Source: Sipunculus nudus (Eukaryota; Annelida; Sipuncula; Golfingiida; Sipunculidae). Taken from it: a DNA stretch of 64,000 nucleotides. Location of the stretch: positions 45,040,659-45,104,658 of the forward strand of contig CM049313.1 of NCBI GenBank assembly GCA_026874595.1, written 5' to 3'. Below are positions 1-64,000 of the stretch, one piece after another. Position numbers and translations under genes: made by a program. Within the stretch, counting starts at the first letter, position 1, and each line of letters begins with the position of its first letter. Under the pieces are notes generated by a model. It was not told where the DNA came from, made no database searches, and saw only the letters and a list, made by a program, of their open reading frames with translations.

Positions 1-423
1 CATTTCAAATTCTGAATAGAAATTAAACTTTTTATATTGATGCACACTTAATTCAACTCAAATTATAATAAGTGTTAAATGAAGTTCGTTAAAAAATTAC
101 AACTACCCAATGTTTGGAATTCCAATCAAAGTTGATTGGAAACATTTTTAAGTAAAATATTATCACATTTTGCATGTTTTGGACCAGAGCTGTGTTGGTG
201 TTAGGTCTCAGTGTCGCATTGCTTGCCAGCTGAGCATTATGACCTGTGGGTCATTTGTTTAGGTGTGAAGTACTCCACCAAGAAAATAGTAGACACAGAT
301 TAAAACGTAACTTCTTCAGAGGCAGAGGTAACAAAATTGTATTGTCTCTTAAGTGCACATCAAACAAAATAAAATACTGTGTAAGTGTCAATTCTTTCAC
401 CAGTGTATTCTTTATATCTGCAG
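1..423 (+). other. Intron of the insulin-receptor gene (3' part)
   Basis: AT-rich intron that ends in a pyrimidine-rich stretch and CAG at 421-423. At about 229-262 it carries a fragment of a dispersed-repeat end (CAGCTGAGC, then a GACC..GGGTC hairpin, then a T-rich stretch). This is the same signature as the CTTG end of family A further along the window. I see no other coding sequence here. Confidence 0.7.
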
Positions 424-558
424 GTCGTATGGGGTAGTTTTGTGGGAGATGGCCACCCTTGCTGCCCAGCCGTACCAGGGCCTGTCAAATGAACAAGTCC
501 TCAAGTTTGTTATTGATGGTGGCCTGATGGAGAAGCCAGAGGGTTGTCCTGATAAACT
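424..558 (+). CDS. Insulin/IGF-type receptor tyrosine kinase, penultimate coding exon (kinase C-lobe)
   Basis: This exon encodes kinase C-lobe residues of an insulin-like receptor tyrosine kinase, a plasma-membrane receptor that signals through IRS/PI3K. The translation starts SYGVVLWEM, then [14 protein letters not shown], then a GCPDKL ending. It follows the vertebrate INSR/IGF1R segment ([21 protein letters not shown]) almost residue for residue. The acceptor is CAG at 421-423; base 424 completes a split codon, expected to be the conserved Trp before Ser. The donor GTAAGT begins at 559, leaving two bases (CT) that join the A at 2194 to give Leu. Upstream exons (ectodomain, transmembrane segment, kinase N-lobe) lie left of the window, so the gene is partial. 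The family call is firm; insulin versus IGF orthology cannot be decided from this part. Confidence 0.95.
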
Positions 559-1098
559 GTAAGTTTGTCTTTCTCTCATGTTTTCTCATCGTGTTCCCTG
601 TTGCAACACCCCTGTCATGTAGGTGGATTTCATTCAGATCTAACTCCTTTACATCCCCCCTCTGCATGAGGTTGTTACTACTCAAACCTCTGCCAGTTTG
701 GCATTGTGGGATGGCTTGGACCACTTGTCTGTACTGTCAAATTTTAAAATCAAAATTTGATTGTACTAATTAAGTGAAGTCCTCACCACAAAACTCACCA
801 ATGTTTATGTTGTTTGTCTTTAAACAATCTTATCCAACATATTAGGGCGGACTACATTACCCTCTTCACTATATTTATTCCTACCCCATCTGTGTATGTA
901 TTATAGCTCTGGTGCATTGTGGGTCCATAAACCCTAACCAGCAGTCATACTCCTTGTGAGTCCTATTCTGTGCAGAGTGCCATGTAACATATAAAGTCAT
1001 CAAGTATTGTTAGAGATATAGTGTGGTGATTTCTGATAACATAATTGTAATATATTAAATTTGAAAACATCAGCTGGATTTCATGGCACTGAAAGTGA

Positions 1099-1162
<64 letters not shown>

Positions 1163-2193
1163 CTTTGACATAGGAGTGATGCATGTGTGACTTCACAGAA
1201 GCAGTGTGAAGGCAGATCCACATGTAAAAATAGTTCAACAGTTCAAAGAAATGGAAGAGAGAATGAATTTTCATCTTTGGAAATCTTTACAGAATAATTA
1301 GCTTAGATACCGTGGTTATTATGGCTTTATTGATGCATTGTTTATGATGAGATATGTTAATCAGCACTGTGCTCAAGATATGATACACAGTACAGTACAT
1401 TTAGGTACATTATAGTTTAGGTTCCAAGTTGATGTCCAGCCATTTTGATTGCCTGATATACAAACTTCCACACATACAATGTATTTCTGAATTTTAATTA
1501 ACATTTATTTAAACATTTACAAACAGGCAATCAAAAGATGATTTGACACCTTATCTACCATATTTTGCGTTTTGAAACTAATTTAAATGTGGGAACTCAC
1601 TTTTCCACACATGACAAAATATTGTCAGCATAATGATACTATATAGCTGACATTGTGTCAAGATGTATCAATGAACTGGTTAATCTTCACAGCCCAGTTG
1701 ATTATTAAATATTTACACACTTACTAAAATTTTCCAAGTTTTACTAGAACTGTTGTTAAATGTATACCTTATGCACTTATCATCAACAGTAGCTGGTGTA
1801 GCATAAATTATTGAATACAAGTAATTCAGCCTCTGCCTGATGGTGAAATGTATCATGTTTTACCCTTGTTTATTTGGTTTATCTGTCAGCAAATTTAAGC
1901 AAAAATTTTTGAGATTTTGTTGAAATTTGGGAGATAATCTGGATCACTGTCATGTTTTTTTATTCAAAGACTTTTCTTTCCATCTTGACAAGACTTTTTC
2001 TTTTGTCCCTGTCAGGCCTGGAGCCATTGTTATTGAACCAACCTGTGAAAAAAGTTGTTGAACCATGACAAACAGTTTGTGTGCTGCTATGCAGTTAGAT
2101 TCTTAAGTGTCATGGTTGTGGCTTCTGACCTCTTTCTTGTTATGTATCAGCCATCTTGATACAGTATAATATATCAATCATTGATCATTTCAG
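559..2193 (+). other. Phase-2 intron of the insulin-receptor gene
   Basis: The donor is GTAAGT at 559 and the acceptor TTTCAG ends at 2193; the reading phase is 2 on both sides. The intron is AT-rich and holds a GT/TA microsatellite at 1101-1162. I see no further coding exon inside it. Confidence 0.85.
1101..1162. repeat. (GT)n-(TA)n microsatellite
   Basis: About 26 uninterrupted GT dinucleotides run straight into a short TA tract, inside the insulin-receptor intron. Confidence 0.97.
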
Positions 2194-2755
2194 ATTTATG
2201 CTGATGCAGAAGTGTTGGCAGTATACTGCGAAGCGCCGCCCAACATTCCATGAAATAATTGAAATATTGGTGCCAGATTTAGAAGAAGATTTCAAGGAAA
2301 AGTCCTATTTCTTTAGCCCTGAAAATCAGTCCGAGATGAGCTCGGAGAAGCAAGCAGCTGCTGCGGCAGTAGACACCAACCAGGAGGGGACCATAGACCT
2401 TGATGATGAGGAGGATTATATAGAAAAACCTGATGTACATACACCTCTGACTGGCTCGCCGAAAAATGGTGTCTATGTTCGTAATGCAGACGCTGCTTTG
2501 TTATCTGAGGCGGCTTCCTCCAGTCGTCATAACACCCAGCCAGGGGCATCACCTGACGCAGTCACAGTCGAAATCATGCCAGAGCATGAAAAACTCTATC
2601 GTCAGGTCAGCTCAGACTCTAACGCTACACCCACAGCGCCCCCTAGTGAGGGGAGTAAAGGCAGTAGTAAAAGTAGCAGCAGTGGGTACAGTCACATGAA
2701 TGGACTAGCAAATGGACACCTTCCTATACATGTGCCAAACTCTATGCAGTGCTGA
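2194..2755 (+). CDS. Insulin/IGF-type receptor tyrosine kinase, last coding exon (kinase end and C-terminal tail)
   Basis: The acceptor CAG is at 2191-2193, and the first base completes Leu with the CT of the previous exon. The first ~30 residues finish the kinase domain: FMLMQKCWQY, then RRPTFHEIIEIL, the conserved CWxxxPxxRP-type end (here AKRRP), followed by FKEKSYFFSPEN as in vertebrate receptors. The remaining ~140 residues are an acidic, Ser-rich, low-complexity tail. It contains DEEDYIEKP and, near the end, GYSHMNGLANGH. YSHM (2687-2698) is a YxxM PI3K-p85 SH2 docking motif and lies where vertebrate receptors have YTHMNG. The stop is TGA at 2753-2755. The exon gives 186 complete codons before the stop, plus the split Leu. 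The long tail is typical of invertebrate receptors. Confidence 0.95.
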
Positions 2756-4095
2756 TCCAGGGTGAAGTCATTACTTAGTGCAATTCTTTCTTTTTATTGT
2801 TAAGTGTGGTGAAAAGTCCCTAGGGCATAAGTGTATCATCTTCGTGACACCAAGGCTTGTGGCTTTTCTTCAAGGGCAGCATATCTTGGTTATGAGAGTG
2901 TTGAAATATCTTCATGAATTTATGTATCAACTTTGATTACATACTGAACCAAAAAAGTGGATGCTGAGATGAGGTAAACTGACATAGATATCAGTGAAAG
3001 CCTTTGGTAGGTTATCGTTCAACAACAGATAAAGTGTATGTGCATTCTATGCTGAATGGGTTTACCTGCTTGATTATCTGATTGATCAGACTGAATAGCA
3101 TACTGTGCATGATAATTTATATATTATTCTTAAGGTGATGTTAGGTACTGTAATAACAGGTGTGCAGTCTCATTGGTACATAATTCATGAAATTGTTTGT
3201 TTGGCCGCTCTCTGTACCAATGGTGTTGCTGCAGAAGTAAAAGATCTCCTTAAATGTTACAGAGGTGAAGTATATAGGTAACCTGGATAAAAGTACCAGG
3301 AAAAAATGTGTGCAACCATTGTTGCCATAAAAACCCCATCAGAATGATGAAAATGGGAACAAGATGGCTGCCTTCCATACAACATTGAGTCCTTGTATCT
3401 GTGTTACAAAGGCTTATACCTTAAAAGAAGGGAAGAAGTCCCTTGTGTTTGTTCAGTTTGGTGTGTAAGGAATGGCTTTCAGTTTCACTGAACACAAAAC
3501 TGGCACCACCTTGAAGCGTATGGCTAAAATGCACAAGTAGTCAGTAGTCAACAAGGCGCCGGTGTTTAAGACTTGTGATAAATGTTATTGTATTATATGA
3601 TGTGTTTTGATTGCTGAACAGACTGCTGCGGGGCCAGACAACAGAGCTGGCTGGTGGCTGTGTGCTGTGACTGGTGTTCCAAGCTGCACAAAAATGGCTG
3701 CTGCGTTATTCTAGTCAATGCGTCTGTACTTCAGCCCTTATCAATGGGTGTACCAAGAATTAACCAGGGACTAAAAATAAACTGGTGGGCCAAGACTAGA
3801 TTGTAGATGACATTATGTAAATACGACCATGATTTAGTATATACTTGCGGATCTTTTGACTGTACAGGCAGCGCATTAAGATATTGTACAGTTGAAATCT
3901 TGTAATGACATGACTTTGCATGTTCATGAGTATTCATGAAATGACTGAACTGAGTATATTCATGAGTCGTTATATCACACAGCATTGTAAATATCTCTGT
4001 ATCTCATATATATATATATAACCATGAAGCTTTCCATCCATGGATCAACTTATAGTATTAATTGTACAGCTGAATAAATGCTTCATTAATATATC
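2756..4095 (+). other. Probable 3' UTR of the insulin-receptor gene
   Basis: This stretch runs from the stop codon to just past a canonical AATAAA. It is AT-rich, has no repeat-family signature, and no ORF in it resembles a known protein. The exact cleavage site is inferred. Confidence 0.6.
4073..4078 (+). promoter_or_regulatory. AATAAA polyadenylation signal (insulin receptor)
   Basis: The hexamer AATAAA lies about 1.3 kb after the stop codon, and dispersed repeats begin soon after. I take it as the likely 3' end signal. Confidence 0.55.
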
Positions 4096-4223
4096 AGACA
4101 CCTCGTTTATTTTTACCATTCATTTTGGTTTACCAAGCCGTTATAATCCCTCAGGCAACACCAAATATGAAAATTGTTCTTCAGACTCTAGGTTGAAGAA
4201 ATCTGGTGCTGGCATCTGAATTT

Positions 4224-5006
4224 TATTGTTTCCCCAGACAAAGTTGTGATACTATGGTTTAAGCATGGTCGCACCACGCTGATTTCGTTTGGATGCAATA
4301 ATTTTTTGCGAAATTTTGCATGTCCATTCATCTTCGATACCTCCATATTGTATTCAAGACTGGTGGTGCTATCTGAAATTGTAATTGTATGGTGTCCATC
4401 CGTACGTTTGCTTTTGGTGAAAATTGCTCATATCTCCAAAATGGTTCAAGGTATTTGCCTGAAATTTGGCAGTTTTCTCGTAAACCAGACAGGTGGCGCC
4501 ACCTTTCCCGTTTTTGTAGAATAAATTAATGCCCTTTTCTGAGGAGTGATTGGCCAAAACTGTGCATATCCACAGATCTTGGACTCCTCCATCTTGTTCT
4601 CAAGCTTGGTGGCGCCATCTGCAATTGTTTTGTTCTGGCATCCATCTGTACATGTGCATTTGGATGAAAAATGCTCATATCACCGGAGTGGTTCAAGGTA
4701 TTGGTCTTAAATTGGGCATGTCTATCCATCTTGGAAAATGTTCTTGTATACTAGACAGGTGGCGCCACCTACCTTCCTGTTTCTGTGAAACAAATTAACG
4801 CTCTTTTCTCAAGCGAGATTCAACAACAAATTGGCCGCGATATTTGGTGAAAAATATTGTTCCCTAAGGTGATAGATGGAAGAAACCAAAGTTGCTTGCC
4901 AAGTGTCAGTATATGCTGCTGAAGATGGGGGCTTATTCTAAAAGGGGTGGGGGGGGGGGGGGGGTCAATTGTCTGGGGATACTATCAGGTGCCAAGAAAT
5001 ATCTAG
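4224..5006 (+). mobile_element. Helitron-like family B, short copy
   Basis: The left end (TATTGTTTCCCCAGAC, then GATACTATGGTTTA and GGTCGCACC) matches the reverse complement of the right end of the copy at 49974-51927. The right end, GGTGCCAAGAAATATCTAG, is the family's CTAG terminus; half of its hairpin has been lost here. Between the ends are about three diverged monomers, two with the GGTGGCGCCACC palindrome, and a long G tract near 4950-4965. It is non-autonomous; no protein is encoded. The ends are clear only by comparison with other copies in the window. Confidence 0.6.
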
Positions 5007-5990
5007 TGATTATTATCCAGAATTGGAGATCAGGCTTTGTTTGCCCTGTATATATATGCTTAAGTAAATCCCACAATTGAACTGACATATATCAAACTTG
5101 ACTTGTATATGAACCACCAATAAAGTAAGAACCCTTTTGATTCAGGATCATGAGGTCAAGGTCAAAGGGCCCACTTCTTTAAAAAGATTTTGGATTCATT
5201 TTAAGCCAAACATTTCATCTCAGAACCTCCATCTTCCACATATGGCTCACCTGCCTATAGGGGAATATTCTATTTGATTTTGGGGTGTCAAGGTCACTGG
5301 GACTATCCATTCACAAATTAGTTTAAGGAGGATATCTTCCGTTTGTGTAGACAAATGGGCTTCAAACTTGATCAGAGGTCCCACAGTTTGAAAAAGCTCA
5401 TAAACTTATCCTTCTAGACCAGACTGGTCCCTAGGGACATCAAGGTCTCCGGACACAATGTCCTGCTGTAAAACCAAGAAACAAACTTCCCAGGGGCTGT
5501 ATTTAAATTCTGCCTTTTTATATAATTAAGTTAAACTGAGATAATAAAAAATCTCTCCAAATCTTGTCCAGCACAAATTTGTTTGATTAGGGGTAAACTT
5601 ATAGTTGTAATAGACTAGTAATATTATTAGTGGTACAGTGGCATCACTGTTCTGCTTGTATGAAATTATTGAAAAATGTCTTTGCAGCACAGTTTATTTG
5701 AAATACATTATAGTTCTTCTGACTTCTAGTTGGTGCTAGCTTTGAAAAACAAGTAGTCCACGATGCTAAGCTGAATTATGCATGCATTAATCATTGTTGT
5801 TATGATCTGGTGAAAAAATATTTGATAAGGAACCTTGAACAATGGGTAGAATTGCTTCCAGAGTGCTCAAAATCATACTTTTTTCCCATAGTTATTAGAA
5901 AATATGTTAGTGATATTATTTCAGGTTTCCAAGGAATTTTTACTGAAACCTCCCTTGATCTTATAGGGTGCTCAATTCATGTTTCTTCAT
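5007..5990. other. Intergenic, diverged repeat remnants
   Basis: No gene is seen. At 5145-5170 and 5280-5300 there are fragments of the AGGTCA-rich monomers that are better preserved at 30.6-31.3 kb. The rest is AT-rich with no recognisable structure. Confidence 0.5.
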
Positions 5991-7235
5991 GTGACTATAA
6001 GTCATCTGAGCTATAGTCGTAGTCCATTGTCCGTCGTCTGTCCGTCCGTCCGTCCATCCGTAGATGTGGCACGTTTTGAAACCGTAAGACCTAGGAATCC
6101 AAAATTGAGCATAATGTTAGATGTCCCCAGGATCTCCTACCAAGCCGAAAACTGGGTCTTTGCGACTTTGTTCCTTTGAGAAATTAAAGAAAAACCTCAA
6201 TTTTTATTAAAAATCTACTTTCACACATCAGGACTGCCTAATATCAAAACCACTCATCTGTTTTTCCTCATATTTAGGGTAGTCCTCTATATAGTTCCTA
6301 TGTACATGCCAGAAATTAGGTCTGTATTATATAATTTTAAAAAGTTATGGGCCCAAACATATTGCACTTTGTAAAAAAACAGGAAAAATATTTGGTCACT
6401 TGACACAAAAAAATGTTAAAACTAGGGACTTTTTCAGTAATATAACTTAAAATAATCATAATTTAATTGTATACCCAAAATTAGATCAAAATCTTTTTAA
6501 ATTTTTAAAATATCAGCAAAAATATAAAATTGGTACCTTAAATTTTACCCAAATTTGACCATGGCACGTTTTTTTTTTCTCATAGGTATATTTAATTTAT
6601 TTTTCACAGCTTGGATACATGTGGATTTCATTTGTTGAATTCTGAAATTAGAAAGTAAAAGCTTAAAATTTATTCTAATTATTGATTTTTTCAGAAGCTC
6701 TTTTTGCAATTCGCATTTTGTACATCCAAGACCCCACTCTTGCTCACTACAGCATTGCCTGGGTAACCTTTAATATTAGTGATGCAGCACTGGCAGAACG
6801 GCCCTGCTGTAATAAACATACACTTATTCTCATGGGCCCTACCCTAACAACCCCCCCCCCCCCCAGTTGTCCCCCCCCCCCCCCTCCACACACGCACACA
6901 CACACCACCACCATCACCAATTATATTGCAATACATGGTTTGTTATTGTCAACTGTATTTCTTTAAATGTAAAGCTGTTTTTGATCCAATGTGCACAACT
7001 TTTCCTGAAATATTAATTCAAGAAGTAATCCAAGAGATGCCACGTTGTTCTAATGTAGCATTTTAAGAAAATTATTTCCTTTTAAATAATTAAACAAAAT
7101 ATAATTTAACCCATCAGTAGGCATAATTTGATAAAATATGTAGCAAATCATGGATAAATAAAGGTGCAATTTAAAATTGTGAATTCTGGAGTGTTATTTT
7201 CATATATATTATTGCTTTGCAAAATTAAAAAATAT

Positions 7236-8689
7236 ATTTGTATCCGCCAAAACGAAGTTTTGCGGATACTGTGTTTTTGACCGGGTTCCGCCGCCGCGTT
7301 CGTTTCCGGAGAACTCGTCTGAGACTACCAGACGGATTTTTCCGAAACTTTCACAAATTATCGGGTCACATGTGAACTGGTGCCTAACCAAGTGACCTTG
7401 ACCTCTAACCTTTCCTCTCTGCCAAGCGTCCGATTGTGCGTCTGTTTCCACACATAAAGCCACATATCTCGGGAACCGTTTGACCGATCAGGAAAAAAAA
7501 TTTACACAAATGTAGCCCTGAGATAGCTTTATAACACACAAAAAAAGGTGGCGCCACCTGCAACCATGTTTGCATAGTGTCCATCTGTTCATCTGTCTTG
7601 GGTTTAAATCACTCATATCTCTGCAGTGGTTTGACAAATTCACCTAAAATTCGGCATACGTATACATCCTAGATAGCTTTCTGGATTTTATGACAGGTGG
7701 CGCCACCTACATTCACGTTAACGCTGCAGACATCCAAGCTCATATCTCGGGAACCGTTTGGCCGATCAGGAAAAACATTTTACACAAATGCAGCCCTTGG
7801 ATAGCTTTTTAACATACACATAAATGGTGGCGCCACCTGCAGGTATTTTTGCACAGTGTCCATCTGTTTGTCTGCCTTAGGTTAAAATCACTCATATCTC
7901 TGCAGTGGTTTTACTAATTCACCTGAAATTCGGCATGCGTATACATCCTAGATAGCTTTCTTGATTTTATGACAGGTGGCGCCACCTACCTTCACGTTCA
8001 CGCTGCAGACATCCAAGCTCATATCTCAGGAACCGTTCGACCAATCAGGGGAAAAAAAATACACAAATGTAGCCCTTGGATAGCTTTGTAACATTCACAA
8101 AAATGGTGGCGCCACCTGCAGCCATTTTCGCACTGCGTCCATCCGTTTGTCTGCCTTGGGTTAAAATTACTCATATCTCTGCAGTGGTTTGACCAAATTA
8201 CCTGAAATTTGGCAAGCGTATACATCCCGCAAAGCTTCTTGATTTTATGACAGGTGGCGCCACCTTCATTCACGTTCACGCTGCAGACATTAATGCTTAT
8301 ATCTCCGGACTCGTTTGACCAATCAGGAAAAAAAATTACACAAATGTAGCCCTTGATTATCTTTATAACATATACAAAAATGGTGGCGCCACCTGCAGCC
8401 ATTTTTGCACAGCGTCCATCTGTTTGTCTGCTGTTGGATAAAAGCACTCATCTCTGCAGTGGTTTGACTTTTCCACATGAAATTTTGCATGTGTATACAT
8501 CTTGGATAGTTTCTCGTTCAAATAACAGGTGGCGCCACCTACAATCATGTTTATGTGGCAGAGATCCATTCTAATATGTAACACATGTAACTCCATTTCC
8601 CCTTGCCACTCAATCCATGCCTCACTTCACCCGTCCTACTCTGATTTTGGCGGATACACGTAGTAACTTGTCGACTACCCATATTTTAG
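7236..8689 (+). mobile_element. Helitron-like family F element with central tandem repeats
   Basis: The left end carries a hairpin at 7240-7269 (GTATCCGC..AAAAC / GTTTT..GCGGATAC). The motif recurs inverted near the right end as GGCGGATAC (8649-8656), followed by a GTAGT/ACTAC hairpin and CCATATTTTAG. The middle is four copies of a ~278-bp dimer. This is the layout of Helentron-type non-autonomous elements: 5' hairpin, subterminal inverted motif, central tandem repeats, 3' hairpin just before a CTAG-like end. The class is an inference; the structure is directly visible. No protein is encoded, and the reading frames across it are repeat artefacts. Confidence 0.65.
7400..8580. repeat. Tandem array, ~278-bp dimer, GGTGGCGCCACC in each half
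   Basis: The 12-base palindrome occurs at 7547, 7696, 7826, 7975, 8105, 8253, 8382 and 8528. The spacing alternates at about 149 and 130, so the unit is a dimer of two related ~140-bp halves. Each half has CTCATATCTC, a TTTGACC-like block, a 'TACATCC..GATAGCTTT' block and then the palindrome. The same array recurs at 62840-64000. Confidence 0.9.
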
Positions 8690-10220
8690 TTTATAAAAAG
8701 ATATATATATATCTGTGTGCATAATTTTATGTTACCTGACTAAATTTAGTATAAATGTTGATGCAATTTAGATTTGTGAATCAGTTCAAATATTGAGATA
8801 TATATGATATACTGCAAATATATAGTAAAATTTATAAATAAAAAAAATGACTTAACAAAAGAAAAAATAGGATTATATGCAAATATTTGTTCATTATTTT
8901 CCTGTCTCAGTAGAATGGAAATTAAAGTTTTATGCTTTGTTTTCCATCTCTCTGCCTGTTTTTAAATATTGAAAAATAATTTCTTTTAAATTAAAATTTA
9001 TCCTATATGTATATGCAGAGGTGCTGTAACTCACACCAGTCCCTGTAAGCACCATTGACCCCCGCCCCCCCCCCCCCCCCAATTATTTTTAACCCTAGTT
9101 TTAAGATATTAGCATAAATATAAAATCAGTACCTTAAATTTTGCCCAACTTTGGCCACGGCACATTTTTTTTTTCCTGTAAGTATTCTGGATTTTATTTT
9201 CACAACATGTACACATAAGGATTAAATCTGATAAAATCTGAAATTTGAAAATAAAAGCTGCAAAATTAGGCTAATTATTGAATTTTCTTTTAGGCTCTTG
9301 TTGTATTCCCTCACATTGTCAAGCAGTCCACTTCGGTCACTGTAGGTCATTCAGTGCATCGCTATGCTCCCCTGATGTTATGTTATCCCATCACTGGGGC
9401 AAGCCCTCACTCTTGTTGAGCTTGATCAGGCTGTCCTGCAGTTAATACTACAGGGAGCCTTTCTCTCTCAACCCCCCCCCCCCCCCCCCCCCATTCTGTT
9501 GACAGACCTGTACTATAAACAAGATTAATCTTATTATTTCACATTTTTTTCAGCAACCAGCAACTACAATAGAGACCCCTCCACCCACCCACCCCTTCAA
9601 TACACAGGACTAATAAACAAGACAAATCTTATAATTTTAATGTTAAATAAATTCTTTTTGATGAGACTTGGACATTTTGATTTTTTTTAAAGAAAAAAAT
9701 GTTTAGGAATTTAATCCTTATATATTCAAATGAGATAGATTTAAGATAGATTTTAACAAGATTTAATAAGATATAAATACTTTGTAGCATTTCATTCATA
9801 TCTCTTAAAGTTGGCCGAGCCTAGGTGTGAATAACACTGTTAAACTTAGTTTTAAAATCAGGAATATTGGTCAAACTTTGTGGGATTAATTTTTAACTAT
9901 TGTGGCCATATATTTAACTTTTGATAACTTAATTACCATCACACATTATTTGTTTATGAAATGTAACTTTTAAATAACACTTACCGTAGGCCAATTGTTT
10001 TCCCTAGGTGCACCACTAAATGGTTTCAGGCCAAAAATTTCATTTATTACACAGTGCATATGCTTTAGCTCATGTCCATTATTCTATGATTTACAGAGGT
10101 CCATTTTCTCTTAGCTTTTCAAATGGTAAGATACATGAAAAACAAAAAGAAATAAAAATATTTTGCAGTTACTAATATTTTACAAAATTCAGCTGAGCGA
10201 CGTGACCCATGGGTCCCTTG

Positions 10221-13200
10221 TTTATTCACGTATCTTGCAGAATATAGGTCACAGTGACCTTCTTTCAGATGTCCAAAGTGACTTTACATTGACCATCCTT
10301 TACATTAAGAAAGACATTTCCAGATCCAACCGTTAAGACAGTCTCCTGTCTTCCCGGGTTCTCAAAATTAAGTTTCTCGGTCGTAGCTCAGAATATTGGT
10401 CATCATGACCTAAACTCAGGTGGTAAAGGAGATTTGCCAAGACCCTCCTTGAATTTTAAGTTAAAAGGTATTGATTTGTGGCCATCTGACTTTTATCAGT
10501 GATAAAATCATGTCTTTTCCTAAAGCTCACAGAATATAGGTCACGGTGACCCAATTCAGGATTCAAATGAATCTTGCCAAGGACATCCCTGGATGTCATA
10601 TTACAAGGTTCTAGGTCCAGCAGTAAAGTTTTGTGCTCCGCCTGCTTGTCTGCGTGCTTAAAATCATTTTTTGACCGGTCGCTCGCAGAAAATATAGTTA
10701 ACATGACCTCAAAATATAGGTTTCCATGACCTAATTTCAGGTTTCCATGGAGATTTGCCCATAACCTCCCTGGATTTTGCGTTTGAAAATTCCAAGCCTT
10801 AGGATATAATTTGTACCCCTTCTGACCAACTGGATACTCAAAATCATTTTTTTTTCGGCCAGTCGTTCGCAGAATAGGCAACCATGACCTAATTTCAGGT
10901 TTCCTAAGAGATTTGCGTAAGACCTCCCTAAATGTACAGTTGGAATTATTAGGTCGTACGGTTACTTTGGTGCCCTGTAAACGGCCGGACTGCTTCATTT
11001 GAATGTAAAAAAAATAGAGAAAATAATTCGTAAAATTAGTACAGATGGCGCCACCAGTCTTCAGTTACTTTTGAAACACTTTGATCAATAGGCATGGACA
11101 TCAAACGTTTGTAGTCCCCCCCCCCCCCCCTATAATTACCCATATTATAAGTGAGCCTGTAAACTTATGCGAGGGCGTAGCGTCGTCCGTCCGACGTCGT
11201 CCTTACGTTAACCCATGCTATCTCAAAAACCTTCAGAGCTAGCAGCGCCAAATGTTATGAAAGAATTGGTTCCATGTCGAGCACTATCGGATTGAGCTTA
11301 TCTGATTGAGCAATCTACAATGACTTAGAATTAACAGGTAAAAAAGTTTAAAAAAAACTTTAAAAATCTTCTCCGAAACCGTCCAGCCAAATTGTTCAAT
11401 ATTTCACAGACATAATCCCAGAAACAATCTTTCTCAAGGTTACAGGAAGCTGAACTTAGTCATTTGTGGAATAAAAGCATACTGAAATTACAATCTCAGA
11501 AACAGCTGGAGCTAACATCACCATTTATGCAAATGTTGGTCACGTGAGTCATATGCATCACCTACCACAAATTACAGTTTCCGGGGGGGGGACTAAAAAA
11601 CATTGAAAATCTTCTTCTCCGAAATCACTCAGCAAAATTGTTCAATATTTTACAGAAATTATCCCAGAGATCAACTCTCTCAAGTTTGTCCAAATGGTTT
11701 GGGTTTGATGAATTTTGGCCGAGTTCCAGGACTTTGTACTAAGTCATTTGGCCAATTAAGCAAACTAACCTAACAATATCAGAAACAACAGAAGCAAGCA
11801 TCACCAAGTTTGTATAAATAATGAAAATTGAGATTTTAGTGGCGCCACCTACATCGACCTGTTTTTTTACGAGCAAAAAAACTCGTAATAATTTAATTTT
11901 TTTACGAGAGTTATCCTATAGTAGGATTCTCTCAACTGTACAAGAATAGATCGAGCTCATTGATTTTTGGTAGAGTCATGGGAAACTGAATTTGGCCTTG
12001 TGGCCAAGTAAGCTTTTGTCAAACTGAGGGCCGCAAAAGTCTAATTCTGCAAAACTGTTGTTTCAAAATCCGTAACATTGCACAAAATTATACCTAGGTG
12101 GCCTTTTTTAAAAGTTTACTTATATGATTTTTTGCTGAATTATTGGACAGTCAAAGGACAGTGAGATACTTTGGTAAACACAGCTAGTAGATTTATTATG
12201 GAAGTAAGCTGGGCTCTGGGAGCTTTACAGGCAACATAAATAATTGATGTCCATATCCAACTCATGTGTTAGCTAAATCCTTGAATTAAATATATCTGTA
12301 TTCTAATTTTGCTGTTAATAGGTATTTGTTATTATTCAAAATATAAAAATCTTATGAATATGTCAGCATGAAAAAAAGTATTGTAGCCAAAGTTTTGCAG
12401 TATGTTTAAACAGATTAGGCAACAGGCCAGGATATTTCTGTATCTATAAATAGCTTGGCAGGCTGCCAACTATTTCAGATTTATGTTTCAGTCTGTATCT
12501 ACTATAACCCTGGCAAGCTGCCAAAGTGACAGATTAGGCAACAGGTAAATAATTCACCCATGGCATAAGGTACAGGTCATGAATTCACTCAGCTGCAACT
12601 TAAAATTAGTTTCGGTACACTTGGGTACAAGTGCAGCTGTCTTCCTCAGTTAAGCTTGGTCATCCGAGTGCACCTGACTGAGAAGTTTGATGTGTCCGCC
12701 TGAAATTGTGGCCTGCCCATTCATCTTAGATGGCGTTCTCGTACACAAGACTGGTGTCGCCACCTACAATGCATTTTTGCTGGACTGTTCATTATATATG
12801 TAGTTTTCTTAGTGAATGTCACTGCTTGTTTGCTGAGTGTAAGTTTTTTCTAAGGAGAGATTTTATATATCAGCCTGAAAATGTGCACTTCTTTACATCT
12901 GGGATGGCTTTGTCATGTACAAGAGTGGTGGGGCCACCTACAATTGTGCATGTACATACATCTTGAACAGTCTCGTTGTATACAAGACTTGTACCAATTA
13001 CAATCATTTTTCTGTTGTGTCAATCCATGTCACTATTTCAGGAGAGACGTTTGTGTAATTGGTGCTGATACTCCTGTCCAAAATATTGACTTGTACTTGC
13101 ATTGTACATGTCCACGCCACACATGTACTTGAAAAGTAATCAAGTACTTTTCAAATAATGATAAATCATGTTATCACGGAAGCATTATATCTGATGTATA

Positions 13201-14302
13201 TCCCATTGCACAGATTCGCATTAGGCCTGGAGGCCTTGAAAACTTTCGTTATCTCATTCTCTCCCCCAGACATCAACCGTTTGTAGCTTTCGCCCCTAGA
13301 ATAATTCATATTTTTCTTATAATTATCTCATTTAACAACCAAGATATCATGCATCGATATGCATGCGACGAAAGATCGCTATGAATGCATTAGTTATTCA
13401 GTAACTTTGTTTTCATCAGTCCCAACAGACTGGTGGTGCCACCTGTATTTTTTTTTCGAATTTGTACACATTTTATATCTGATTTTGACACCTTCAAATA
13501 CAGCGGCCGTCTTTGAACAGGGCACAAATCATAACCTTTAGACCCAGAATCTTCTTAATGTACATCCAGGGAGTTGAGAGTTTAATAAAAATCTCCTTGG
13601 AAACTTAAAATTAGGGTCTCTGTTAACCATATCCTCCGAGCTATGGGGTTCGTATGTTCCCCCCAGATTAAAATCTTGATACAAAATCTCCAGTAACTGA
13701 ATAACTATTGAATTGATCACCATAATTATTTGAATGCATATTTAACATGGTGAGTGTTATCAGTTCTTGCAGACTGGTGGCGCAACATGTATTTTTTTCG
13801 TACTTTAACGCATTTTTCTCTATTTTTGAGACCTTCAAATGAAGTGGTCTTTCGGTTAAGAGGACATAAACCGTAAACGTAACTTAACATGCAGGGAGGT
13901 CCAAGGCAAATCTCCCTTGAAACCTGAAATTAGGTCATTGTGACCTATATTTTGCAAATTAAGGTATAAATATGATTTTAAAGCACATATTGAATCAGAT
14001 GGGGCATAAATTGTATCAATTTGGCCTAGAATCCTTATACATGACTTCCAGGAATGTCCACAAAAATATCCTTGGAAACCTTAAAAAAAGTCACATAGAC
14101 CTATTTTCATCAGGCTGTATGAAATACATGATTTTATCATTCTTTTGCCAGATTGGCACAAATGATAGCGGCTGGATGTAGAATAAGGTCACCGTAATCC
14201 ATACCTAAGGGCTATTGGCAGATTAAGCAATCTGGGAGTCATTTTATCCATTGTTCTGGGCTCCTAGAATTCAGCTGAGCGTCATGGCCCATGGGTCACT
14301 TG
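10221..14302 (+). repeat. Complex of Helitron-like fragments and diverged monomers
   Basis: No gene is seen. 10255-10985 holds about four diverged monomers with 'AATATAGGTCA..GTGACC' and 'CTCCCTGGAT' blocks; the apparent 180-codon frame on the - strand is an artefact of them. GGTGGCGCC-like cores lie near 11045, 11840, 12750, 12930, 13430 and 13780. At 11148 a different repeat begins ('AGTGAGCCTGTAAACTTATG'), related to 61590 and 62535. The right boundary is a family A terminus: TCAGCTGAGC, GGCCCATGGGTC and CTTG ending at 14302. Element boundaries inside this stretch are unclear. Confidence 0.5.
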
Positions 14303-14820
14303 TTTTTTATTCAGCCGATTTCTGAATTATTGACATAAACTTGCTCAGAAGGCCAAAAAATGCACTTTTTACCATATTATTTGAAACTATTTAATACTAG
14401 GAATTATAAACCCTAGTAAAGCTGATCCCGGTCTCCGCATTTTAAGTGAAATTTACTCTGAATTACACTGAATGCCCGTGATTCACCTGTCATAATTAAT
14501 GTGCGGTTTATTTATTCATATTATTAACTTAAAAGATAATGACTGGATATCACTAAAAATCAAGAGTTACAACTTTTATGGCTAGATCAAAGCGTGCAGA
14601 GTAAAAGAGACACACAGCTTGCAGATTCCATGCATTTATTATACATTTACTCCTGTGTTTAAATTATGTATATCGAGCCAAATCATGTTTTTATTAGTTT
14701 GCTTAAAGTATCTTGCCCATTCAAGGATTTGTTTAAACTAGATGCATAAAAATTCACTTTGATCGTTATGGTTATCCTTAGTATAACGTACAAAACAGTT
14801 TGTGTTTGTTACTGAAATAT
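14303..14820. other. Short intergenic stretch downstream of the hydrolase gene
   Basis: AT-rich unique-looking sequence between a family A terminus and the hydrolase stop codon. On the - strand it should contain the hydrolase 3' UTR. No strong poly(A) hexamer stands out. Confidence 0.4.
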
Positions 14821-14948
14821 TTAATTTTCATTTGGGTTTAAAGACTGAAACATCATTCGTAGTTCTTCAGAGATAAGTGGGACGCACCAGTCTTTATACT
14901 GTGGGAAGTGGGATCCTTGGTCCAGTAACACCAGTCTTCTGAAGGTTT
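14821..14948 (-). CDS. Alpha/beta-hydrolase, exon 6 (catalytic His and C-terminus)
   Basis: This terminal exon is easy to miss: it is short and follows a 1.36-kb intron. The acceptor reads TTTTAACAG, ending at 14949. The exon starts with two bases that complete a Glu codon begun by the single G at 16308. It then reads TFRRLVLLDQGSHFPQYKDW and ends in MMFQSLNPNEN, stop at 14823-14821. The GSHFPQY segment is the usual 'GxH(F)' site of the catalytic histidine in alpha/beta hydrolases (His367 of the 395-residue product). The fitting phase and the presence of the missing catalytic residue make this a real exon rather than the read-through stop after exon 5. Confidence 0.88.
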
Positions 14949-15693
14949 CTGTTAAAATAGTTCAAATATTCATCATAAGCATGCTGGTCTTTTAGGTTTT
15001 AATTAATAAAAATACACACAAAGTTAGTATGATGACACAAAATAAAATATTTCCAATATGTACATAACAGCTCTTCATACAAGAACAAATGACCCATGGG
15101 TCATGCTGATTAAGTTATAAATCAGCTGATACAAAATTTGACTAAATTCTGAGTTGCAGGTTTATAGCCCCAACGTTTATGATCAGCCTTGTGTAAATGG
15201 GTGACAGCAACAACCTTGTTTGATATAAATTAATGATATAACATGTACTTATATATACCACAATTTTTAAACAATATGTGATAACTCCTTAATACATGAT
15301 TGGGACTTATTGTTCATGTTCTAACTTTAAAAAAAAGAGATAAAAACGCATGTTTAAGTGAACCTTATACCGATACATGGACTACTTGCACAACTTTCAG
15401 GTCTGTTTCAATCTTACACATCCCAGGCAGCGGTTATACACTGCAGTCGTTGCAGGTCTTCTTCATCTTAACCGCTGCTTTGTATAAGATTGCTCGTGTC
15501 TCACCACCAGGGCTCGCACAGGGCAAATAATTGTAATAAAACCAGTTGCGTCAATTTATTTTCACGGGTGGTGGGAGGGGGGGGGGGGGGGGGGGGTTGC
15601 CTCGCATGGTGGGGAGATGACTTGCAAGGGCTAGGGGGAGGGATGTCAGGCATGGAGGGTTGTCAAAATTGGGATAAAACAGACATGTTTATC

Positions 15694-15746
<53 letters not shown>

Positions 15747-16307
15747 TATTGTTTGTGTGACACATATCAAATATATATATATATCAATAAGGTATAAGGT
15801 TTAAAAAAAAGAGGGATATGTTTATTCTAAACCATTTAGATATAAATATTTCATAGTAAACTCATAAATGGAACCAAAGTGTATAATTCTATTTATTTAT
15901 ATGTTTCATTTGAAATATATAAATATTATTCTCTGAATAGTCGGGGGATGATTACATTGACCATCCCCCCCCCCTGCCAAAAGGTGGGTGGGATATATAC
16001 CCCCCATCCCCCCTATACTGACGCCGCTGAATCAAACTAATGAGAGCGTGGTATCGCTGTGCATCCAGCTCCAAGTTTACAACCCGCGATACATTCCTCT
16101 TGTTGGTCTGATTCTGGGCCCTGTGCCAGACCTGAAGTCGAGACACCGACATCTTGAGAACCAAAGCAGCGGTTAAAACGAAGGAGACCTGCTGTGTATA
16201 ACCGCTGCGTGAGACTCATTTGAAGTCAGCTACTTCAAATAAAAACATATGAATTCCAAATTAATAATTCATGTATGATCTGTGATAGGCATAAAATATA
16301 TAAATAC
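14949..16307 (-). other. Hydrolase intron 5
   Basis: The donor is GTATTT (16307 downwards) and the acceptor is AG at 14950-14949, phase 1. It contains a G tract near 15576-15597, an AT microsatellite at 15701-15741, and 'ACCCATGGGTCA' near 15091, a family A terminus fragment. No other coding sequence is seen. Confidence 0.75.
15701..15741. repeat. (AT)n microsatellite
   Basis: Uninterrupted AT dinucleotides in hydrolase intron 5, about 100 bp from a G homopolymer tract. Confidence 0.95.
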
Positions 16308-16494
16308 CAGCTGAAGGGATTGATGTTTCTAAGCGTCTGCTGTTTTTATCATATTTCACTGTGGCTGGTATTGACATCCCCAGCTTCTTCAGGAATTCTT
16401 CGTTCTCTTCCAGTTTAATGTATCTGTCATTGTTGACATAAAATGCTAATATTGGTAGCATTTTCTCCCTGATTATTTCTATATGTTCTCTATT
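16308..16494 (-). CDS. Alpha/beta-hydrolase, exon 5 (catalytic Asp region)
   Basis: The acceptor TTTCAAG ends at 16495 and the exon begins in phase 0 with NREHIEIIREKMLP. The segment LAFYVNNDRYI has the hydrophobic strand plus Asp expected for the acid of the catalytic triad (Asp314). It ends at PSA plus one base before the donor GTATTT. Reading on without splicing gives a stop 45 bases later and no catalytic His, so the spliced form with exon 6 is preferred. Confidence 0.88.
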
Positions 16495-16861
16495 CTTGAA
16501 ACAAAAATGGTACAAGACTCGTCAAGATGAGGATAATAAATATTTTAAATATTAAAACACATAACCATTGTATATATTAGTGCTATAAAAGTAATATTAT
16601 ATAATTATAAACTAAAATAGCTGGGACTGCCAAACTTACGAAATAACGAAATAGCAAGCCCTATATGACAATCTTGTGAATCTGAACAAATGCAGCGGAA
16701 ACTTGTGTATGTTGACTAACTGAAAGATTACATTATAAATTTTATTATTTTTGCCTTGATTTACGCAAATATATATATTTTTTATATAATAAACGAACAA
16801 GTACATATTATACTTAACGGCCCACCAAATGGTCATTCGAAGGTTTATGTAATTTGTGTAC

Positions 16862-17039
16862 CTTATCGATATCAATTTGGCTGGCTGTCATCAGACCATG
16901 TGTCGCTCCATCCACTGACATTGTATTTATTCCATAAAGGCGGAACCCCATAAGAGCGACATACTTGATGAAGTTTCTTAGTATCACCTGTCTGGCCAAA
17001 TACCCAATCACCTTAATGAGCCAGAATGGCCTTAAGCTC
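16862..17039 (-). CDS. Alpha/beta-hydrolase, exon 4 (lid/cap helices)
   Basis: The acceptor is CCCGTTTCAG; the first base completes a Lys codon with exon 3. It then encodes SLRPFWLIKVIGYLARQ through GATHGLMTASQIDIDK, a helical hydrophobic and basic segment where the cap between core strands is expected. It ends in phase 0 before a weak donor, GTACAC. Both neighbouring exons keep frame with it. Confidence 0.85.
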
Positions 17040-17379
17040 CTGAAACGGGAAAAATCTCATGATTGTCTTATGTTCATTTAAAACCGTTTGGTAACAGGGC
17101 TACTTATGGAACTGCCTGAAGTCTAATTCTTTTGGATATACAGATAAAACCAGCTTTGGTTAAATTTATGACTGAAATAAAAAAAAAGTTTCATTGTCCA
17201 TGATTATGTTTATTATAACCAGTTTTTCAGGAACCTGATTCAATACATCGTTAACTTTCTTGAATTGTCTTATTCTAAATTACGTATCATTTATTGTCAC
17301 AGATTACAACTATTTCAGGTGTAGGATAACAGAAAGTATATGACCTTCTAAAATGCTAGTAACCATTGTCACGAAGACA

Positions 17380-17640
17380 AATTTGCTCAGGGGAAAAATA
17401 TTGGGACGATCAAGGGATTCAAACCCATGTCGGTGGCACACGTCCGGCGTTCCGACCGCTTCACTAGCGAGACAGTTCGGTCCGCTTTAATATGCACACT
17501 GAAACACACCCCCATTTGTTACAAAGACAAATTTGCTCAGAGAAAATATTGGGCCGATTCCGGGATTCAAACCCTAGGCGCTTGCGCACATGCCCGGCGT
17601 TCCAACCGCTTTTACATGCATCCCGTAACACCATGTTAAA
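17380..17640 (-). repeat. Two tandem tRNA-like (SINE head) segments
   Basis: Two ~155-bp related units each carry, on the - strand, a box-B-like GGTTTGAATCCC (reverse complement GGGATTCAAACCC at about 17415 and 17561). A GAACGCCGG box lies about 30 bases upstream of it, with a shared 'GCAAATTTGTC' tail. This looks like the tRNA-derived head of a SINE, duplicated. They lie in hydrolase intron 3. No clean cloverleaf is seen, so they are not called functional tRNAs. Confidence 0.5.
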
Positions 17641-17707
17641 GTGAGTTTCCATCAGTAGAAATGTTTGACATTCGGCCTTACAAAATTCAAGATACGACAA
17701 TACTTAC

Positions 17708-17827
17708 TTAAAATGCATATGTCCAGGAGTAGGACATATAAAAGCACCAGCATCAAATATATCATGTTCTGCCAAAAGGCTCAAAGCTATGTATGTGCCA
17801 GCACTGTGAGTTACTAGCATGTTTACC
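17708..17827 (-). CDS. Alpha/beta-hydrolase, exon 3 (nucleophile elbow)
   Basis: The acceptor is GGGTTGCAG and the donor GTAAGTA. The exon encodes VNMLVTHSAGTYIALSLL, then the PTPGHMHF block. THSAG is the nucleophile elbow (Ser200), a variant of GxSxG with Thr in the first position. Joined phases: the first base completes Arg192 and the last two bases begin Lys232. Confidence 0.92.
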
Positions 17828-18183
17828 CTGCAACCCAATATGAAAAAAAGTCATAAAAATATACAAGAGGAGTTGTGCTCTTGTAGAAATATGGAAGCTG
17901 AGAAATAGTAATGAGGAACTGGCTACTCTATATAATAATGTTTATAAGGTATTTAAAAAAAATTAAAGGAAAAAACATGAAAGTTCAAATCTCTATATTA
18001 CAGTATCATTTTTTTCGTAATTCTCTGAGAAGTTTTCGTTTATTCCAGCAGTGCTCGTTTAATCTCAACATTTCATCACACATGAGTTGCATACTAACAG
18101 TTCTGTAACGTATAAAGTTTTTCTACAAATGAATGTAAAGGATAATCTATAAATTATAGCAAAACAAAGCTCAAGCTTCTTAC

Positions 18184-18295
18184 CGTGAAACCCCTATTTC
18201 CTTTAGGAAACTCAATATGAATTTTACACGCTCTTCGTTACTGTGATGGAAAGATCTGTCTGTAACTTTATTAACTCCTGAAGTTACCCCATATC
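18184..18295 (-). CDS. Alpha/beta-hydrolase, exon 2
   Basis: The acceptor is TCTCTTCCAG and the donor GTAAGA. The two first bases complete Gly155, then YGVTSGVNKVTDRSFHHSNE and RVKFILSFLKEIGVS follow. Joined to exon 1 it gives LPNLPGYGVTSG, a motif typical of epoxide-hydrolase-like alpha/beta hydrolases after strand 4. Confidence 0.92.
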
Positions 18296-18861
18296 CTGGA
18301 AGAGAAAAGTGACCCACGGGTTATGACGCTCAAATGAGCTAAAACACGTGTCATGCGGTTCAGTTAAAGAGAAAACTATGATCAAATACCAATTTAAACC
18401 ATCTAAGAGAAAGAAACAAAATGTGAAGTGGCATATGCAGCGGATAATGATTTTAACAAAGGAAATTGGAAATCTGTTAATAAATTTCTTACATCAAAAT
18501 TGCAGCCAAAACTGTTCTTCCGCAGTGGCTATAGGGATTTTGACGCGTGGATATGACAAATTACTTTGTATATTAAATTTATAGTAAACCAGTTGTACGC
18601 TAGAGTAAAACTTGATCAGAATTTATAGAAAACATTGAAAATATGAGATTTAAAGCTTACAGGTAAATTATCCAACATCAGTAAACATAACAAATTTCAG
18701 GGCAATCCAGTTCACCCAAGTGTGGTAGAGACTGTAAAGTGATGTAAAAATAAGCAAAAGAAAAGATAGTTTGTGGGCAGGTTTTTTCAAAAGTTTCTTT
18801 TCCGGGAAAACATTATTTTCTCATATTATCCAAGAAGAACAATTACATACAGGACACAAAC

Positions 18862-19324
18862 CTGGTAGGTTGGGCAAAATTAAACGGGCCCCTTGTCCAA
18901 CAAGTTGATGCGTCACTGGCCACAAGTCTTTGTGAGTACCAGGTGTTCCGTGCAGACCTAACACAGTGTGTGCATCAGCCCAACCTCCAGTATCTACATA
19001 GGCAGTCCTGAACTTAAGGTCCTGAACATCCGTGGATTTGGCACCAGCAGCAAATGGTACAGGGACAGTCACAAACTTTAGCCTGATTCCGTTTCTTGTT
19101 TCATTTTTGTCCCCGGCACTATCTATGTGTAAATCTTCAGAATCTGAATGCGACTTTTCTCTGGTGTCTTCTTTGGCTTGGCTTAATTGACTACAATAGC
19201 TGGCTTTCTTGAATAAACAAGGAAACATATTTGTGACCTGTGGTATCTCTATCTTCGTCAAGATATGTCTTGAAATGCTTGTGTTAAACATGTAGCAAAA
19301 ATATAAATATCTCTTACTTGCCAT
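18862..19324 (-). CDS. Alpha/beta-hydrolase family protein, exon 1 (start, HG oxyanion motif)
   Basis: First exon of a complete 395-residue protein (six exons, 1188 coding bases including the stop; all phases agree). I chose ATG 19324-19322 (MASKRYLYFCYMFN); the frame stays open for 21 codons upstream without another ATG. Residues 1-40 are Lys/Arg-rich and nearly free of acidic residues, a possible mitochondrial or membrane-proximal leader. VLGLHGTPGTHKD (121-133) has the HG oxyanion-hole motif, and ARLILPNLPG follows. Triad: Ser200, Asp314, His367. The sequence style (HGTPGTHKD, LPNLPGYGVTSG) recalls the invertebrate alpha/beta-hydrolase group around DUF1057. That assignment is from memory and the substrate is unknown. 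The donor is GTTTGT. Confidence 0.9.
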
Positions 19325-20870
19325 TTGATAAAGATTGTTTTCAGTTTCACTTTGCGGTTTTGTTCCTGATGAAGCACATGATAACAACTTGATGAAGCCC
19401 CTTGATGTTAAACATAAAATGGTGTCTGTTAAATAGAAGTATGCATTTTGATAACAGACTAGTTAATAATAATGACTTTGAATCACACCCTGTGTAACCT
19501 GAAATGTAAAAATATCAAAATATATTTGACTAGCTCCTTAATTATCATGTAGTAATATAGTAATATAACAGGTCCCGTGATATGTCTAGTTAACGTTAAG
19601 TCATGGCTCTTTTGTGTATATTTTATAAGGTAAAATTAAAGCTATAAATATACTATTACTTTGTCACAATAATGTAAAGGAAACTCAATAGTATTGCCGT
19701 TAAAACATATGAAATAAATTAAATGAAAAATGTTAATAAGAATCTGACAATTTATTATTAAGTTAAGTAAAAATAACACGTACCACTTTCAACTCAGAAG
19801 AGTAATATATATCCTGGGCATTGGTCCAATGATCTTTGAGCTATCCTGCGCCTGTGACCGAAAAGTAACACGCTTGTTTTGGCTGCCTTACCAAGCATGA
19901 TTTTTTTTTCTATATCTGTGTACAGATACCAGTCAGCTAATCTCAGAGAATTGTCTGATAAAATCTGTACAAAACATCGAGTACAGACACTGTTATCAGT
20001 TACCGGGAAGGTTTGTTATCTGGATTGTCATAAGGCAGTTGTGACACTTCGAGTAGTTTCTCTATTTTTGCCTCCGCTAAGAATGTATGCTTTCATTAAT
20101 GTTCATGTGTGTGTATGTGCGTTCAGAACAAAACTGGCGCAATCATAAAACGGAATCCCATGAAATTTTCAGGGCACCTGGGGAATGGTCTAATGAACAA
20201 TCGATTAGATTTTTGTGTGGGAACCTGATCCGGATAAGACTTTCAGGATATTCATAAATGTGCATTCACATTTGACTGTTCGAATATGGGAATATGAGCC
20301 GAATAAGTGAATGCAAACACGGGTTGCGGAGTACCCCACATTAAGTACCACCCACATGGTGGAGGCCTGCATTTCTGAGAGTGCATTTTTTTTTTCATTT
20401 ATATTTATCATGCCTGTGTAAGGTTGCGCGTTATTGTATTTTCCTCCTTGGTCGATTTGTCTTTAAGAAACTTCATGCCAAAGTATTGAGCGGAATTTTG
20501 TTAACACCTATGGAACAATCTATTAATTTTGAAGGTAATCTAGATTGCCATGGTAAATTTTTATTCAAATGATTACATGCCATCATGAAAAGGGGATGTT
20601 TTCTGTCCTAGGGAGGAACTGAGACATTCATTGGTATTGGGGGCCGTTTTTTTTTTCCAGTGCACCTGTGAACAAGGGTCCTGTCTGGGTATGTAGTATC
20701 TAATATTTTGCTAATGTATTGGGGTTTAGGAGTGTTTTGGGTATAGGGATCATAAAAGGACATCAAGGACCGCAAATGACATCCAGAATACCTGGATAAT
20801 TCTACCTTATTCTGTGAGCTATGAGCCAAAAATATGAATTTGAGCAATTGTACCTATTTTCCTTGGAACC
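19325..20870. other. Upstream flank of the hydrolase gene
   Basis: AT-rich sequence that should contain the hydrolase promoter on the - strand; no TATA or initiator can be singled out. About 20205-20400 belongs to a dispersed repeat seen again at 36355-36545 (shared 'GAATAAGTGAATGCAAAC' and 'CATGGTGGAGGC'). Confidence 0.45.
20205..20400. repeat. Dispersed repeat R, copy 1
   Basis: It shares several blocks in the same order with 36355-36545: a 'GTGTGG..CTGATC' block, 'GAATATGAGCCGAATAAGTG', 'AATGCAAACA' and 'ACATGGTGGAGGCCTGCATT'. Class unknown; no ORF of note. Confidence 0.6.
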
Positions 20871-21480
20871 TTCTATTGTAAAGTCCATGGAGGTCGCTAA
20901 CAATTCTCCTTTGAATCCTGAAATTAGGTAACTTAGTTCTTATAATACATGTCAAATACAGTCAGACAGGGCACAAATTGTATCCTTAAGCCCTAAAATT
21001 TTCTATCACAACATCCTGCGAGATCTTGGCAAAATCCACTGGAAACCTGCACATAACAGGTCCAAAACATGGTTTGAGCACCTTTAACGTCAGATGGGTA
21101 CAAATTGTATGCGTTAGGCCTAGTTCCTGCATGGGCAAATGTCCGTTGAAATTTAAAATTAGGTCATGGTGACAAATATTCAACTGGCTGGAAGCATGAA
21201 TTTGAGCAGTCAGACAGGGCACAAATTGTATGCATTTGCCATAGACTCTTCTAATATATCATTCAGGGAAGTCCTTGACAAATCTCATTCGAAACCTGAA
21301 ATAAGGTCATGGTGACCTATATTCTGCGAAACATGGACCGGAAACATGATTTTGTGCACCCAGACAGACAGGATACAAATTGTATCAATTTTCCTTTGAA
21401 TCTTCTATTGTAAAATCCAGGGGGCTCCTTAGCGAGTGTCCTGTAAATCCTGATTTTTTCCCCGTCCGTTTTACAACATT
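20870..21480. repeat. Tandem monomers (~130-170 bp) with GGTCA blocks
   Basis: About four diverged units, each with 'CAGACAGG..ACAAATTGTAT', 'CTTCTA/CTATTGTA' and 'GAAATTAGGTCATGGTGAC'. They are the central monomers of a family A relative and match 10255-10985 and 13860-14190 in wording. They are non-coding. Confidence 0.7.
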
Positions 21481-22229
21481 GTAACCCCCCTCACATGACC
21501 TGATATGCTTGAGTGTATATCTACTGGGTCGCAGGAATCCTTGATGGTTATACGGTTACACATGGTCGCAAGTCCAGGGTCTTGCATGCGATTGGGGTCC
21601 TTGAGAAAATTTCACCAACACATGTAAACCTTCAATGTAACAGATGTAAAGAAAATTTTAACCAAAATATCGTCGTGGTTGCCACAGTTTGATGTTTACA
21701 CGTCGGAGTGGCACCACTTAAGTTGTAAACACAATATTGACTTTAAATGTTTTGAGTCATGGCCATCATGGTTACTATTTTCACAAATAAAACTGGTATC
21801 TTTGCATTTTCTTTTGTTTGCGGTTATTTTTGTATGTATATGTGTTATTGTTGATCAGATTCTCATGTCACATGGTACATGTGTAGGTGACTGCATGTTT
21901 GGCTTGGGGCGACCGTGTGCGACTGTAAGCTGTTCCGAAACATGTTCCCAACGCTTTTCCGAAAGATTTTTATCCAAAACACCACAATTATAATGGATCT
22001 TTATATTAATAGCGTATCGCGATTTGTTTGATTTTCCGTATCTCGGGATTTTCCATGGATTTCCGATTCATGAAACACCGTACGGATTGTGGTCACCCTA
22101 AACCATGCGATGCTAGGGTAATTGCTAGTCCAACATTAATCAAATAAATGAGCACCAAGTAAAATTTAACTTAAAACTGATAAACTTATTTATTTTACAT
22201 GGATTGTACAAATCGTTATATAACTAATC

Positions 22230-22416
22230 GAGGCACTCTCCATGGCTCCGGTGATGGCGTTCGGTAGTCTGCAGAGGTGGAGGAAACCGGAGTACCCGAT
22301 GAAAACCACCGGCCTTGGACGGGCAACTACAACCCACTCTCATAGCCACGCCGGGGATCGAACCCGGGTCGCCAGCGGAGATAGCCAAGCGTTTTACCAC
22401 TCAGCTGTCCAGGCCC
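22230..22416 (-). mobile_element. tRNA-derived SINE
   Basis: On the - strand it starts GGGGCCTGGACAGCTGAGTG, an A-box (the GCTGAGTGGT type), and has B-box GGTTCGATCCC (complement of 22354-22364) at the expected spacing. This is followed by a non-tRNA body with the conserved block 'CGGGTACTCCGGTTTCCTCC'. That block is common in invertebrate SINEs and is part of the shared central domain of molluscan SINEs. No A-tail or clear target duplication is seen. A functional tRNA is unlikely because the head runs straight into the body. Confidence 0.72.
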
Positions 22417-22433
22417 CATATTTAGCATAGCGT

Positions 22434-22453
22434 AATGGCCTATGGGCCACTAG
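22434..22453 (+). mobile_element. Terminus of a Helitron-like element (CTAG end)
   Basis: Hairpin TGGCCTATGGGCCA followed directly by CTAG and a T-rich flank. This is the A-type terminus with the fuller CTAG form in place of the more common CTTG. The LINE remnant starts immediately to its right. Confidence 0.55.
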
Positions 22454-22454
22454 T

Positions 22455-23532
22455 TTTGTCTGACGTTTCTGTTAAATTGAGCCAGCCGACGGCAGCTTTG
22501 TGTGAAGGGAAAATCTCTATTCAAAAGGCCACGAAAGCACTGTAAGGTTTTGAATCCGCTTAAAGACCAGGCATTGACGGTTTATCAGTTGAATTCTATA
22601 ACAAGTTTTGGAATCTTATCGGCCCAGATTAAGTGAAGGTTTCAACACTTCTTTTCATATTGAGCATTTTCTATCCTCACAACAGTAGGGATTATTTAAC
22701 TGATATTTAAAAAAGGGGACCGCATATTAAAAAAATGAAGACCAATAAAATTAACACTTTACAGGTGTTTAACAAATCGTATGCGGGATGTATTGAATAA
22801 TAATATATGTCATGACCAAACGTGTTCTGTTAAAGGTCGCTATATTATTCAAACAGCTTGTTTAATAAGGGATGCTATTGAATACATGAAAATTCCTAGG
22901 GCCATAATCTGTATCGACCAAGAAAAAGCTTTCGATCGTTTAAGTTGGGATTTAATGTTTTTATGTTTGAGCCATTTTGGGTTTAGGTCAGATTTTATTG
23001 CGTGGGTTAAACTATGTTATAAAGATGTACGAAGTTGTGTAAAAATTAATGGATATTTTTCTTCTTTCTCTTATTTTCATAGAGGTACAAGGCAAGGCTG
23101 TCATCTAAGCCCTTTACTCTATGCAACTGTTGCAGAAACCCTAACGGATATTATACGAAACGACTCAGAAATTAACGGTATTACTTAACCAGATGATGGC
23201 GAAATTAAGATCGCTGTATATGTCAACTCTATATACAGATGTTTTCACGTTTTAAATGTGTTTGAGGGTGCATCGGGAGCCAAGGTGAACGAAGAGAAAA
23301 CAGAAGGTTATGGTAAGGTTGTAATGTGAGAAGGGGGATACACCACATACGGCATGGTCATCGAGATTTGTTTAAGTTTTTGGTTTTATTTAGGCAACGA
23401 AGAAGTATTGACGAATTCTGTTGTTTCTAGAGGCATCTGGTATTTTACAAGTATCATTAATATTCCACATTGGGTTATTGAGTAGTTGGATGCTTTATTT
23501 TTGGATTTCTTCTGTAATTTTATTTAAAAAAA
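22455..23532 (+). pseudogene. LINE reverse transcriptase remnant (Tx1/L1-like), 5' part
   Basis: Degenerate non-LTR reverse transcriptase in roughly one frame. Visible blocks in order: GIDGLSVEFYNKFWNLIGPD (about 22570-22630), KKGD, RPI after a Trp-to-stop change, LTNRMRDVLNNNICHDQTCS (22769-22828), IDQEKAFDRLSWDLMF (about 22914-22962), GYFSSFSYFHRGTRQGCHLS (about 23050-23110), then a stop at 23188. After that come VFEGASGAKVNEEKTEG and WYFTSIINIPHWVIE. The family order fits the Tx1 branch of L1-like elements. The expected YADD box reads YVNS (about 23218-23229), so the catalytic aspartates are gone. The endonuclease domain is absent. The body resumes at 26494 after an inserted element. Confidence 0.85.
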
Positions 23533-23695
23533 CAAGGGACCCATGGGTCACAGCGCTCAGCTGAAGTTTGAAATTTTTGCAAATGCAAAATATTCTATTG
23601 TAATGTATTTTCCTTTATATATAATCATATGAGAGGCTAAGAGGAAAGTACGGAAGCGTATTGCTGCCACCTAGTAAAAGAAAATAAATTATTTA

Positions 23696-23850
23696 TCTCG
23701 TACGTACGACATAATATCTAGTACGTACGACATAGTATCTCGTACGTACGACATACTATCTCGTACGTACGACATAGTATCTCGTACGTACGACATATTA
23801 TCTCGTACGTACGACATACTATCTCATACGTACGACATAATAAATCTTAC
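23696..23850. repeat. 21-bp tandem repeat, seven units, left arm
   Basis: Seven units of 'CTCGTACGTACGACATAxTAT' in tandem, each containing the palindrome CGTACGTACG. Confidence 0.95.
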
Positions 23851-23898
23851 GGGCCTGTTTCTCAGACTACACAACAGACCAACTGATATATGTATAAG

Positions 23899-23900
<2 letters not shown>

Positions 23901-23953
<53 letters not shown>
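23901..23953. repeat. (AT)n microsatellite
   Basis: AT dinucleotides inside the left arm of the TIR element. They contribute to a ~270-bp insert that the right arm lacks. Confidence 0.95.
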
Positions 23954-23955
<2 letters not shown>

Positions 23956-25267
23956 AAATATTGTATGTTCTCCACCTCCTTGCAAACAGTTTGATCACCG
24001 TTGAACCGGAACGAACGTATATAAATATATATATTTCTTTATTTATTTATATATACTATATATTTAAATTCTTTTCGATTATATCATTTTTCTGTGTATG
24101 GGTTTCTGAAATATTTCAAGGAAGCGAAATATATCAAGTCGTTGTCTGCAGATCATATACAGAACTTTCATTTTTAGATAGGTGATTAAATTCTGTTGGC
24201 AGCGTATGATGTTAAAATGATGAGCCTGTCATAGTATGAATAAAAAAAAATTGCCTTTGCCAAATTGAAAGGACAGCTACCAAATAGCCTAATTTTTAAG
24301 TGTTTGAGTATTGGGCAGGTTTCTAATATTCATAATTGATCTAAATATTAGATTTATGATATAACGCACGGTGTAGTGGATCATTAAAAAAATATTTAAT
24401 GTATATACAACCATTGATATAATGTGGGTAGCGGAACAGTCCACAACCCATTTTATGCGGTACATATATTTTTTTTTAATTTGAATTAAATAAAAAAAAT
24501 ATTAAAGACTATAACTCATGGACATGCGATTAATCTGTGAAAGAAGAATACAAAATTATAATACAAGTCTTTTGTTCATATGTCAGGCCGAAGTGGTGGT
24601 AAAGCCTACACCTAAGATCGGTTTGATTTGCGGATAAGTATAAAATCTTAAATGTGGTACATGTACGTGTAACTTGTCCTGCTACTGTAGACGGCATGGA
24701 GTTAAACTTATGGGATCAAGCACTCCGTTTCATAATTAATATAGGAATCATTAACCTCTCCTTATTGGCATCTCTGTAAGTGACACTTAAGTTTCATATT
24801 CATTTGCAATAATATGTGTATTGTCTCACGTTATTAACCATTTTTGGGTGAAAACGAAAGTTGTCCAGCAAATCCATGTCGACATTAATATCTCCTGTTC
24901 ACTGGTTTTATACGTTGTCATGGTTCTGTCTGTGAGTTAACACAGTCTCCGTGTGTCTGTTTACCATTACAAGACCGCTTGACTAGAGGCAAGATCTTAG
25001 TTGTGCACACCCGAAAATTATAAAAAAGAGAACAAACATGCAAAAAGAAACCCCCGAAAAAGCTAGAAAACCTTGATTTGTAAAGTTGGAATGTACGTCC
25101 ACCAGGTGGCGTGATCGCTGTTTGTTTTTCATCATTCATCGCACCCTTGGCAAGCCTTTTTCCACTTGCGTAACGGATTTAGCAAACGGTTTTAGAACGA
25201 AATATTGAATTTAATCACCTATCTAAAAATTAGAGTTCTGTGTATGACTGGTAGACAATGTAGATTA

Positions 25268-25378
25268 TGTCGTACGTACGAGATAATATGTCGTACGTAC
25301 GAGATAATATGTCGTACGTACGAGATAATATGTCGTACGTACGAGATACTATGTCGTACGTACGAGATACTATGTCGA
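25268..25378. repeat. 21-bp tandem repeat, five units, right arm (inverted)
   Basis: Five units of 'GTCGTACGTACGAGATAxTAT', the reverse complement of the left-arm array. The unequal copy number (7 against 5) shows that the arms have changed independently. Confidence 0.95.
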
Positions 25379-26493
25379 GATAAATAATTTATTTCTCTTT
25401 TACTAGGTGGCAGCAATACGCTTCCGTAGGAAAGAGGTCCTATTTGGTTCTAAAAATATGATTACAAAACTAATACTCTGACAAGACTTTCATGAAGAAA
25501 AACAGTAAAAGTTTTGAGATACTGTGATGCATATATGAAAAATTTACAGATGGACAATCAAGTGAACAGAATGGACTTTACCTTTATTTCACTTTCAAGG
25601 GAATAATGCATTTAAGTTTATATCAAAGCCTATTTTGTTTAGCATATCCACTTTTTCCATTAATAGTTTTTTTTTCAGATTCATTCCTTTTTATTTACAA
25701 GTAAAACTAATCTGAAAATATGTTAAAATATCAGAATTCTAAGTTGAAATCATTATTTATCTAAAGTGTAGCTCATATCGGGTCATATTATGCATACACA
25801 TATATATTTTGTTATTTTTAAATCACAAATGTTTAAACTTAATTTAAAAGAAAATAATGATACAACATGGCATCTTCAAGATTATTTCTTGAATCAATAT
25901 TTAAAAGTTTCGTACATTGGAGTTTCAGTACATGCTTAATTTTATTCACCAAAATAATTGATTCAGTAAATTTGATTAAAAAAAAATCTTTTATAATAAA
26001 GTATACATACCGTTGGTTGAATGAGGGTCAAACAATATCATTGTTCTAATTACTATCAAAGCTATAACTAATTACTGGAATTAATAGTCAATTTCACACC
26101 TGGTGAAGTTTTTACTCTTCTGAAGTAAGGAATTACTTATCTGATGAAAATCCACACATAGCTATACACCACTTTGTGGACATTATTAAATGCGCACTTT
26201 AATCATTGTAACCCTGGTGGTACAATACCAAATGTATGGGGAAAAATGCATACAAAATATGATACTAGGCAGCCTTGAAGTGTAACAATGGCTTTTTTAA
26301 TGGAAAAACAGAGGTTTTTCCTTAATATTTCGAAGGAACAAAGTCTTATTGACCATATTTTTGGTATGGTAGGAGATTTTGGGGACATCTAACTGTATGC
26401 AAAATTTTGGATTCATAGGTCCAACGGTTTCAAAACGACGGACAAAGGACCATGACTATAGCTCAGATGACTTTTTGTCAGCTGAGCTAAAAA

Positions 26494-27110
26494 TTAGTGA
26501 AGAAAGATGTTATATTTTTATCAAGGAATTATGGGGGACGCGATATAGTCAAAATAAAGGTAAAGGTTGAAGCATAACGGGTAATTTGGTTATTCTTAGT
26601 AATAAATATGACCCATAAATGTCGAATATTGACAGAATACTTCATTGGTTTGTATATAGGAGTCACTTTTGAGAAAAAAAAAATTTAGATTGTATTTATG
26701 CCAACCACAAAAATTGAAAGGAACAATTATATATAGAGAAACTCTAAAGGCATATCAAAAGTTAAATATTGCTTGTAGGACTGGTATTTATAATAAGAGT
26801 TCTATATTAAATCAAGTTTTATTTTCCAATCAACATGTGACTTAAGACAAACGGAAACCTTTCGTGCTTAAAGATTTTATATTTAAATGGTTGTATGTTA
26901 GTTAGACATGTCTGGAAAAGTCGCATTGGTTATTTTGATAGATTTGAGGATGTTTCTGTTAAATATAATATCCGGAAAACTGATAGGTTTAAGATGAGAT
27001 ACTCCACGATTGCGTGTTTTTCCTCTGGCTGGATATAAATTTTTTAAAGAAAAGGCTCTGAAGCGGAATACAAGATTATATTATTGATGTTGGGAATGGT
27101 AAGGTACTGG
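26494..27110 (+). pseudogene. LINE remnant (Tx1/L1-like), 3' part
   Basis: Continues the reverse transcriptase C-terminal region from 23532: LVKKDVIFLSRNYGGRDIVK, then KVKVEA, a stop, and later frame-shifted blocks (RETLKAYQKLNIAC, VLFSNQHV, KPFVLKDFIFKW, IGYFDRFEDVSVKYNI). These follow the order of the C-terminal region of Tx1-like elements. Several stops and shifts make it dead. Confidence 0.7.
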
Positions 27111-28839
27111 GAATCCAATAAATTTTCTTAAATATATCATTAAATTATATATACCATTTAGATGTTAATTTTGAGATTTCCATGTTTTTCTTCTTCGCTG
27201 CTCGGCAGCGTTTCAATTTTGGATGGATGTAAATTATTTATTCAAGAAGATTGCAGGTTAAACCATTGAGGTAAATTTGTATACGATTTGTTTGGATTTA
27301 GTCACAAATGGAGGGATTAGTCAGATACTAGTAAATTTATACGGTTGCTCGATTTTGTTTTGTGTTAGAAATTAAGTACTATGGAGTACTAGAAATAGAA
27401 GCATATTGGCCCGTCCGATTCAATTTCCTTTATAAAGCATATTTTTGTCAACCGAATATGAGGAACTATTTCATGGGGCTCGAAAAGCGCACAATAATCA
27501 AAATACACTCTACGAAAAAAGGGTTCTTGATGGTTCTTTTAAGAACCCACCTGGTTCTGGATTTTTCATTCCCGTGAAGAGGTTCCATCTGGAACACGAA
27601 TGTTCGTGCCATGACCATAACTACTATTGAAAAACTGATGGAACCTGTGTTGGCCGGATGTCCCAATGATAAGGACGCGCATGTGCAATTATTTGAACTA
27701 ATGAGGTCAACTTTTCAACAATAGGATGTTTTCGTCTTTTCTATCAGAAGTGGAAAAAGTATTATAAAAGTAAGACTTTTTTACATACTCTAATTTTTAT
27801 GTGAAGAATGTCGAAGTTATCTGCCTAGGGATTAACGATTTAGCGACTTAATGTACCCAATTAGTCTCTGTCTTTGTACAAATTTTCGTTCACTAAATCT
27901 AAACGTAGAAAAAGACCGATGATAAACATACTAAAGCGTGTATGAATTGCTGCAGTCATAAGTAATAGCAGTAGTAATACAAATCATGTATATTTTCGAA
28001 CAATTCCAGCATTGTAAAGGAAAATGATCGATTTTAAACAAATCGCCAAATAAAATTGTAAATCTGCTTCAGTGATTGAAACTAAACAAGCTGGACGATT
28101 ATACACGGAATAACATCCTGAAGATTGTTTACAGTACTCCATCCTTAATCATTTCTTTAAACTGTTCGACAAATCAATGATCATACAAGGGGCGTGAGAA
28201 TACATTGCCAAGAAAAACTGTTTGAGCTATATATAACTAGCAAATAGACAGATTGTAGCGCTGTTTTATTTTATATTAACTGTTTAACTAGGGTTTTCAT
28301 ATATGTTTAGAACATTATGTTGTCATAATGAAGCGCTATGTGGATAATAATTTTCTATATGGTTAAGTTTCTTTGATTTTTTTTTTATTATTGGGGGAGG
28401 GGGATTTCTCACCGCGATACAACAGCTGAGTGGTATGTCATTTATGTTAATGTCAATGATGGGTCAGGTTCTTTGTTTACCTCGGATGTCTATTGGTTTA
28501 CTTGTTAATTGGAACTATGCGAAGACATTCTGTGAATATGGGTAAGGGCACGGGTATTGTGTCCTGGTGCATTCAGATATGCTTTGAGTTAATTTGTATA
28601 CTTTTTCCTTTTTCTGGGGGGGGGGGGAGGGGAGTGATCTTACTTTTTATATATTTAATTTAATTTAGGTTGTCTTCATTTGAGTTTAGTTTTGGGCTTT
28701 GTTTATGTTTTGATTCGATAATATTTATTTGGAAGTCATACTGCGAAAATTGGTATCTTATCAAGTTATCAGTCATCGGTCTTATCTTTGGTCTCGTTTG
28801 GATGAACGTGAATGGTTTGCCGAGCGGACGGTTTATTTT
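27111..28839. other. AT-rich region without a recognised gene
   Basis: The first ~100 bases may still be LINE 3' end. At about 27515-27560 there is a short palindromic run (GGGTTCTTGATGG..AAGAACCCACC) of the kind seen at MITE ends. A G tract lies at 28615-28632. Nothing else is supported. Confidence 0.4.
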
Positions 28840-29273
28840 CAGGGGCGTAGCCAAGGGGGGCCGCAGGGGGGCATACACGCCTCCCCCCCCCCCATACAGT
28901 ACTCCCCGTCATCCCAAAATTTCGCTTAATCTAATAATGACTAAATTGTCTAAAACACAATCATGAAATTCCAGGTCACTGGTATCCTCAATTTTGGGAG
29001 ATATCAATTTAAATTTTCTTAAGAAAAGAGAGTTCTTTTTACATCGCTTTTTACCATATATTTTTCAGGGGAACATTGCCCATGCAGTAATTAATATATT
29101 GTTTATTGATAATTCTACATTTTAGTAGATTTGATCCTGCAAATATAATATTTTTATTTATTCGTCTTGTACAACCTGCTAAATTAATTGGAATTAAAAC
29201 AGTTGTATTTTGCGTAGGATTATTGTGAGGTATTTCGGCCCCCTCCCCTCCCTCAATCCTGGCTACGCGCCTG
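28840..29273. mobile_element. MITE with CAGGGGCGTAGCC ends
   Basis: Starts CAGGGGCGTAGCCAAGG and ends CCTGGCTACGCGCCTG, an imperfect terminal inverted repeat flanking ~430 bp with G- and C-tracts just inside. The CAGGGGCGTAGCC end is a common hAT-type terminus. No matching 8-bp target duplication is visible, so the class is tentative. No coding sequence. Confidence 0.55.
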
Positions 29274-29610
29274 AAGGGTGCGCATCAGTGATGGTCCCCA
29301 ACTAGAATCAGCTGTTGTATTCATCATGAGGCGGCCAATGTCTCTGGACTCATATGCTGCCGCGATCACTGTGTGACTCTGCTGACCATGGCGGATTTGA
29401 ATTAGTAGCCTCTGCCGGCACACGTAGGCGCTCCGCTGCCTGTTTGATATATATTGAGAGGGCAGCACATGATACTGTGCTGGTGACACTTTGAAATGAA
29501 TGTATTAATTTGTTGTAAGAGCTACGAACTCCAGATGCCCAGTAAACAGACAATCATATGAGATTCAGTGTTTCCAACTCCTAGGCTTCAAGCACTTTTG
29601 AGCATCTAAA

Positions 29611-30497
29611 CAAGGGACCCATGGTTCAGCTGAAGTTGGCCTTGAAGGTTAAAAATCTAAAATAATATCAAATGGAGATAAGTTGTGAGAGGAAGAAGTA
29701 ACATAAGCCATGGTTGGTTTATATGATTGGTTTGTATTGATGAGCAAGAAATTGTTGCAAATAATATTTTGTGACCTGACCATGTGTGTCCTAATGTTGA
29801 AACTAAAGCATGTGAGCAGTTTGTGAACAAATGATCTGTATACTATTACCATAATCATTAGTTGGCTTTTTTATTAACTGTTGACATTTCAGTAGTATAC
29901 AGATTTGTTCAATCGAATCTATTTTTTTTTATAATATATGTTATTCAATATATGTATTTTTTTTTTTTATTTTATGAAATGTATACAATTGAAATATAAC
30001 TAATGTCCCCAGTCTACAGATAAAATGAATTGGTGGTGGTGGTTGTGGTAGTCATGGTGGGGCGGGGTAGGAATGATGGGAGTTACAACATATCTGTATT
30101 ATTATAGTGTATATACACAGGATTTTCACTTAATTAAACAATGATTTCAGGATGAAACAAGTGGCCCATGGGCCATGACGCTCAGCTGAATTCAAGGAAT
30201 GTTGAACAATGAGCAAAATGACTGCCAGAGTGCAAACAAATCATGAATTTTGTGAAGAGACCTTAGAAATGGGTTTCAGTGGGCTTTTGGACAGATGACA
30301 ACTTCATTTGAAGGTCTCATAAATAGAAAACAAGTGACCCATGGGTCATGACGCTCAGCTGCCAAGCATGACCTGCGACATCATGGGCTGCGATTCACAA
30401 CTAGTAAAATTGTTGCAGAACCTATATGCCAATTTTGTTTAAACTTTCTACTTTGCCATAAATTCTTATCATATATGTCTGGTTAAAACATAGTGGA
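29611..30497 (-). repeat. Family A fragments (three CTTG-type ends)
   Basis: Three terminus signatures lie close together: CAAGGGACCCATGG at 29611, CAAGTGGCCCATGGGCCATG near 30155, and CAAGTGACCCATGGGTCATG near 30331, each followed by GCTCAGCTGA. The sequence 29640-29990 is a near copy of 45960-46290. They look like truncated or serial insertions. Confidence 0.55.
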
Positions 30498-32623
30498 CTA
30501 GATATTTCTTGGCACCGCAGGTGCCAGAGTATCCCCAGACATAGTAGGGCCCCCCCCCCCCCTTTTAAGAATAGGCCCCCATTTTTAGCAGTATTTACTG
30601 ACACTTGGCAAGCAATTATTGTTTCTTCCATCTATCAATCCACAATCTTTTTGAAGATGTTGGTCCTGTGACCTTGACCTTTGACCTCATGACCCAAAAA
30701 TCAATTGGGGTCTTGCTTTTTCAATGGGACATATACAAGTCAAGTTTGAAATCTTTACATCAATAAAAGCAGGAATTATCATCCAGAAACTAATTTTTGG
30801 ACAGATGGCTCCTGTGGCCTTGACCTTTGACCTTGTGACCCCAAAATTGATATTAATCATCCACTTTTATATATAAATCAATAGAGGTCTAGATTTATTG
30901 ATGGGCCATATATAAGTCAGGTTTGAAATCCATATATTAATCCAAGCTTGAATTATCATCTCTGGAACTAATTTTTGGACAGATGGCTCCTGTGACTTTA
31001 ACCTTTGACCTTGTGACCACAAAATTGACAGGCGTCTTCCTCTATTGGCAGATGAACTATATGTGCAAGATGAAAGGTCTGAGATGAAATGTTTGGCTGA
31101 AAATTCATCCACAATCTTTTTAAAGATGTGTCCTGTGACCTTGACCTTTGACCTCATGACCCCAAAATCAATTGGAGTCTTGCTTTTTCAATGGGACATA
31201 TATAAGTCAAGTTTGAAATCAATACATCAATAAAAGCAGGAATTATCATCCAGAAACTAATTTTATGACATATAGCTCCTGTGGCCTTGACCTTTGTTCT
31301 TGTGACCCCAAAATTGATATAACACATATAACCATTCACTTACATATGTTGTTAAAGAGGAAACAATGACAGGCTTTCAAAATCACTTGTTTTTAAAATC
31401 AGTCCCACTTTTTAGTTCACTCTGTGGACTTATGCCATGGTCCACTGTAAACTGTCCACCATCCTTTGTTTGTTACTAAATATCTCAACACCTACAGCAG
31501 CTACCTTCATTAAACTGATCATGGGATGGACATGCAAAAATAAGCTTTTGGTGGCGCCACCTATGTTGACCTACTTTCTACGAGACGAAATGATCTTTTC
31601 CACTTCTTCCAAGATAAGTCATAGAGTATTAATATTTTGGCCTTCATATCATAGTCAACAGTTCCTTAGAGGAAGGGGAATAATTTGAGTATGAATTCAG
31701 TCAAGTCATTTTCAAGATGGCATCTCTATGGAACTTCAATTGTGTCGATCACTAAATTTGACAACTTGATGTGTTTCTATATAGATGTATTGTCTGTTAC
31801 CAAATATCTTAGGAACTGCTGCAGCCTTCAGTTTCAAATTTCGAGGAATATTGATCATGTGACTGCTAAATGATCATCCACTATTGGCAAGTGAGCTATA
31901 TATTCAAGATGGAAGACCTTGAAAGTTCTTAAAAGGCTTAAAATGCATCCACAGTATCTTGTAAGATGCAAGTCCAGTGACCTTGACCTTAGACCTCATG
32001 ACCCTGGAACCTATAGGGTTCTTACTTTAGTAGTGGGCCATACATAAGTCACGTTTGAAATCCAAACACTGGAGATATCATAAGAGGTGTGTGATTTTCA
32101 CCAAATATGGACACATTAAAGGTCAAGGCCAGTCTCATGGTAAAGGTCATGACCCAAATGTAAACAGACCTCATCCCATAGCCCATCTCTCTACATGTGC
32201 ATAATATGAAAGAAATCTGTCCATTAGTTTTTGACTTATAATGCTTACAATACTGTCAAGTGGCAATTATGGGGGTATTAAAAGGCGTAAAAACAAGAAA
32301 AGGATTCCGGTATATCACAAGGCTATCCAAGATCTTGTCACCTTAATTTTTAGACCAGTCCATGCAAGCTTACTTGAGATATTTAAGAATTTGTGTTATT
32401 TTCAGCAATAATGGACCTATGCAAGATCAAGGTCATTCTCCTAGCATAGGTCATGACCCCATTTTAAATAGGCTTCGTCCCCTTACCTATATCTATACAA
32501 ATGTAAAGTTTGAAAAAAATCAGTGAAATATTTTTTGAGTTATCCCACTCACAAGGTTTTTCTGCGGCGGCGGCTGAACCATCGTGAAACCATAGTATCC
32601 CGACTTTTTCTGGGGATACAATG
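30498..32623 (-). mobile_element. Helitron-like family B, long copy (B2)
   Basis: The left edge is CTAGATATTTCTTGGCACC, GCA, GGTGCC (hairpin and CTAG terminus). A C tract at 30550-30562 follows, then AGGTCA-rich monomers of ~170-340 bp. The right edge is GGCGGCGGCTGAACC, then 'ATAGTATCCCGAC..TCTGGGGATACAATG'. Both edges match the copy at 49974-51927. No protein is encoded. Confidence 0.7.
30660..31310. repeat. Monomers rich in AGGTCA half-sites
   Basis: Blocks reading TGACCTTGACCTTTGACCT (or one mismatch) at about 30669-30690, 30815-30836, 31135-31155 and 31275-31300. On the - strand each is AGGTCA, one base, AGGTCA, AGGTCA. The surrounding ~170-bp text (CAATGGGACATATA, AAGTCAAGTTTGAAATC, AATTATCATCCAG) is repeated too. 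Confidence 0.85.
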
Positions 32624-35266
32624 ATGGTCTGAGGCAAAATGTATGGTTGTTGAGCTATCAGGAACTAATCCCACAGCTTGCTCGATACCTGTCAGTCTCA
32701 AAAGGAATACCACACAGGCCACATTTAAGATCAAAATATAGCAAAAGATCAAGGAAATCCATGTAAGAATTATTGTGAAACGGGTGCTTCCATATTAATT
32801 TTTATTCAATACAAGCCAACTGTACTGAGCTTTCATAAATGATGGTCATATTTATTAAGAAATGTTTGACCCAATGCAAGATAACATTAATATACATCCC
32901 ACTGCATTCACTTTAATAGTTCTTGAGATAATATGTTCTAAACGAATTTAAAGATGGCTTCCTGGTGGCCTTATCACTCCATGAGCTGATAAAAGGGAGT
33001 CATATATCATAAGTGACACTGACAATTATGGGCACATAGTGAGATGTACCAGTTGTGAGTGCCATGGTTATATATACAAGAAAACAAGAAAAATAGAGAT
33101 GGTCTACAAAATAAGTTATTGTGAACATCCCTGACCTATGACCTTGGCTTTTTGCCTACATATCAACTGGATTCTTTCTAAATGATGGGTAACTACTAAC
33201 CAATTACATCTGGCCGGGTGTAATTACTTGGCAACCAATGAGTGAATAACTTAGACCTGCAACCTTTAACCTCCTGACCAGCTGAATTCAAAATCAATTA
33301 GTTTTTTCTCCATGCAAAAAGACCCATAAATATGAAGTTTGAATCAAATTCAGTGATGCATAGATGTGACATATGTGAAAGACTGAAGGTTTGGGTTGAA
33401 CAGTTTCACTTGAAATATGTTCACAAGCATTAAGAACAATATTGTGACCTTGACCTTTGACCTTTTGAACTCAACATCAATAGGCTTCTTCCCCTTTTGG
33501 TAGGTAAGCCATATATGACAGATGGAAAGTTCAGATTGAAAAGTTTGCCTGAAAATGACTCCACGCAAGAAGAGGGTGCTGTGAACTCGACCTTTGACCT
33601 CAAAATCAACAGGTCTTTTCCCCGGTTGGCAGAGAAGCGATATCAGTGCTGAAAGGTTTGGAATGAAAGGTCTAGCTTGAAATGTGTCCACAACCTTTTC
33701 AAAAAAGTAGATCCTGTGACCCTGACGTATGACCTTGTGACCTCAACATCTCTAGGATTCTTCTCCCACTTAGTAGGTGAGCTATATGTGAAAGATCAAA
33801 GAATTGGGATGAAAGGTTTGGCTTAAAATGCATCAACAGGCTTTTCAAAGAAGTTGGCACTGTGACCTTGACCTTTGACCTTGTGACCTCAAAATAATTA
33901 TGGTTCTTCCCATGTTGGTAGGTGAGCTGTATGTGAAAGATGGAAGGTTTGGGATGAAAATTTTGGCAAAAAGAATTATTTCTGGGGGGTGCAAACACAC
34001 CCCATAACTTCGAGAATATAGGTCGCAGTGACCTAATTTCAGGTTTGCAAGGAAATCTTTTTAGAACCTCTAAGACTGCATAGGATTGATGGCCCTAGCC
34101 CCTACGGTTACGATTTGTGCCCTGCTTACGGACGGACGGCCAGACGGACAGACGGAAGGATGACGGACAAAGACCCATTGCTATAGCCCAGCATGACTGA
34201 AAGTCAACTGAGCTAAAAATGCCTACAAAATTGAAAAAAAATACAGGTGGCGCCACCAATTTGCAGGAACTGATGGAACACTCCATGATCAATATACCTG
34301 CAAAGAATCATGGAGATCAATGCATTGGTTATTCAGATACTGGAGCTTTTGTATCAAATTCTTAATTATTCTGAGGGGTACTTTCTAGGAAGGATATGGG
34401 TAACAGAGACCTAATTACATGTTTTCACACAGACTTTTCATGGACCTCACTTGATGTCAAGTTAGAAGAATCTAGGTCAAGCGGTTACGATTTGTGCCCT
34501 GTTAACAGATGACAGCTTCTTTGAAGCTCTCAAAAATAAAGAAAAACAATTCGTAAAAATTGGAAAAAAATACAGGTGGCGCCACCAGTTTGCAGGAACT
34601 GATGGAACATCCGATGATCAATATTCATGCAAAGAATCATGGTGATCAATGCAGTAGTTATTCAGATACTTGAGCTTTTGTATCAAATTTTGCATTATTC
34701 TGGGGGGTACTTCGGAGCCCCATAGCTCCAAGGATATGGGTAACAGGGACCTAATTTCAGGTTTTCAAGGAGATTTTTCATAGACCTCCCTGGATGTCAA
34801 GTGAGAAGATTCCAGGTCCAGTGGTTACGATTTGTGCCCTGTTCACAGATGACAGTTTCACTGCAGGTCTGAAAAAAAGAGAAAAAAATTTGTAAAAATT
34901 GGAAAAAATAAAGGTGGCACCACCAGTCTACAGAAAGTGATGGAACATCCTATGATCAATATTCATGCAAAGAATCATGGTGATCAATGCCGTAGTTATT
35001 CAGATACTTGAGCTTTTGTATCAAATTTTGCATTATTCTGGGGGGTACTTCAGAGCCCCATAGCTTGAAGGATATGGGTAACAGGGACCTAATTTCAGGT
35101 TTTCAAGGAGATTTTTCATAGACCTTTCTGGATGTTAATTTTGAAGATTCCAGGTCCAGTGGTTATGATTTGTGCCCTGTTAACGGACGGCCGGCCAGAC
35201 AGATGGACGGACGGACGAAGGGTGATCGCTATAGCTCAGATGACTTTCAGTCAGCTGAGCTAAAAA
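32624..35266 (-). repeat. Helitron-like monomer arrays with two family A hairpin ends
   Basis: 33400-33960 holds ~210-bp monomers with GACCTTGACCTTTGACC and 'TTGGTAGGTGAGC'. 34020-35266 holds about three units of ~320 bp with 'GACCTAATTTCAGGTTTTCA' and GGTGGCGCCACC (34245, 34575; GGTGGCACCACC at 34914). A-type hairpin ends preceded by GGACGGAC-like repeats occur at about 34130-34216 and 35190-35266. The 99- and 113-codon - strand frames are repeat artefacts. Confidence 0.6.
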
Positions 35267-38202
35267 AGTTCATTCATAATTCTTATTTTTTAAATAGGAC
35301 AGTCAGATTGGTAGACAATCAAAGCTAATAATATATGAAGTTTCAATCATTTCTTAATTTATTTATTATATCAATTTTTTAAAGTTTAAAATCTGCAAAA
35401 AAACACAACTGAATACATATAATTTGCTTTCAAATTTCAAACTACCACACCCTTAAAGCAAAGTTGAATGCGATGTCTGAGGTTACACACCATTTGAGAA
35501 TGGCTGATAGTCTTGCCAAAACTCCTTTTCCACCTTCAGTCAGGGAAAGAAACGGGAGGAGAATAGAAGGAGGTGATGACATTTTTGGGTTGGTCCATAT
35601 AAAATGGTGGCCTCTCTTGACCCCACATTACTTCAAAACATGTACATTTCATGAAAGTGCATGTGATATAAAGATGTTCTTGTCTCTCAGGGGCATACAT
35701 GCATTCCAATCAGCACCATGTATAACATGTTTAATCCATAAAACAGAGATCAGGATTCACTTTTCCACTTGACCATGCAATGGGCTGTACAATGCATCTA
35801 TTTAAAATGAATAACGCAAAATAAATGGAAATCCATCAATCCGAATTAAAATTAAAATCAAGCATATAATGCAAGGGATAAGCATGCCACATACATATAA
35901 AAGAAAAGATTCTTTTTCATTTAAAATCGATAACTTTATTCTTTGGCCACTAAGAATCCCTGAAACAAAATGCCACTAATAAGATGTTTAATTCCATAGA
36001 AAGACAGCACATATTTTCATATGCATTTTTTACAACAATGCTGCCACAGCACATTTAGTAGCTTTGTAAATCGCAAACACAGATTATCTAGTAATACACT
36101 GAATTAGAAATACCTGCTATTGGTAATCTCTTGGCATCCCAGAACTCTCATAACATCCCCTCATAAACAGTAATCATCTGACTGTGATTACCGACATCTA
36201 AATTTTAAAACTGTCATAGCATCCACCTTAAGGGTATTGTTCATCTCTGTCTGCATGTGTTTGTGTGTTTTATTTGTTCACACCATAACTCATGCAATCA
36301 AAAACAGCATTTAATGGAAATTTCAATTTCGGAAATGGATACTCGATTAAATTTTGGTGTGGATCTAGTCCATGATCTGGATTAAGGAAAAACATGATCA
36401 ACACTGTTAAAAAATGTTCAGACACTCATGAATGAACCTGAGAATATCAGCAGAATAAGTAAATGCAAACATGGTGTGGGGAGCATCTGACATTAGGGAC
36501 TTCTACATGGTGGAGGCTTGCATTCCTTATAATACAGATTTCTTGTTGTACTATATTTTTATTGATAAGACCCCTCACACAGTTTTTCATTACAATTAGT
36601 AAAGTGGAAAAAATATAGTGTCACAAGTATTCCTCAATGGCTAAAGTCATCTCAGGCACATTACCTAGATTTTCAGAACAATCCTGGGATAATCTTTTCA
36701 ATCAATATTCCACTCTATAAAGAAATTGCAGATGACTAAATGTCTTTTCCAATTGATATACCTATTAAACAGAGAACATAAAAATCGTTTTAGCCATTCC
36801 AGAGAATATTTAGCTAAAATGAGTGACCAATGGGTGATAAAGCTAGGCAGACAAGAATCACTCATGACAATAAGGGCTTACATTAAGGGCTTGATTCCAA
36901 GTCCCAAGTCCAACATCTTAATTAAAAGCACTTTAAAATAGGAATCTGAGATTATCATGTGCATTTTTATATTTATTTATACATGCTTTTTTTTAATACT
37001 GAATTACTCCAAAAGCAGAATTTGAGTTTGTAACGGTATATAGTTAAACATTTTTTTTTTTTTCGGCAGGTTACACTAATGAGTCTTTATGGTAGGTTTT
37101 TCAACCTGAAAGTCAAGCCTTGGATACAGAGATTTTTATTTCTACTAGACTCAGGAGTCCTGACATCTGAGTCTAAGTTCGAAATCCTCAAATCCATGTG
37201 CAAGTACAGAATAAGAGGACCCAAGTCCGCACTTAGTCCTACATCACTGACTAATACATGCTAAATTGCAGAAGTTTGCTAATGAATTTTTTTTTCAATT
37301 CATTCAACCTTCACTCTTTTTAGATACAATGTAACACTTAAAACATCTCATATCACACCTGCATCTCAGCACCACCGAATGTTCATTCTGTTAAGCACAT
37401 GTAACTTATGAGAGTAACAACAACTGGAAATGGCAGCACATAAATCCCTGAAATTTAAATTCCAATGAAAAATTATGAATCCTGGCTATATATATACAAA
37501 TTTATTTACTGGCCCCAGAAGCGGATCCAGAAGAGGGGTCCAGGGGGTCCGGACCATCCCTTTTTCAGCCGCCGCAATCTTTTTTCCTATCCATTTTTAT
37601 ATTTACCGAAAGTTAGAAATTTTTTTTCGTGCAACATTGCAAATGGATTAAAAAGTCAGAGCTCTCTTTGAACAAAACGGGCTTACAAGTTAACTGATGC
37701 ATGACAATTAAGAGGTGTTATAATGAATAAAATATCTGATGCTTTCACTTCTATCCCTTTTGACATAAAATTGTAACAAATTCCTTATTTAACAAGAAAA
37801 GCACTCAAACAGCGCAGACCTCTGCCAAGGCAGCTCATTTCCCCTGTATGACATTGTCAAAAATGCAGCATTTTTCCTTTAAAAAATTTTTTTGGATCCT
37901 GATGGTGTGCCAGATCAACCACATGATTTAAACAATTGTGCTTTGTATCATTGCCAAGCTATCCTGAAAATTTCATCAAAATCTGTAAATAACTTTTTGA
38001 GTAATATTGCTAAGAGACAATAAACTAACAACAGAATAAACATATCTTCATTGGAGAAGGTAACTTTATATAGAACAACCGAATAGTAACTAATTCAAAG
38101 CCTCTGAATTAATTCTTTTGGTTACATATAAGACTCCAAGCTCTAAGTAAACACTCAAATTTGCAATTTTCTATTGTGTTTTAATGAAACATTATTTCTA
38201 AA
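35267..38202. other. Intergenic region without a supported gene
   Basis: Mostly unique-looking AT-rich DNA. The longest frame (35464-35772) has no recognisable motif and no splice context. 36355-36545 is copy 2 of repeat R. At about 37510-37570 there is 'GCGGATCCAGAAG..GGGTCCGGACC', resembling a degraded MITE end. Confidence 0.45.
36355..36545. repeat. Dispersed repeat R, copy 2
   Basis: Same block order as 20205-20400, including 'CAGAATAAGTAAATGCAAAC' and 'ACATGGTGGAGGCTTGCATT'. Confidence 0.6.
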
Positions 38203-39047
38203 CTAGATGTGTCGGAAGGACGCGAATGCCCCAGTCTGGGGCAAATTAGAAACATTTGTTAAATTTTGTAAACTTTTTTTAAGTTTGGGAGGTGTCATAT
38301 GGTCAAAAGTAGGTCAACAAGGGCAAAATGCAAACTTGATCTGTAACGTGTCATTATCAAGCGACACACCAAAAATCAGGCCAGTATCTGCAGGCATTGT
38401 GAAAAAAGTCCATACATGTGCATTTTTCATAAAAATTTCTGTCTTCATGAAATTTTCAATGTCCAGGATCTCTGTCATATGGTAAAAAATAGGTCAACTG
38501 GGATGAAACGCGAACTTGATCTGTAACTAGTCATTATCTGCCCACACACCAAAAATCAGGCCAATATCTACAGGCATTGCAAAAAAAAAGTCTGTACATG
38601 TGTATTTGTCATGAAAATTTCTATTTTTCATGAAATTTTCTAAGTTTAGGAGACGTAAAACGGTCAAAAGTAGGTCAACCGGGACTAAACGCGAACTCAA
38701 TCTGTAACTGGTCAATATCTGCCCACAAACCAAAAATCAGGCCAATATCTGCAGGCATTGCGAAAAAATTCTGTACATATGTATTTGTCATGAAAATTTC
38801 TATTTTTCATGAAATTTTCTAAGTTAAGGAGCCGTAAAACAGTCAAAAGTAGGTCAATCGGGATGAAACGCGAACTCGATCTGTAACTGGTCATTATCTG
38901 CCTACACACCAAAAATCAGGCCAATATCTGCAGGCATTGCGAAAAAAGTCCGTACAACTGTTTGATTTCGGAAGGACGGAAGGACGGAAGGACGGACATG
39001 GGTAAAACTATATGCCCCGGCCACTTTGTGGCTGGGGCATAAAAAAA
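38203..39047 (-). mobile_element. Helitron-like family C element, complete
   Basis: The left edge is CTAG (38203-38206) with hairpin TGCCCCAGTCTGGGGCA just inside. There are four ~175-bp monomers (each with 'GGTCAAAAGTAGGTCAAC', 'CTGTAACTGGTCATTATCTG' and 'CAGGCATTGCGAAAAAAG'). A GGAAGGACGGAC microsatellite follows at about 38968-38998. The right edge is hairpin ATGCCCC..GGCCAC/GTGGCTGGGGCAT plus an A-run. The two ends share the GCCCC..GGGGC motif. It is an exemplary member of the shared architecture. No protein is encoded. Confidence 0.75.
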
Positions 39048-39710
39048 TGTATCATTCTTCTACTCACTGGCATTGATATACATCCAATGTGGTAAATAAA
39101 TCATTTTATTTTTAAAAGTCTGATATCTTACCAGGTTATAAAAATTAATAGAAGATTTATTAATTGAATTGTAAGTTCAGAATTGATAATTAAATCAAAC
39201 TGAAAGCCCCTCACAATTCATACCCAAAAACAATACACATAATGACTATCAGTAAGTACACATCTATTTTGTTAATGACCAGTAGAAACTCAGCATCTCA
39301 TACATCAACAGTAATTTGTCGGTCAATAATAAATATAATCATCCTTTAACCCAAACATCATTGAGATGATCAGATCCACTCTTGAAAACTTTTGTAAATG
39401 AAACATATCTAATTTCTTTAAATAATATGTGCACTATCATTCAGCTTTATATAGTCAAGGATAAAAAAAAAAACTTGCATCCCTCTGTATGCATCTTTTG
39501 ATTCATAATATTATGATATTTCTTGATGAGAATTTTATAGATAACATCATTGCTATACCATATAAAACTCATAAAACCCATTTTAGATATAAAACAGAGC
39601 ACATGCAACTGAGTAAGGTTTACAATCATCACAAAAATATTCTTGAACAAATTAAACATAGGTAACACAATGAAAATTCTGCAGGTATTCTCATGACAAA
39701 ACAAAGAAAC
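39048..39710 (-). other. Probable HSCB 3' UTR and downstream flank
   Basis: AT-rich with no repeat signature. On the - strand an AATAAA is present at 39110-39105 (TTTATT on +), about 600 bases beyond the stop, and is a candidate poly(A) signal. Confidence 0.4.
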
Positions 39711-40091
39711 TTAATGAGAAATAAAAGCCTGAGATTTTTCTTTGACTTTTTCATTAATATTTGCATAATATTTCAGCCTTGCTAAAAGCTCCTTTGCTTG
39801 CTGGTAGTCCTTAGTTTGAAATGCCTGACTGATCTCTGCCGTGAGTTTAGTTAAAACCTCCTGATTTTCCTGACCAATGGACACCACAGCATCTTCAGAG
39901 TCGGCATCAGCCAGATCTTCATTCAGTTCCATGATTTCCATCAGAAATTCTGGATCCATTTGTATCTCATCCTCCTCCAAACAATAGCCAGCAAGCTTCA
40001 GCATATATAAACCTCTTGCCAATGGTTTTGCAAGAGTCACATAGGCCTCATTAACCAAAGCTGACTGCAGTTCAGAGTAAGTCTGCTCCTC
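39711..40091 (-). CDS. HSCB: HSCB iron-sulfur co-chaperone, exon 2 (end of J domain and ISCU-binding domain)
   Basis: The acceptor is TATTGCAG; the exon is in phase 0 and encodes 126 residues, starting EEQTYSELQSALVNEAYVTL. It matches the human continuation of the J domain (STLVNDAYKTLLAPLSRGLY). LARGLYMLKLAGY is the strongly conserved helix, and DPEFLMEIMELNEDLADAD corresponds to human DRQFLIEIMEINEKLAEAE of the C-terminal three-helix HSCB domain that binds the scaffold ISCU. ELLARLKYYANINEKV ends the family signature (human ILTKMRYFSNIEEKI). Stop at 39713-39711. With exon 1 the protein is 355 residues, against ~235 in human; the excess is all N-terminal. Confidence 0.96.
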   Translation of the reverse strand, partial: EEQTYSELQSALVNEAYVTLAKPLARGLYMLKLAGYCLEEDEIQMDPEFLMEIMELNEDLADADSEDAVVSIGQENQEVLTKLTAEISQAFQTKDYQQAKELLARLKYYANINEKVKEKSQAFISH

Positions 40092-41365
40092 CTGCAATAT
40101 AAAGTTAAATATGGTTAAAACTTAAAAATGTTTACCGAGCACATGTGTCTGGCAAGGGGAAGCATGCTCATCTATATAGAAAACAAAGGACCAAAGGGTC
40201 ACAGTGCTCAGCTGAAGTTGACCTTGAAGGTAAAAATATAAAATAATATCAAAGGGAGATAAAGTCTAAGCGGAAAAGGTAATATAGGCCATGGCTGGTT
40301 GACATGATTGGGTTTGTATTGATGTGTAAGAAATTGTTGCAAATAATATTTTGTGACCAAAACATGCATTTCCTAATGTTAAAATTGAAGCATGTGATCA
40401 GTTTGTGAACATAAGATGAATATTATAATCATGATCATTGGTTGACTTTTTGATAAATTGTTGACAGTCCAGTAGTTTACACATTTGGTAAATTGGATCT
40501 ATATTTTATAATATATTATTAGATATATGTATTTTTTTTTTTTATAAAATCTATACAGTTGAAATATAATTAATGTCCCAAGTCCACAGTTGCAAGGACT
40601 ATGCTTACAGGATAAAGAAGTTCATTCACATTTATTTAATATTTAAAAAAGGACAAACAAGACTGGTAGACAAACAAAGCTGATAAAATATGAAGTTTCA
40701 ATTATTTCTTATTTTTTTTTATTATATCAAATTGTTTAACATCTGCAATATCACACAACTGAATATATATAAGTTGCTCTCAAGTTTCAGACCTGAATAG
40801 CTTAAATCAATCTACATACAGCATATGATAGTTATTTCAACAGTGCTGATAGGAATATCTTCATAATTAATATATATTTAATGATAATGGAGAGATGATG
40901 GACAGACAGAGCTGATAACTTTATGTTCCCTTCTCCTGAGGCAAGAATATGTTTGAATTAAATTTTAATTTTTTCTTATCAATTATTTTTTAAGTTAAAT
41001 CTATTTTACACATTTGCAATAAAAACTAATGTCCCAGTGCACAGGTGCAAAGGAATCAATGGCAGCAGTGTGAGTGTGTGTGTGTGTTGGGGGGGGGGGG
41101 GTAGCATTTACAACACTTCTGTATATACATACTGGGCAAACAAAACCTGATCTCCTATTCTGCTGAGGTAGGAAAATAATGAACAAATGTTTGTATTAGA
41201 TCCTCAATTTTTTATCACATCCATTTTTTTTAATGTTTAGTTTATATTTCTACACATTTCCAATATAATATATATATCTGAATCTAAAAGTTGATTTATA
41301 ATTCTAGATTGCATCATCATTATTCTCAATCTTGTCAGATCATGCATACAATATGTATATATATA

Positions 41366-42564
41366 CAGTGGAACCCCACAATTACGACCACCCTGGGGAC
41401 TGAGCAAAGTGGTCGTAATTTGGGGGTGGTCGTATTTGTGAAACTCTTACCGTGGTCGCATATAATGTGTATAATATTTAATGTGTATCAGAGTTTATCT
41501 ATTGCATATCTTTAATGTGAATTATAACAAAAATTTTTACTTAGCGGAGGACCCTTATTATGAATGTCTTTTTTGTGTGTAGCTGAACATATTTTTTTCA
41601 TGATAAAAATTAATATACATGTCCACATACGTAGTGACTGATGATTAACAAATAATAACACTAAGGCGATACGATTACAACCTACTGAATGCATATTGAA
41701 CATAATACATGGCTGTCATATATTTAGCCTTCCGCTTGAGTATATATTGCGTGCACTCGAGTTTTCCTGACGCTTAACTGCTGAGCCATTTGGTGCTGAC
41801 TGCGCGTGGTGTTTGCCGCCTTGATTAACGCCACTTTATCCTTCAAGGAGAGCTCTTTCAGAGGCATGGTTGCCTAACAGCAAGCAAGTTAAATGCAAAC
41901 TTAACCAGTAGAGAAATAAACTGACAACGATCTATCAGAAAAGGCAAGTTAATGTGAGGGATTTTCCCCCCATGCAAGCTTTATTTATACATTTTACTGA
42001 CTGCTCAATGTCAGTAAGGTATGAACACATTTAGGATTAACTAGGTCGTTAATTTTACCAACGAGGATCGAACAATATGTGATGAGTTGAAATACTTAGG
42101 GTAGCTGTAATACAGGTGATCACTGAGGGGCAATTAGCATCTGACCCAAGGTCAGACCGGCTCATTAAGTAATCAGGCCGATGGTTACCCTCTTTGATCT
42201 ATAACCAACACCTCAACGAGTCTCAGCGAAGACACCGAGTCGGGAAGATATGCGGGACCAGATTAACACTCGGGTTAAGAAACCTTGTTACCCGCTTTGA
42301 TCTTTCGTTAAGGCGCCTGTGACAAGACGCAGCCATTGACTCATGACAAATGTTGTTTCAGTATTTCTCGGCGGTGGTCGCATTAGCGGGGTCGCATTAG
42401 CGCTGGGGCCAGGAAATCTGGTCGTAATTCTGAATTCAGGGGTGGTCGTAATTTTGAGTCATTTTTAAACATAAATAAACTAAAAAAAATTCGGGACCAA
42501 GCAAAATGGTCGTAATTGTGGGATGGTCGTAATTGTGAGGTGGTCGCAAGGCGGGGTTCCACTG
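41366..42564 (-). mobile_element. pogo/Tigger-like DNA transposon remnant
   Basis: The termini CAGTGGAACCCC and GGGGTTCCACTG are exact inverted repeats flanked by TA on both sides (41364-41365, 42565-42566). CAGTxGAACC ends and TA duplications are hallmarks of the pogo/Tigger branch of Tc1/mariner. Subterminal 'ATTACGACCA' repeats occur in both arms. A broken transposase start lies inside at 41724-41867. The family A copy at 46.55 kb shows the sequence without the insertion. Confidence 0.85.
41724..41867 (-). pseudogene. pogo/Tigger transposase N-terminus (CENP-B-type HTH), truncated
   Basis: From ATG at 41867-41865 the frame reads MPLKELSLKDKVALIKAANT, then SQHQMAQQLSVRKTRVHAIY, and stops at 41724 after 47 codons. 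This is the psq/CENP-B N-terminal helix-turn-helix of pogo-class transposases (the 'LSLKDKVxLI..QLxVSKTxVxxI' pattern). The DDE catalytic part is missing, so the element cannot move itself. Confidence 0.8.
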
Positions 42565-42570
42565 TATATA

Positions 42571-43218
42571 GATGAAGCCGCTTAATTGCAAGAGGCTTTT
42601 GTCATGCAAATTTGTTGCAATTAACCGAAGTTGCATTTAGGCGAAGATCTCCGTCTTCCATGTGTAAGGGGAAGCAGAATGATCGATTGGACCACAGAAT
42701 ATCTAATTAATTTTGCATTTGTTTTGTAACACTATTCATATTGTGATAAAGAATAAAAACACCAGTATTAGAAAACTTTTATTAAAAATAAAAATATATA
42801 CAAGAGAACACATTAAAACATATAGAGAATTATTTAAGATCACATATATTAACAAAGGCAATTTCTTCATATACAAAAAAATATACAAAATATGCAAAAT
42901 GTCCGATGTAATTTTCATCATGTTAACACCTAAAGAACTCTGTGATTTGCTTCTGTTTTACGGTGAGTTGAGCTGATCATTATTGGGATCACACAAACAC
43001 AACCCACCGACTCATTGAAGTACTTGCAATTAACATGAGTTTTCTGCCTTTCTGTCCATATTTTCCCTTGCATTAATCGGAAGTTTGCAATTATGAGGCT
43101 TCCGATTATGCGGCACGTTTTTCATGAAAACATTTAGGAAATGGTTTTGGTTTTCAGAATTTCTTGCAAACAAGCAGCGTTTTCTGTTAACCGACCTGCA
43201 AATAAGTGGCGTCATCTG
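42571..43218. mobile_element. MITE adjoining the pogo-like element
   Basis: The left end GATGAAGCCGCTTAATTGCA and the complement of the right end (CAGATGACGCCACTTATTTG) form an imperfect ~20-bp inverted repeat, with TATATA outside both. Internal 'TTGCAATTA' motifs recur toward both ends. It is absent from the collinear family A copy at 46.55 kb. No coding sequence. Confidence 0.6.
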
Positions 43219-45042
43219 TATATATTTTACCACAAAAATATATCTTTTAAAATTGCAAAACAATAAATATCTAAAATTAATACCTGATTCAGATTTCACA
43301 ATTTTAAATTCTGCCTTTATTTATCAATAATTTGGTTTATATTTCATAAATTTATGCATACTGATGGGTCTTATTCTATTTAAATCGGTTAAAATCATTT
43401 AAAAGAAAATTGATTTCTTTAAAAATGCCACATTAACCCAACATGGCATCTTTCAGATTACTCCTTGAATTAATTTTTCAAGGAAAGTTTTGTATATTGG
43501 AGTGGAAACAGCATTTCAACTACTAAATCAGTGCATTTAATAACAATTACTGCATAACACTTGATGTGTAGGGTTGGCCGTGGGGGGGGGGGGGGGGGGG
43601 GGGGAGAGAAAGGGGTGGTATGAGAATAACTGTACACCTGTCTCAGCAGGGGATCTCCCCCAGTGACTGTCACAATTCAGGAACCCTGGCATAGCTGACT
43701 TCCAGTGACCAGGTGTGGGTGGCCTGCATATGGATAAACCAAGTAACTACAATATACCCTAAACAAAAATTTCTATAACTAGCCTAATTTTCAAGCTTTT
43801 ATTTTCAAATCTCAGATTTTAACAAAATAAATACTTATGTTTACATGCTATGAAAATTAATTCAACAGTACTCACGGAAAAAAAAAATGTACCATGGTCA
43901 AAGATGGGCAAAATTTAAGGTAATGATTTTATTTTTATGCTAATAACTTAAAAATTTACAAAATTTGGATCTAATTTTGGGTATACAATTGAAACTTAAT
44001 TAAACAAAGTTATATACTTGGAAAAAAATCTCTAGCTTCAAAAATTTTCATGTTCAGTGAGTAAATATTTTTCCTGAACCTTTACAAGCTGCATTGTGTC
44101 AATGCTCATAACTTCAAGAAATTACACTTAACAAACTTAATTTCTGGCATTAATATCATATAATACAGGAAATATATTGGAGAATACTTCTGGTTAATAT
44201 TAAGGAAAACAGATCAGTGGTTTTGATATAAGGCAGTCCTGAAGTGTGATGATAGGATTTTTATTGAAATTTGAGGTTTTTTTTTAATTTCTCGAAGGAA
44301 CGAAGTCACAGTGACCAAATTTTTGGTTTGGTAGGAGATCTTGGGGACATCTAACATTTTTGGATTCCTAGGTCTAATGGTTTCAAAATGTGCCAGTCTA
44401 ACGGACAGACAGATGGACCACGGACAATGGACCACGACTATAGCTCAGTTGACTTACTGTCAGCTGAGCTAAAAAGCTTACTAAATTAAATGCAAAATAT
44501 TTTTAATTCAAGAAAAAAAGGATCTGGATCAATTCTGTTTAGCATGTGTACACTTTTCCAAGTTTTAAACTAGAGACTAATGGGTCTTGATTCTCAGCTG
44601 AATTTGTCTTGAGGATATTTTGTAAGATTTTTCAAAATGTGGGTCAAGTGTCCTTGACCCTTGACTTTGTAACCTAACAAGAGACCCATGGAACACAGTG
44701 CTTAGCTGAAGTTCACCTTGAAGGTTAAAAATCTAAAATAATAACAAATGGAGATAAAATCTGGGAGGAAGAGGTAACATAGGAGAGGCTGGGTTGACAT
44801 GATTGATTTGTATTGATAATTAAGAAATTGTTGCAAGCAAAAGTTTGTGATCTAACATTGTGTTTTCTATGTTGAAACTAAAGTATGTGAACAGTTTGTA
44901 AACAGAAAATCTTTACTATGACAATGATAGTTGGTTGGCTCTTTGATCATTGGTTTGCTCATTGATATGCTGTTGACGGATGAGCAGTTCACAAATTTGT
45001 TTAATTAGATCCTAATTATTTTTATTATACCATTTCTTTCAA

Positions 45043-45500
45043 CTAGACATTTCTTGGCACTGCAGGTGCCATAGTGTCTCCCCTCCCTCCCTTCTAATGA
45101 TAGGCCTCCATCTTCAGCAGCATATACTTGGTAAGCGACCTTGGTATCTTCCAGCTATCAACTTGAGAAAAAATATTTTTCACCAAATATGGGGGCCAAT
45201 ATGGTGAATAATTTTTTAGAAAAGGGGATTAATTTATACTATGAAAATGGTAAGGCAGGTAACGCCACCTGTTTGGTTGATGACAAAACTCTCCAAGATG
45301 GATGTACATGCCAAATAGCAGACCAACACAATGAACGACTCCTCAGATATGAGCAATTTTCACCTAAACCATATGTGAAAAACTATTGCAGATGGCGCCA
45401 CCAGTCTTGAACATGAGATGGAGGTATCCAGGATCTACGGGCAAGCACAATTTCTTGCCAAAACAGCAAATCATTCCTTAGAAAAGGCATTTGCTTATAC
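45043..45500 (-). mobile_element. Helitron-like family B fragment (B3)
   Basis: Begins CTAGACATTTCTTGGCACTG, CAGGTGCC (CTAG terminus plus hairpin). One or two monomers with 'GATGGCGCCACCAG' (about 45393) follow. The opposite end is missing; the next family A copy starts at 45506. Confidence 0.6.
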
Positions 45501-45924
45501 TATAACATGGGACCCATGGGTCACGGCGCTCAGCTGAAGTTTGAAATTTTTGCAAATGCAAAATATGCAAAATATTCTATTTAAATGTTTTTCATATATA
45601 CAAGCATATGAGAATCTAAGAGGAAAAGGGGCCCTCCTATTTGGTTATAGTAAAGTTCTAAATATATGATTGCAAAACTAATACTCTGACAAGACTGTCA
45701 TGAAGAAAACAGTAAAAGTTTTGAGATACTTTGATGCATATGAAAAATTTACAGATGCACAGGCAAGAGGACAGAATTGACTAATACCTTTATTTCACTT
45801 TCAAGGGAATAATGCATTTAAGTTTATATTTAAGCCTATTTTTTAGCATATCCACTTTTTCCATTAACAGTTTTTATGAGATTCATTTTTTTTTATTTAC
45901 AAATTTTATAAATTTGTAATAAAA

Positions 45925-47796
45925 CAAGGGACCCATGGGTCACTGTGCTCAGCTGAAGATGACCTTGAAGGTAAAAATCTAAAATATGGAGATAAAGTGT
46001 AAGAGCAGGAGGTAATAAAGGCCATGGTTGGTTTATATGATTGGTTTGTATTGATGAGCAAGAAATTGTTGCAAATAATATTTTGTGACCTGACCATGTG
46101 TTTCCTAATGTTGAAACTGAAGCATGTGAGCAGTTTGTGAACAAATGATCTGTACTATTACCATGATCATTAGTTGGCTTTTTGATTAACTGTTGACATT
46201 TCAGTAGTTTACACATTTTTTCAATTGAATCTATTTTTTTTTGTATAATATATATTATTAAATATATATAAATTTTATGAAATGTATACAGTTAAAATAT
46301 ATAACTAATTAACAACATAATACAGGGAATACAAAGCCTGATCTCAAATTCTGCTGAGGCAGGAAAATAATGAACAAATGTTTGTATTAGATCCTCATTT
46401 TTTTATCACATCATTTTTTTATTATAAGTTTATATTTCTATACATTTCCAATATGACATATATATCTGAATATAAAAGTTGATTCAAAATTCTAAATTGC
46501 ATCATCATAAATCTCAATCTTGTCAGATAACACCACATCATGCATACAAATGTTTATTTATTTTTTACCACAAAAATATATCTTTTAAATCTGCAAAACA
46601 ATAAATATCTAAAAATAATTTTTGCTTAGATTTCACAATTTTAAATTGTGTCTTTATTTATCCATAATGTGCTTCATATTTTATAAATTTAAGCATACTG
46701 ATGGGTTCAATTATATTTGTTAAATTTCATTTTAAAGAAAATTGATTTCTTTAAAAATGCTACATTAACAGAACATGACATCTTCTGGATTACACCTTGA
46801 GCTACTTTTTCAAGGAAAGTTTTTGTATATCGGAGTGGTAACAGCATTACAATTAAGGAGATACAGTGAAAACAATAACAATTACTGGATAACACTTGGT
46901 GGGTTGGGTTTGCGTGTGTGGGGGGGGGTGATTGAGGTGGTGATATGAGAATAACTGTACACCTGTCACAGCAGGGGATCTCCCCCAGTGACTGTAACAA
47001 ATCAGAAACCCTGGCATAGCTGACTTCTAGTGACCTGAGTTGGACCCTGCATCTGTAATCAAAGCAAATGACTACAATAGAGCCTCAAGAAAAAAATCAA
47101 TAACTAGCATAATTTTCAAGCTTTTATTTTGCAAATTTCAGATTTAAACAAATTAAATACTTATGTTTACATGCTGTGAAAATTAAATCAATGGTACTTA
47201 CAGGAAAAAAACGGCCATGGTCAAAGTTGGGCAAAATTTAAGGTACTGATTTTATTTTTATGCAAATAACTTAAAAAATTTACAAAATTCAGATCTAATT
47301 TTGGGTTAACAATTGAATCTTAATTATACATAGTTATATACTAAGGGAAAATAGACTCAAGTTTCAAAATTTTTCATGTTAAGTGAGTAAATATTTTTCC
47401 TGATTTTTTACAAAGTCCATTATGTTCGGGCCCATAACTTAAAGAATTTATACTTAACAGACTTATTTCTGGGATGTACATAAGAACTATATAGAGGAAT
47501 ATTTATGGTAAATATGAGGAAAAACAGATGAGTGGTTTTGATATTAGGCTGTCTTGAAGTGTAAAAATAGGTTTTTAATAAAAAATTGAGGTTTTTCCTT
47601 AATTTCTCAAAGGAACGAAGTCGCAAAGACCCAGTTTTTGGCTTGGTAGGAGATCTTGGGGACATCTAACATTATGCTGAATTTTGGATTCCTAGGTCTT
47701 ACGGTTTCAAAACGTGCCACATCTACGGACGGACAGACGGACGGACAATGGACCACGACTATAGCTCAGATGACTTATAGTCAGCTGAGCTAAAAA
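45925..47796 (-). mobile_element. Helitron-like family A copy (A5), inserted in A4
   Basis: Complete: CAAGGGACCCATGGGTCAC at the left, and at the right a GGACGGACAGACGGACGG tract, hairpin TAGCTCAGATGACTTATAGTC and CAGCTGAGCTAAAAA. The flanks (TTGTAATAAAA on the left, TCTGATAATATAAGTTAAAA on the right) are contiguous in A1 at about 25705-25730, so this copy inserted into its own relative. Confidence 0.78.
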
Positions 47797-48069
47797 TCTG
47801 ATAATATAAGTTAAAATATCAGAATTCTAAGTTGCAATCATTATTTATCCAGAGTGATGCTCATATCAGGTCATTAAATAAGCATACACATATATTTTAT
47901 TATTTTTAAATCACAAATGTTCAAACTGAATTTAAAAGAAAATAATGGCACAACATGGCATCATCAAGATTATTCCTTGAATCACTATTAAAAAGTTTTG
48001 TACATTGGAGTTTTTAGTACATGCTTAATTTTATTCACCGAAATAAAAGATTCAGTAAATCTGATAAAA

Positions 48070-49110
48070 CTAGAATATCAGCAGAAGCTGACAAAAGCCC
48101 TCAGCCAAAAGAACAGTGTTTAAAGGTGGTAACAGTAACAAGTACTAAATATCTGTTCTGACATTGATGTATATCTGTACATGTCTCAGTTATAAATTTA
48201 AAATGGAGAGGTATGTACCATGATTCATAACAATCCATCAAATGCTTCCTGAAAAATAAGCTTCTAAGTTTTATTCTATTATAAGCTCTGTGACCTTGAA
48301 AAGTAGGTCAAGGTCACCCATCTTCGAACTTGACCAAGATTTTGTCGATATACATCTTCACCAAAGAAATAAAATTCCTATTGTGAATCCTTTTAGAGAT
48401 ATCCCGCTCACAAGGACAAAGTTGATAAATCCAAGAAAAATTCATTAAAAATCAGAAATTGTAGGTAGCACCCCCAAACTTGTGCAGCAGTTACAGACCA
48501 TCAGTCCCTATGATCATAGTAAGTATTGTGAAATCCACCCTATGGTTCCTGAGAAATAAGCTTCAAAATGTTTTTTCTATAATCAGATCTAAAACGTAGA
48601 AAAATAGGTCAAGGTCACCCATCTTCAAACTTGACTGAGATTTTGTCAATATACATCTTCACCGAAAAAATAAAATTCCTACGGTGAATCCTTTTTGAGA
48701 TATCCCGCTCACAAGCCCAAAGTTGAAAAATCCGATAAAAATTCATTAAAAATCAGAAATTGTAGGTGGTGCCACCAAACTAGTGTAGCAGGTATAGACT
48801 ATAAGTCCCAATAATCTTAGTAAGTTTTGTGAAAATCCACCAAATGGTTCCTGAGTAATAAGCATCTAAGTGTTTTTCTATAATCAGCTCTAATATGTAG
48901 AAAAATTGGTCAAGGTCACCCATCTTCGAACTTGACCGAGATTTTGTCAATATACATCTTTACCGAGGAAATAAAATTCTGACGGTGAATCCTTTTCCAG
49001 ATATCCCGCTCACAAGGTAAAAGTTAACGGACGCCGGACGGACGGACAGACGGATGGACAGCTTGGGTGACGACAATAGCCCATCAGCCTAAGGGCTGAG
49101 GGCTAATAAA
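48070..49110 (-). mobile_element. Helitron-like family D element, inserted in A4
   Basis: The left edge is CTAGAATATCAGCAGAAGCT (hairpin TCAGC/GCTGA) with subterminal GCCCTCAGCC. Three ~260-bp monomers follow (each with 'GGTCAAGGTCACCCATCTTC', 'ATATACATCTTCACCG' and 'GATATCCCGCTCACAAG'), then a GGACGGACGGACAGACGG tract. The right edge is hairpin AGCCCATCAGCC..AAGGGCTGAGGGCT and TAATAAA. Its flanks are contiguous in A1 near 25970-25990. No protein is encoded. Confidence 0.78.
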
Positions 49111-49973
49111 ACCATCTTTTCAAATAAAGTATACACACTGTTAGTTGAATGAGGGACAAACAGCATCATATTTTTTACTGGAATTAATAGTCAATTTCAC
49201 ACCTGGTGACATTTTTACTCTTCTGAAGTAAAGAATTACTTATCTGATGAACATCCACACTTTCATATAGCAATACACCACCTCGTGGACACAATTATAT
49301 GTGCATTTTATTCATTGTAACCCTGGTGGTACAAATATGTACAATACAAAATCTAAAATGTAGCACAGCCTAGAATAAGAATGAATCAAATACAGAAAAT
49401 TTGTTTATGCACCAGCAGGGGGGGGGGGCAGAGGGGAAGCCTGCTAGTAGCTGAGCAAAGGCAAGCTGCCTGGAGAGGGTTACATAATACAAGTAAAGGC
49501 TGTACTACTAGGTGGGCCTGATGTAAACAACACTTGACATGGTGTATGAAAACTTGAATAAAAGCTTCTTTTTTTCAATCAATTCCTTTGAAATTTCAGA
49601 TTTTAAAAGATTAAATGCTTATGTATATATGCTGTGAAAATTAAATCAACAGTGCTTACAGGGGAAAAACGTGCCGTAGCCAAAGTTGGACAAAACTTAA
49701 GGTATTGATTTTTTATTTATGATAATAACTTAAAAAATTTGCAAAATTCAGATCTAATTTTGGGTTAATAATTGAATCTTGATTTAATAAAGTTTAACCC
49801 AGAAAAAAAAGCCTCCAGCTTCAGCAATTCTTATATTAAGTGAGTAAATATATTTCCTGACTTTTTAAAAAATTGTATTACATTTGGACCCATAACTTCA
49901 AAACAATACTCAATACTGACCTAATTTTTGGTATGTTAATAGAAAATGTATGGAAGAATATTAATACTAAATA

Positions 49974-51927
49974 CTAGATATTTCTTGGCACCGCAGGTGC
50001 CATAGTATCGCCAGACAATTAATCCCCCCCCCCTTTAAGAATAGGCCCCCCATCTTCAGCAACAATTAATATCAGACCACTCTCATAGAAAAGGTCATTC
50101 TCATAGAAAAGGTCATGATCCAAATTTCAATATACATCATCCCCTAACCCATGTCTATGTATATGCAAGAAATCTGTCCATTAGTTTTTGACTTATAATG
50201 CTCACAGTACTGATAAATGGCAATGATGGGGTATTAAACGGCACAAAACAAGTAAAAGAATAACAGGTGGCGCCACCTGTTTCCGGTACATGACAATACT
50301 TTCCAAGATCTTCGAACATGTTGATTTTTGGACCAATGCATGCATCCCTTATTGAGATATTAATGATTTTGTGTAATTTTCACCATATATGGCAATATTC
50401 AAGGTCAAGGCCACTCTAATAGGAAAGGTCATGACCCCAATTTATATATACATTATCCCATAACCCATGTCTATGTATTTGCATAATATGAAAGAAATCT
50501 GTCCATTAGTTTTTGACTTATAATGCTCACAGGTTATAAATGTACTGTTAAGTGGCAATGATGGGGTATTAAAGGGCACGAAAACAAGTAAAAGAATAAC
50601 AGGTGGCACCACCTGTTTCCCGTACATGACAACACTATCCAAGATCTTCGTTCAAGTTGATTTTTGGACCAATCAATGCATCCCTTATTGAGAAATTAAT
50701 GATTTTGTGTGATTTTCACCATATATGGCAATATTCAAGGTCAAGGCCACTCATTGGAAAGGTCATGACCCCTATTCAAATAAACATTATCCTATAACCC
50801 ATATCCATTTATATGCATAATATGAAAGAAATTTGTCCATTAGTTTTTGACTTATAATGCTCACAGTACTGATACATGGCAATGATGGGGTATTAAACGG
50901 CACAAAACAAGTAAAAGAATAACAGGTGGCGCCACCTGTTTCCGGTACATGACAATACTTTCCAAGATCTTCGAACATGTTGATTTTTGGACCAATGCAT
51001 GCATCCCTTATTGAGATATTAATGATTTTGTGTAATTTTTCACCATATATGGCAATATTCAAGGTCAAGGCCACTCTAATAGGAAAGGTCATGACCCCAA
51101 TTTATATATACATCATCCCATAACCCATGTCTATGTATATGCATAATATGAAAGAAATCTGTCCATTAGTTTTTGACTTATAATGCTCACAGGTTATAAA
51201 TGTACTGTTAAGTGGCAATGATGGGGTATTAAACGGCACGAAAACAAGTAAAAGAATAACAGTTGGCGCCACCTGTTTCCGGTACATGACATTACTATCC
51301 AAGATCTTCGGTCAAGTTGATTTTTGGACCAATGCATGCAACCCCTATTGAGAAATTAATGATTTTGTGTGATTTTCACCATATATGGCAATATTCAAGG
51401 TCAAGGCCACTCTCATAAGAAAGGTCATGACCCCAATTTAAATAAACATCATCCCGTAACCCATATCTATGTAATGCATAATATGAAAGAAATCTGTCCA
51501 TTAGTTTTTGACTTATAATGCTCACAGTACTGTCAAGTAGCAATTTTGGGGATATTAAACGGCATGAAAACAAGTAAAGAATAATAGGTGGCGCCACCAG
51601 TTTCTGGAACATGACAACCCTATCCATGATCTTCGATCAACTTGATTTTGGGATCAATCCATGCAAGTTTTCTTGAGATATTTAAGAATTTGTGTGATTT
51701 TCCCCAAAATTGAACCTATTCAAGGTCAAGGTCACTCTCCTAGTTGAGGTCATGACCTCATTTTAAATAAGTGTCGTCCTCTCACCCATATCTATACATA
51801 TACCAAGTTTGGTAAAGATCCGTGAAATATTTTTTGAGTTATTGTGTCCAAAAGAAATCTCGGCGGCGGCGGCGGCGCGACCGTGCCTAAACCATAGTAT
51901 CTCCAGACTATGTCTGGCGATACAATA
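49974..51927 (-). mobile_element. Helitron-like family B element (B4), inserted in A4
   Basis: The left edge is CTAGATATTTCTTGGCACCG, CAGGTGCC (CTAG terminus, hairpin). A C tract and five ~330-bp monomers follow, with GGTGGCGCCACC or one-mismatch forms near 50267, 50602, 50925, 51265 and 51587. A GGCGGCGGCGGCGGCGCG tract precedes the right hairpin GTATCTCCAGAC..GTCTGGCGATAC. Family A sequence resumes directly after (CAATAACAGTCCAGTGG). The apparent - strand frames repeating KSKTNGQISFI are monomer artefacts. Confidence 0.8.
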
Positions 51928-52221
51928 ATCAATAACAGTCCAGTGGTTTTGTTATTAGGTAGCCTTGAAGTGTAACAATGGCTATTTATGGAAAAATTGA
52001 GGGTATTCCTTAATATTTTGAAGGAACAAAGTCCTAGTGACCCAATTTTAGATATGATAGGAGATTTTGGAAACATCTAACTGTATGCAAAATTTTGGAT
52101 TCATAGGATAACAGGTTCAAAACGTGCCCTGTTAATGGACGGACGGACGGCCGGACAGACGGTCGATGAACAAAGGACCACGACTATAGCTCAGATGACT
52201 TAAAGTCAGCTGAGCTAAAAA

Positions 52222-53222
52222 TGGTAAGGTGGGTAGAGCCACCTGTCAGCTTTACGAGAAGCTCAACAAGATGGATGTACATGCCAAATTTCAGACCAAT
52301 ACATTGAACCACTCCTGAGATATGAGCCATTTCACCCAAAGCAATGGATTGGTTTCAAACAGAAAATACAGTTCAAACAATAACAATTATTGCATTATAT
52401 AGGGAGGGGTGGTGATATGAGAAATTGAGAATAAAAGCACAATTGTGACAGCAGGAGTGCTCAACCAGTGATACATAATTAATCAGGTATAAAGCAGATG
52501 TATTGAATGACCTCCAATGACCAGAAGTTGACTGCCTGGATTGGAGCTTGACAATGCAAGTTAATACATTGGAACCTATAATAACTAGTCTAATTATTGA
52601 ACTTTTATTTTAAAATTTCAGATCTTAACAGATTAAATCACTATCACTTATGTGAGTAAATATCTTTCCTGATTATTTACAAAGTGCATATATATATATA
52701 TGTGGTTTTGGGAGATTTCAGCCGCCAAATATATCGACCGCTGGCTGCAGATTAACAATGTCAGCAGCCAGCCCAGCATCAAGGACAGATCTCATGCATA
52801 CTTGAATAATACAATAATAAAGATGATGGAGTGAATATAGGACATACAATGACTACATTTATTTCAGATATAAAGGTTACAAAGAATATGATTATCTGTT
52901 TGTTTACTAAATTTTGTAAAACCAGGGGATATCAGTGACAGTGTAAATGTATACAAACAAAAGCCATGTGCCAACCAGTTTAAACACGTGTTAGGTAACT
53001 GGTGGTGATCCTGGGGTATGGATCCAACTTGAAATGCCTCGCCTCATTTCAGCCAAGAGGTACAAGTGGTCCCAGTCCATGTGGTCCACCATGTTTGTAT
53101 ACAGTTGTTGCCTTGAAGCCATTGAACTAGCATCTTGTGTGCACAAGAAATTGCAGGGTCCTATCATTTCCTCAATAGATCTTGACCCTGAGTAGAGGTT
53201 GAGTCTAAGCCCAGCAGTGGCT
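52222..53222. other. HSCB intron segment between family A4 and the hAT-like element
   Basis: Contains a truncated GGTGG..GCCACCTG monomer (about 52230-52340) and an unclassified stretch with 'GCCGCCAAATATATCGACCG' near 52725. No coding exon is seen. Confidence 0.45.
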
Positions 53223-54734
53223 CAGGGTTGGCAAGTTTTAGGCATGAAGGTTTTAACCATAGGTTATAACCTGGTTAAAACCGCCCCGCCTAAAACAGGT
53301 TTTAGGCACCAAAAGTGCCCAAAACCTATATTTGTTTACATTTTTTACTTAAAGATCTGTAAAACTACCATACTGGCTGGGGTGAAGCAGTCACAAGGCT
53401 TTGCTGGGCTTCTGGAAGCTATCAAGTATTAGAAATGCATGATTTCCTGTTGGCTGGTACCATGCAGTCTTCAAAGAGCCTGTATAGGTGTCTGAACATG
53501 AGACCATGTTTGTGTGGCACATAGTTTTATTGGCCAAGGTAATGACATTATCAGGACCTTTTGGGTTTCCTGATGAGTGCCCAGCTACCTTGAATGATGT
53601 AATACAGCCTCCAGTTTGCCCTTGTAAGACAGGGTATCACTATCAGAGGGGAGGACTACTTGATTAGACAAGTTAATTACAATTTATCAGGGTGATGGGG
53701 TCATAAGACCCAATGGTCATAAGTCCTACTACTGTGTCCTAGTAGATGTTCATGTCAACTTTCATACATGACTAGGAGGATGCAATCAAAGCCCTTGCCC
53801 TGAAGACTGTTCTTGAGGAAACATTTACTGAGTGATGCAGTCAGTGCCCCTCAGGCCTTCAGGTTTAACACAGCCCCTGAGTAATTATGAATATTCTGTG
53901 GTTTGCAACATATTCATTGCAAAATATTTTCACATTTTCAGTTTTATACTAATTATAGTGTAATGAGGGTTCCATTTTTACAATTTCATCATACAATTAA
54001 CAGAGTATATCCATCATTATATAGAAGATAAGTATGTGCACAAAATCTTAAAATTTGACAAGGGATGACCTAGCTAAGGGAATAAACAAATAGTGGAAAT
54101 TCTTGTTCATTATCAGATATTATCATATTTTTAGTTTTATGGCTAGCATAAAAGATATGTAATAATTTATAAATTCAATCCAATGCTTTTTGCCATTGAA
54201 GCTACAGGCATACAAAATAAACATGTTATGTTAGTGAAGCTACAGTATAAAGAACTATTCATCAGTGTAAATGGAACAACATTTTAAATCCAGGAAAACT
54301 TCTTTTCCATTTATCACAAAATTTAATCCCTTGTGATCAAAAAGCCAATAAAAATATCTGGTTATAAGCTTAAAGTAAGAGCATTTTTTTATAAATTGGC
54401 AGTAATGGAGGTAGGAGAGTCGGAGAACTGTGTTCATAAGGAAATCCTGAAGTAGTGTTGAATTCATTTGTTGCTTTTTTTGTGTCATGGTTTAATTTGT
54501 TTAGTTTGAATAAAATGATCCTCAATTATAATTTGTTGAGCATATTTCTTTAATGCATTTAGATGTTTAACAATAAAACATAGTTAAACTAAAAGTCATA
54601 GGTAAGGGTAAATAAGGTTTTAGGCAGTTAAAGGCAGTTTTAGGCAGGTTATAACCTATTTTAGGCAGTTAAAGGCATGTTTTAGGCTCTGCCCTGCCGA
54701 AAACAGGTTTTGGGCAGCCTAAAACCCAACCCTG
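53223..54734. mobile_element. hAT-like non-autonomous DNA transposon
   Basis: The ends CAGGGTTGGCAAGTTTTAGGC and GCCTAAAACCCAACCCTG are inverted repeats. They are flanked by an exact 8-bp duplication, CAGTGGCT (53215-53222 and 54735-54742). CAGGGTTGGCAAGTTTT-type ends with 8-bp duplications are classic for hAT elements. Subterminal arrays of 'TTTTAGGCA' and 'GGTTATAACC' lie at both ends. No transposase frame is preserved in the 1.5-kb interior. Confidence 0.88.
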
Positions 54735-54742
54735 CAGTGGCT

Positions 54743-55370
54743 TTTGCGGGGTTGCGGCCGAAATTTCAGTTGCTGGGCCCTAGCCGCTGACATGGTCAGT
54801 TTACACCTTTGGCAGCAAAAATCTCCCTACACCATTATGTTTAAGCTCTAGACCAAGTTGTGGTTATGTAGTTAGTTAGGGATCATAACTTTAAGAAATA
54901 ATATAATATTGACCAAATTCCGGCATGAACATAAAAAATATACAAGAGGAATATTTATGCTAAATATGACCAAAACAGACAAGTGGTTTTGATATTAGGG
55001 CAGTCATGAAGTGTAACAGTATGTTTTCAATGGAAAATTGAGGTTCACCAGTTTCCATATGTGTCCTGTTAATGAACGTCTGGTGGACAGACTATGGACA
55101 AAAGACAATATCAGTACAGCTCAGATGACTTACAGTCTGTTGAGAAAATAACCCTACAACCCTAGTTTGGGCTCATAACTTTAAGAAATTATATAACACT
55201 GACCAAATTCTAGCATGTACACAGGAAATATATAGATGAATATTTATGCTAAATATGATCAAAAACAAATAAGTGGTTTTGTCATTAGCCAGTCATGAAG
55301 TGTAACAATTTTTTTAATGGAAAATTGAGGTTCAACAGTTTCAAAATGTGTCCTGTTAATGAACATCTGG
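54743..55370. repeat. Diverged family A fragments in tandem
   Basis: Two successive copies of family A end text ('GGGATCATAACTTTAAGAAA', 'ATATTTATGCTAAATATGA', 'AAGTGGTTTTG', 'TGAAGTGTAACA', 'CCTGTTAATGAAC') near 54880-55140 and 55170-55370. The hairpins are decayed. Confidence 0.5.
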
Positions 55371-55528
55371 GGTGTGTTGCAATAAGGTGACTTAAGTCAT
55401 GTAGGTGACTTAAGCCTAGGGGCATCTGTGTGTCACCATGGTAACCATTATGACGTCACAATTGTAATCATGGTATTTAGGCCCCAAACTGGGCTTAAGT
55501 CCAGTAAAATGTTATTGCAACAGGCCCC
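55371..55528. mobile_element. Short MITE, Harbinger-like ends
   Basis: Starts GGTGTGTTGCAATAA and ends TTATTGCAACAGGCCCC, an imperfect 15-17-bp inverted repeat around ~158 bp. TGG flanks both sides (55368-55370, 55529-55531). The tandem relative at about 55074-55090 reads GAACGTCTGGTGGAC without it. GGG..TGTTGCA ends with 3-bp duplications fit PIF/Harbinger, though the usual target is TWA. Confidence 0.65.
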
Positions 55529-55987
55529 TGGTGGACGGACGATGGACAAAAGACCATATCAGTATAGCTCAGATGATTTACAATCAGTTGAGATAATAAC
55601 CCTACTAGACCAAGTTGTGGCTCTGTTGTGAACACAGATGTAAGTGCATGCAGGTGACAGACAATACAACTATTTTTAGTACATTTAGCCTGCTGTTAAG
55701 CCCCGGATGATTGGCTGGTGATTGTTTCAGGATAGACGTGTGCACTGCATGTGTTACATTGTCACTACGAACTTATTGGCGCACCCAGCTGAAATGTGAT
55801 ACATGCACCTGGATTGCTGAAACAACCCAGTGTGTAACCCTGGTATTAATGCTGCAGAGGCTGCCTGTAGCCATTGGTCTTGTGTAGCCAGTGGTCCAGT
55901 TACACAGACAATCAAACCATGTACCAGTGATGATGTAACACATGCATGCACACTGCTGCTTGAAACAATTGCACAAGGGCACTGGGT

Positions 55988-56343
55988 CATTCACTACGCT
56001 TCAGCCTTTTGAAATTAGTTCGGCAAAGTCAAAACTAATGGCCTCATTCACACCTCCTGGGAGGTGGGGGGGGGGGGGGTCTTCCGGGGCTGGCCTCAAA
56101 CATGGAACGGAACATGAAACGTGGAACAGGAGCCTAATTTACAGCTTGGAACGGAACAAAGATATAACAAGTGTCATGACATGATTTATAGTAATAAACG
56201 TATTTCAAAATAAGCCATTTGTTTTTTTTTTATTTAGCCTCTATTCTGCATTCTGTGTTTTAGGCCAGCCCCAGAAGACCCCCAACGAGGTGTGAGTGAG
56301 GCCTTTTGTTTTGACTTTGCTGAAGGCCAAAGCGTAGTGAATG
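55988..56343. mobile_element. Foldback element with ~100-bp inverted arms
   Basis: The left arm from CATTCACTACGCTTCAGCC through GGCAAAGTCAAAAC, CTCATTCACACCTCC to GTCTTCCGGGGCTGGCCT (about 55988-56098) is complementary to the right arm (about 56262-56343). The arms flank ~160 bp of 'GGAACGGAACA' repeats and a poly-T. A G tract interrupts the left arm. It lies about 150 bases inside the HSCB intron from the donor site. The class is not identified. Confidence 0.68.
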
Positions 56344-56492
56344 GCACTGGGATAGGCACCCAACATCACTAAGATTTAGCCTACTCCTGTCCCCTAGATA
56401 AATGAAGGCAGGGATCTGTGGCTCTGTGTTTACAACAGGGCCACAACTGGATCTAATAACCTTCCACAAACCAAATAAAATTACACACTTGC

Positions 56493-57179
56493 CTTTGACT
56501 TCTGAGAAAATTTGTCAGGATGTAATTTCCACTGAAGGCTCTTAAACATTTGTGCCAACTTCTCTGTCTTAATGTCAAATTTCTGCTCTTGTCCCAGAAT
56601 TTCAAAATATGTGTGGTTTGCGTCCGGGGGCTGGATGACACCGCAATGACAGAAAAAACGCTCTGTACTGTAATCGATTTCGGTTTTGCATTTCCAGCAC
56701 TGAAGTTTATCTTCAGCTGTTGTGCAAACTTCCCTCGTTTCAGGCTGATGTACTCTGCCGCACAGGTTAGCCTTCACTGCTGACCAATGAGTATAAAACC
56801 TTGCAGTTGCAGGACTGCGTAATGGGTTATAAGATACTAGATATTGAGACCTATTGCCAAGGATATCATTTAAATTCACTACTGGCCTGGTTGAATAGTT
56901 TCTCCTGATAGGACAGGGACCTTTAAGATAAGATAAATGTGTGTCCTGACCACCACCGACTCGTGCTGCTTGCAGGGAGTGAGTCAAGGGGTGGATTCCC
57001 ACTGCCAGAGTGTTATCAGGTTCTTTACCCTGCGGCAAGGGGACCGCTGCATAGAATTCATGTTTGATCACATTTCTCATGAAGTGACAGATTCTGTATT
57101 TCATCGTGGGGTAGTTGCGATGGCAAACCATGGAGCTTGAAACGGGCAAAATCGTCTGCTTGCACAAGGGCGCTGCCAT
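56493..57179 (-). CDS. HSCB: HSCB iron-sulfur co-chaperone, exon 1 (leader, zinc-binding domain, J domain)
   Basis: HSCB is the mitochondrial J-protein that recruits the HSPA9 chaperone to ISCU and transfers nascent Fe-S clusters. The start is ATG 57179-57177 (MAAPLCKQTILPVSSSMV); residues 1-~130 are Arg/Lys-rich and low in acidic residues, fitting a mitochondrial leader but ~100 residues longer than in human. C161-W-K-C164 and FFC177-H-C179 form the four-cysteine domain; the second pair is CxC where human has CxxC. VIQPPDANHTYFEIL opens the J domain, and FKSLQWKLHPDKFSQKSK carries the catalytic HPD (220-222). The exon ends in phase 0 at a GC donor. The frame is open for 229 codons, so the long N-terminus is probably genuine, although a downstream Met start cannot be excluded. 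Confidence 0.95.
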
Positions 57180-58206
57180 GTTGGATAACCAATACCACAA
57201 AGATTCTAATTAAATACCATATTGAAACAAAGATATCCAAAAATTCATCCTAGTTTTTTTTTAATCAAAGTACTTTTTTATGTTTGCAAAATAGATCTGT
57301 ATTTGAATTTCCATGAATCAAGGCCAAGGAGTGAACACATAATATTATGTGTAATATTTATATCGCCACACGGTGGCGCCCTAGACAAGTACCACTGCCA
57401 CTGCATACTGCCGTCGCGCATCGCCCAGCAAAGCAGGTTTCCATAAAAGCCCGCCTCATCTATGTCAGGGAAATATATTACTAACACGGTTCGTGTATTT
57501 AGGTAGAGAAAATAAAAAAATAAGATATATAATGAAGCGAGGCGATACCTTTAATGCAATTTCGATATTGTACATCACCATATAGGTCTAATATATAACT
57601 GCAAAATTAAAAGAATAAGTAAGAATAAAATATTTTAAATTCCAGCGAAAATGTTAAGGAGAAAGGCATGAAACTTATTTAAACTGATTAAAACATACAA
57701 TTACTGGAGTCATAAGATCTGGAGATAAAATATACCATCACAGTGTATATATTAAAATGAGAAATTCTCGATACACATATGCCAATTTAATTTATGATAG
57801 ATTTATAGAAGTGTTAAGAATACCGGCTCTTATTTTTCGAAACATATATTTACCGAAACCATAAAAATATTATCATTTGTCCGTTTTATTAACATAAAAA
57901 ATAAAATTACGTCATTAAACTATATATACTATGAAGCTGACTGGTGTAGAATGATAACTGTCTGTACTGTCTGTGCGAAATAACGTCACGTCACCAAGGT
58001 TACGTGCCTTCTAGCACCAGCTGTACTGGATGACCGATGACGTCATTGCACCCAGTGATCATTGACGTTGCACCAAGTGACCCACCTACTAGGTAAACAA
58101 ATATATCAATAGCATTATTGTAATGTACTGTACGCTACAGATTTAATGTATTTATAATACTAAACTAAGAAGAATAATAAAGAGTACGAACGTTTTCTCT
58201 AAAACC

Positions 58207-58207
<1 letters not shown>

Positions 58208-58250
<43 letters not shown>
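58208..58250. repeat. (AT)n microsatellite
   Basis: Uninterrupted AT dinucleotides. Confidence 0.95.
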
Positions 58251-58252
<2 letters not shown>

Positions 58253-59210
58253 TATTATATATATAAATGCCAATTAGTAGATTATATAGATGAATGGTCG
58301 TTTTCGTTCATATTCTTTTAAATTGGTCGCATCTTTGCATAATCGATCACAAATAAGTATACAATATAATTAAACAAAGAGATCATGTTATCCAGAAGAA
58401 AAAAAAACTCATACTGTGTTAGACATATAAGAAATAGGGGACACTAAGCAGTGAATGGCATTAAAATCCAAATCTTGTCAACAAAATGGCCGTTACCTTG
58501 ACCATTCAGAGTTATGTAAAAGTCAGACTGAATTAACTCGGTCAATATTTAAGGTATGATTACTAGATATTAAGCAGATTTCACGTCAATATATGAATTA
58601 ATCGACGAGGGTACCAAATGACCTTTACTTAAGGTAAAACTGGAGGTAAATTGATTCTCGATCATCTTTCAATCATCGAACATGGTATTTCAAACAATTC
58701 CTACCACTAACATAAATATATGCATGGTTTACATATTGATTGATAACAGAACAGAATGGAAGATATTTTCTGTTACAAGTACCAACCCATTGTTCATATA
58801 GTGTTAAAGAATTTCAAATGAATATTTATTCCGGTGTACAGATTGCATATTATCCGGAACTCCCTTCTTCCCAATATATACGGATCACGCCAAAGTACAA
58901 TTACAATGAAAAAAAACTGTATACAGTGCTGCGAAGCAAAAGCGATGTTCTGCGAAATAATGATTTCCATGGTTGACAAATATTTTACTTTGGAATGAAA
59001 ACTCGGAACCGTAAGCTCATCCATACATTCACTCAAGGGTACACTAAAATGACGTCACACATTTGAACAAATACGACAATAATTACAAAATACAAAAAGG
59101 GAAGCATGCGTGTTGTTTCTGATGTTTATGTTCGGGTATAAAATGCAGATTATATATATTTATAATATACAAATGGGTAAGAAGATGTGATTTGCATGCT
59201 TCATTTATTA

Positions 59211-59215
<5 letters not shown>

Positions 59216-59278
<63 letters not shown>
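59216..59278. repeat. (AT)n microsatellite
   Basis: Uninterrupted AT dinucleotides. The isoleucine/tyrosine-rich frame across it is an artefact. Confidence 0.95.
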
Positions 59279-59281
<3 letters not shown>

Positions 59282-59698
59282 TGGAAACGCGTTATTTTCA
59301 CTAGTTCAAAGGTAAAGCACAAGAATTTGACTGATTGATCTTGAATCATTCGGATTCTCAAGTAGTAACTTTCTCTTTCTAACTGTTCTGCGATTACACA
59401 GCGGACAGAACAGCCTCATCTCCATAAGTGTATCCATATGTCTTCACCAAAATGTCATCCTAAACATACCACCAGTTTTACAGTAAACAGGACAAATTCC
59501 TGAGCAAAATATTAAATACATTCAATTATAGCACGCCAGTAATGGCAGACAGACACTCCTCATGCACCCCAAGTACAGATGCCGATTTTCTATGACCTCA
59601 TGATGTTTAAATTAATTCTTTTAACCAAAACCTGTCAACCAATCAGAGAATAATCATTGACAAAGAATAATTTATCTGCAGGATGGAATTAATAAATA

Positions 59699-59758
59699 AA
59701 ATTTGTAACCATCGCTCATGCATATACTTGAATACAAGTATATGCATGTTACAAATTT
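59699..59758. repeat. Near-perfect hairpin / cruciform-prone palindrome
   Basis: The inner arms CATGCATATACTTG and CAAGTATATGCATG (14 bp, loop AATA) are at 59717-59748. Outer arms AAATTTGTAAC and GTTACAAATTT continue the symmetry after a small left-side bulge. Confidence 0.85.
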
Positions 59759-59857
59759 CTGATCGTTAATAATAGTATCCAGCAACTGTGCTTCTATTTC
59801 TCAATATCATTTTTTTATAAATAATTAACATAATATTGTTATAAATATCTGCAATAC

Positions 59858-59906
<49 letters not shown>
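59858..59906. repeat. (AT)n microsatellite
   Basis: Uninterrupted AT dinucleotides. Confidence 0.95.
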
Positions 59907-59911
<5 letters not shown>

Positions 59912-60967
59912 CAATGGTAACCATTGTTTTGTCCTAATAATCAGTCCATTTCCAAGTATATACACTTTTTCTGAGTATTTGCAAATATACGGATCATACT
60001 AATATTCCCTGGTTATCCTGTTGGCCATAATCTAAAGCCCAATTATGCTCTATAAAAGGCCTAAAAATCGTAACGTTTCTGCTCAGTTTGCTCAGTTCCC
60101 GTACATCCTTTTGATACCTAGAAAACACAATACTCAAACAGAGTTTTAATTTTGTATTTTATTATCTTTACGGATTGAAAATCTTATAAATATGCGCATG
60201 CAGAGCAGGGTGGATGCGGGCTGAAAAAAAAGATTCTGCGGGTCAGTTGCGAGTCCAAACATTGCTCAAGATGGCTAGGCGAGCTGATGTTAATTTATTT
60301 ATTGCTTTTGCGGGGTGGGTTCACTATTTCCTTATTAAGTATTTCGACCCGCGCAGGGCCCTAACGCCTTACTGGAGAGTTCATTGCTTGTCTTATTGTT
60401 CTTCACAAATGTACATCATTTACCTGCTTGAACGGAGTTTCATTTACTGAATATGTTGAGGCTTGTTTGACTAAAGCCCTATGAAAACTAAGTTTAACGT
60501 ACCTGCTTATAGTATTTGACTAGTCCATCGAAGTTCCTCTATGTTAACTGTTTAGTTACGTACAAAATTACGCAAGGGTATTTCTTTTAAAGTTTGAATT
60601 TAAAATGAATTTTTACTTATAATGGATAAAGTATCTTTATATAGACATACATGTAGAGTATTTTGTAATTTTATGTAATGTACCGGTATATAGAGTTGGA
60701 ATTCTCTTATTTTATGAAAACATTTTTCTGGGTGTTTTTTGTAGGTTCTTTTTTTTCTGGTCTTTTTCCCAAAATTTGTAAACTTTTGCTATTTAAATGT
60801 CAATAAAACGCCTACTCACCATGATACATCCCGAAATAAAATAAAATACGATAAAATAAAATAATTGCTTTTATTATAGTAGGCTATTGTTATTATATTG
60901 GAAGGAAATGAGACAAGCATATGATGCCTTAACCGTATTATATTTTATTTTAGTTTATATATAGTAT

Positions 60968-60975
<8 letters not shown>

Positions 60976-61017
<42 letters not shown>

Positions 61018-61022
61018 ATATA
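60976..61022. repeat. (AT)n microsatellite
   Basis: AT dinucleotides with one TTT interruption, 140 bases before the candidate exon. Confidence 0.93.
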
Positions 61023-61161
61023 AAGTATAAATTCAATTCCCTGGTTGGTCCCGGTGATGATCTCAAGGGTTCTTCAAAGCGCTTTGGGTCTGTTATGAAT
61101 TTCATATTATGTGTGCGGTAAGATCAATCACATGACAATCCGAGGTCACATGACATCCAAA

Positions 61162-61211
61162 ATGGCAGAAGTGCCACCTGTCCACAAGATACCATCAAAC
61201 CAGGATGCAAA
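61162..61211 (+). CDS. Candidate first coding exon of an unidentified gene
   Basis: The ATG is in a good context (CCAAAATGG) and opens MAEVPPVHKIPSNQDA. It runs into GCAAA|GTAAAT, a plausible donor, beyond which the frame would stop at once. Just upstream are two CACATGAC E-box-like motifs (61131-61137 and 61147-61154), and the local sequence is less AT-rich than its surroundings. I do not recognise the peptide and find no acceptor partner in the window, so this is a suggestion only. Confidence 0.3.
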
Positions 61212-61589
61212 GTAAATATGATTACTTTCTTTCCTATGGTATGACGGATACTGTGCAGTGGTAATGGTTTATGGATTACACGTATAACGAATCACTTTAA
61301 CTCAGTATTACCACCCCGGATTTTGTTTTCTCGTCAATTTATTTCGACCGGGGCACCGGTGTTTACATACGGATTTGGTCATATGAGCTCTCTTATCATC
61401 TATCTCGAGACACCCCCTGATGCACCAGTTTAAATTTGATTTCTTTCTTTCTTTAGTATTTATCTGGTTTTCATCGCATAATATAATGTTAAGGATAGAA
61501 AATACACCACAGAAGGTTTACAGTGTTATTTTATTTAATTTTTTTTATTTGTGTGTTAAAGAGGTAACAGGTATTTATCAGTATTTTTT

Positions 61590-62840
61590 AGCGAACCTGT
61601 GAGCTTATGCAATGGTGCGGCATTGTACGTTGTGTGTAGTGCGTCATGGGTCGTGTGTCATGCATCGTGCGTTGTCTGTACGTTAACTATAGCTATCTCA
61701 AAAATGGCCCGGGCAGGAGCTAGCATCACCAAATTTGCAAATAATCAGTCATCAAAAAAACTCTTTCGGATTTTGTTTATTTTTCTTCTAACTGCATTTT
61801 CTTACATTTTATAGGGGAAAAGCTTAAAAAGCTTTAAAAATCTTCTTCTGTCTGAAACTGTCCAGCCAAATTGTCCAATATTTCGCAGAAATGATCCCTT
61901 GAACAATCTCTCTCAAGTTTCTTTGAATGGGTCCATTTCGGAGATTTTTGGCCAAGTTACAGGAGGTTGAACTAAGTTATCTGTCCAAAAAAGCATACTA
62001 AAATTAAAATCTCAGAAATGACTAGAGCTATAATCACCAAATTTTATACCAATGTTTGTCACATATGTCATATCTAAAATTGAGGTATTAGTGGCGCCAA
62101 CTACATTGATCTGTTTTTTACAAGCGAAAATGTAATTTCAAACTCTTCTAGCTTATACACAGATTTATGATGAAACTGTTAAGCTGATTGTTTAAACTTT
62201 TTAAGAATTATTCTATGGTAGGGGTCTGCCAGTTTTATAAGAATAGATTGGGTAAATACAGCTTTAAAGAAGCATCGTAGCCAATTGAAAAAGGCTATCT
62301 GTGTTTGAAAACAGATTTGACAACATGCTGAGTTTCAGCAAGAGGTCACTCAGTGCAACCAGGTGGGGTCCAGGCATCACCATGCAACTGACCTTGCTCT
62401 GTCTGGTGTCTAGATAATGTGTCTAGACATCTAGACACAGCGTCTTGACGTCTAGACATTGTGTCTTGACGCAGAATTCCCAGATTATTGGATCTATATC
62501 TTTCAGCTGTTTGAAAAATTTTGGTTTGCATTTTTAGCAAATCTGTGAGCTTATGCAATGGTGTGGCGTCGTCCGTCTTATGTCGTCCGTGATGCGTCAT
62601 AGCTATCTCAAAAAGGGCAGGAGCTAGCATCACTAATTTTGTCATCGGATATTTAGCGAACCTGTGAGCTAATGCAATGCTGCTGCATCGTCCATCGTGC
62701 GTCAGTGCATCATGCGTCGTCTCTAGTTAACCATACCTATCTCAAAAATGGCAGGAGCTAGTATCACCAAATTTTTTGCAAATAATCAGTCATCAGTCAT
62801 CATTTGTTCATTTTTTTTCTAACTGCAATTTCTTTGATTT
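61590..62840 (+). repeat. Helitron-like fragments (GTGAGCTTATGC family)
   Basis: Three copies of the end signature TTAGCGAACCTGTGAGCTTA (about 61588, 62533, 62650), each followed by GTCGTCCGT-like repeats and 'TATCTCAAAAA'. The interior has GTGGCGCCAACTAC near 62092. It is related to 11148-11900. The copies look truncated and serially inserted. Confidence 0.55.
62403..62475. repeat. Short GTCTAGACA-type minisatellite
   Basis: About six degenerate ~11-base units around GTCTAGACA / GTGTCTTGACG in tandem. They create an 'SRRQDAVSRCLDTLSRHQ'-like artefact frame on the - strand. Confidence 0.75.
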
Positions 62841-64000
62841 TTGCACAGCGTCCATCTGTTAATCTGCCTTTGGATTAAAACACATATCTCTGCATTGGTT
62901 GGACCTATCGACCTGAAATTTTGCATGTGTATACATCTTGGACAGCTTTCTTGATTTTATGACAGGTGGCGCCGCCAGTTTCACGTTTAAGCTGCAGACA
63001 TCCAAACTCATATCTCGGGAACCATTTGACCAGTTGGGCCAAAATTTTGTATGTATATAGATCTCCCATAGCTCTTTATCAACGCAAAACTGGTGGCGCT
63101 ACCTTCAACCATTTTTGCACAGCGTCCATCTGTTTATATGCCTTGGGATAAAATCACTCATATCTCGGCAGTGGTTTGACTTATCCACCTGAAATTTTGC
63201 AGGTTTATACATCCTTGACAGCTTTCTTGATTTTATGGCAGGCGGCCCCACCTACTTTCAAATTTACGCTGCAGACATCCAAGCTCATATCTCTCGAACC
63301 ATTTGACCGATTGGGCAAAAATTTTGCATGTTTATAGATCTTACATAGCTCTTTATCATACGCAAAACTAGTGGCGCCACCTGCAATCATTTTTGCACAG
63401 TGTCCGTCTGTTTGTTTGCCATGGGATAAAATCACTTATATCTCGGCAGTGGTTTGACATATTTGCCTAAAATTTCGCAGGTTTATACATCTTGGATAGC
63501 TTTCTCGATTTTGTGGCAGGTGGTGCCACCTATATTTATGTATACACTTCAAACATTCAGGCTTATATCTCAGGACTGGTTTGACATATCCCCCTGAAAT
63601 TTTGCGTGTGTATAGATCTCACATAGCTCTTAATCATACACAAAAGTGGTGGCGCCACCTGCCACCATTTTTGCACAGCGTCTGTATGTTTGTCTGCTGT
63701 GGGCTAAAATCACTCATATCTCGGCAGTGGTTTGACATATCTGCCTAAAATTTCGCAGGTTTATACATCTTGGATAGCTTTCTCGATTTTGTGGCAGGTG
63801 GTGCCACCTACATTTATGTATATGCTGCAGACATTCAGGCTTATACTTCAGGACTTGGTTGACATATACCCCTGATATTTTACATGTGTATAGATCTCAC
63901 ATATCTCTTAATCATACACAAAAGTGGTGGGGCCACCTGCCACCATTTTTGCACAGCGTCCATCTGTTTGTCTGCCGTGGGCTAAAATCACTTATATCTC
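62840..64000. repeat. Tandem array of the ~278-bp dimer (second locus)
   Basis: Same monomers as 7400-8580: CTCATATCTCGG, GTGGTTTGAC, TATACATCTTGGATAGC and then the GGTGGCGCCACC core or one-mismatch versions (about 62965, 63092, 63241, 63370, 63518, 63648, 63797, 63926). The alternating 148/129 spacing is kept. It runs off the right edge. Confidence 0.88.

Follow-up and report, generated by a model that had tools for sequence, protein, structure and literature searches.

How do repeat families that differ in sequence come to share one build, and to which class of mobile DNA do they belong? This is the question raised by the 64-kb stretch of Sipunculus nudus DNA analysed here (the window), where five families, A, B, C, D and F, together with A′, an array-bearing form of A, lie side by side (Table 1). 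With a probability that we put at about 0.9, all of them are non-autonomous Helentrons similar to HINE/DINE-1 elements, within the Helitron2 group. The type is already known, with a layout published before for flies, mites and oysters, and the families described here are additional members of it.

Table 1. Elements, ends and host copies in the window (positions count from its first letter)
Feature	Position	Strand	Description
A element	45925..47796	-	5′ end TTTTTAGCTCAGCTGACT.. at 47796; 3′ CTTG 45925-45928; inside older A copy; empty site 25616-25805
A 5′ hairpin	47762..47792	-	8 bp, C.T mismatch, 5 bp; then GTCC microsatellite
A 3′ end	45925..45957	-	private motif TTCAGCTGAGC, palindrome GACCCATGGGTC, CTTG, then TTTT
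B element	48070..49108	-	inside same older A copy; 301-bp monomers 48232-49016; empty site 25898-26105
B 5′ hairpin	49077..49105	-	1-nt bulge
B 3′ end	48070..48106	-	private motif GGCTGAGGGCT, hairpin 48078-48091, CTAG
C element	7237..8689	+	inside an A copy; 279-bp monomers 7463-8551; CCG microsatellite 7288-7298; empty site 46483-46678
C 5′ hairpin	7240..7269	+	1-nt bulge
C 3′ end	8645..8689	+	private motif TTTTGGCGGATAC, weak 5-bp hairpin 8660-8678, TTAG
D element	49974..51928	-	inside older A copy; ~336-bp monomers 50091-51842; GCC microsatellite 51861-51879
D 5′ hairpin	51897..51923	-	G.A mismatch
D 3′ end	49974..50016	-	private motif GTCTGGCGATAC, hairpin GGCACC..GGTGCC 49987-50001, CTAG
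Second D element (D2)	30498..32624	-	private motif with C/G replacing G/C; 5′ stem shorter
Third D element (D3)	4219..5006	+	5′ and 3′ hairpins decayed
F element	38203..39046	-	179-bp monomers 38301-38956; GTCCTTCC microsatellite 38969-38996
F 5′ hairpin	39011..39041	-	A.C mismatch
F 3′ end	38203..38243	-	hairpin TGCCCCAGACTGGGGCA built from private motif; CTAG 20 nt further
Older A copy	45506..52221	-	interrupted by A, B, D elements; extent deduced from sister copy 23533-26493, which is collinear
Sister A copy	23533..26493	-	holds the A and B empty sites; itself split by TIR element 23648-25429
A copy hosting C	5985..10220	+	outer 5′ arm decayed
A′	33975..35266	-	A-type 5′ end; 338-bp palindrome-bearing monomers; 5′ end only assigned
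Further A copy	40184..44475	-	interrupted by CAGTGGAACC TIR element adjoining TA (by reading)

In each of the five families the 5′ end is T-rich and bears a hairpin, whose outer arm (9-14 nt) reappears in inverted form 22-32 nt inward of the 3′ terminus. Both ends therefore share the asymmetric inverted repeats, and the 5′ hairpin includes the 5′ repeat, as is characteristic of Helentrons and HINEs; the hairpin has decayed in D3 and in the A copy at 5985. That the T-rich end carries a hairpin repeating a private motif of the family, as the initial annotation had proposed, was borne out by the best inverted 5′/3′ match within single elements, which scored 10 in A, 11 in B, 14 in C, 13 in D and 9 in F (12 and 11 in the second and third D copies), versus no more than 7 in any cross-family pair; 1500 random 60x60 pairs gave a mean of 6.0, a 95th percentile of 8, a 99th of 9 and a largest score of 22. 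In this run the 3′ end of B was cut 17 nt before its CTAG and that of C was 6 nt short, both still including the private motif, and the 3′ folds of B and C were computed with complete ends. Moreover, a scan of both strands for the 5′ plan (T-rich sequence, hairpin, microsatellite) found nine hairpins, all of them ends of A, A′, B, C, D or F, versus none in six Markov controls, in keeping with the idea of one build with private ends in families of different sequence, and with that of a microsatellite beside the 5′ hairpin. The filters, written once the families were known, required a microsatellite of GTCC or GCC type no more than 75 nt away and permitted perfect stems and stems with at most one lesion, so that more decayed ends could not show up.

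At the 3′ end a hairpin followed by CTAG (CTTG in A) had been expected, and this holds for A, B and D, whereas C ends in TTAG behind a weak hairpin, F has no separate hairpin before its CTAG, and the third D copy has a decayed one. The palindrome or hairpin typical of Helentrons and HINEs between 3′ repeat and terminus is thus found in A (a perfect palindrome of 12 bp), B and D and weakly in C; the 3′ hairpins of A and C folded no better than shuffles. The terminal tetranucleotide is CTAG in B, F and D (4/4 listed), TTAG in C and CTTG in eight of ten A ends, and a T directly follows it in all 17 listed 3′ ends; the patterns used to find the A and D ends included the tetranucleotide, with mismatches allowed, and the T lay outside them. 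The ten A ends come from 19 matches, after exclusion of six that were the same palindromes on the opposite strand and three weak ones (239, 15086, 18306), which also have T next; the D end at 5003 was located by eye. A generic scan for a hairpin plus CTNG gave 17 hits, one of which, 38203 (F), is a 3′ end of these families.

Between the ends we find a GTCY-type microsatellite, replaced in C and D by a GCC type, and central tandem repeats, features that are common but not universal in Helentrons and HINEs. All four arrays predicted at the outset were found (B, 301 bp x 2.6; C, 279 x 3.9; D, 336 x 5.2; F, 179 x 3.6), and A proper has no tandem monomers, but the A-ended element A′ also bears an array (338 bp x 2.9). 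Monomers of 179-338 bp could suggest that the arrays are pieces of a classical satellite, flanked by these ends by chance, and monomers common to bivalve satellites and such elements are indeed reported in the accessible parts of PMC7492417 and PMC5139131. This explanation is barely conceivable, since the arrays of B, C and D sit between matched ends that are insertion borders, and the A element at 45925-47796, which lacks an array, has ends on the same plan.

The borders themselves are visible because the elements are nested within one another: one older A copy contains the A, B and D elements, and another contains C. The same repeats also hold TIR elements with terminal repeats and clear duplications (23648-25429, GGAAAG; 41368-42567, TA; by reading). 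When the flanks of 11 candidates were joined, the junction was bridged by matches to uninterrupted paralogues in A 45925, B, C and D 49974, and likewise in a TIR control; five paralogues span the D 49974 junction, three of which were aligned. Such intact paralogues supply empty sites and place the borders of A, B, C and D at the described ends, within a few bases, so that on this evidence from the window the coincidence of ends and insertion boundaries, proposed as a check, was confirmed for these four families. Within the 64-kb window, no match bridged the junction for the joined flanks of D2, D3, F and A 40184; those of A 5985 gave short matches only (the best 84 nt at 75%), and those of A′ matched their own repeat. 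A single window can thus yield insertion borders for several Helentron families side by side.

At their empty sites A, B, C and D had inserted into T-rich or AT-rich sequence, as Helentrons and HINEs do. The same words are seen at both borders in B (TTTTAT, the exact position of the 5′ border being uncertain), C (TTT), F (TTT) and D 49974 (TATT); such border-shared words have 2 to 6 nt, are mostly T-rich and vary within families A and D. A T-run precedes the stem in 6/6 listed A ends and ATT in 3/3 D ends, whatever the 3′ flank, and these bases are therefore element-borne. With regard to the duplications typical of cut-and-paste elements, no target duplication of fixed length was seen across the families' borders, although the same T-rich bases at both borders, in one copy each, make a duplication possible for B, C and F. 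In this regard, ordinary cut-and-paste MITEs, whose short inverted repeats are acted on by a DDE transposase, are very unlikely: inverted repeats are present, coding sequence went unrecognised, both borders carry TTTTAT in B and TATT in D 49974, and the bivalve pearl elements are termed MITEs in the accessible part of PMC5139131, but the repeats are asymmetric, near-terminal at 5′ and 22-32 nt inside at 3′, rather than at the very termini, the borders show CTAG or CTTG and then T, and the shared words vary in length, whereas the TIR elements of the same repeats do have terminal repeats and clear duplications. Even less probable are canonical Helitron1 elements (TC...CTRR, inserted between A and T). 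A 3′ hairpin with a CTAG end is a Helitron1 feature according to the Helraiser description, as far as it was available, and an A before the T-run in four of six A ends, with T after the 3′ end, would allow an A|T target in some copies; the other two have C there, however, and the 5′ ends start with T-rich runs rather than TC and possess the 5′ hairpin and asymmetric repeats that Helitron1 lacks according to the consulted part of PMC3627910. Cut-and-paste MITEs, Helitron1 and bare satellite DNA were accordingly rejected on the asymmetric repeats, the 5′ hairpins and the arrays inside insertion borders. The assignment as non-autonomous Helentrons, already made in the initial annotation, agrees on the other hand with the published Helitron2/Helentron layout and with the borders of A, B, C and D.

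With respect to an autonomous partner, none of 17 stop-to-stop frames of at least 110 aa in the window gave a Pfam match to a Rep-helicase (10 were scanned at E 0.01 and 7 at E 0.1). Exact-pattern scans gave no match for the A, D, C and F ends in viral contigs or for the A 5′ hairpin in genome contigs, collections from which records near the source genome may be excluded.

The view that the families are unrelated holds for their ends, but not for their interiors. A palindrome, GGTGGCGCCACC, is common to monomers of A′, B, C and D, families with unrelated ends, and the monomers of C are similar to those in the third D copy; the consensus monomers of B and F are without the palindrome. As a lead only, it may represent a CTCF-like site: AGGTGGCGC fits, on both strands, the AGRKGGCRS half of the human CTCF consensus CCASYAGRKGGCRS (given in the accessible part of PMC6746451), and no palindrome copy was seen to match the CCASY half fully. 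Within the arrays, the palindrome columns were not clearly better conserved than the remaining ones, ranking 21/269 (tied, twice), 168/267 and 93/267, 127/315 and 97/327 among 12-column windows. Literature searches for CTCF with Helitron and mollusc gave nothing on such repeats by title or start of abstract, those for AGGTGGCGC with CTCF gave no match, and the sole match for GGTGGCGCCACC concerns a bacterial chitinase. If the shared palindrome exceeds mere descent, the elements may also disperse a protein-binding site.

A closer view of the 5′ hairpins reveals a further regularity. The representative hairpins of A, B, C, D and F each contain one mid-stem mismatch or bulge that is absent from the pairing with the 3′ repeat. 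Each of the nine hairpins of the 5′ plan contains a single lesion, located 5-8 pairs inward of its outer end, across five unrelated sequences. The A mismatch recurs in 5/5 aligned copies, either as C.T or as C.A, without one paired case; of the seven A-type 5′ ends, this alignment excluded 34219, which is bulged, and 5985, whose arm has decayed. Because the lesion is not in the 3′-repeat match, end-to-end pairing makes the stronger bare DNA duplex in four of the five: pairing of the outer arm with the 3′ repeat, compared with its pairing to the inner arm, gave -14.0/-12.0 kcal/mol in A, -15.8/-13.2 in B, -16.3/-12.4 in C and -14.9/-10.6 in D (-13.2/-7.3 in the second D copy), whereas F reverses the order (-13.1 for end-to-end pairing, -15.0 for the local hairpin), and these energies ignore the locality of the hairpin, which favours it. 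The suggestion that each family is recognised as a matched pair of ends, an idea already in print for Helitron2, thus gains from the family specificity of the repeats and from one base of D that varies among copies yet agrees at both ends in 3/3 copies, although its two states perhaps reflect one event.

Whether the lesion has a function is a more delicate issue. Neutral decay of formerly perfect, functionless palindromes stands at even odds: B, C and F are known as single copies, lesions also occur in 5/10 of the window's remaining strong hairpins, a clean stem with one lesion is absent from two of the three D copies (D2 and D3), and the short 5′ hairpins of Fusarium FoHeli1 and FoHeli2 are printed lesion-free in the available part of PMC5148889. 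What speaks against such decay, on the other hand, is one lesion at similar depth in nine of nine plan hairpins, perfect stems having been allowed, together with the constant A mismatch, replaced by a bulge in 34219. It is possible, if doubtful, that the lesion is a functional, family-independent component of Helentron ends, either read by Rep or acting as a weak point where the 3′ repeat displaces the inner arm. For the Helentron assignment in general, the scheme would be that the Rep-helicase of an autonomous Helentron acts in trans, recognising the 5′ hairpin as single-stranded DNA and nicking the T-rich end, and one strand would be peeled off by rolling-circle replication until this halts at the matching 3′ repeat and hairpin. 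The private 5′ repeat would there pair with its 3′ counterpart and, because the 5′ hairpin is lesioned and the 3′ repeat matches without lesion, the second pairing could take the place of the first and signal where the element ends. If the lesion is indeed functional, the private motif of each family would amount to a self-addressed strand-exchange code, and this could account for nested families keeping separate ends.

Among known systems, the bacterial HUH nucleases TnpA_REP and IS608 offer an analogy in recognition only, since they read single-stranded imperfect palindromes. According to the consulted parts of PMC8266576 and PMC5934647, E. coli TnpA_REP requires a mid-stem bulge and lesions are also read in IS608 hairpins; in a second TnpA_REP group the palindromes are perfect, and a lesion is thus no general need. 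In the bat Helitron Helraiser, the available description has the 3′ hairpin serving as terminator. HINE/DINE-1 elements, as described in the accessible text of Thomas et al. 2014 (PMC4067079) and Yang and Barbash 2008 (PMC2374699), have subterminal inverted repeats of 12-15 bp, the 5′ one accompanied by a further inverted repeat that is partial or interrupted, a GTCY microsatellite, central repeats, a 3′ palindrome and a T-rich target without modification; here the private motifs differ, C and D have a GCC-type microsatellite, and there is a CTAG end that the same text leaves unmentioned. The eleven Cg_HINE elements of the Pacific oyster, a single mollusc genome (Vojvoda Zeljko et al. 2020, PMC7492417, in the part consulted), share by description the same order of 5′ repeat, inverted arm, microsatellite, array, 3′ repeat and palindrome, prefer TT and had no duplication found, but their 13 monomer consensuses measure 138-181 bp, whereas those here have mostly 279-338 bp (F 179). 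Bivalve pearl elements are likewise modular, array-bearing and non-autonomous, and DTC84 has a palindrome near the repeat junction (PMC5139131, accessible part; likeness by description, not sequence). A parallel for the ends is provided by Helitron2 (Bao and Jurka 2013, PMC3627910), in which the 5′ hairpin is formed by the 5′ repeat, the 3′ hairpin has the 3′ repeat immediately on its inner side, compensatory changes are reported between related elements, and end-to-end pairing was suggested to break the 5′ hairpin. A regular mid-stem lesion, present here, goes unmentioned in the available text of that work, and it renders this older proposal of end-to-end pairing testable.

The five non-autonomous Helentron-type families (A, B, C, D and F, letters that we placed on the sequence by our own reading) each carry a private end motif, and when 5′ and 3′ ends were compared in inverted orientation, match scores reached 9-14 within the same element versus at most 7 across families. 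A scan of both strands for the common plan (a T-rich stretch, a hairpin with 9 or more pairs and at most one lesion, that is, a single mid-stem mismatch or bulge, and a GTCC- or GCC-type microsatellite at most 75 nt away) returned nine hairpins, every one of them an end of these families; six Markov controls gave none. The modular plan with private end motifs proposed in the initial annotation is borne out with small corrections, and the assignment to Helentron-type non-autonomous elements is supported by a layout that fits published descriptions. In Helitron2, a terminal 5′ repeat is described as pairing with bases downstream to form the 5′ hairpin, and the 3′ hairpin as directly preceded by a 3′ repeat (PMC3627910); DINE-1/HINE elements are reported to have in addition a GTCY microsatellite, central repeats and a TT preference (PMC2374699, PMC4067079), and the oyster Cg_HINE comprise eleven elements of this kind with satellite-like arrays (PMC7492417). 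The families of the window agree with this layout, with some deviations, and their plan of private matched motifs is the already known subTIR/ATIR architecture. In all three D elements, at least 10 consecutive G (read on the element strand) lie immediately internal to the private motif of the 3′ end.

Features of the window, with the element copies named in the text
Feature	Position	Strand	Sequence or composition	Basis
Family A	45506-52221 (older copy); 23533-26493 (sister copy); 45925-47796; 33975-35266 (A′)		5′ TTTTTAGCTCAGCTGACT, inner arm AGTCATCTGAGCT; 3′ TTCAGCTGAGC, palindrome GACCCATGGGTC, CTTG	
Family B	48070-49108		5′ TAGCCCTCAGCC; 3′ GGCTGAGGGCT, short hairpin, CTAG	
Family C	7237-8689		5′ GTATCCGCCAAAA; 3′ TTTTGGCGGATAC, weak hairpin, TTAG	
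Family D	49974-51928; 30498-32624 (D2); 4219-5006 (D3)		5′ GTATCGCCAGAC; 3′ GTCTGGCGATAC, hairpin GGCACC..GGTGCC, CTAG	
Family F			5′ TATGCCCCAGCCAC; 3′ hairpin TGCCCCAGACTGGGGCA, CTAG	
G runs of D elements	4949-4964; 30550-30562; 50024-50033			
Palindrome of monomers	4492-4769, 7547-8539, 34246-34924, 50266-51598, 62965-63937 and others		(A)GGTGGCGCCACC(T)	
TIR element in A (sister) copy	23648-25429		TACGGAAGCG..CGCTTCCGTA; GGAAAG either side	
TIR element within A copy	41368-42567		CAGTGGAACCCC..GGGGTTCCACTG adjoining TA	by reading
Another repeated left end	61584-62700; ~11144-11200 (diverged)		TTTAGCGAACCTGTGAGCTTATGCAATGGTGCGG + GTC-rich sequence	
Repeat-like stretch	61811-61850; shorter piece ~11360		ATAGGGGAAAA..CTTTAAAAATCTTCTTC	
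Tyrosine-kinase match, weak	~2.1 kb			score under Pfam's cut-off
Alpha/beta-hydrolase exon	~19 kb			Pfam
Reverse-transcriptase piece	~22.9 kb			Pfam
HSCB C-terminal domain exon	39711-40121	minus		Pfam
Upstream frame, J-domain-like HPD motif	56481-57209	minus		by reading

That these ends coincide with insertion borders was checked against paralogues in the window. The older A copy and its sister align in four collinear blocks of 74.5-88.4% identity, and the gaps between blocks of the older copy contain a further A element (A 45925), the B element and, within a longer stretch, a D element (D 49974), while a second A copy is split by the C element. For 11 candidate elements, the left and right flanks were joined and compared with paralogues across the junction. 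Those of A 45925, B, C and D 49974 each have at least one uninterrupted paralogue spanning the junction (72-82% identity), and those of the sister copy's TIR element also match across it; D2, D3, F and A 40184 gave no cross-junction match among paralogues within the window, A 5985 gave short matches only, and A′, an A-ended element with 338-bp monomers, matched its own repeat. The ends are therefore insertion borders for A 45925, B, C and D 49974 within the few bases to which junctions can be placed, that of D being the least exact. At base level, A, B, C and D have inserted at T- or AT-rich sites, and their 3′ border sequences are CTTG/TTTT, CTAG/TTTT, TTAG/TTT and CTAG/TATT.

Because T-rich 5′ ends resemble T-rich targets, both borders were compared, in ten elements. 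TTTT precedes the stem in each of the six listed A ends, and ATT in each of the three D copies, despite differing 3′ flanks; these bases are therefore part of the element and leave no constant duplication at A and D. In the single copies of B, C and F, the same word lies at both borders (TTTTAT in B, TTT in C and F) and may be either part of the element or a duplication. Around the TIR element of the sister copy, GGAAAG was read at either side, and the approach can thus detect a duplication outside T-rich sites. The same T-run ambiguity is met in HINE analyses in print (PMC4067079).

Although their ends are unrelated, several of the families share a palindrome in their monomers. Simple repeats excluded, no other 12-mer of the window is as frequent as AGGTGGCGCCAC (28 occurrences, both strands); the full GGTGGCGCCACC occurs 17 times, or 40 times with at most two mismatches versus 0.5 expected, and AGGTGGCGC 30 times versus 0.08 expected, copies of the same array not being independent in these counts. 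The palindrome lies within A′, B (a single copy, one base changed), C and D monomers and at a few unassigned positions. When it was masked, the monomer flanks revealed common descent of C with the third D copy and with two unassigned copies, of the first D copy with the third, and of the A′ copies mutually; similarity of the B flanks lay at or under the 99th percentile of the background. Deep descent from founder copies with an intact palindrome, followed by decay, fits best, since three of the four array consensuses retaining it come from arrays where some copies have lost it. It might have a role as a protein site or as an aid to array growth. Each half of the palindrome matches one half of the CTCF consensus (AGRKGGCRS); the other half of the consensus is not matched in full. 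The AGGTGGCGCCACCT monomers would be candidate targets of CTCF zinc fingers. Near 62.8 kb, C-like monomers are preceded by the TTTAGCGAACCTGTGAGCTTATGCAATGGTGCGG left end, suggestive of an exchange of arrays among element types; no good 5′ hairpin was found at either occurrence of this left end.

The window is AT-rich (36% G+C) and its gene pieces are animal-type; its repeats would suggest a bivalve host. The cluster of elements at 40-56 kb probably fills an intron of an HscB gene, judging from the HSCB C-terminal exon on one side and the upstream frame with the HPD motif, for which a Pfam scan gave no match. The TIR element of the sister copy has subterminal 21-bp tandem repeats with GTACGTACGA; the other is presumably non-autonomous and of Tc1/mariner-pogo type, and the stretch ATAGGGGAAAA..CTTTAAAAATCTTCTTC is one that we take to resemble BIV160/Cg170-type bivalve repeats.

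The regular lesion of the 5′ hairpin may be the point where the analysis goes beyond the known architecture. Representative 5′ stems have one 1x1 mismatch (A, D, F) or one bulged base (B, C), 5-8 pairs from the outer end. In A, all five aligned copies carry the mismatch (C.T in four, C.A in one), a sixth copy having a bulge, and across the lesion position, 3′ repeat and outer arm agree in all five families. As bare DNA duplexes, whose energies omit the hairpin's advantage of being local, the outer arm and 3′ repeat are stronger than the outer and inner arms, the difference being 2.0-4.3 kcal/mol in A, B, C and D, and 5.9 kcal/mol in the second D copy, with F as the exception (outer and inner arms favoured by 1.9 kcal/mol). 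Moreover, the lesion column of D is the one varying between copies, with G in the outer arm and C in the 3′ repeat of D 49974 and C with G in the other two. These observations agree with the model proposed by Bao and Jurka, in which the 5′ hairpin is broken by end-to-end pairing (PMC3627910).

Against a role for the lesion, 5 of 10 other strong hairpins of the window are also lesioned, B, C and F are single copies, the stems are unclean in two of the three D copies, and Fusarium hairpins are shown without lesion in PMC5148889. No discussion of such a role was found among the best 12 of 97 literature matches, which is weak evidence of absence; for different fly species, Yang and Barbash had already described the inverted arm at the 5′ end as 'partial and/or interrupted' (PMC2374699). 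Among HUH nucleases, a second TnpA_REP group is reported to work on perfect palindromes, whereas E. coli TnpA_REP loses its activity once the stem is made regular (PMC8266576). It is this requirement for an irregular stem that the lesion of the Helentron 5′ hairpin would resemble.
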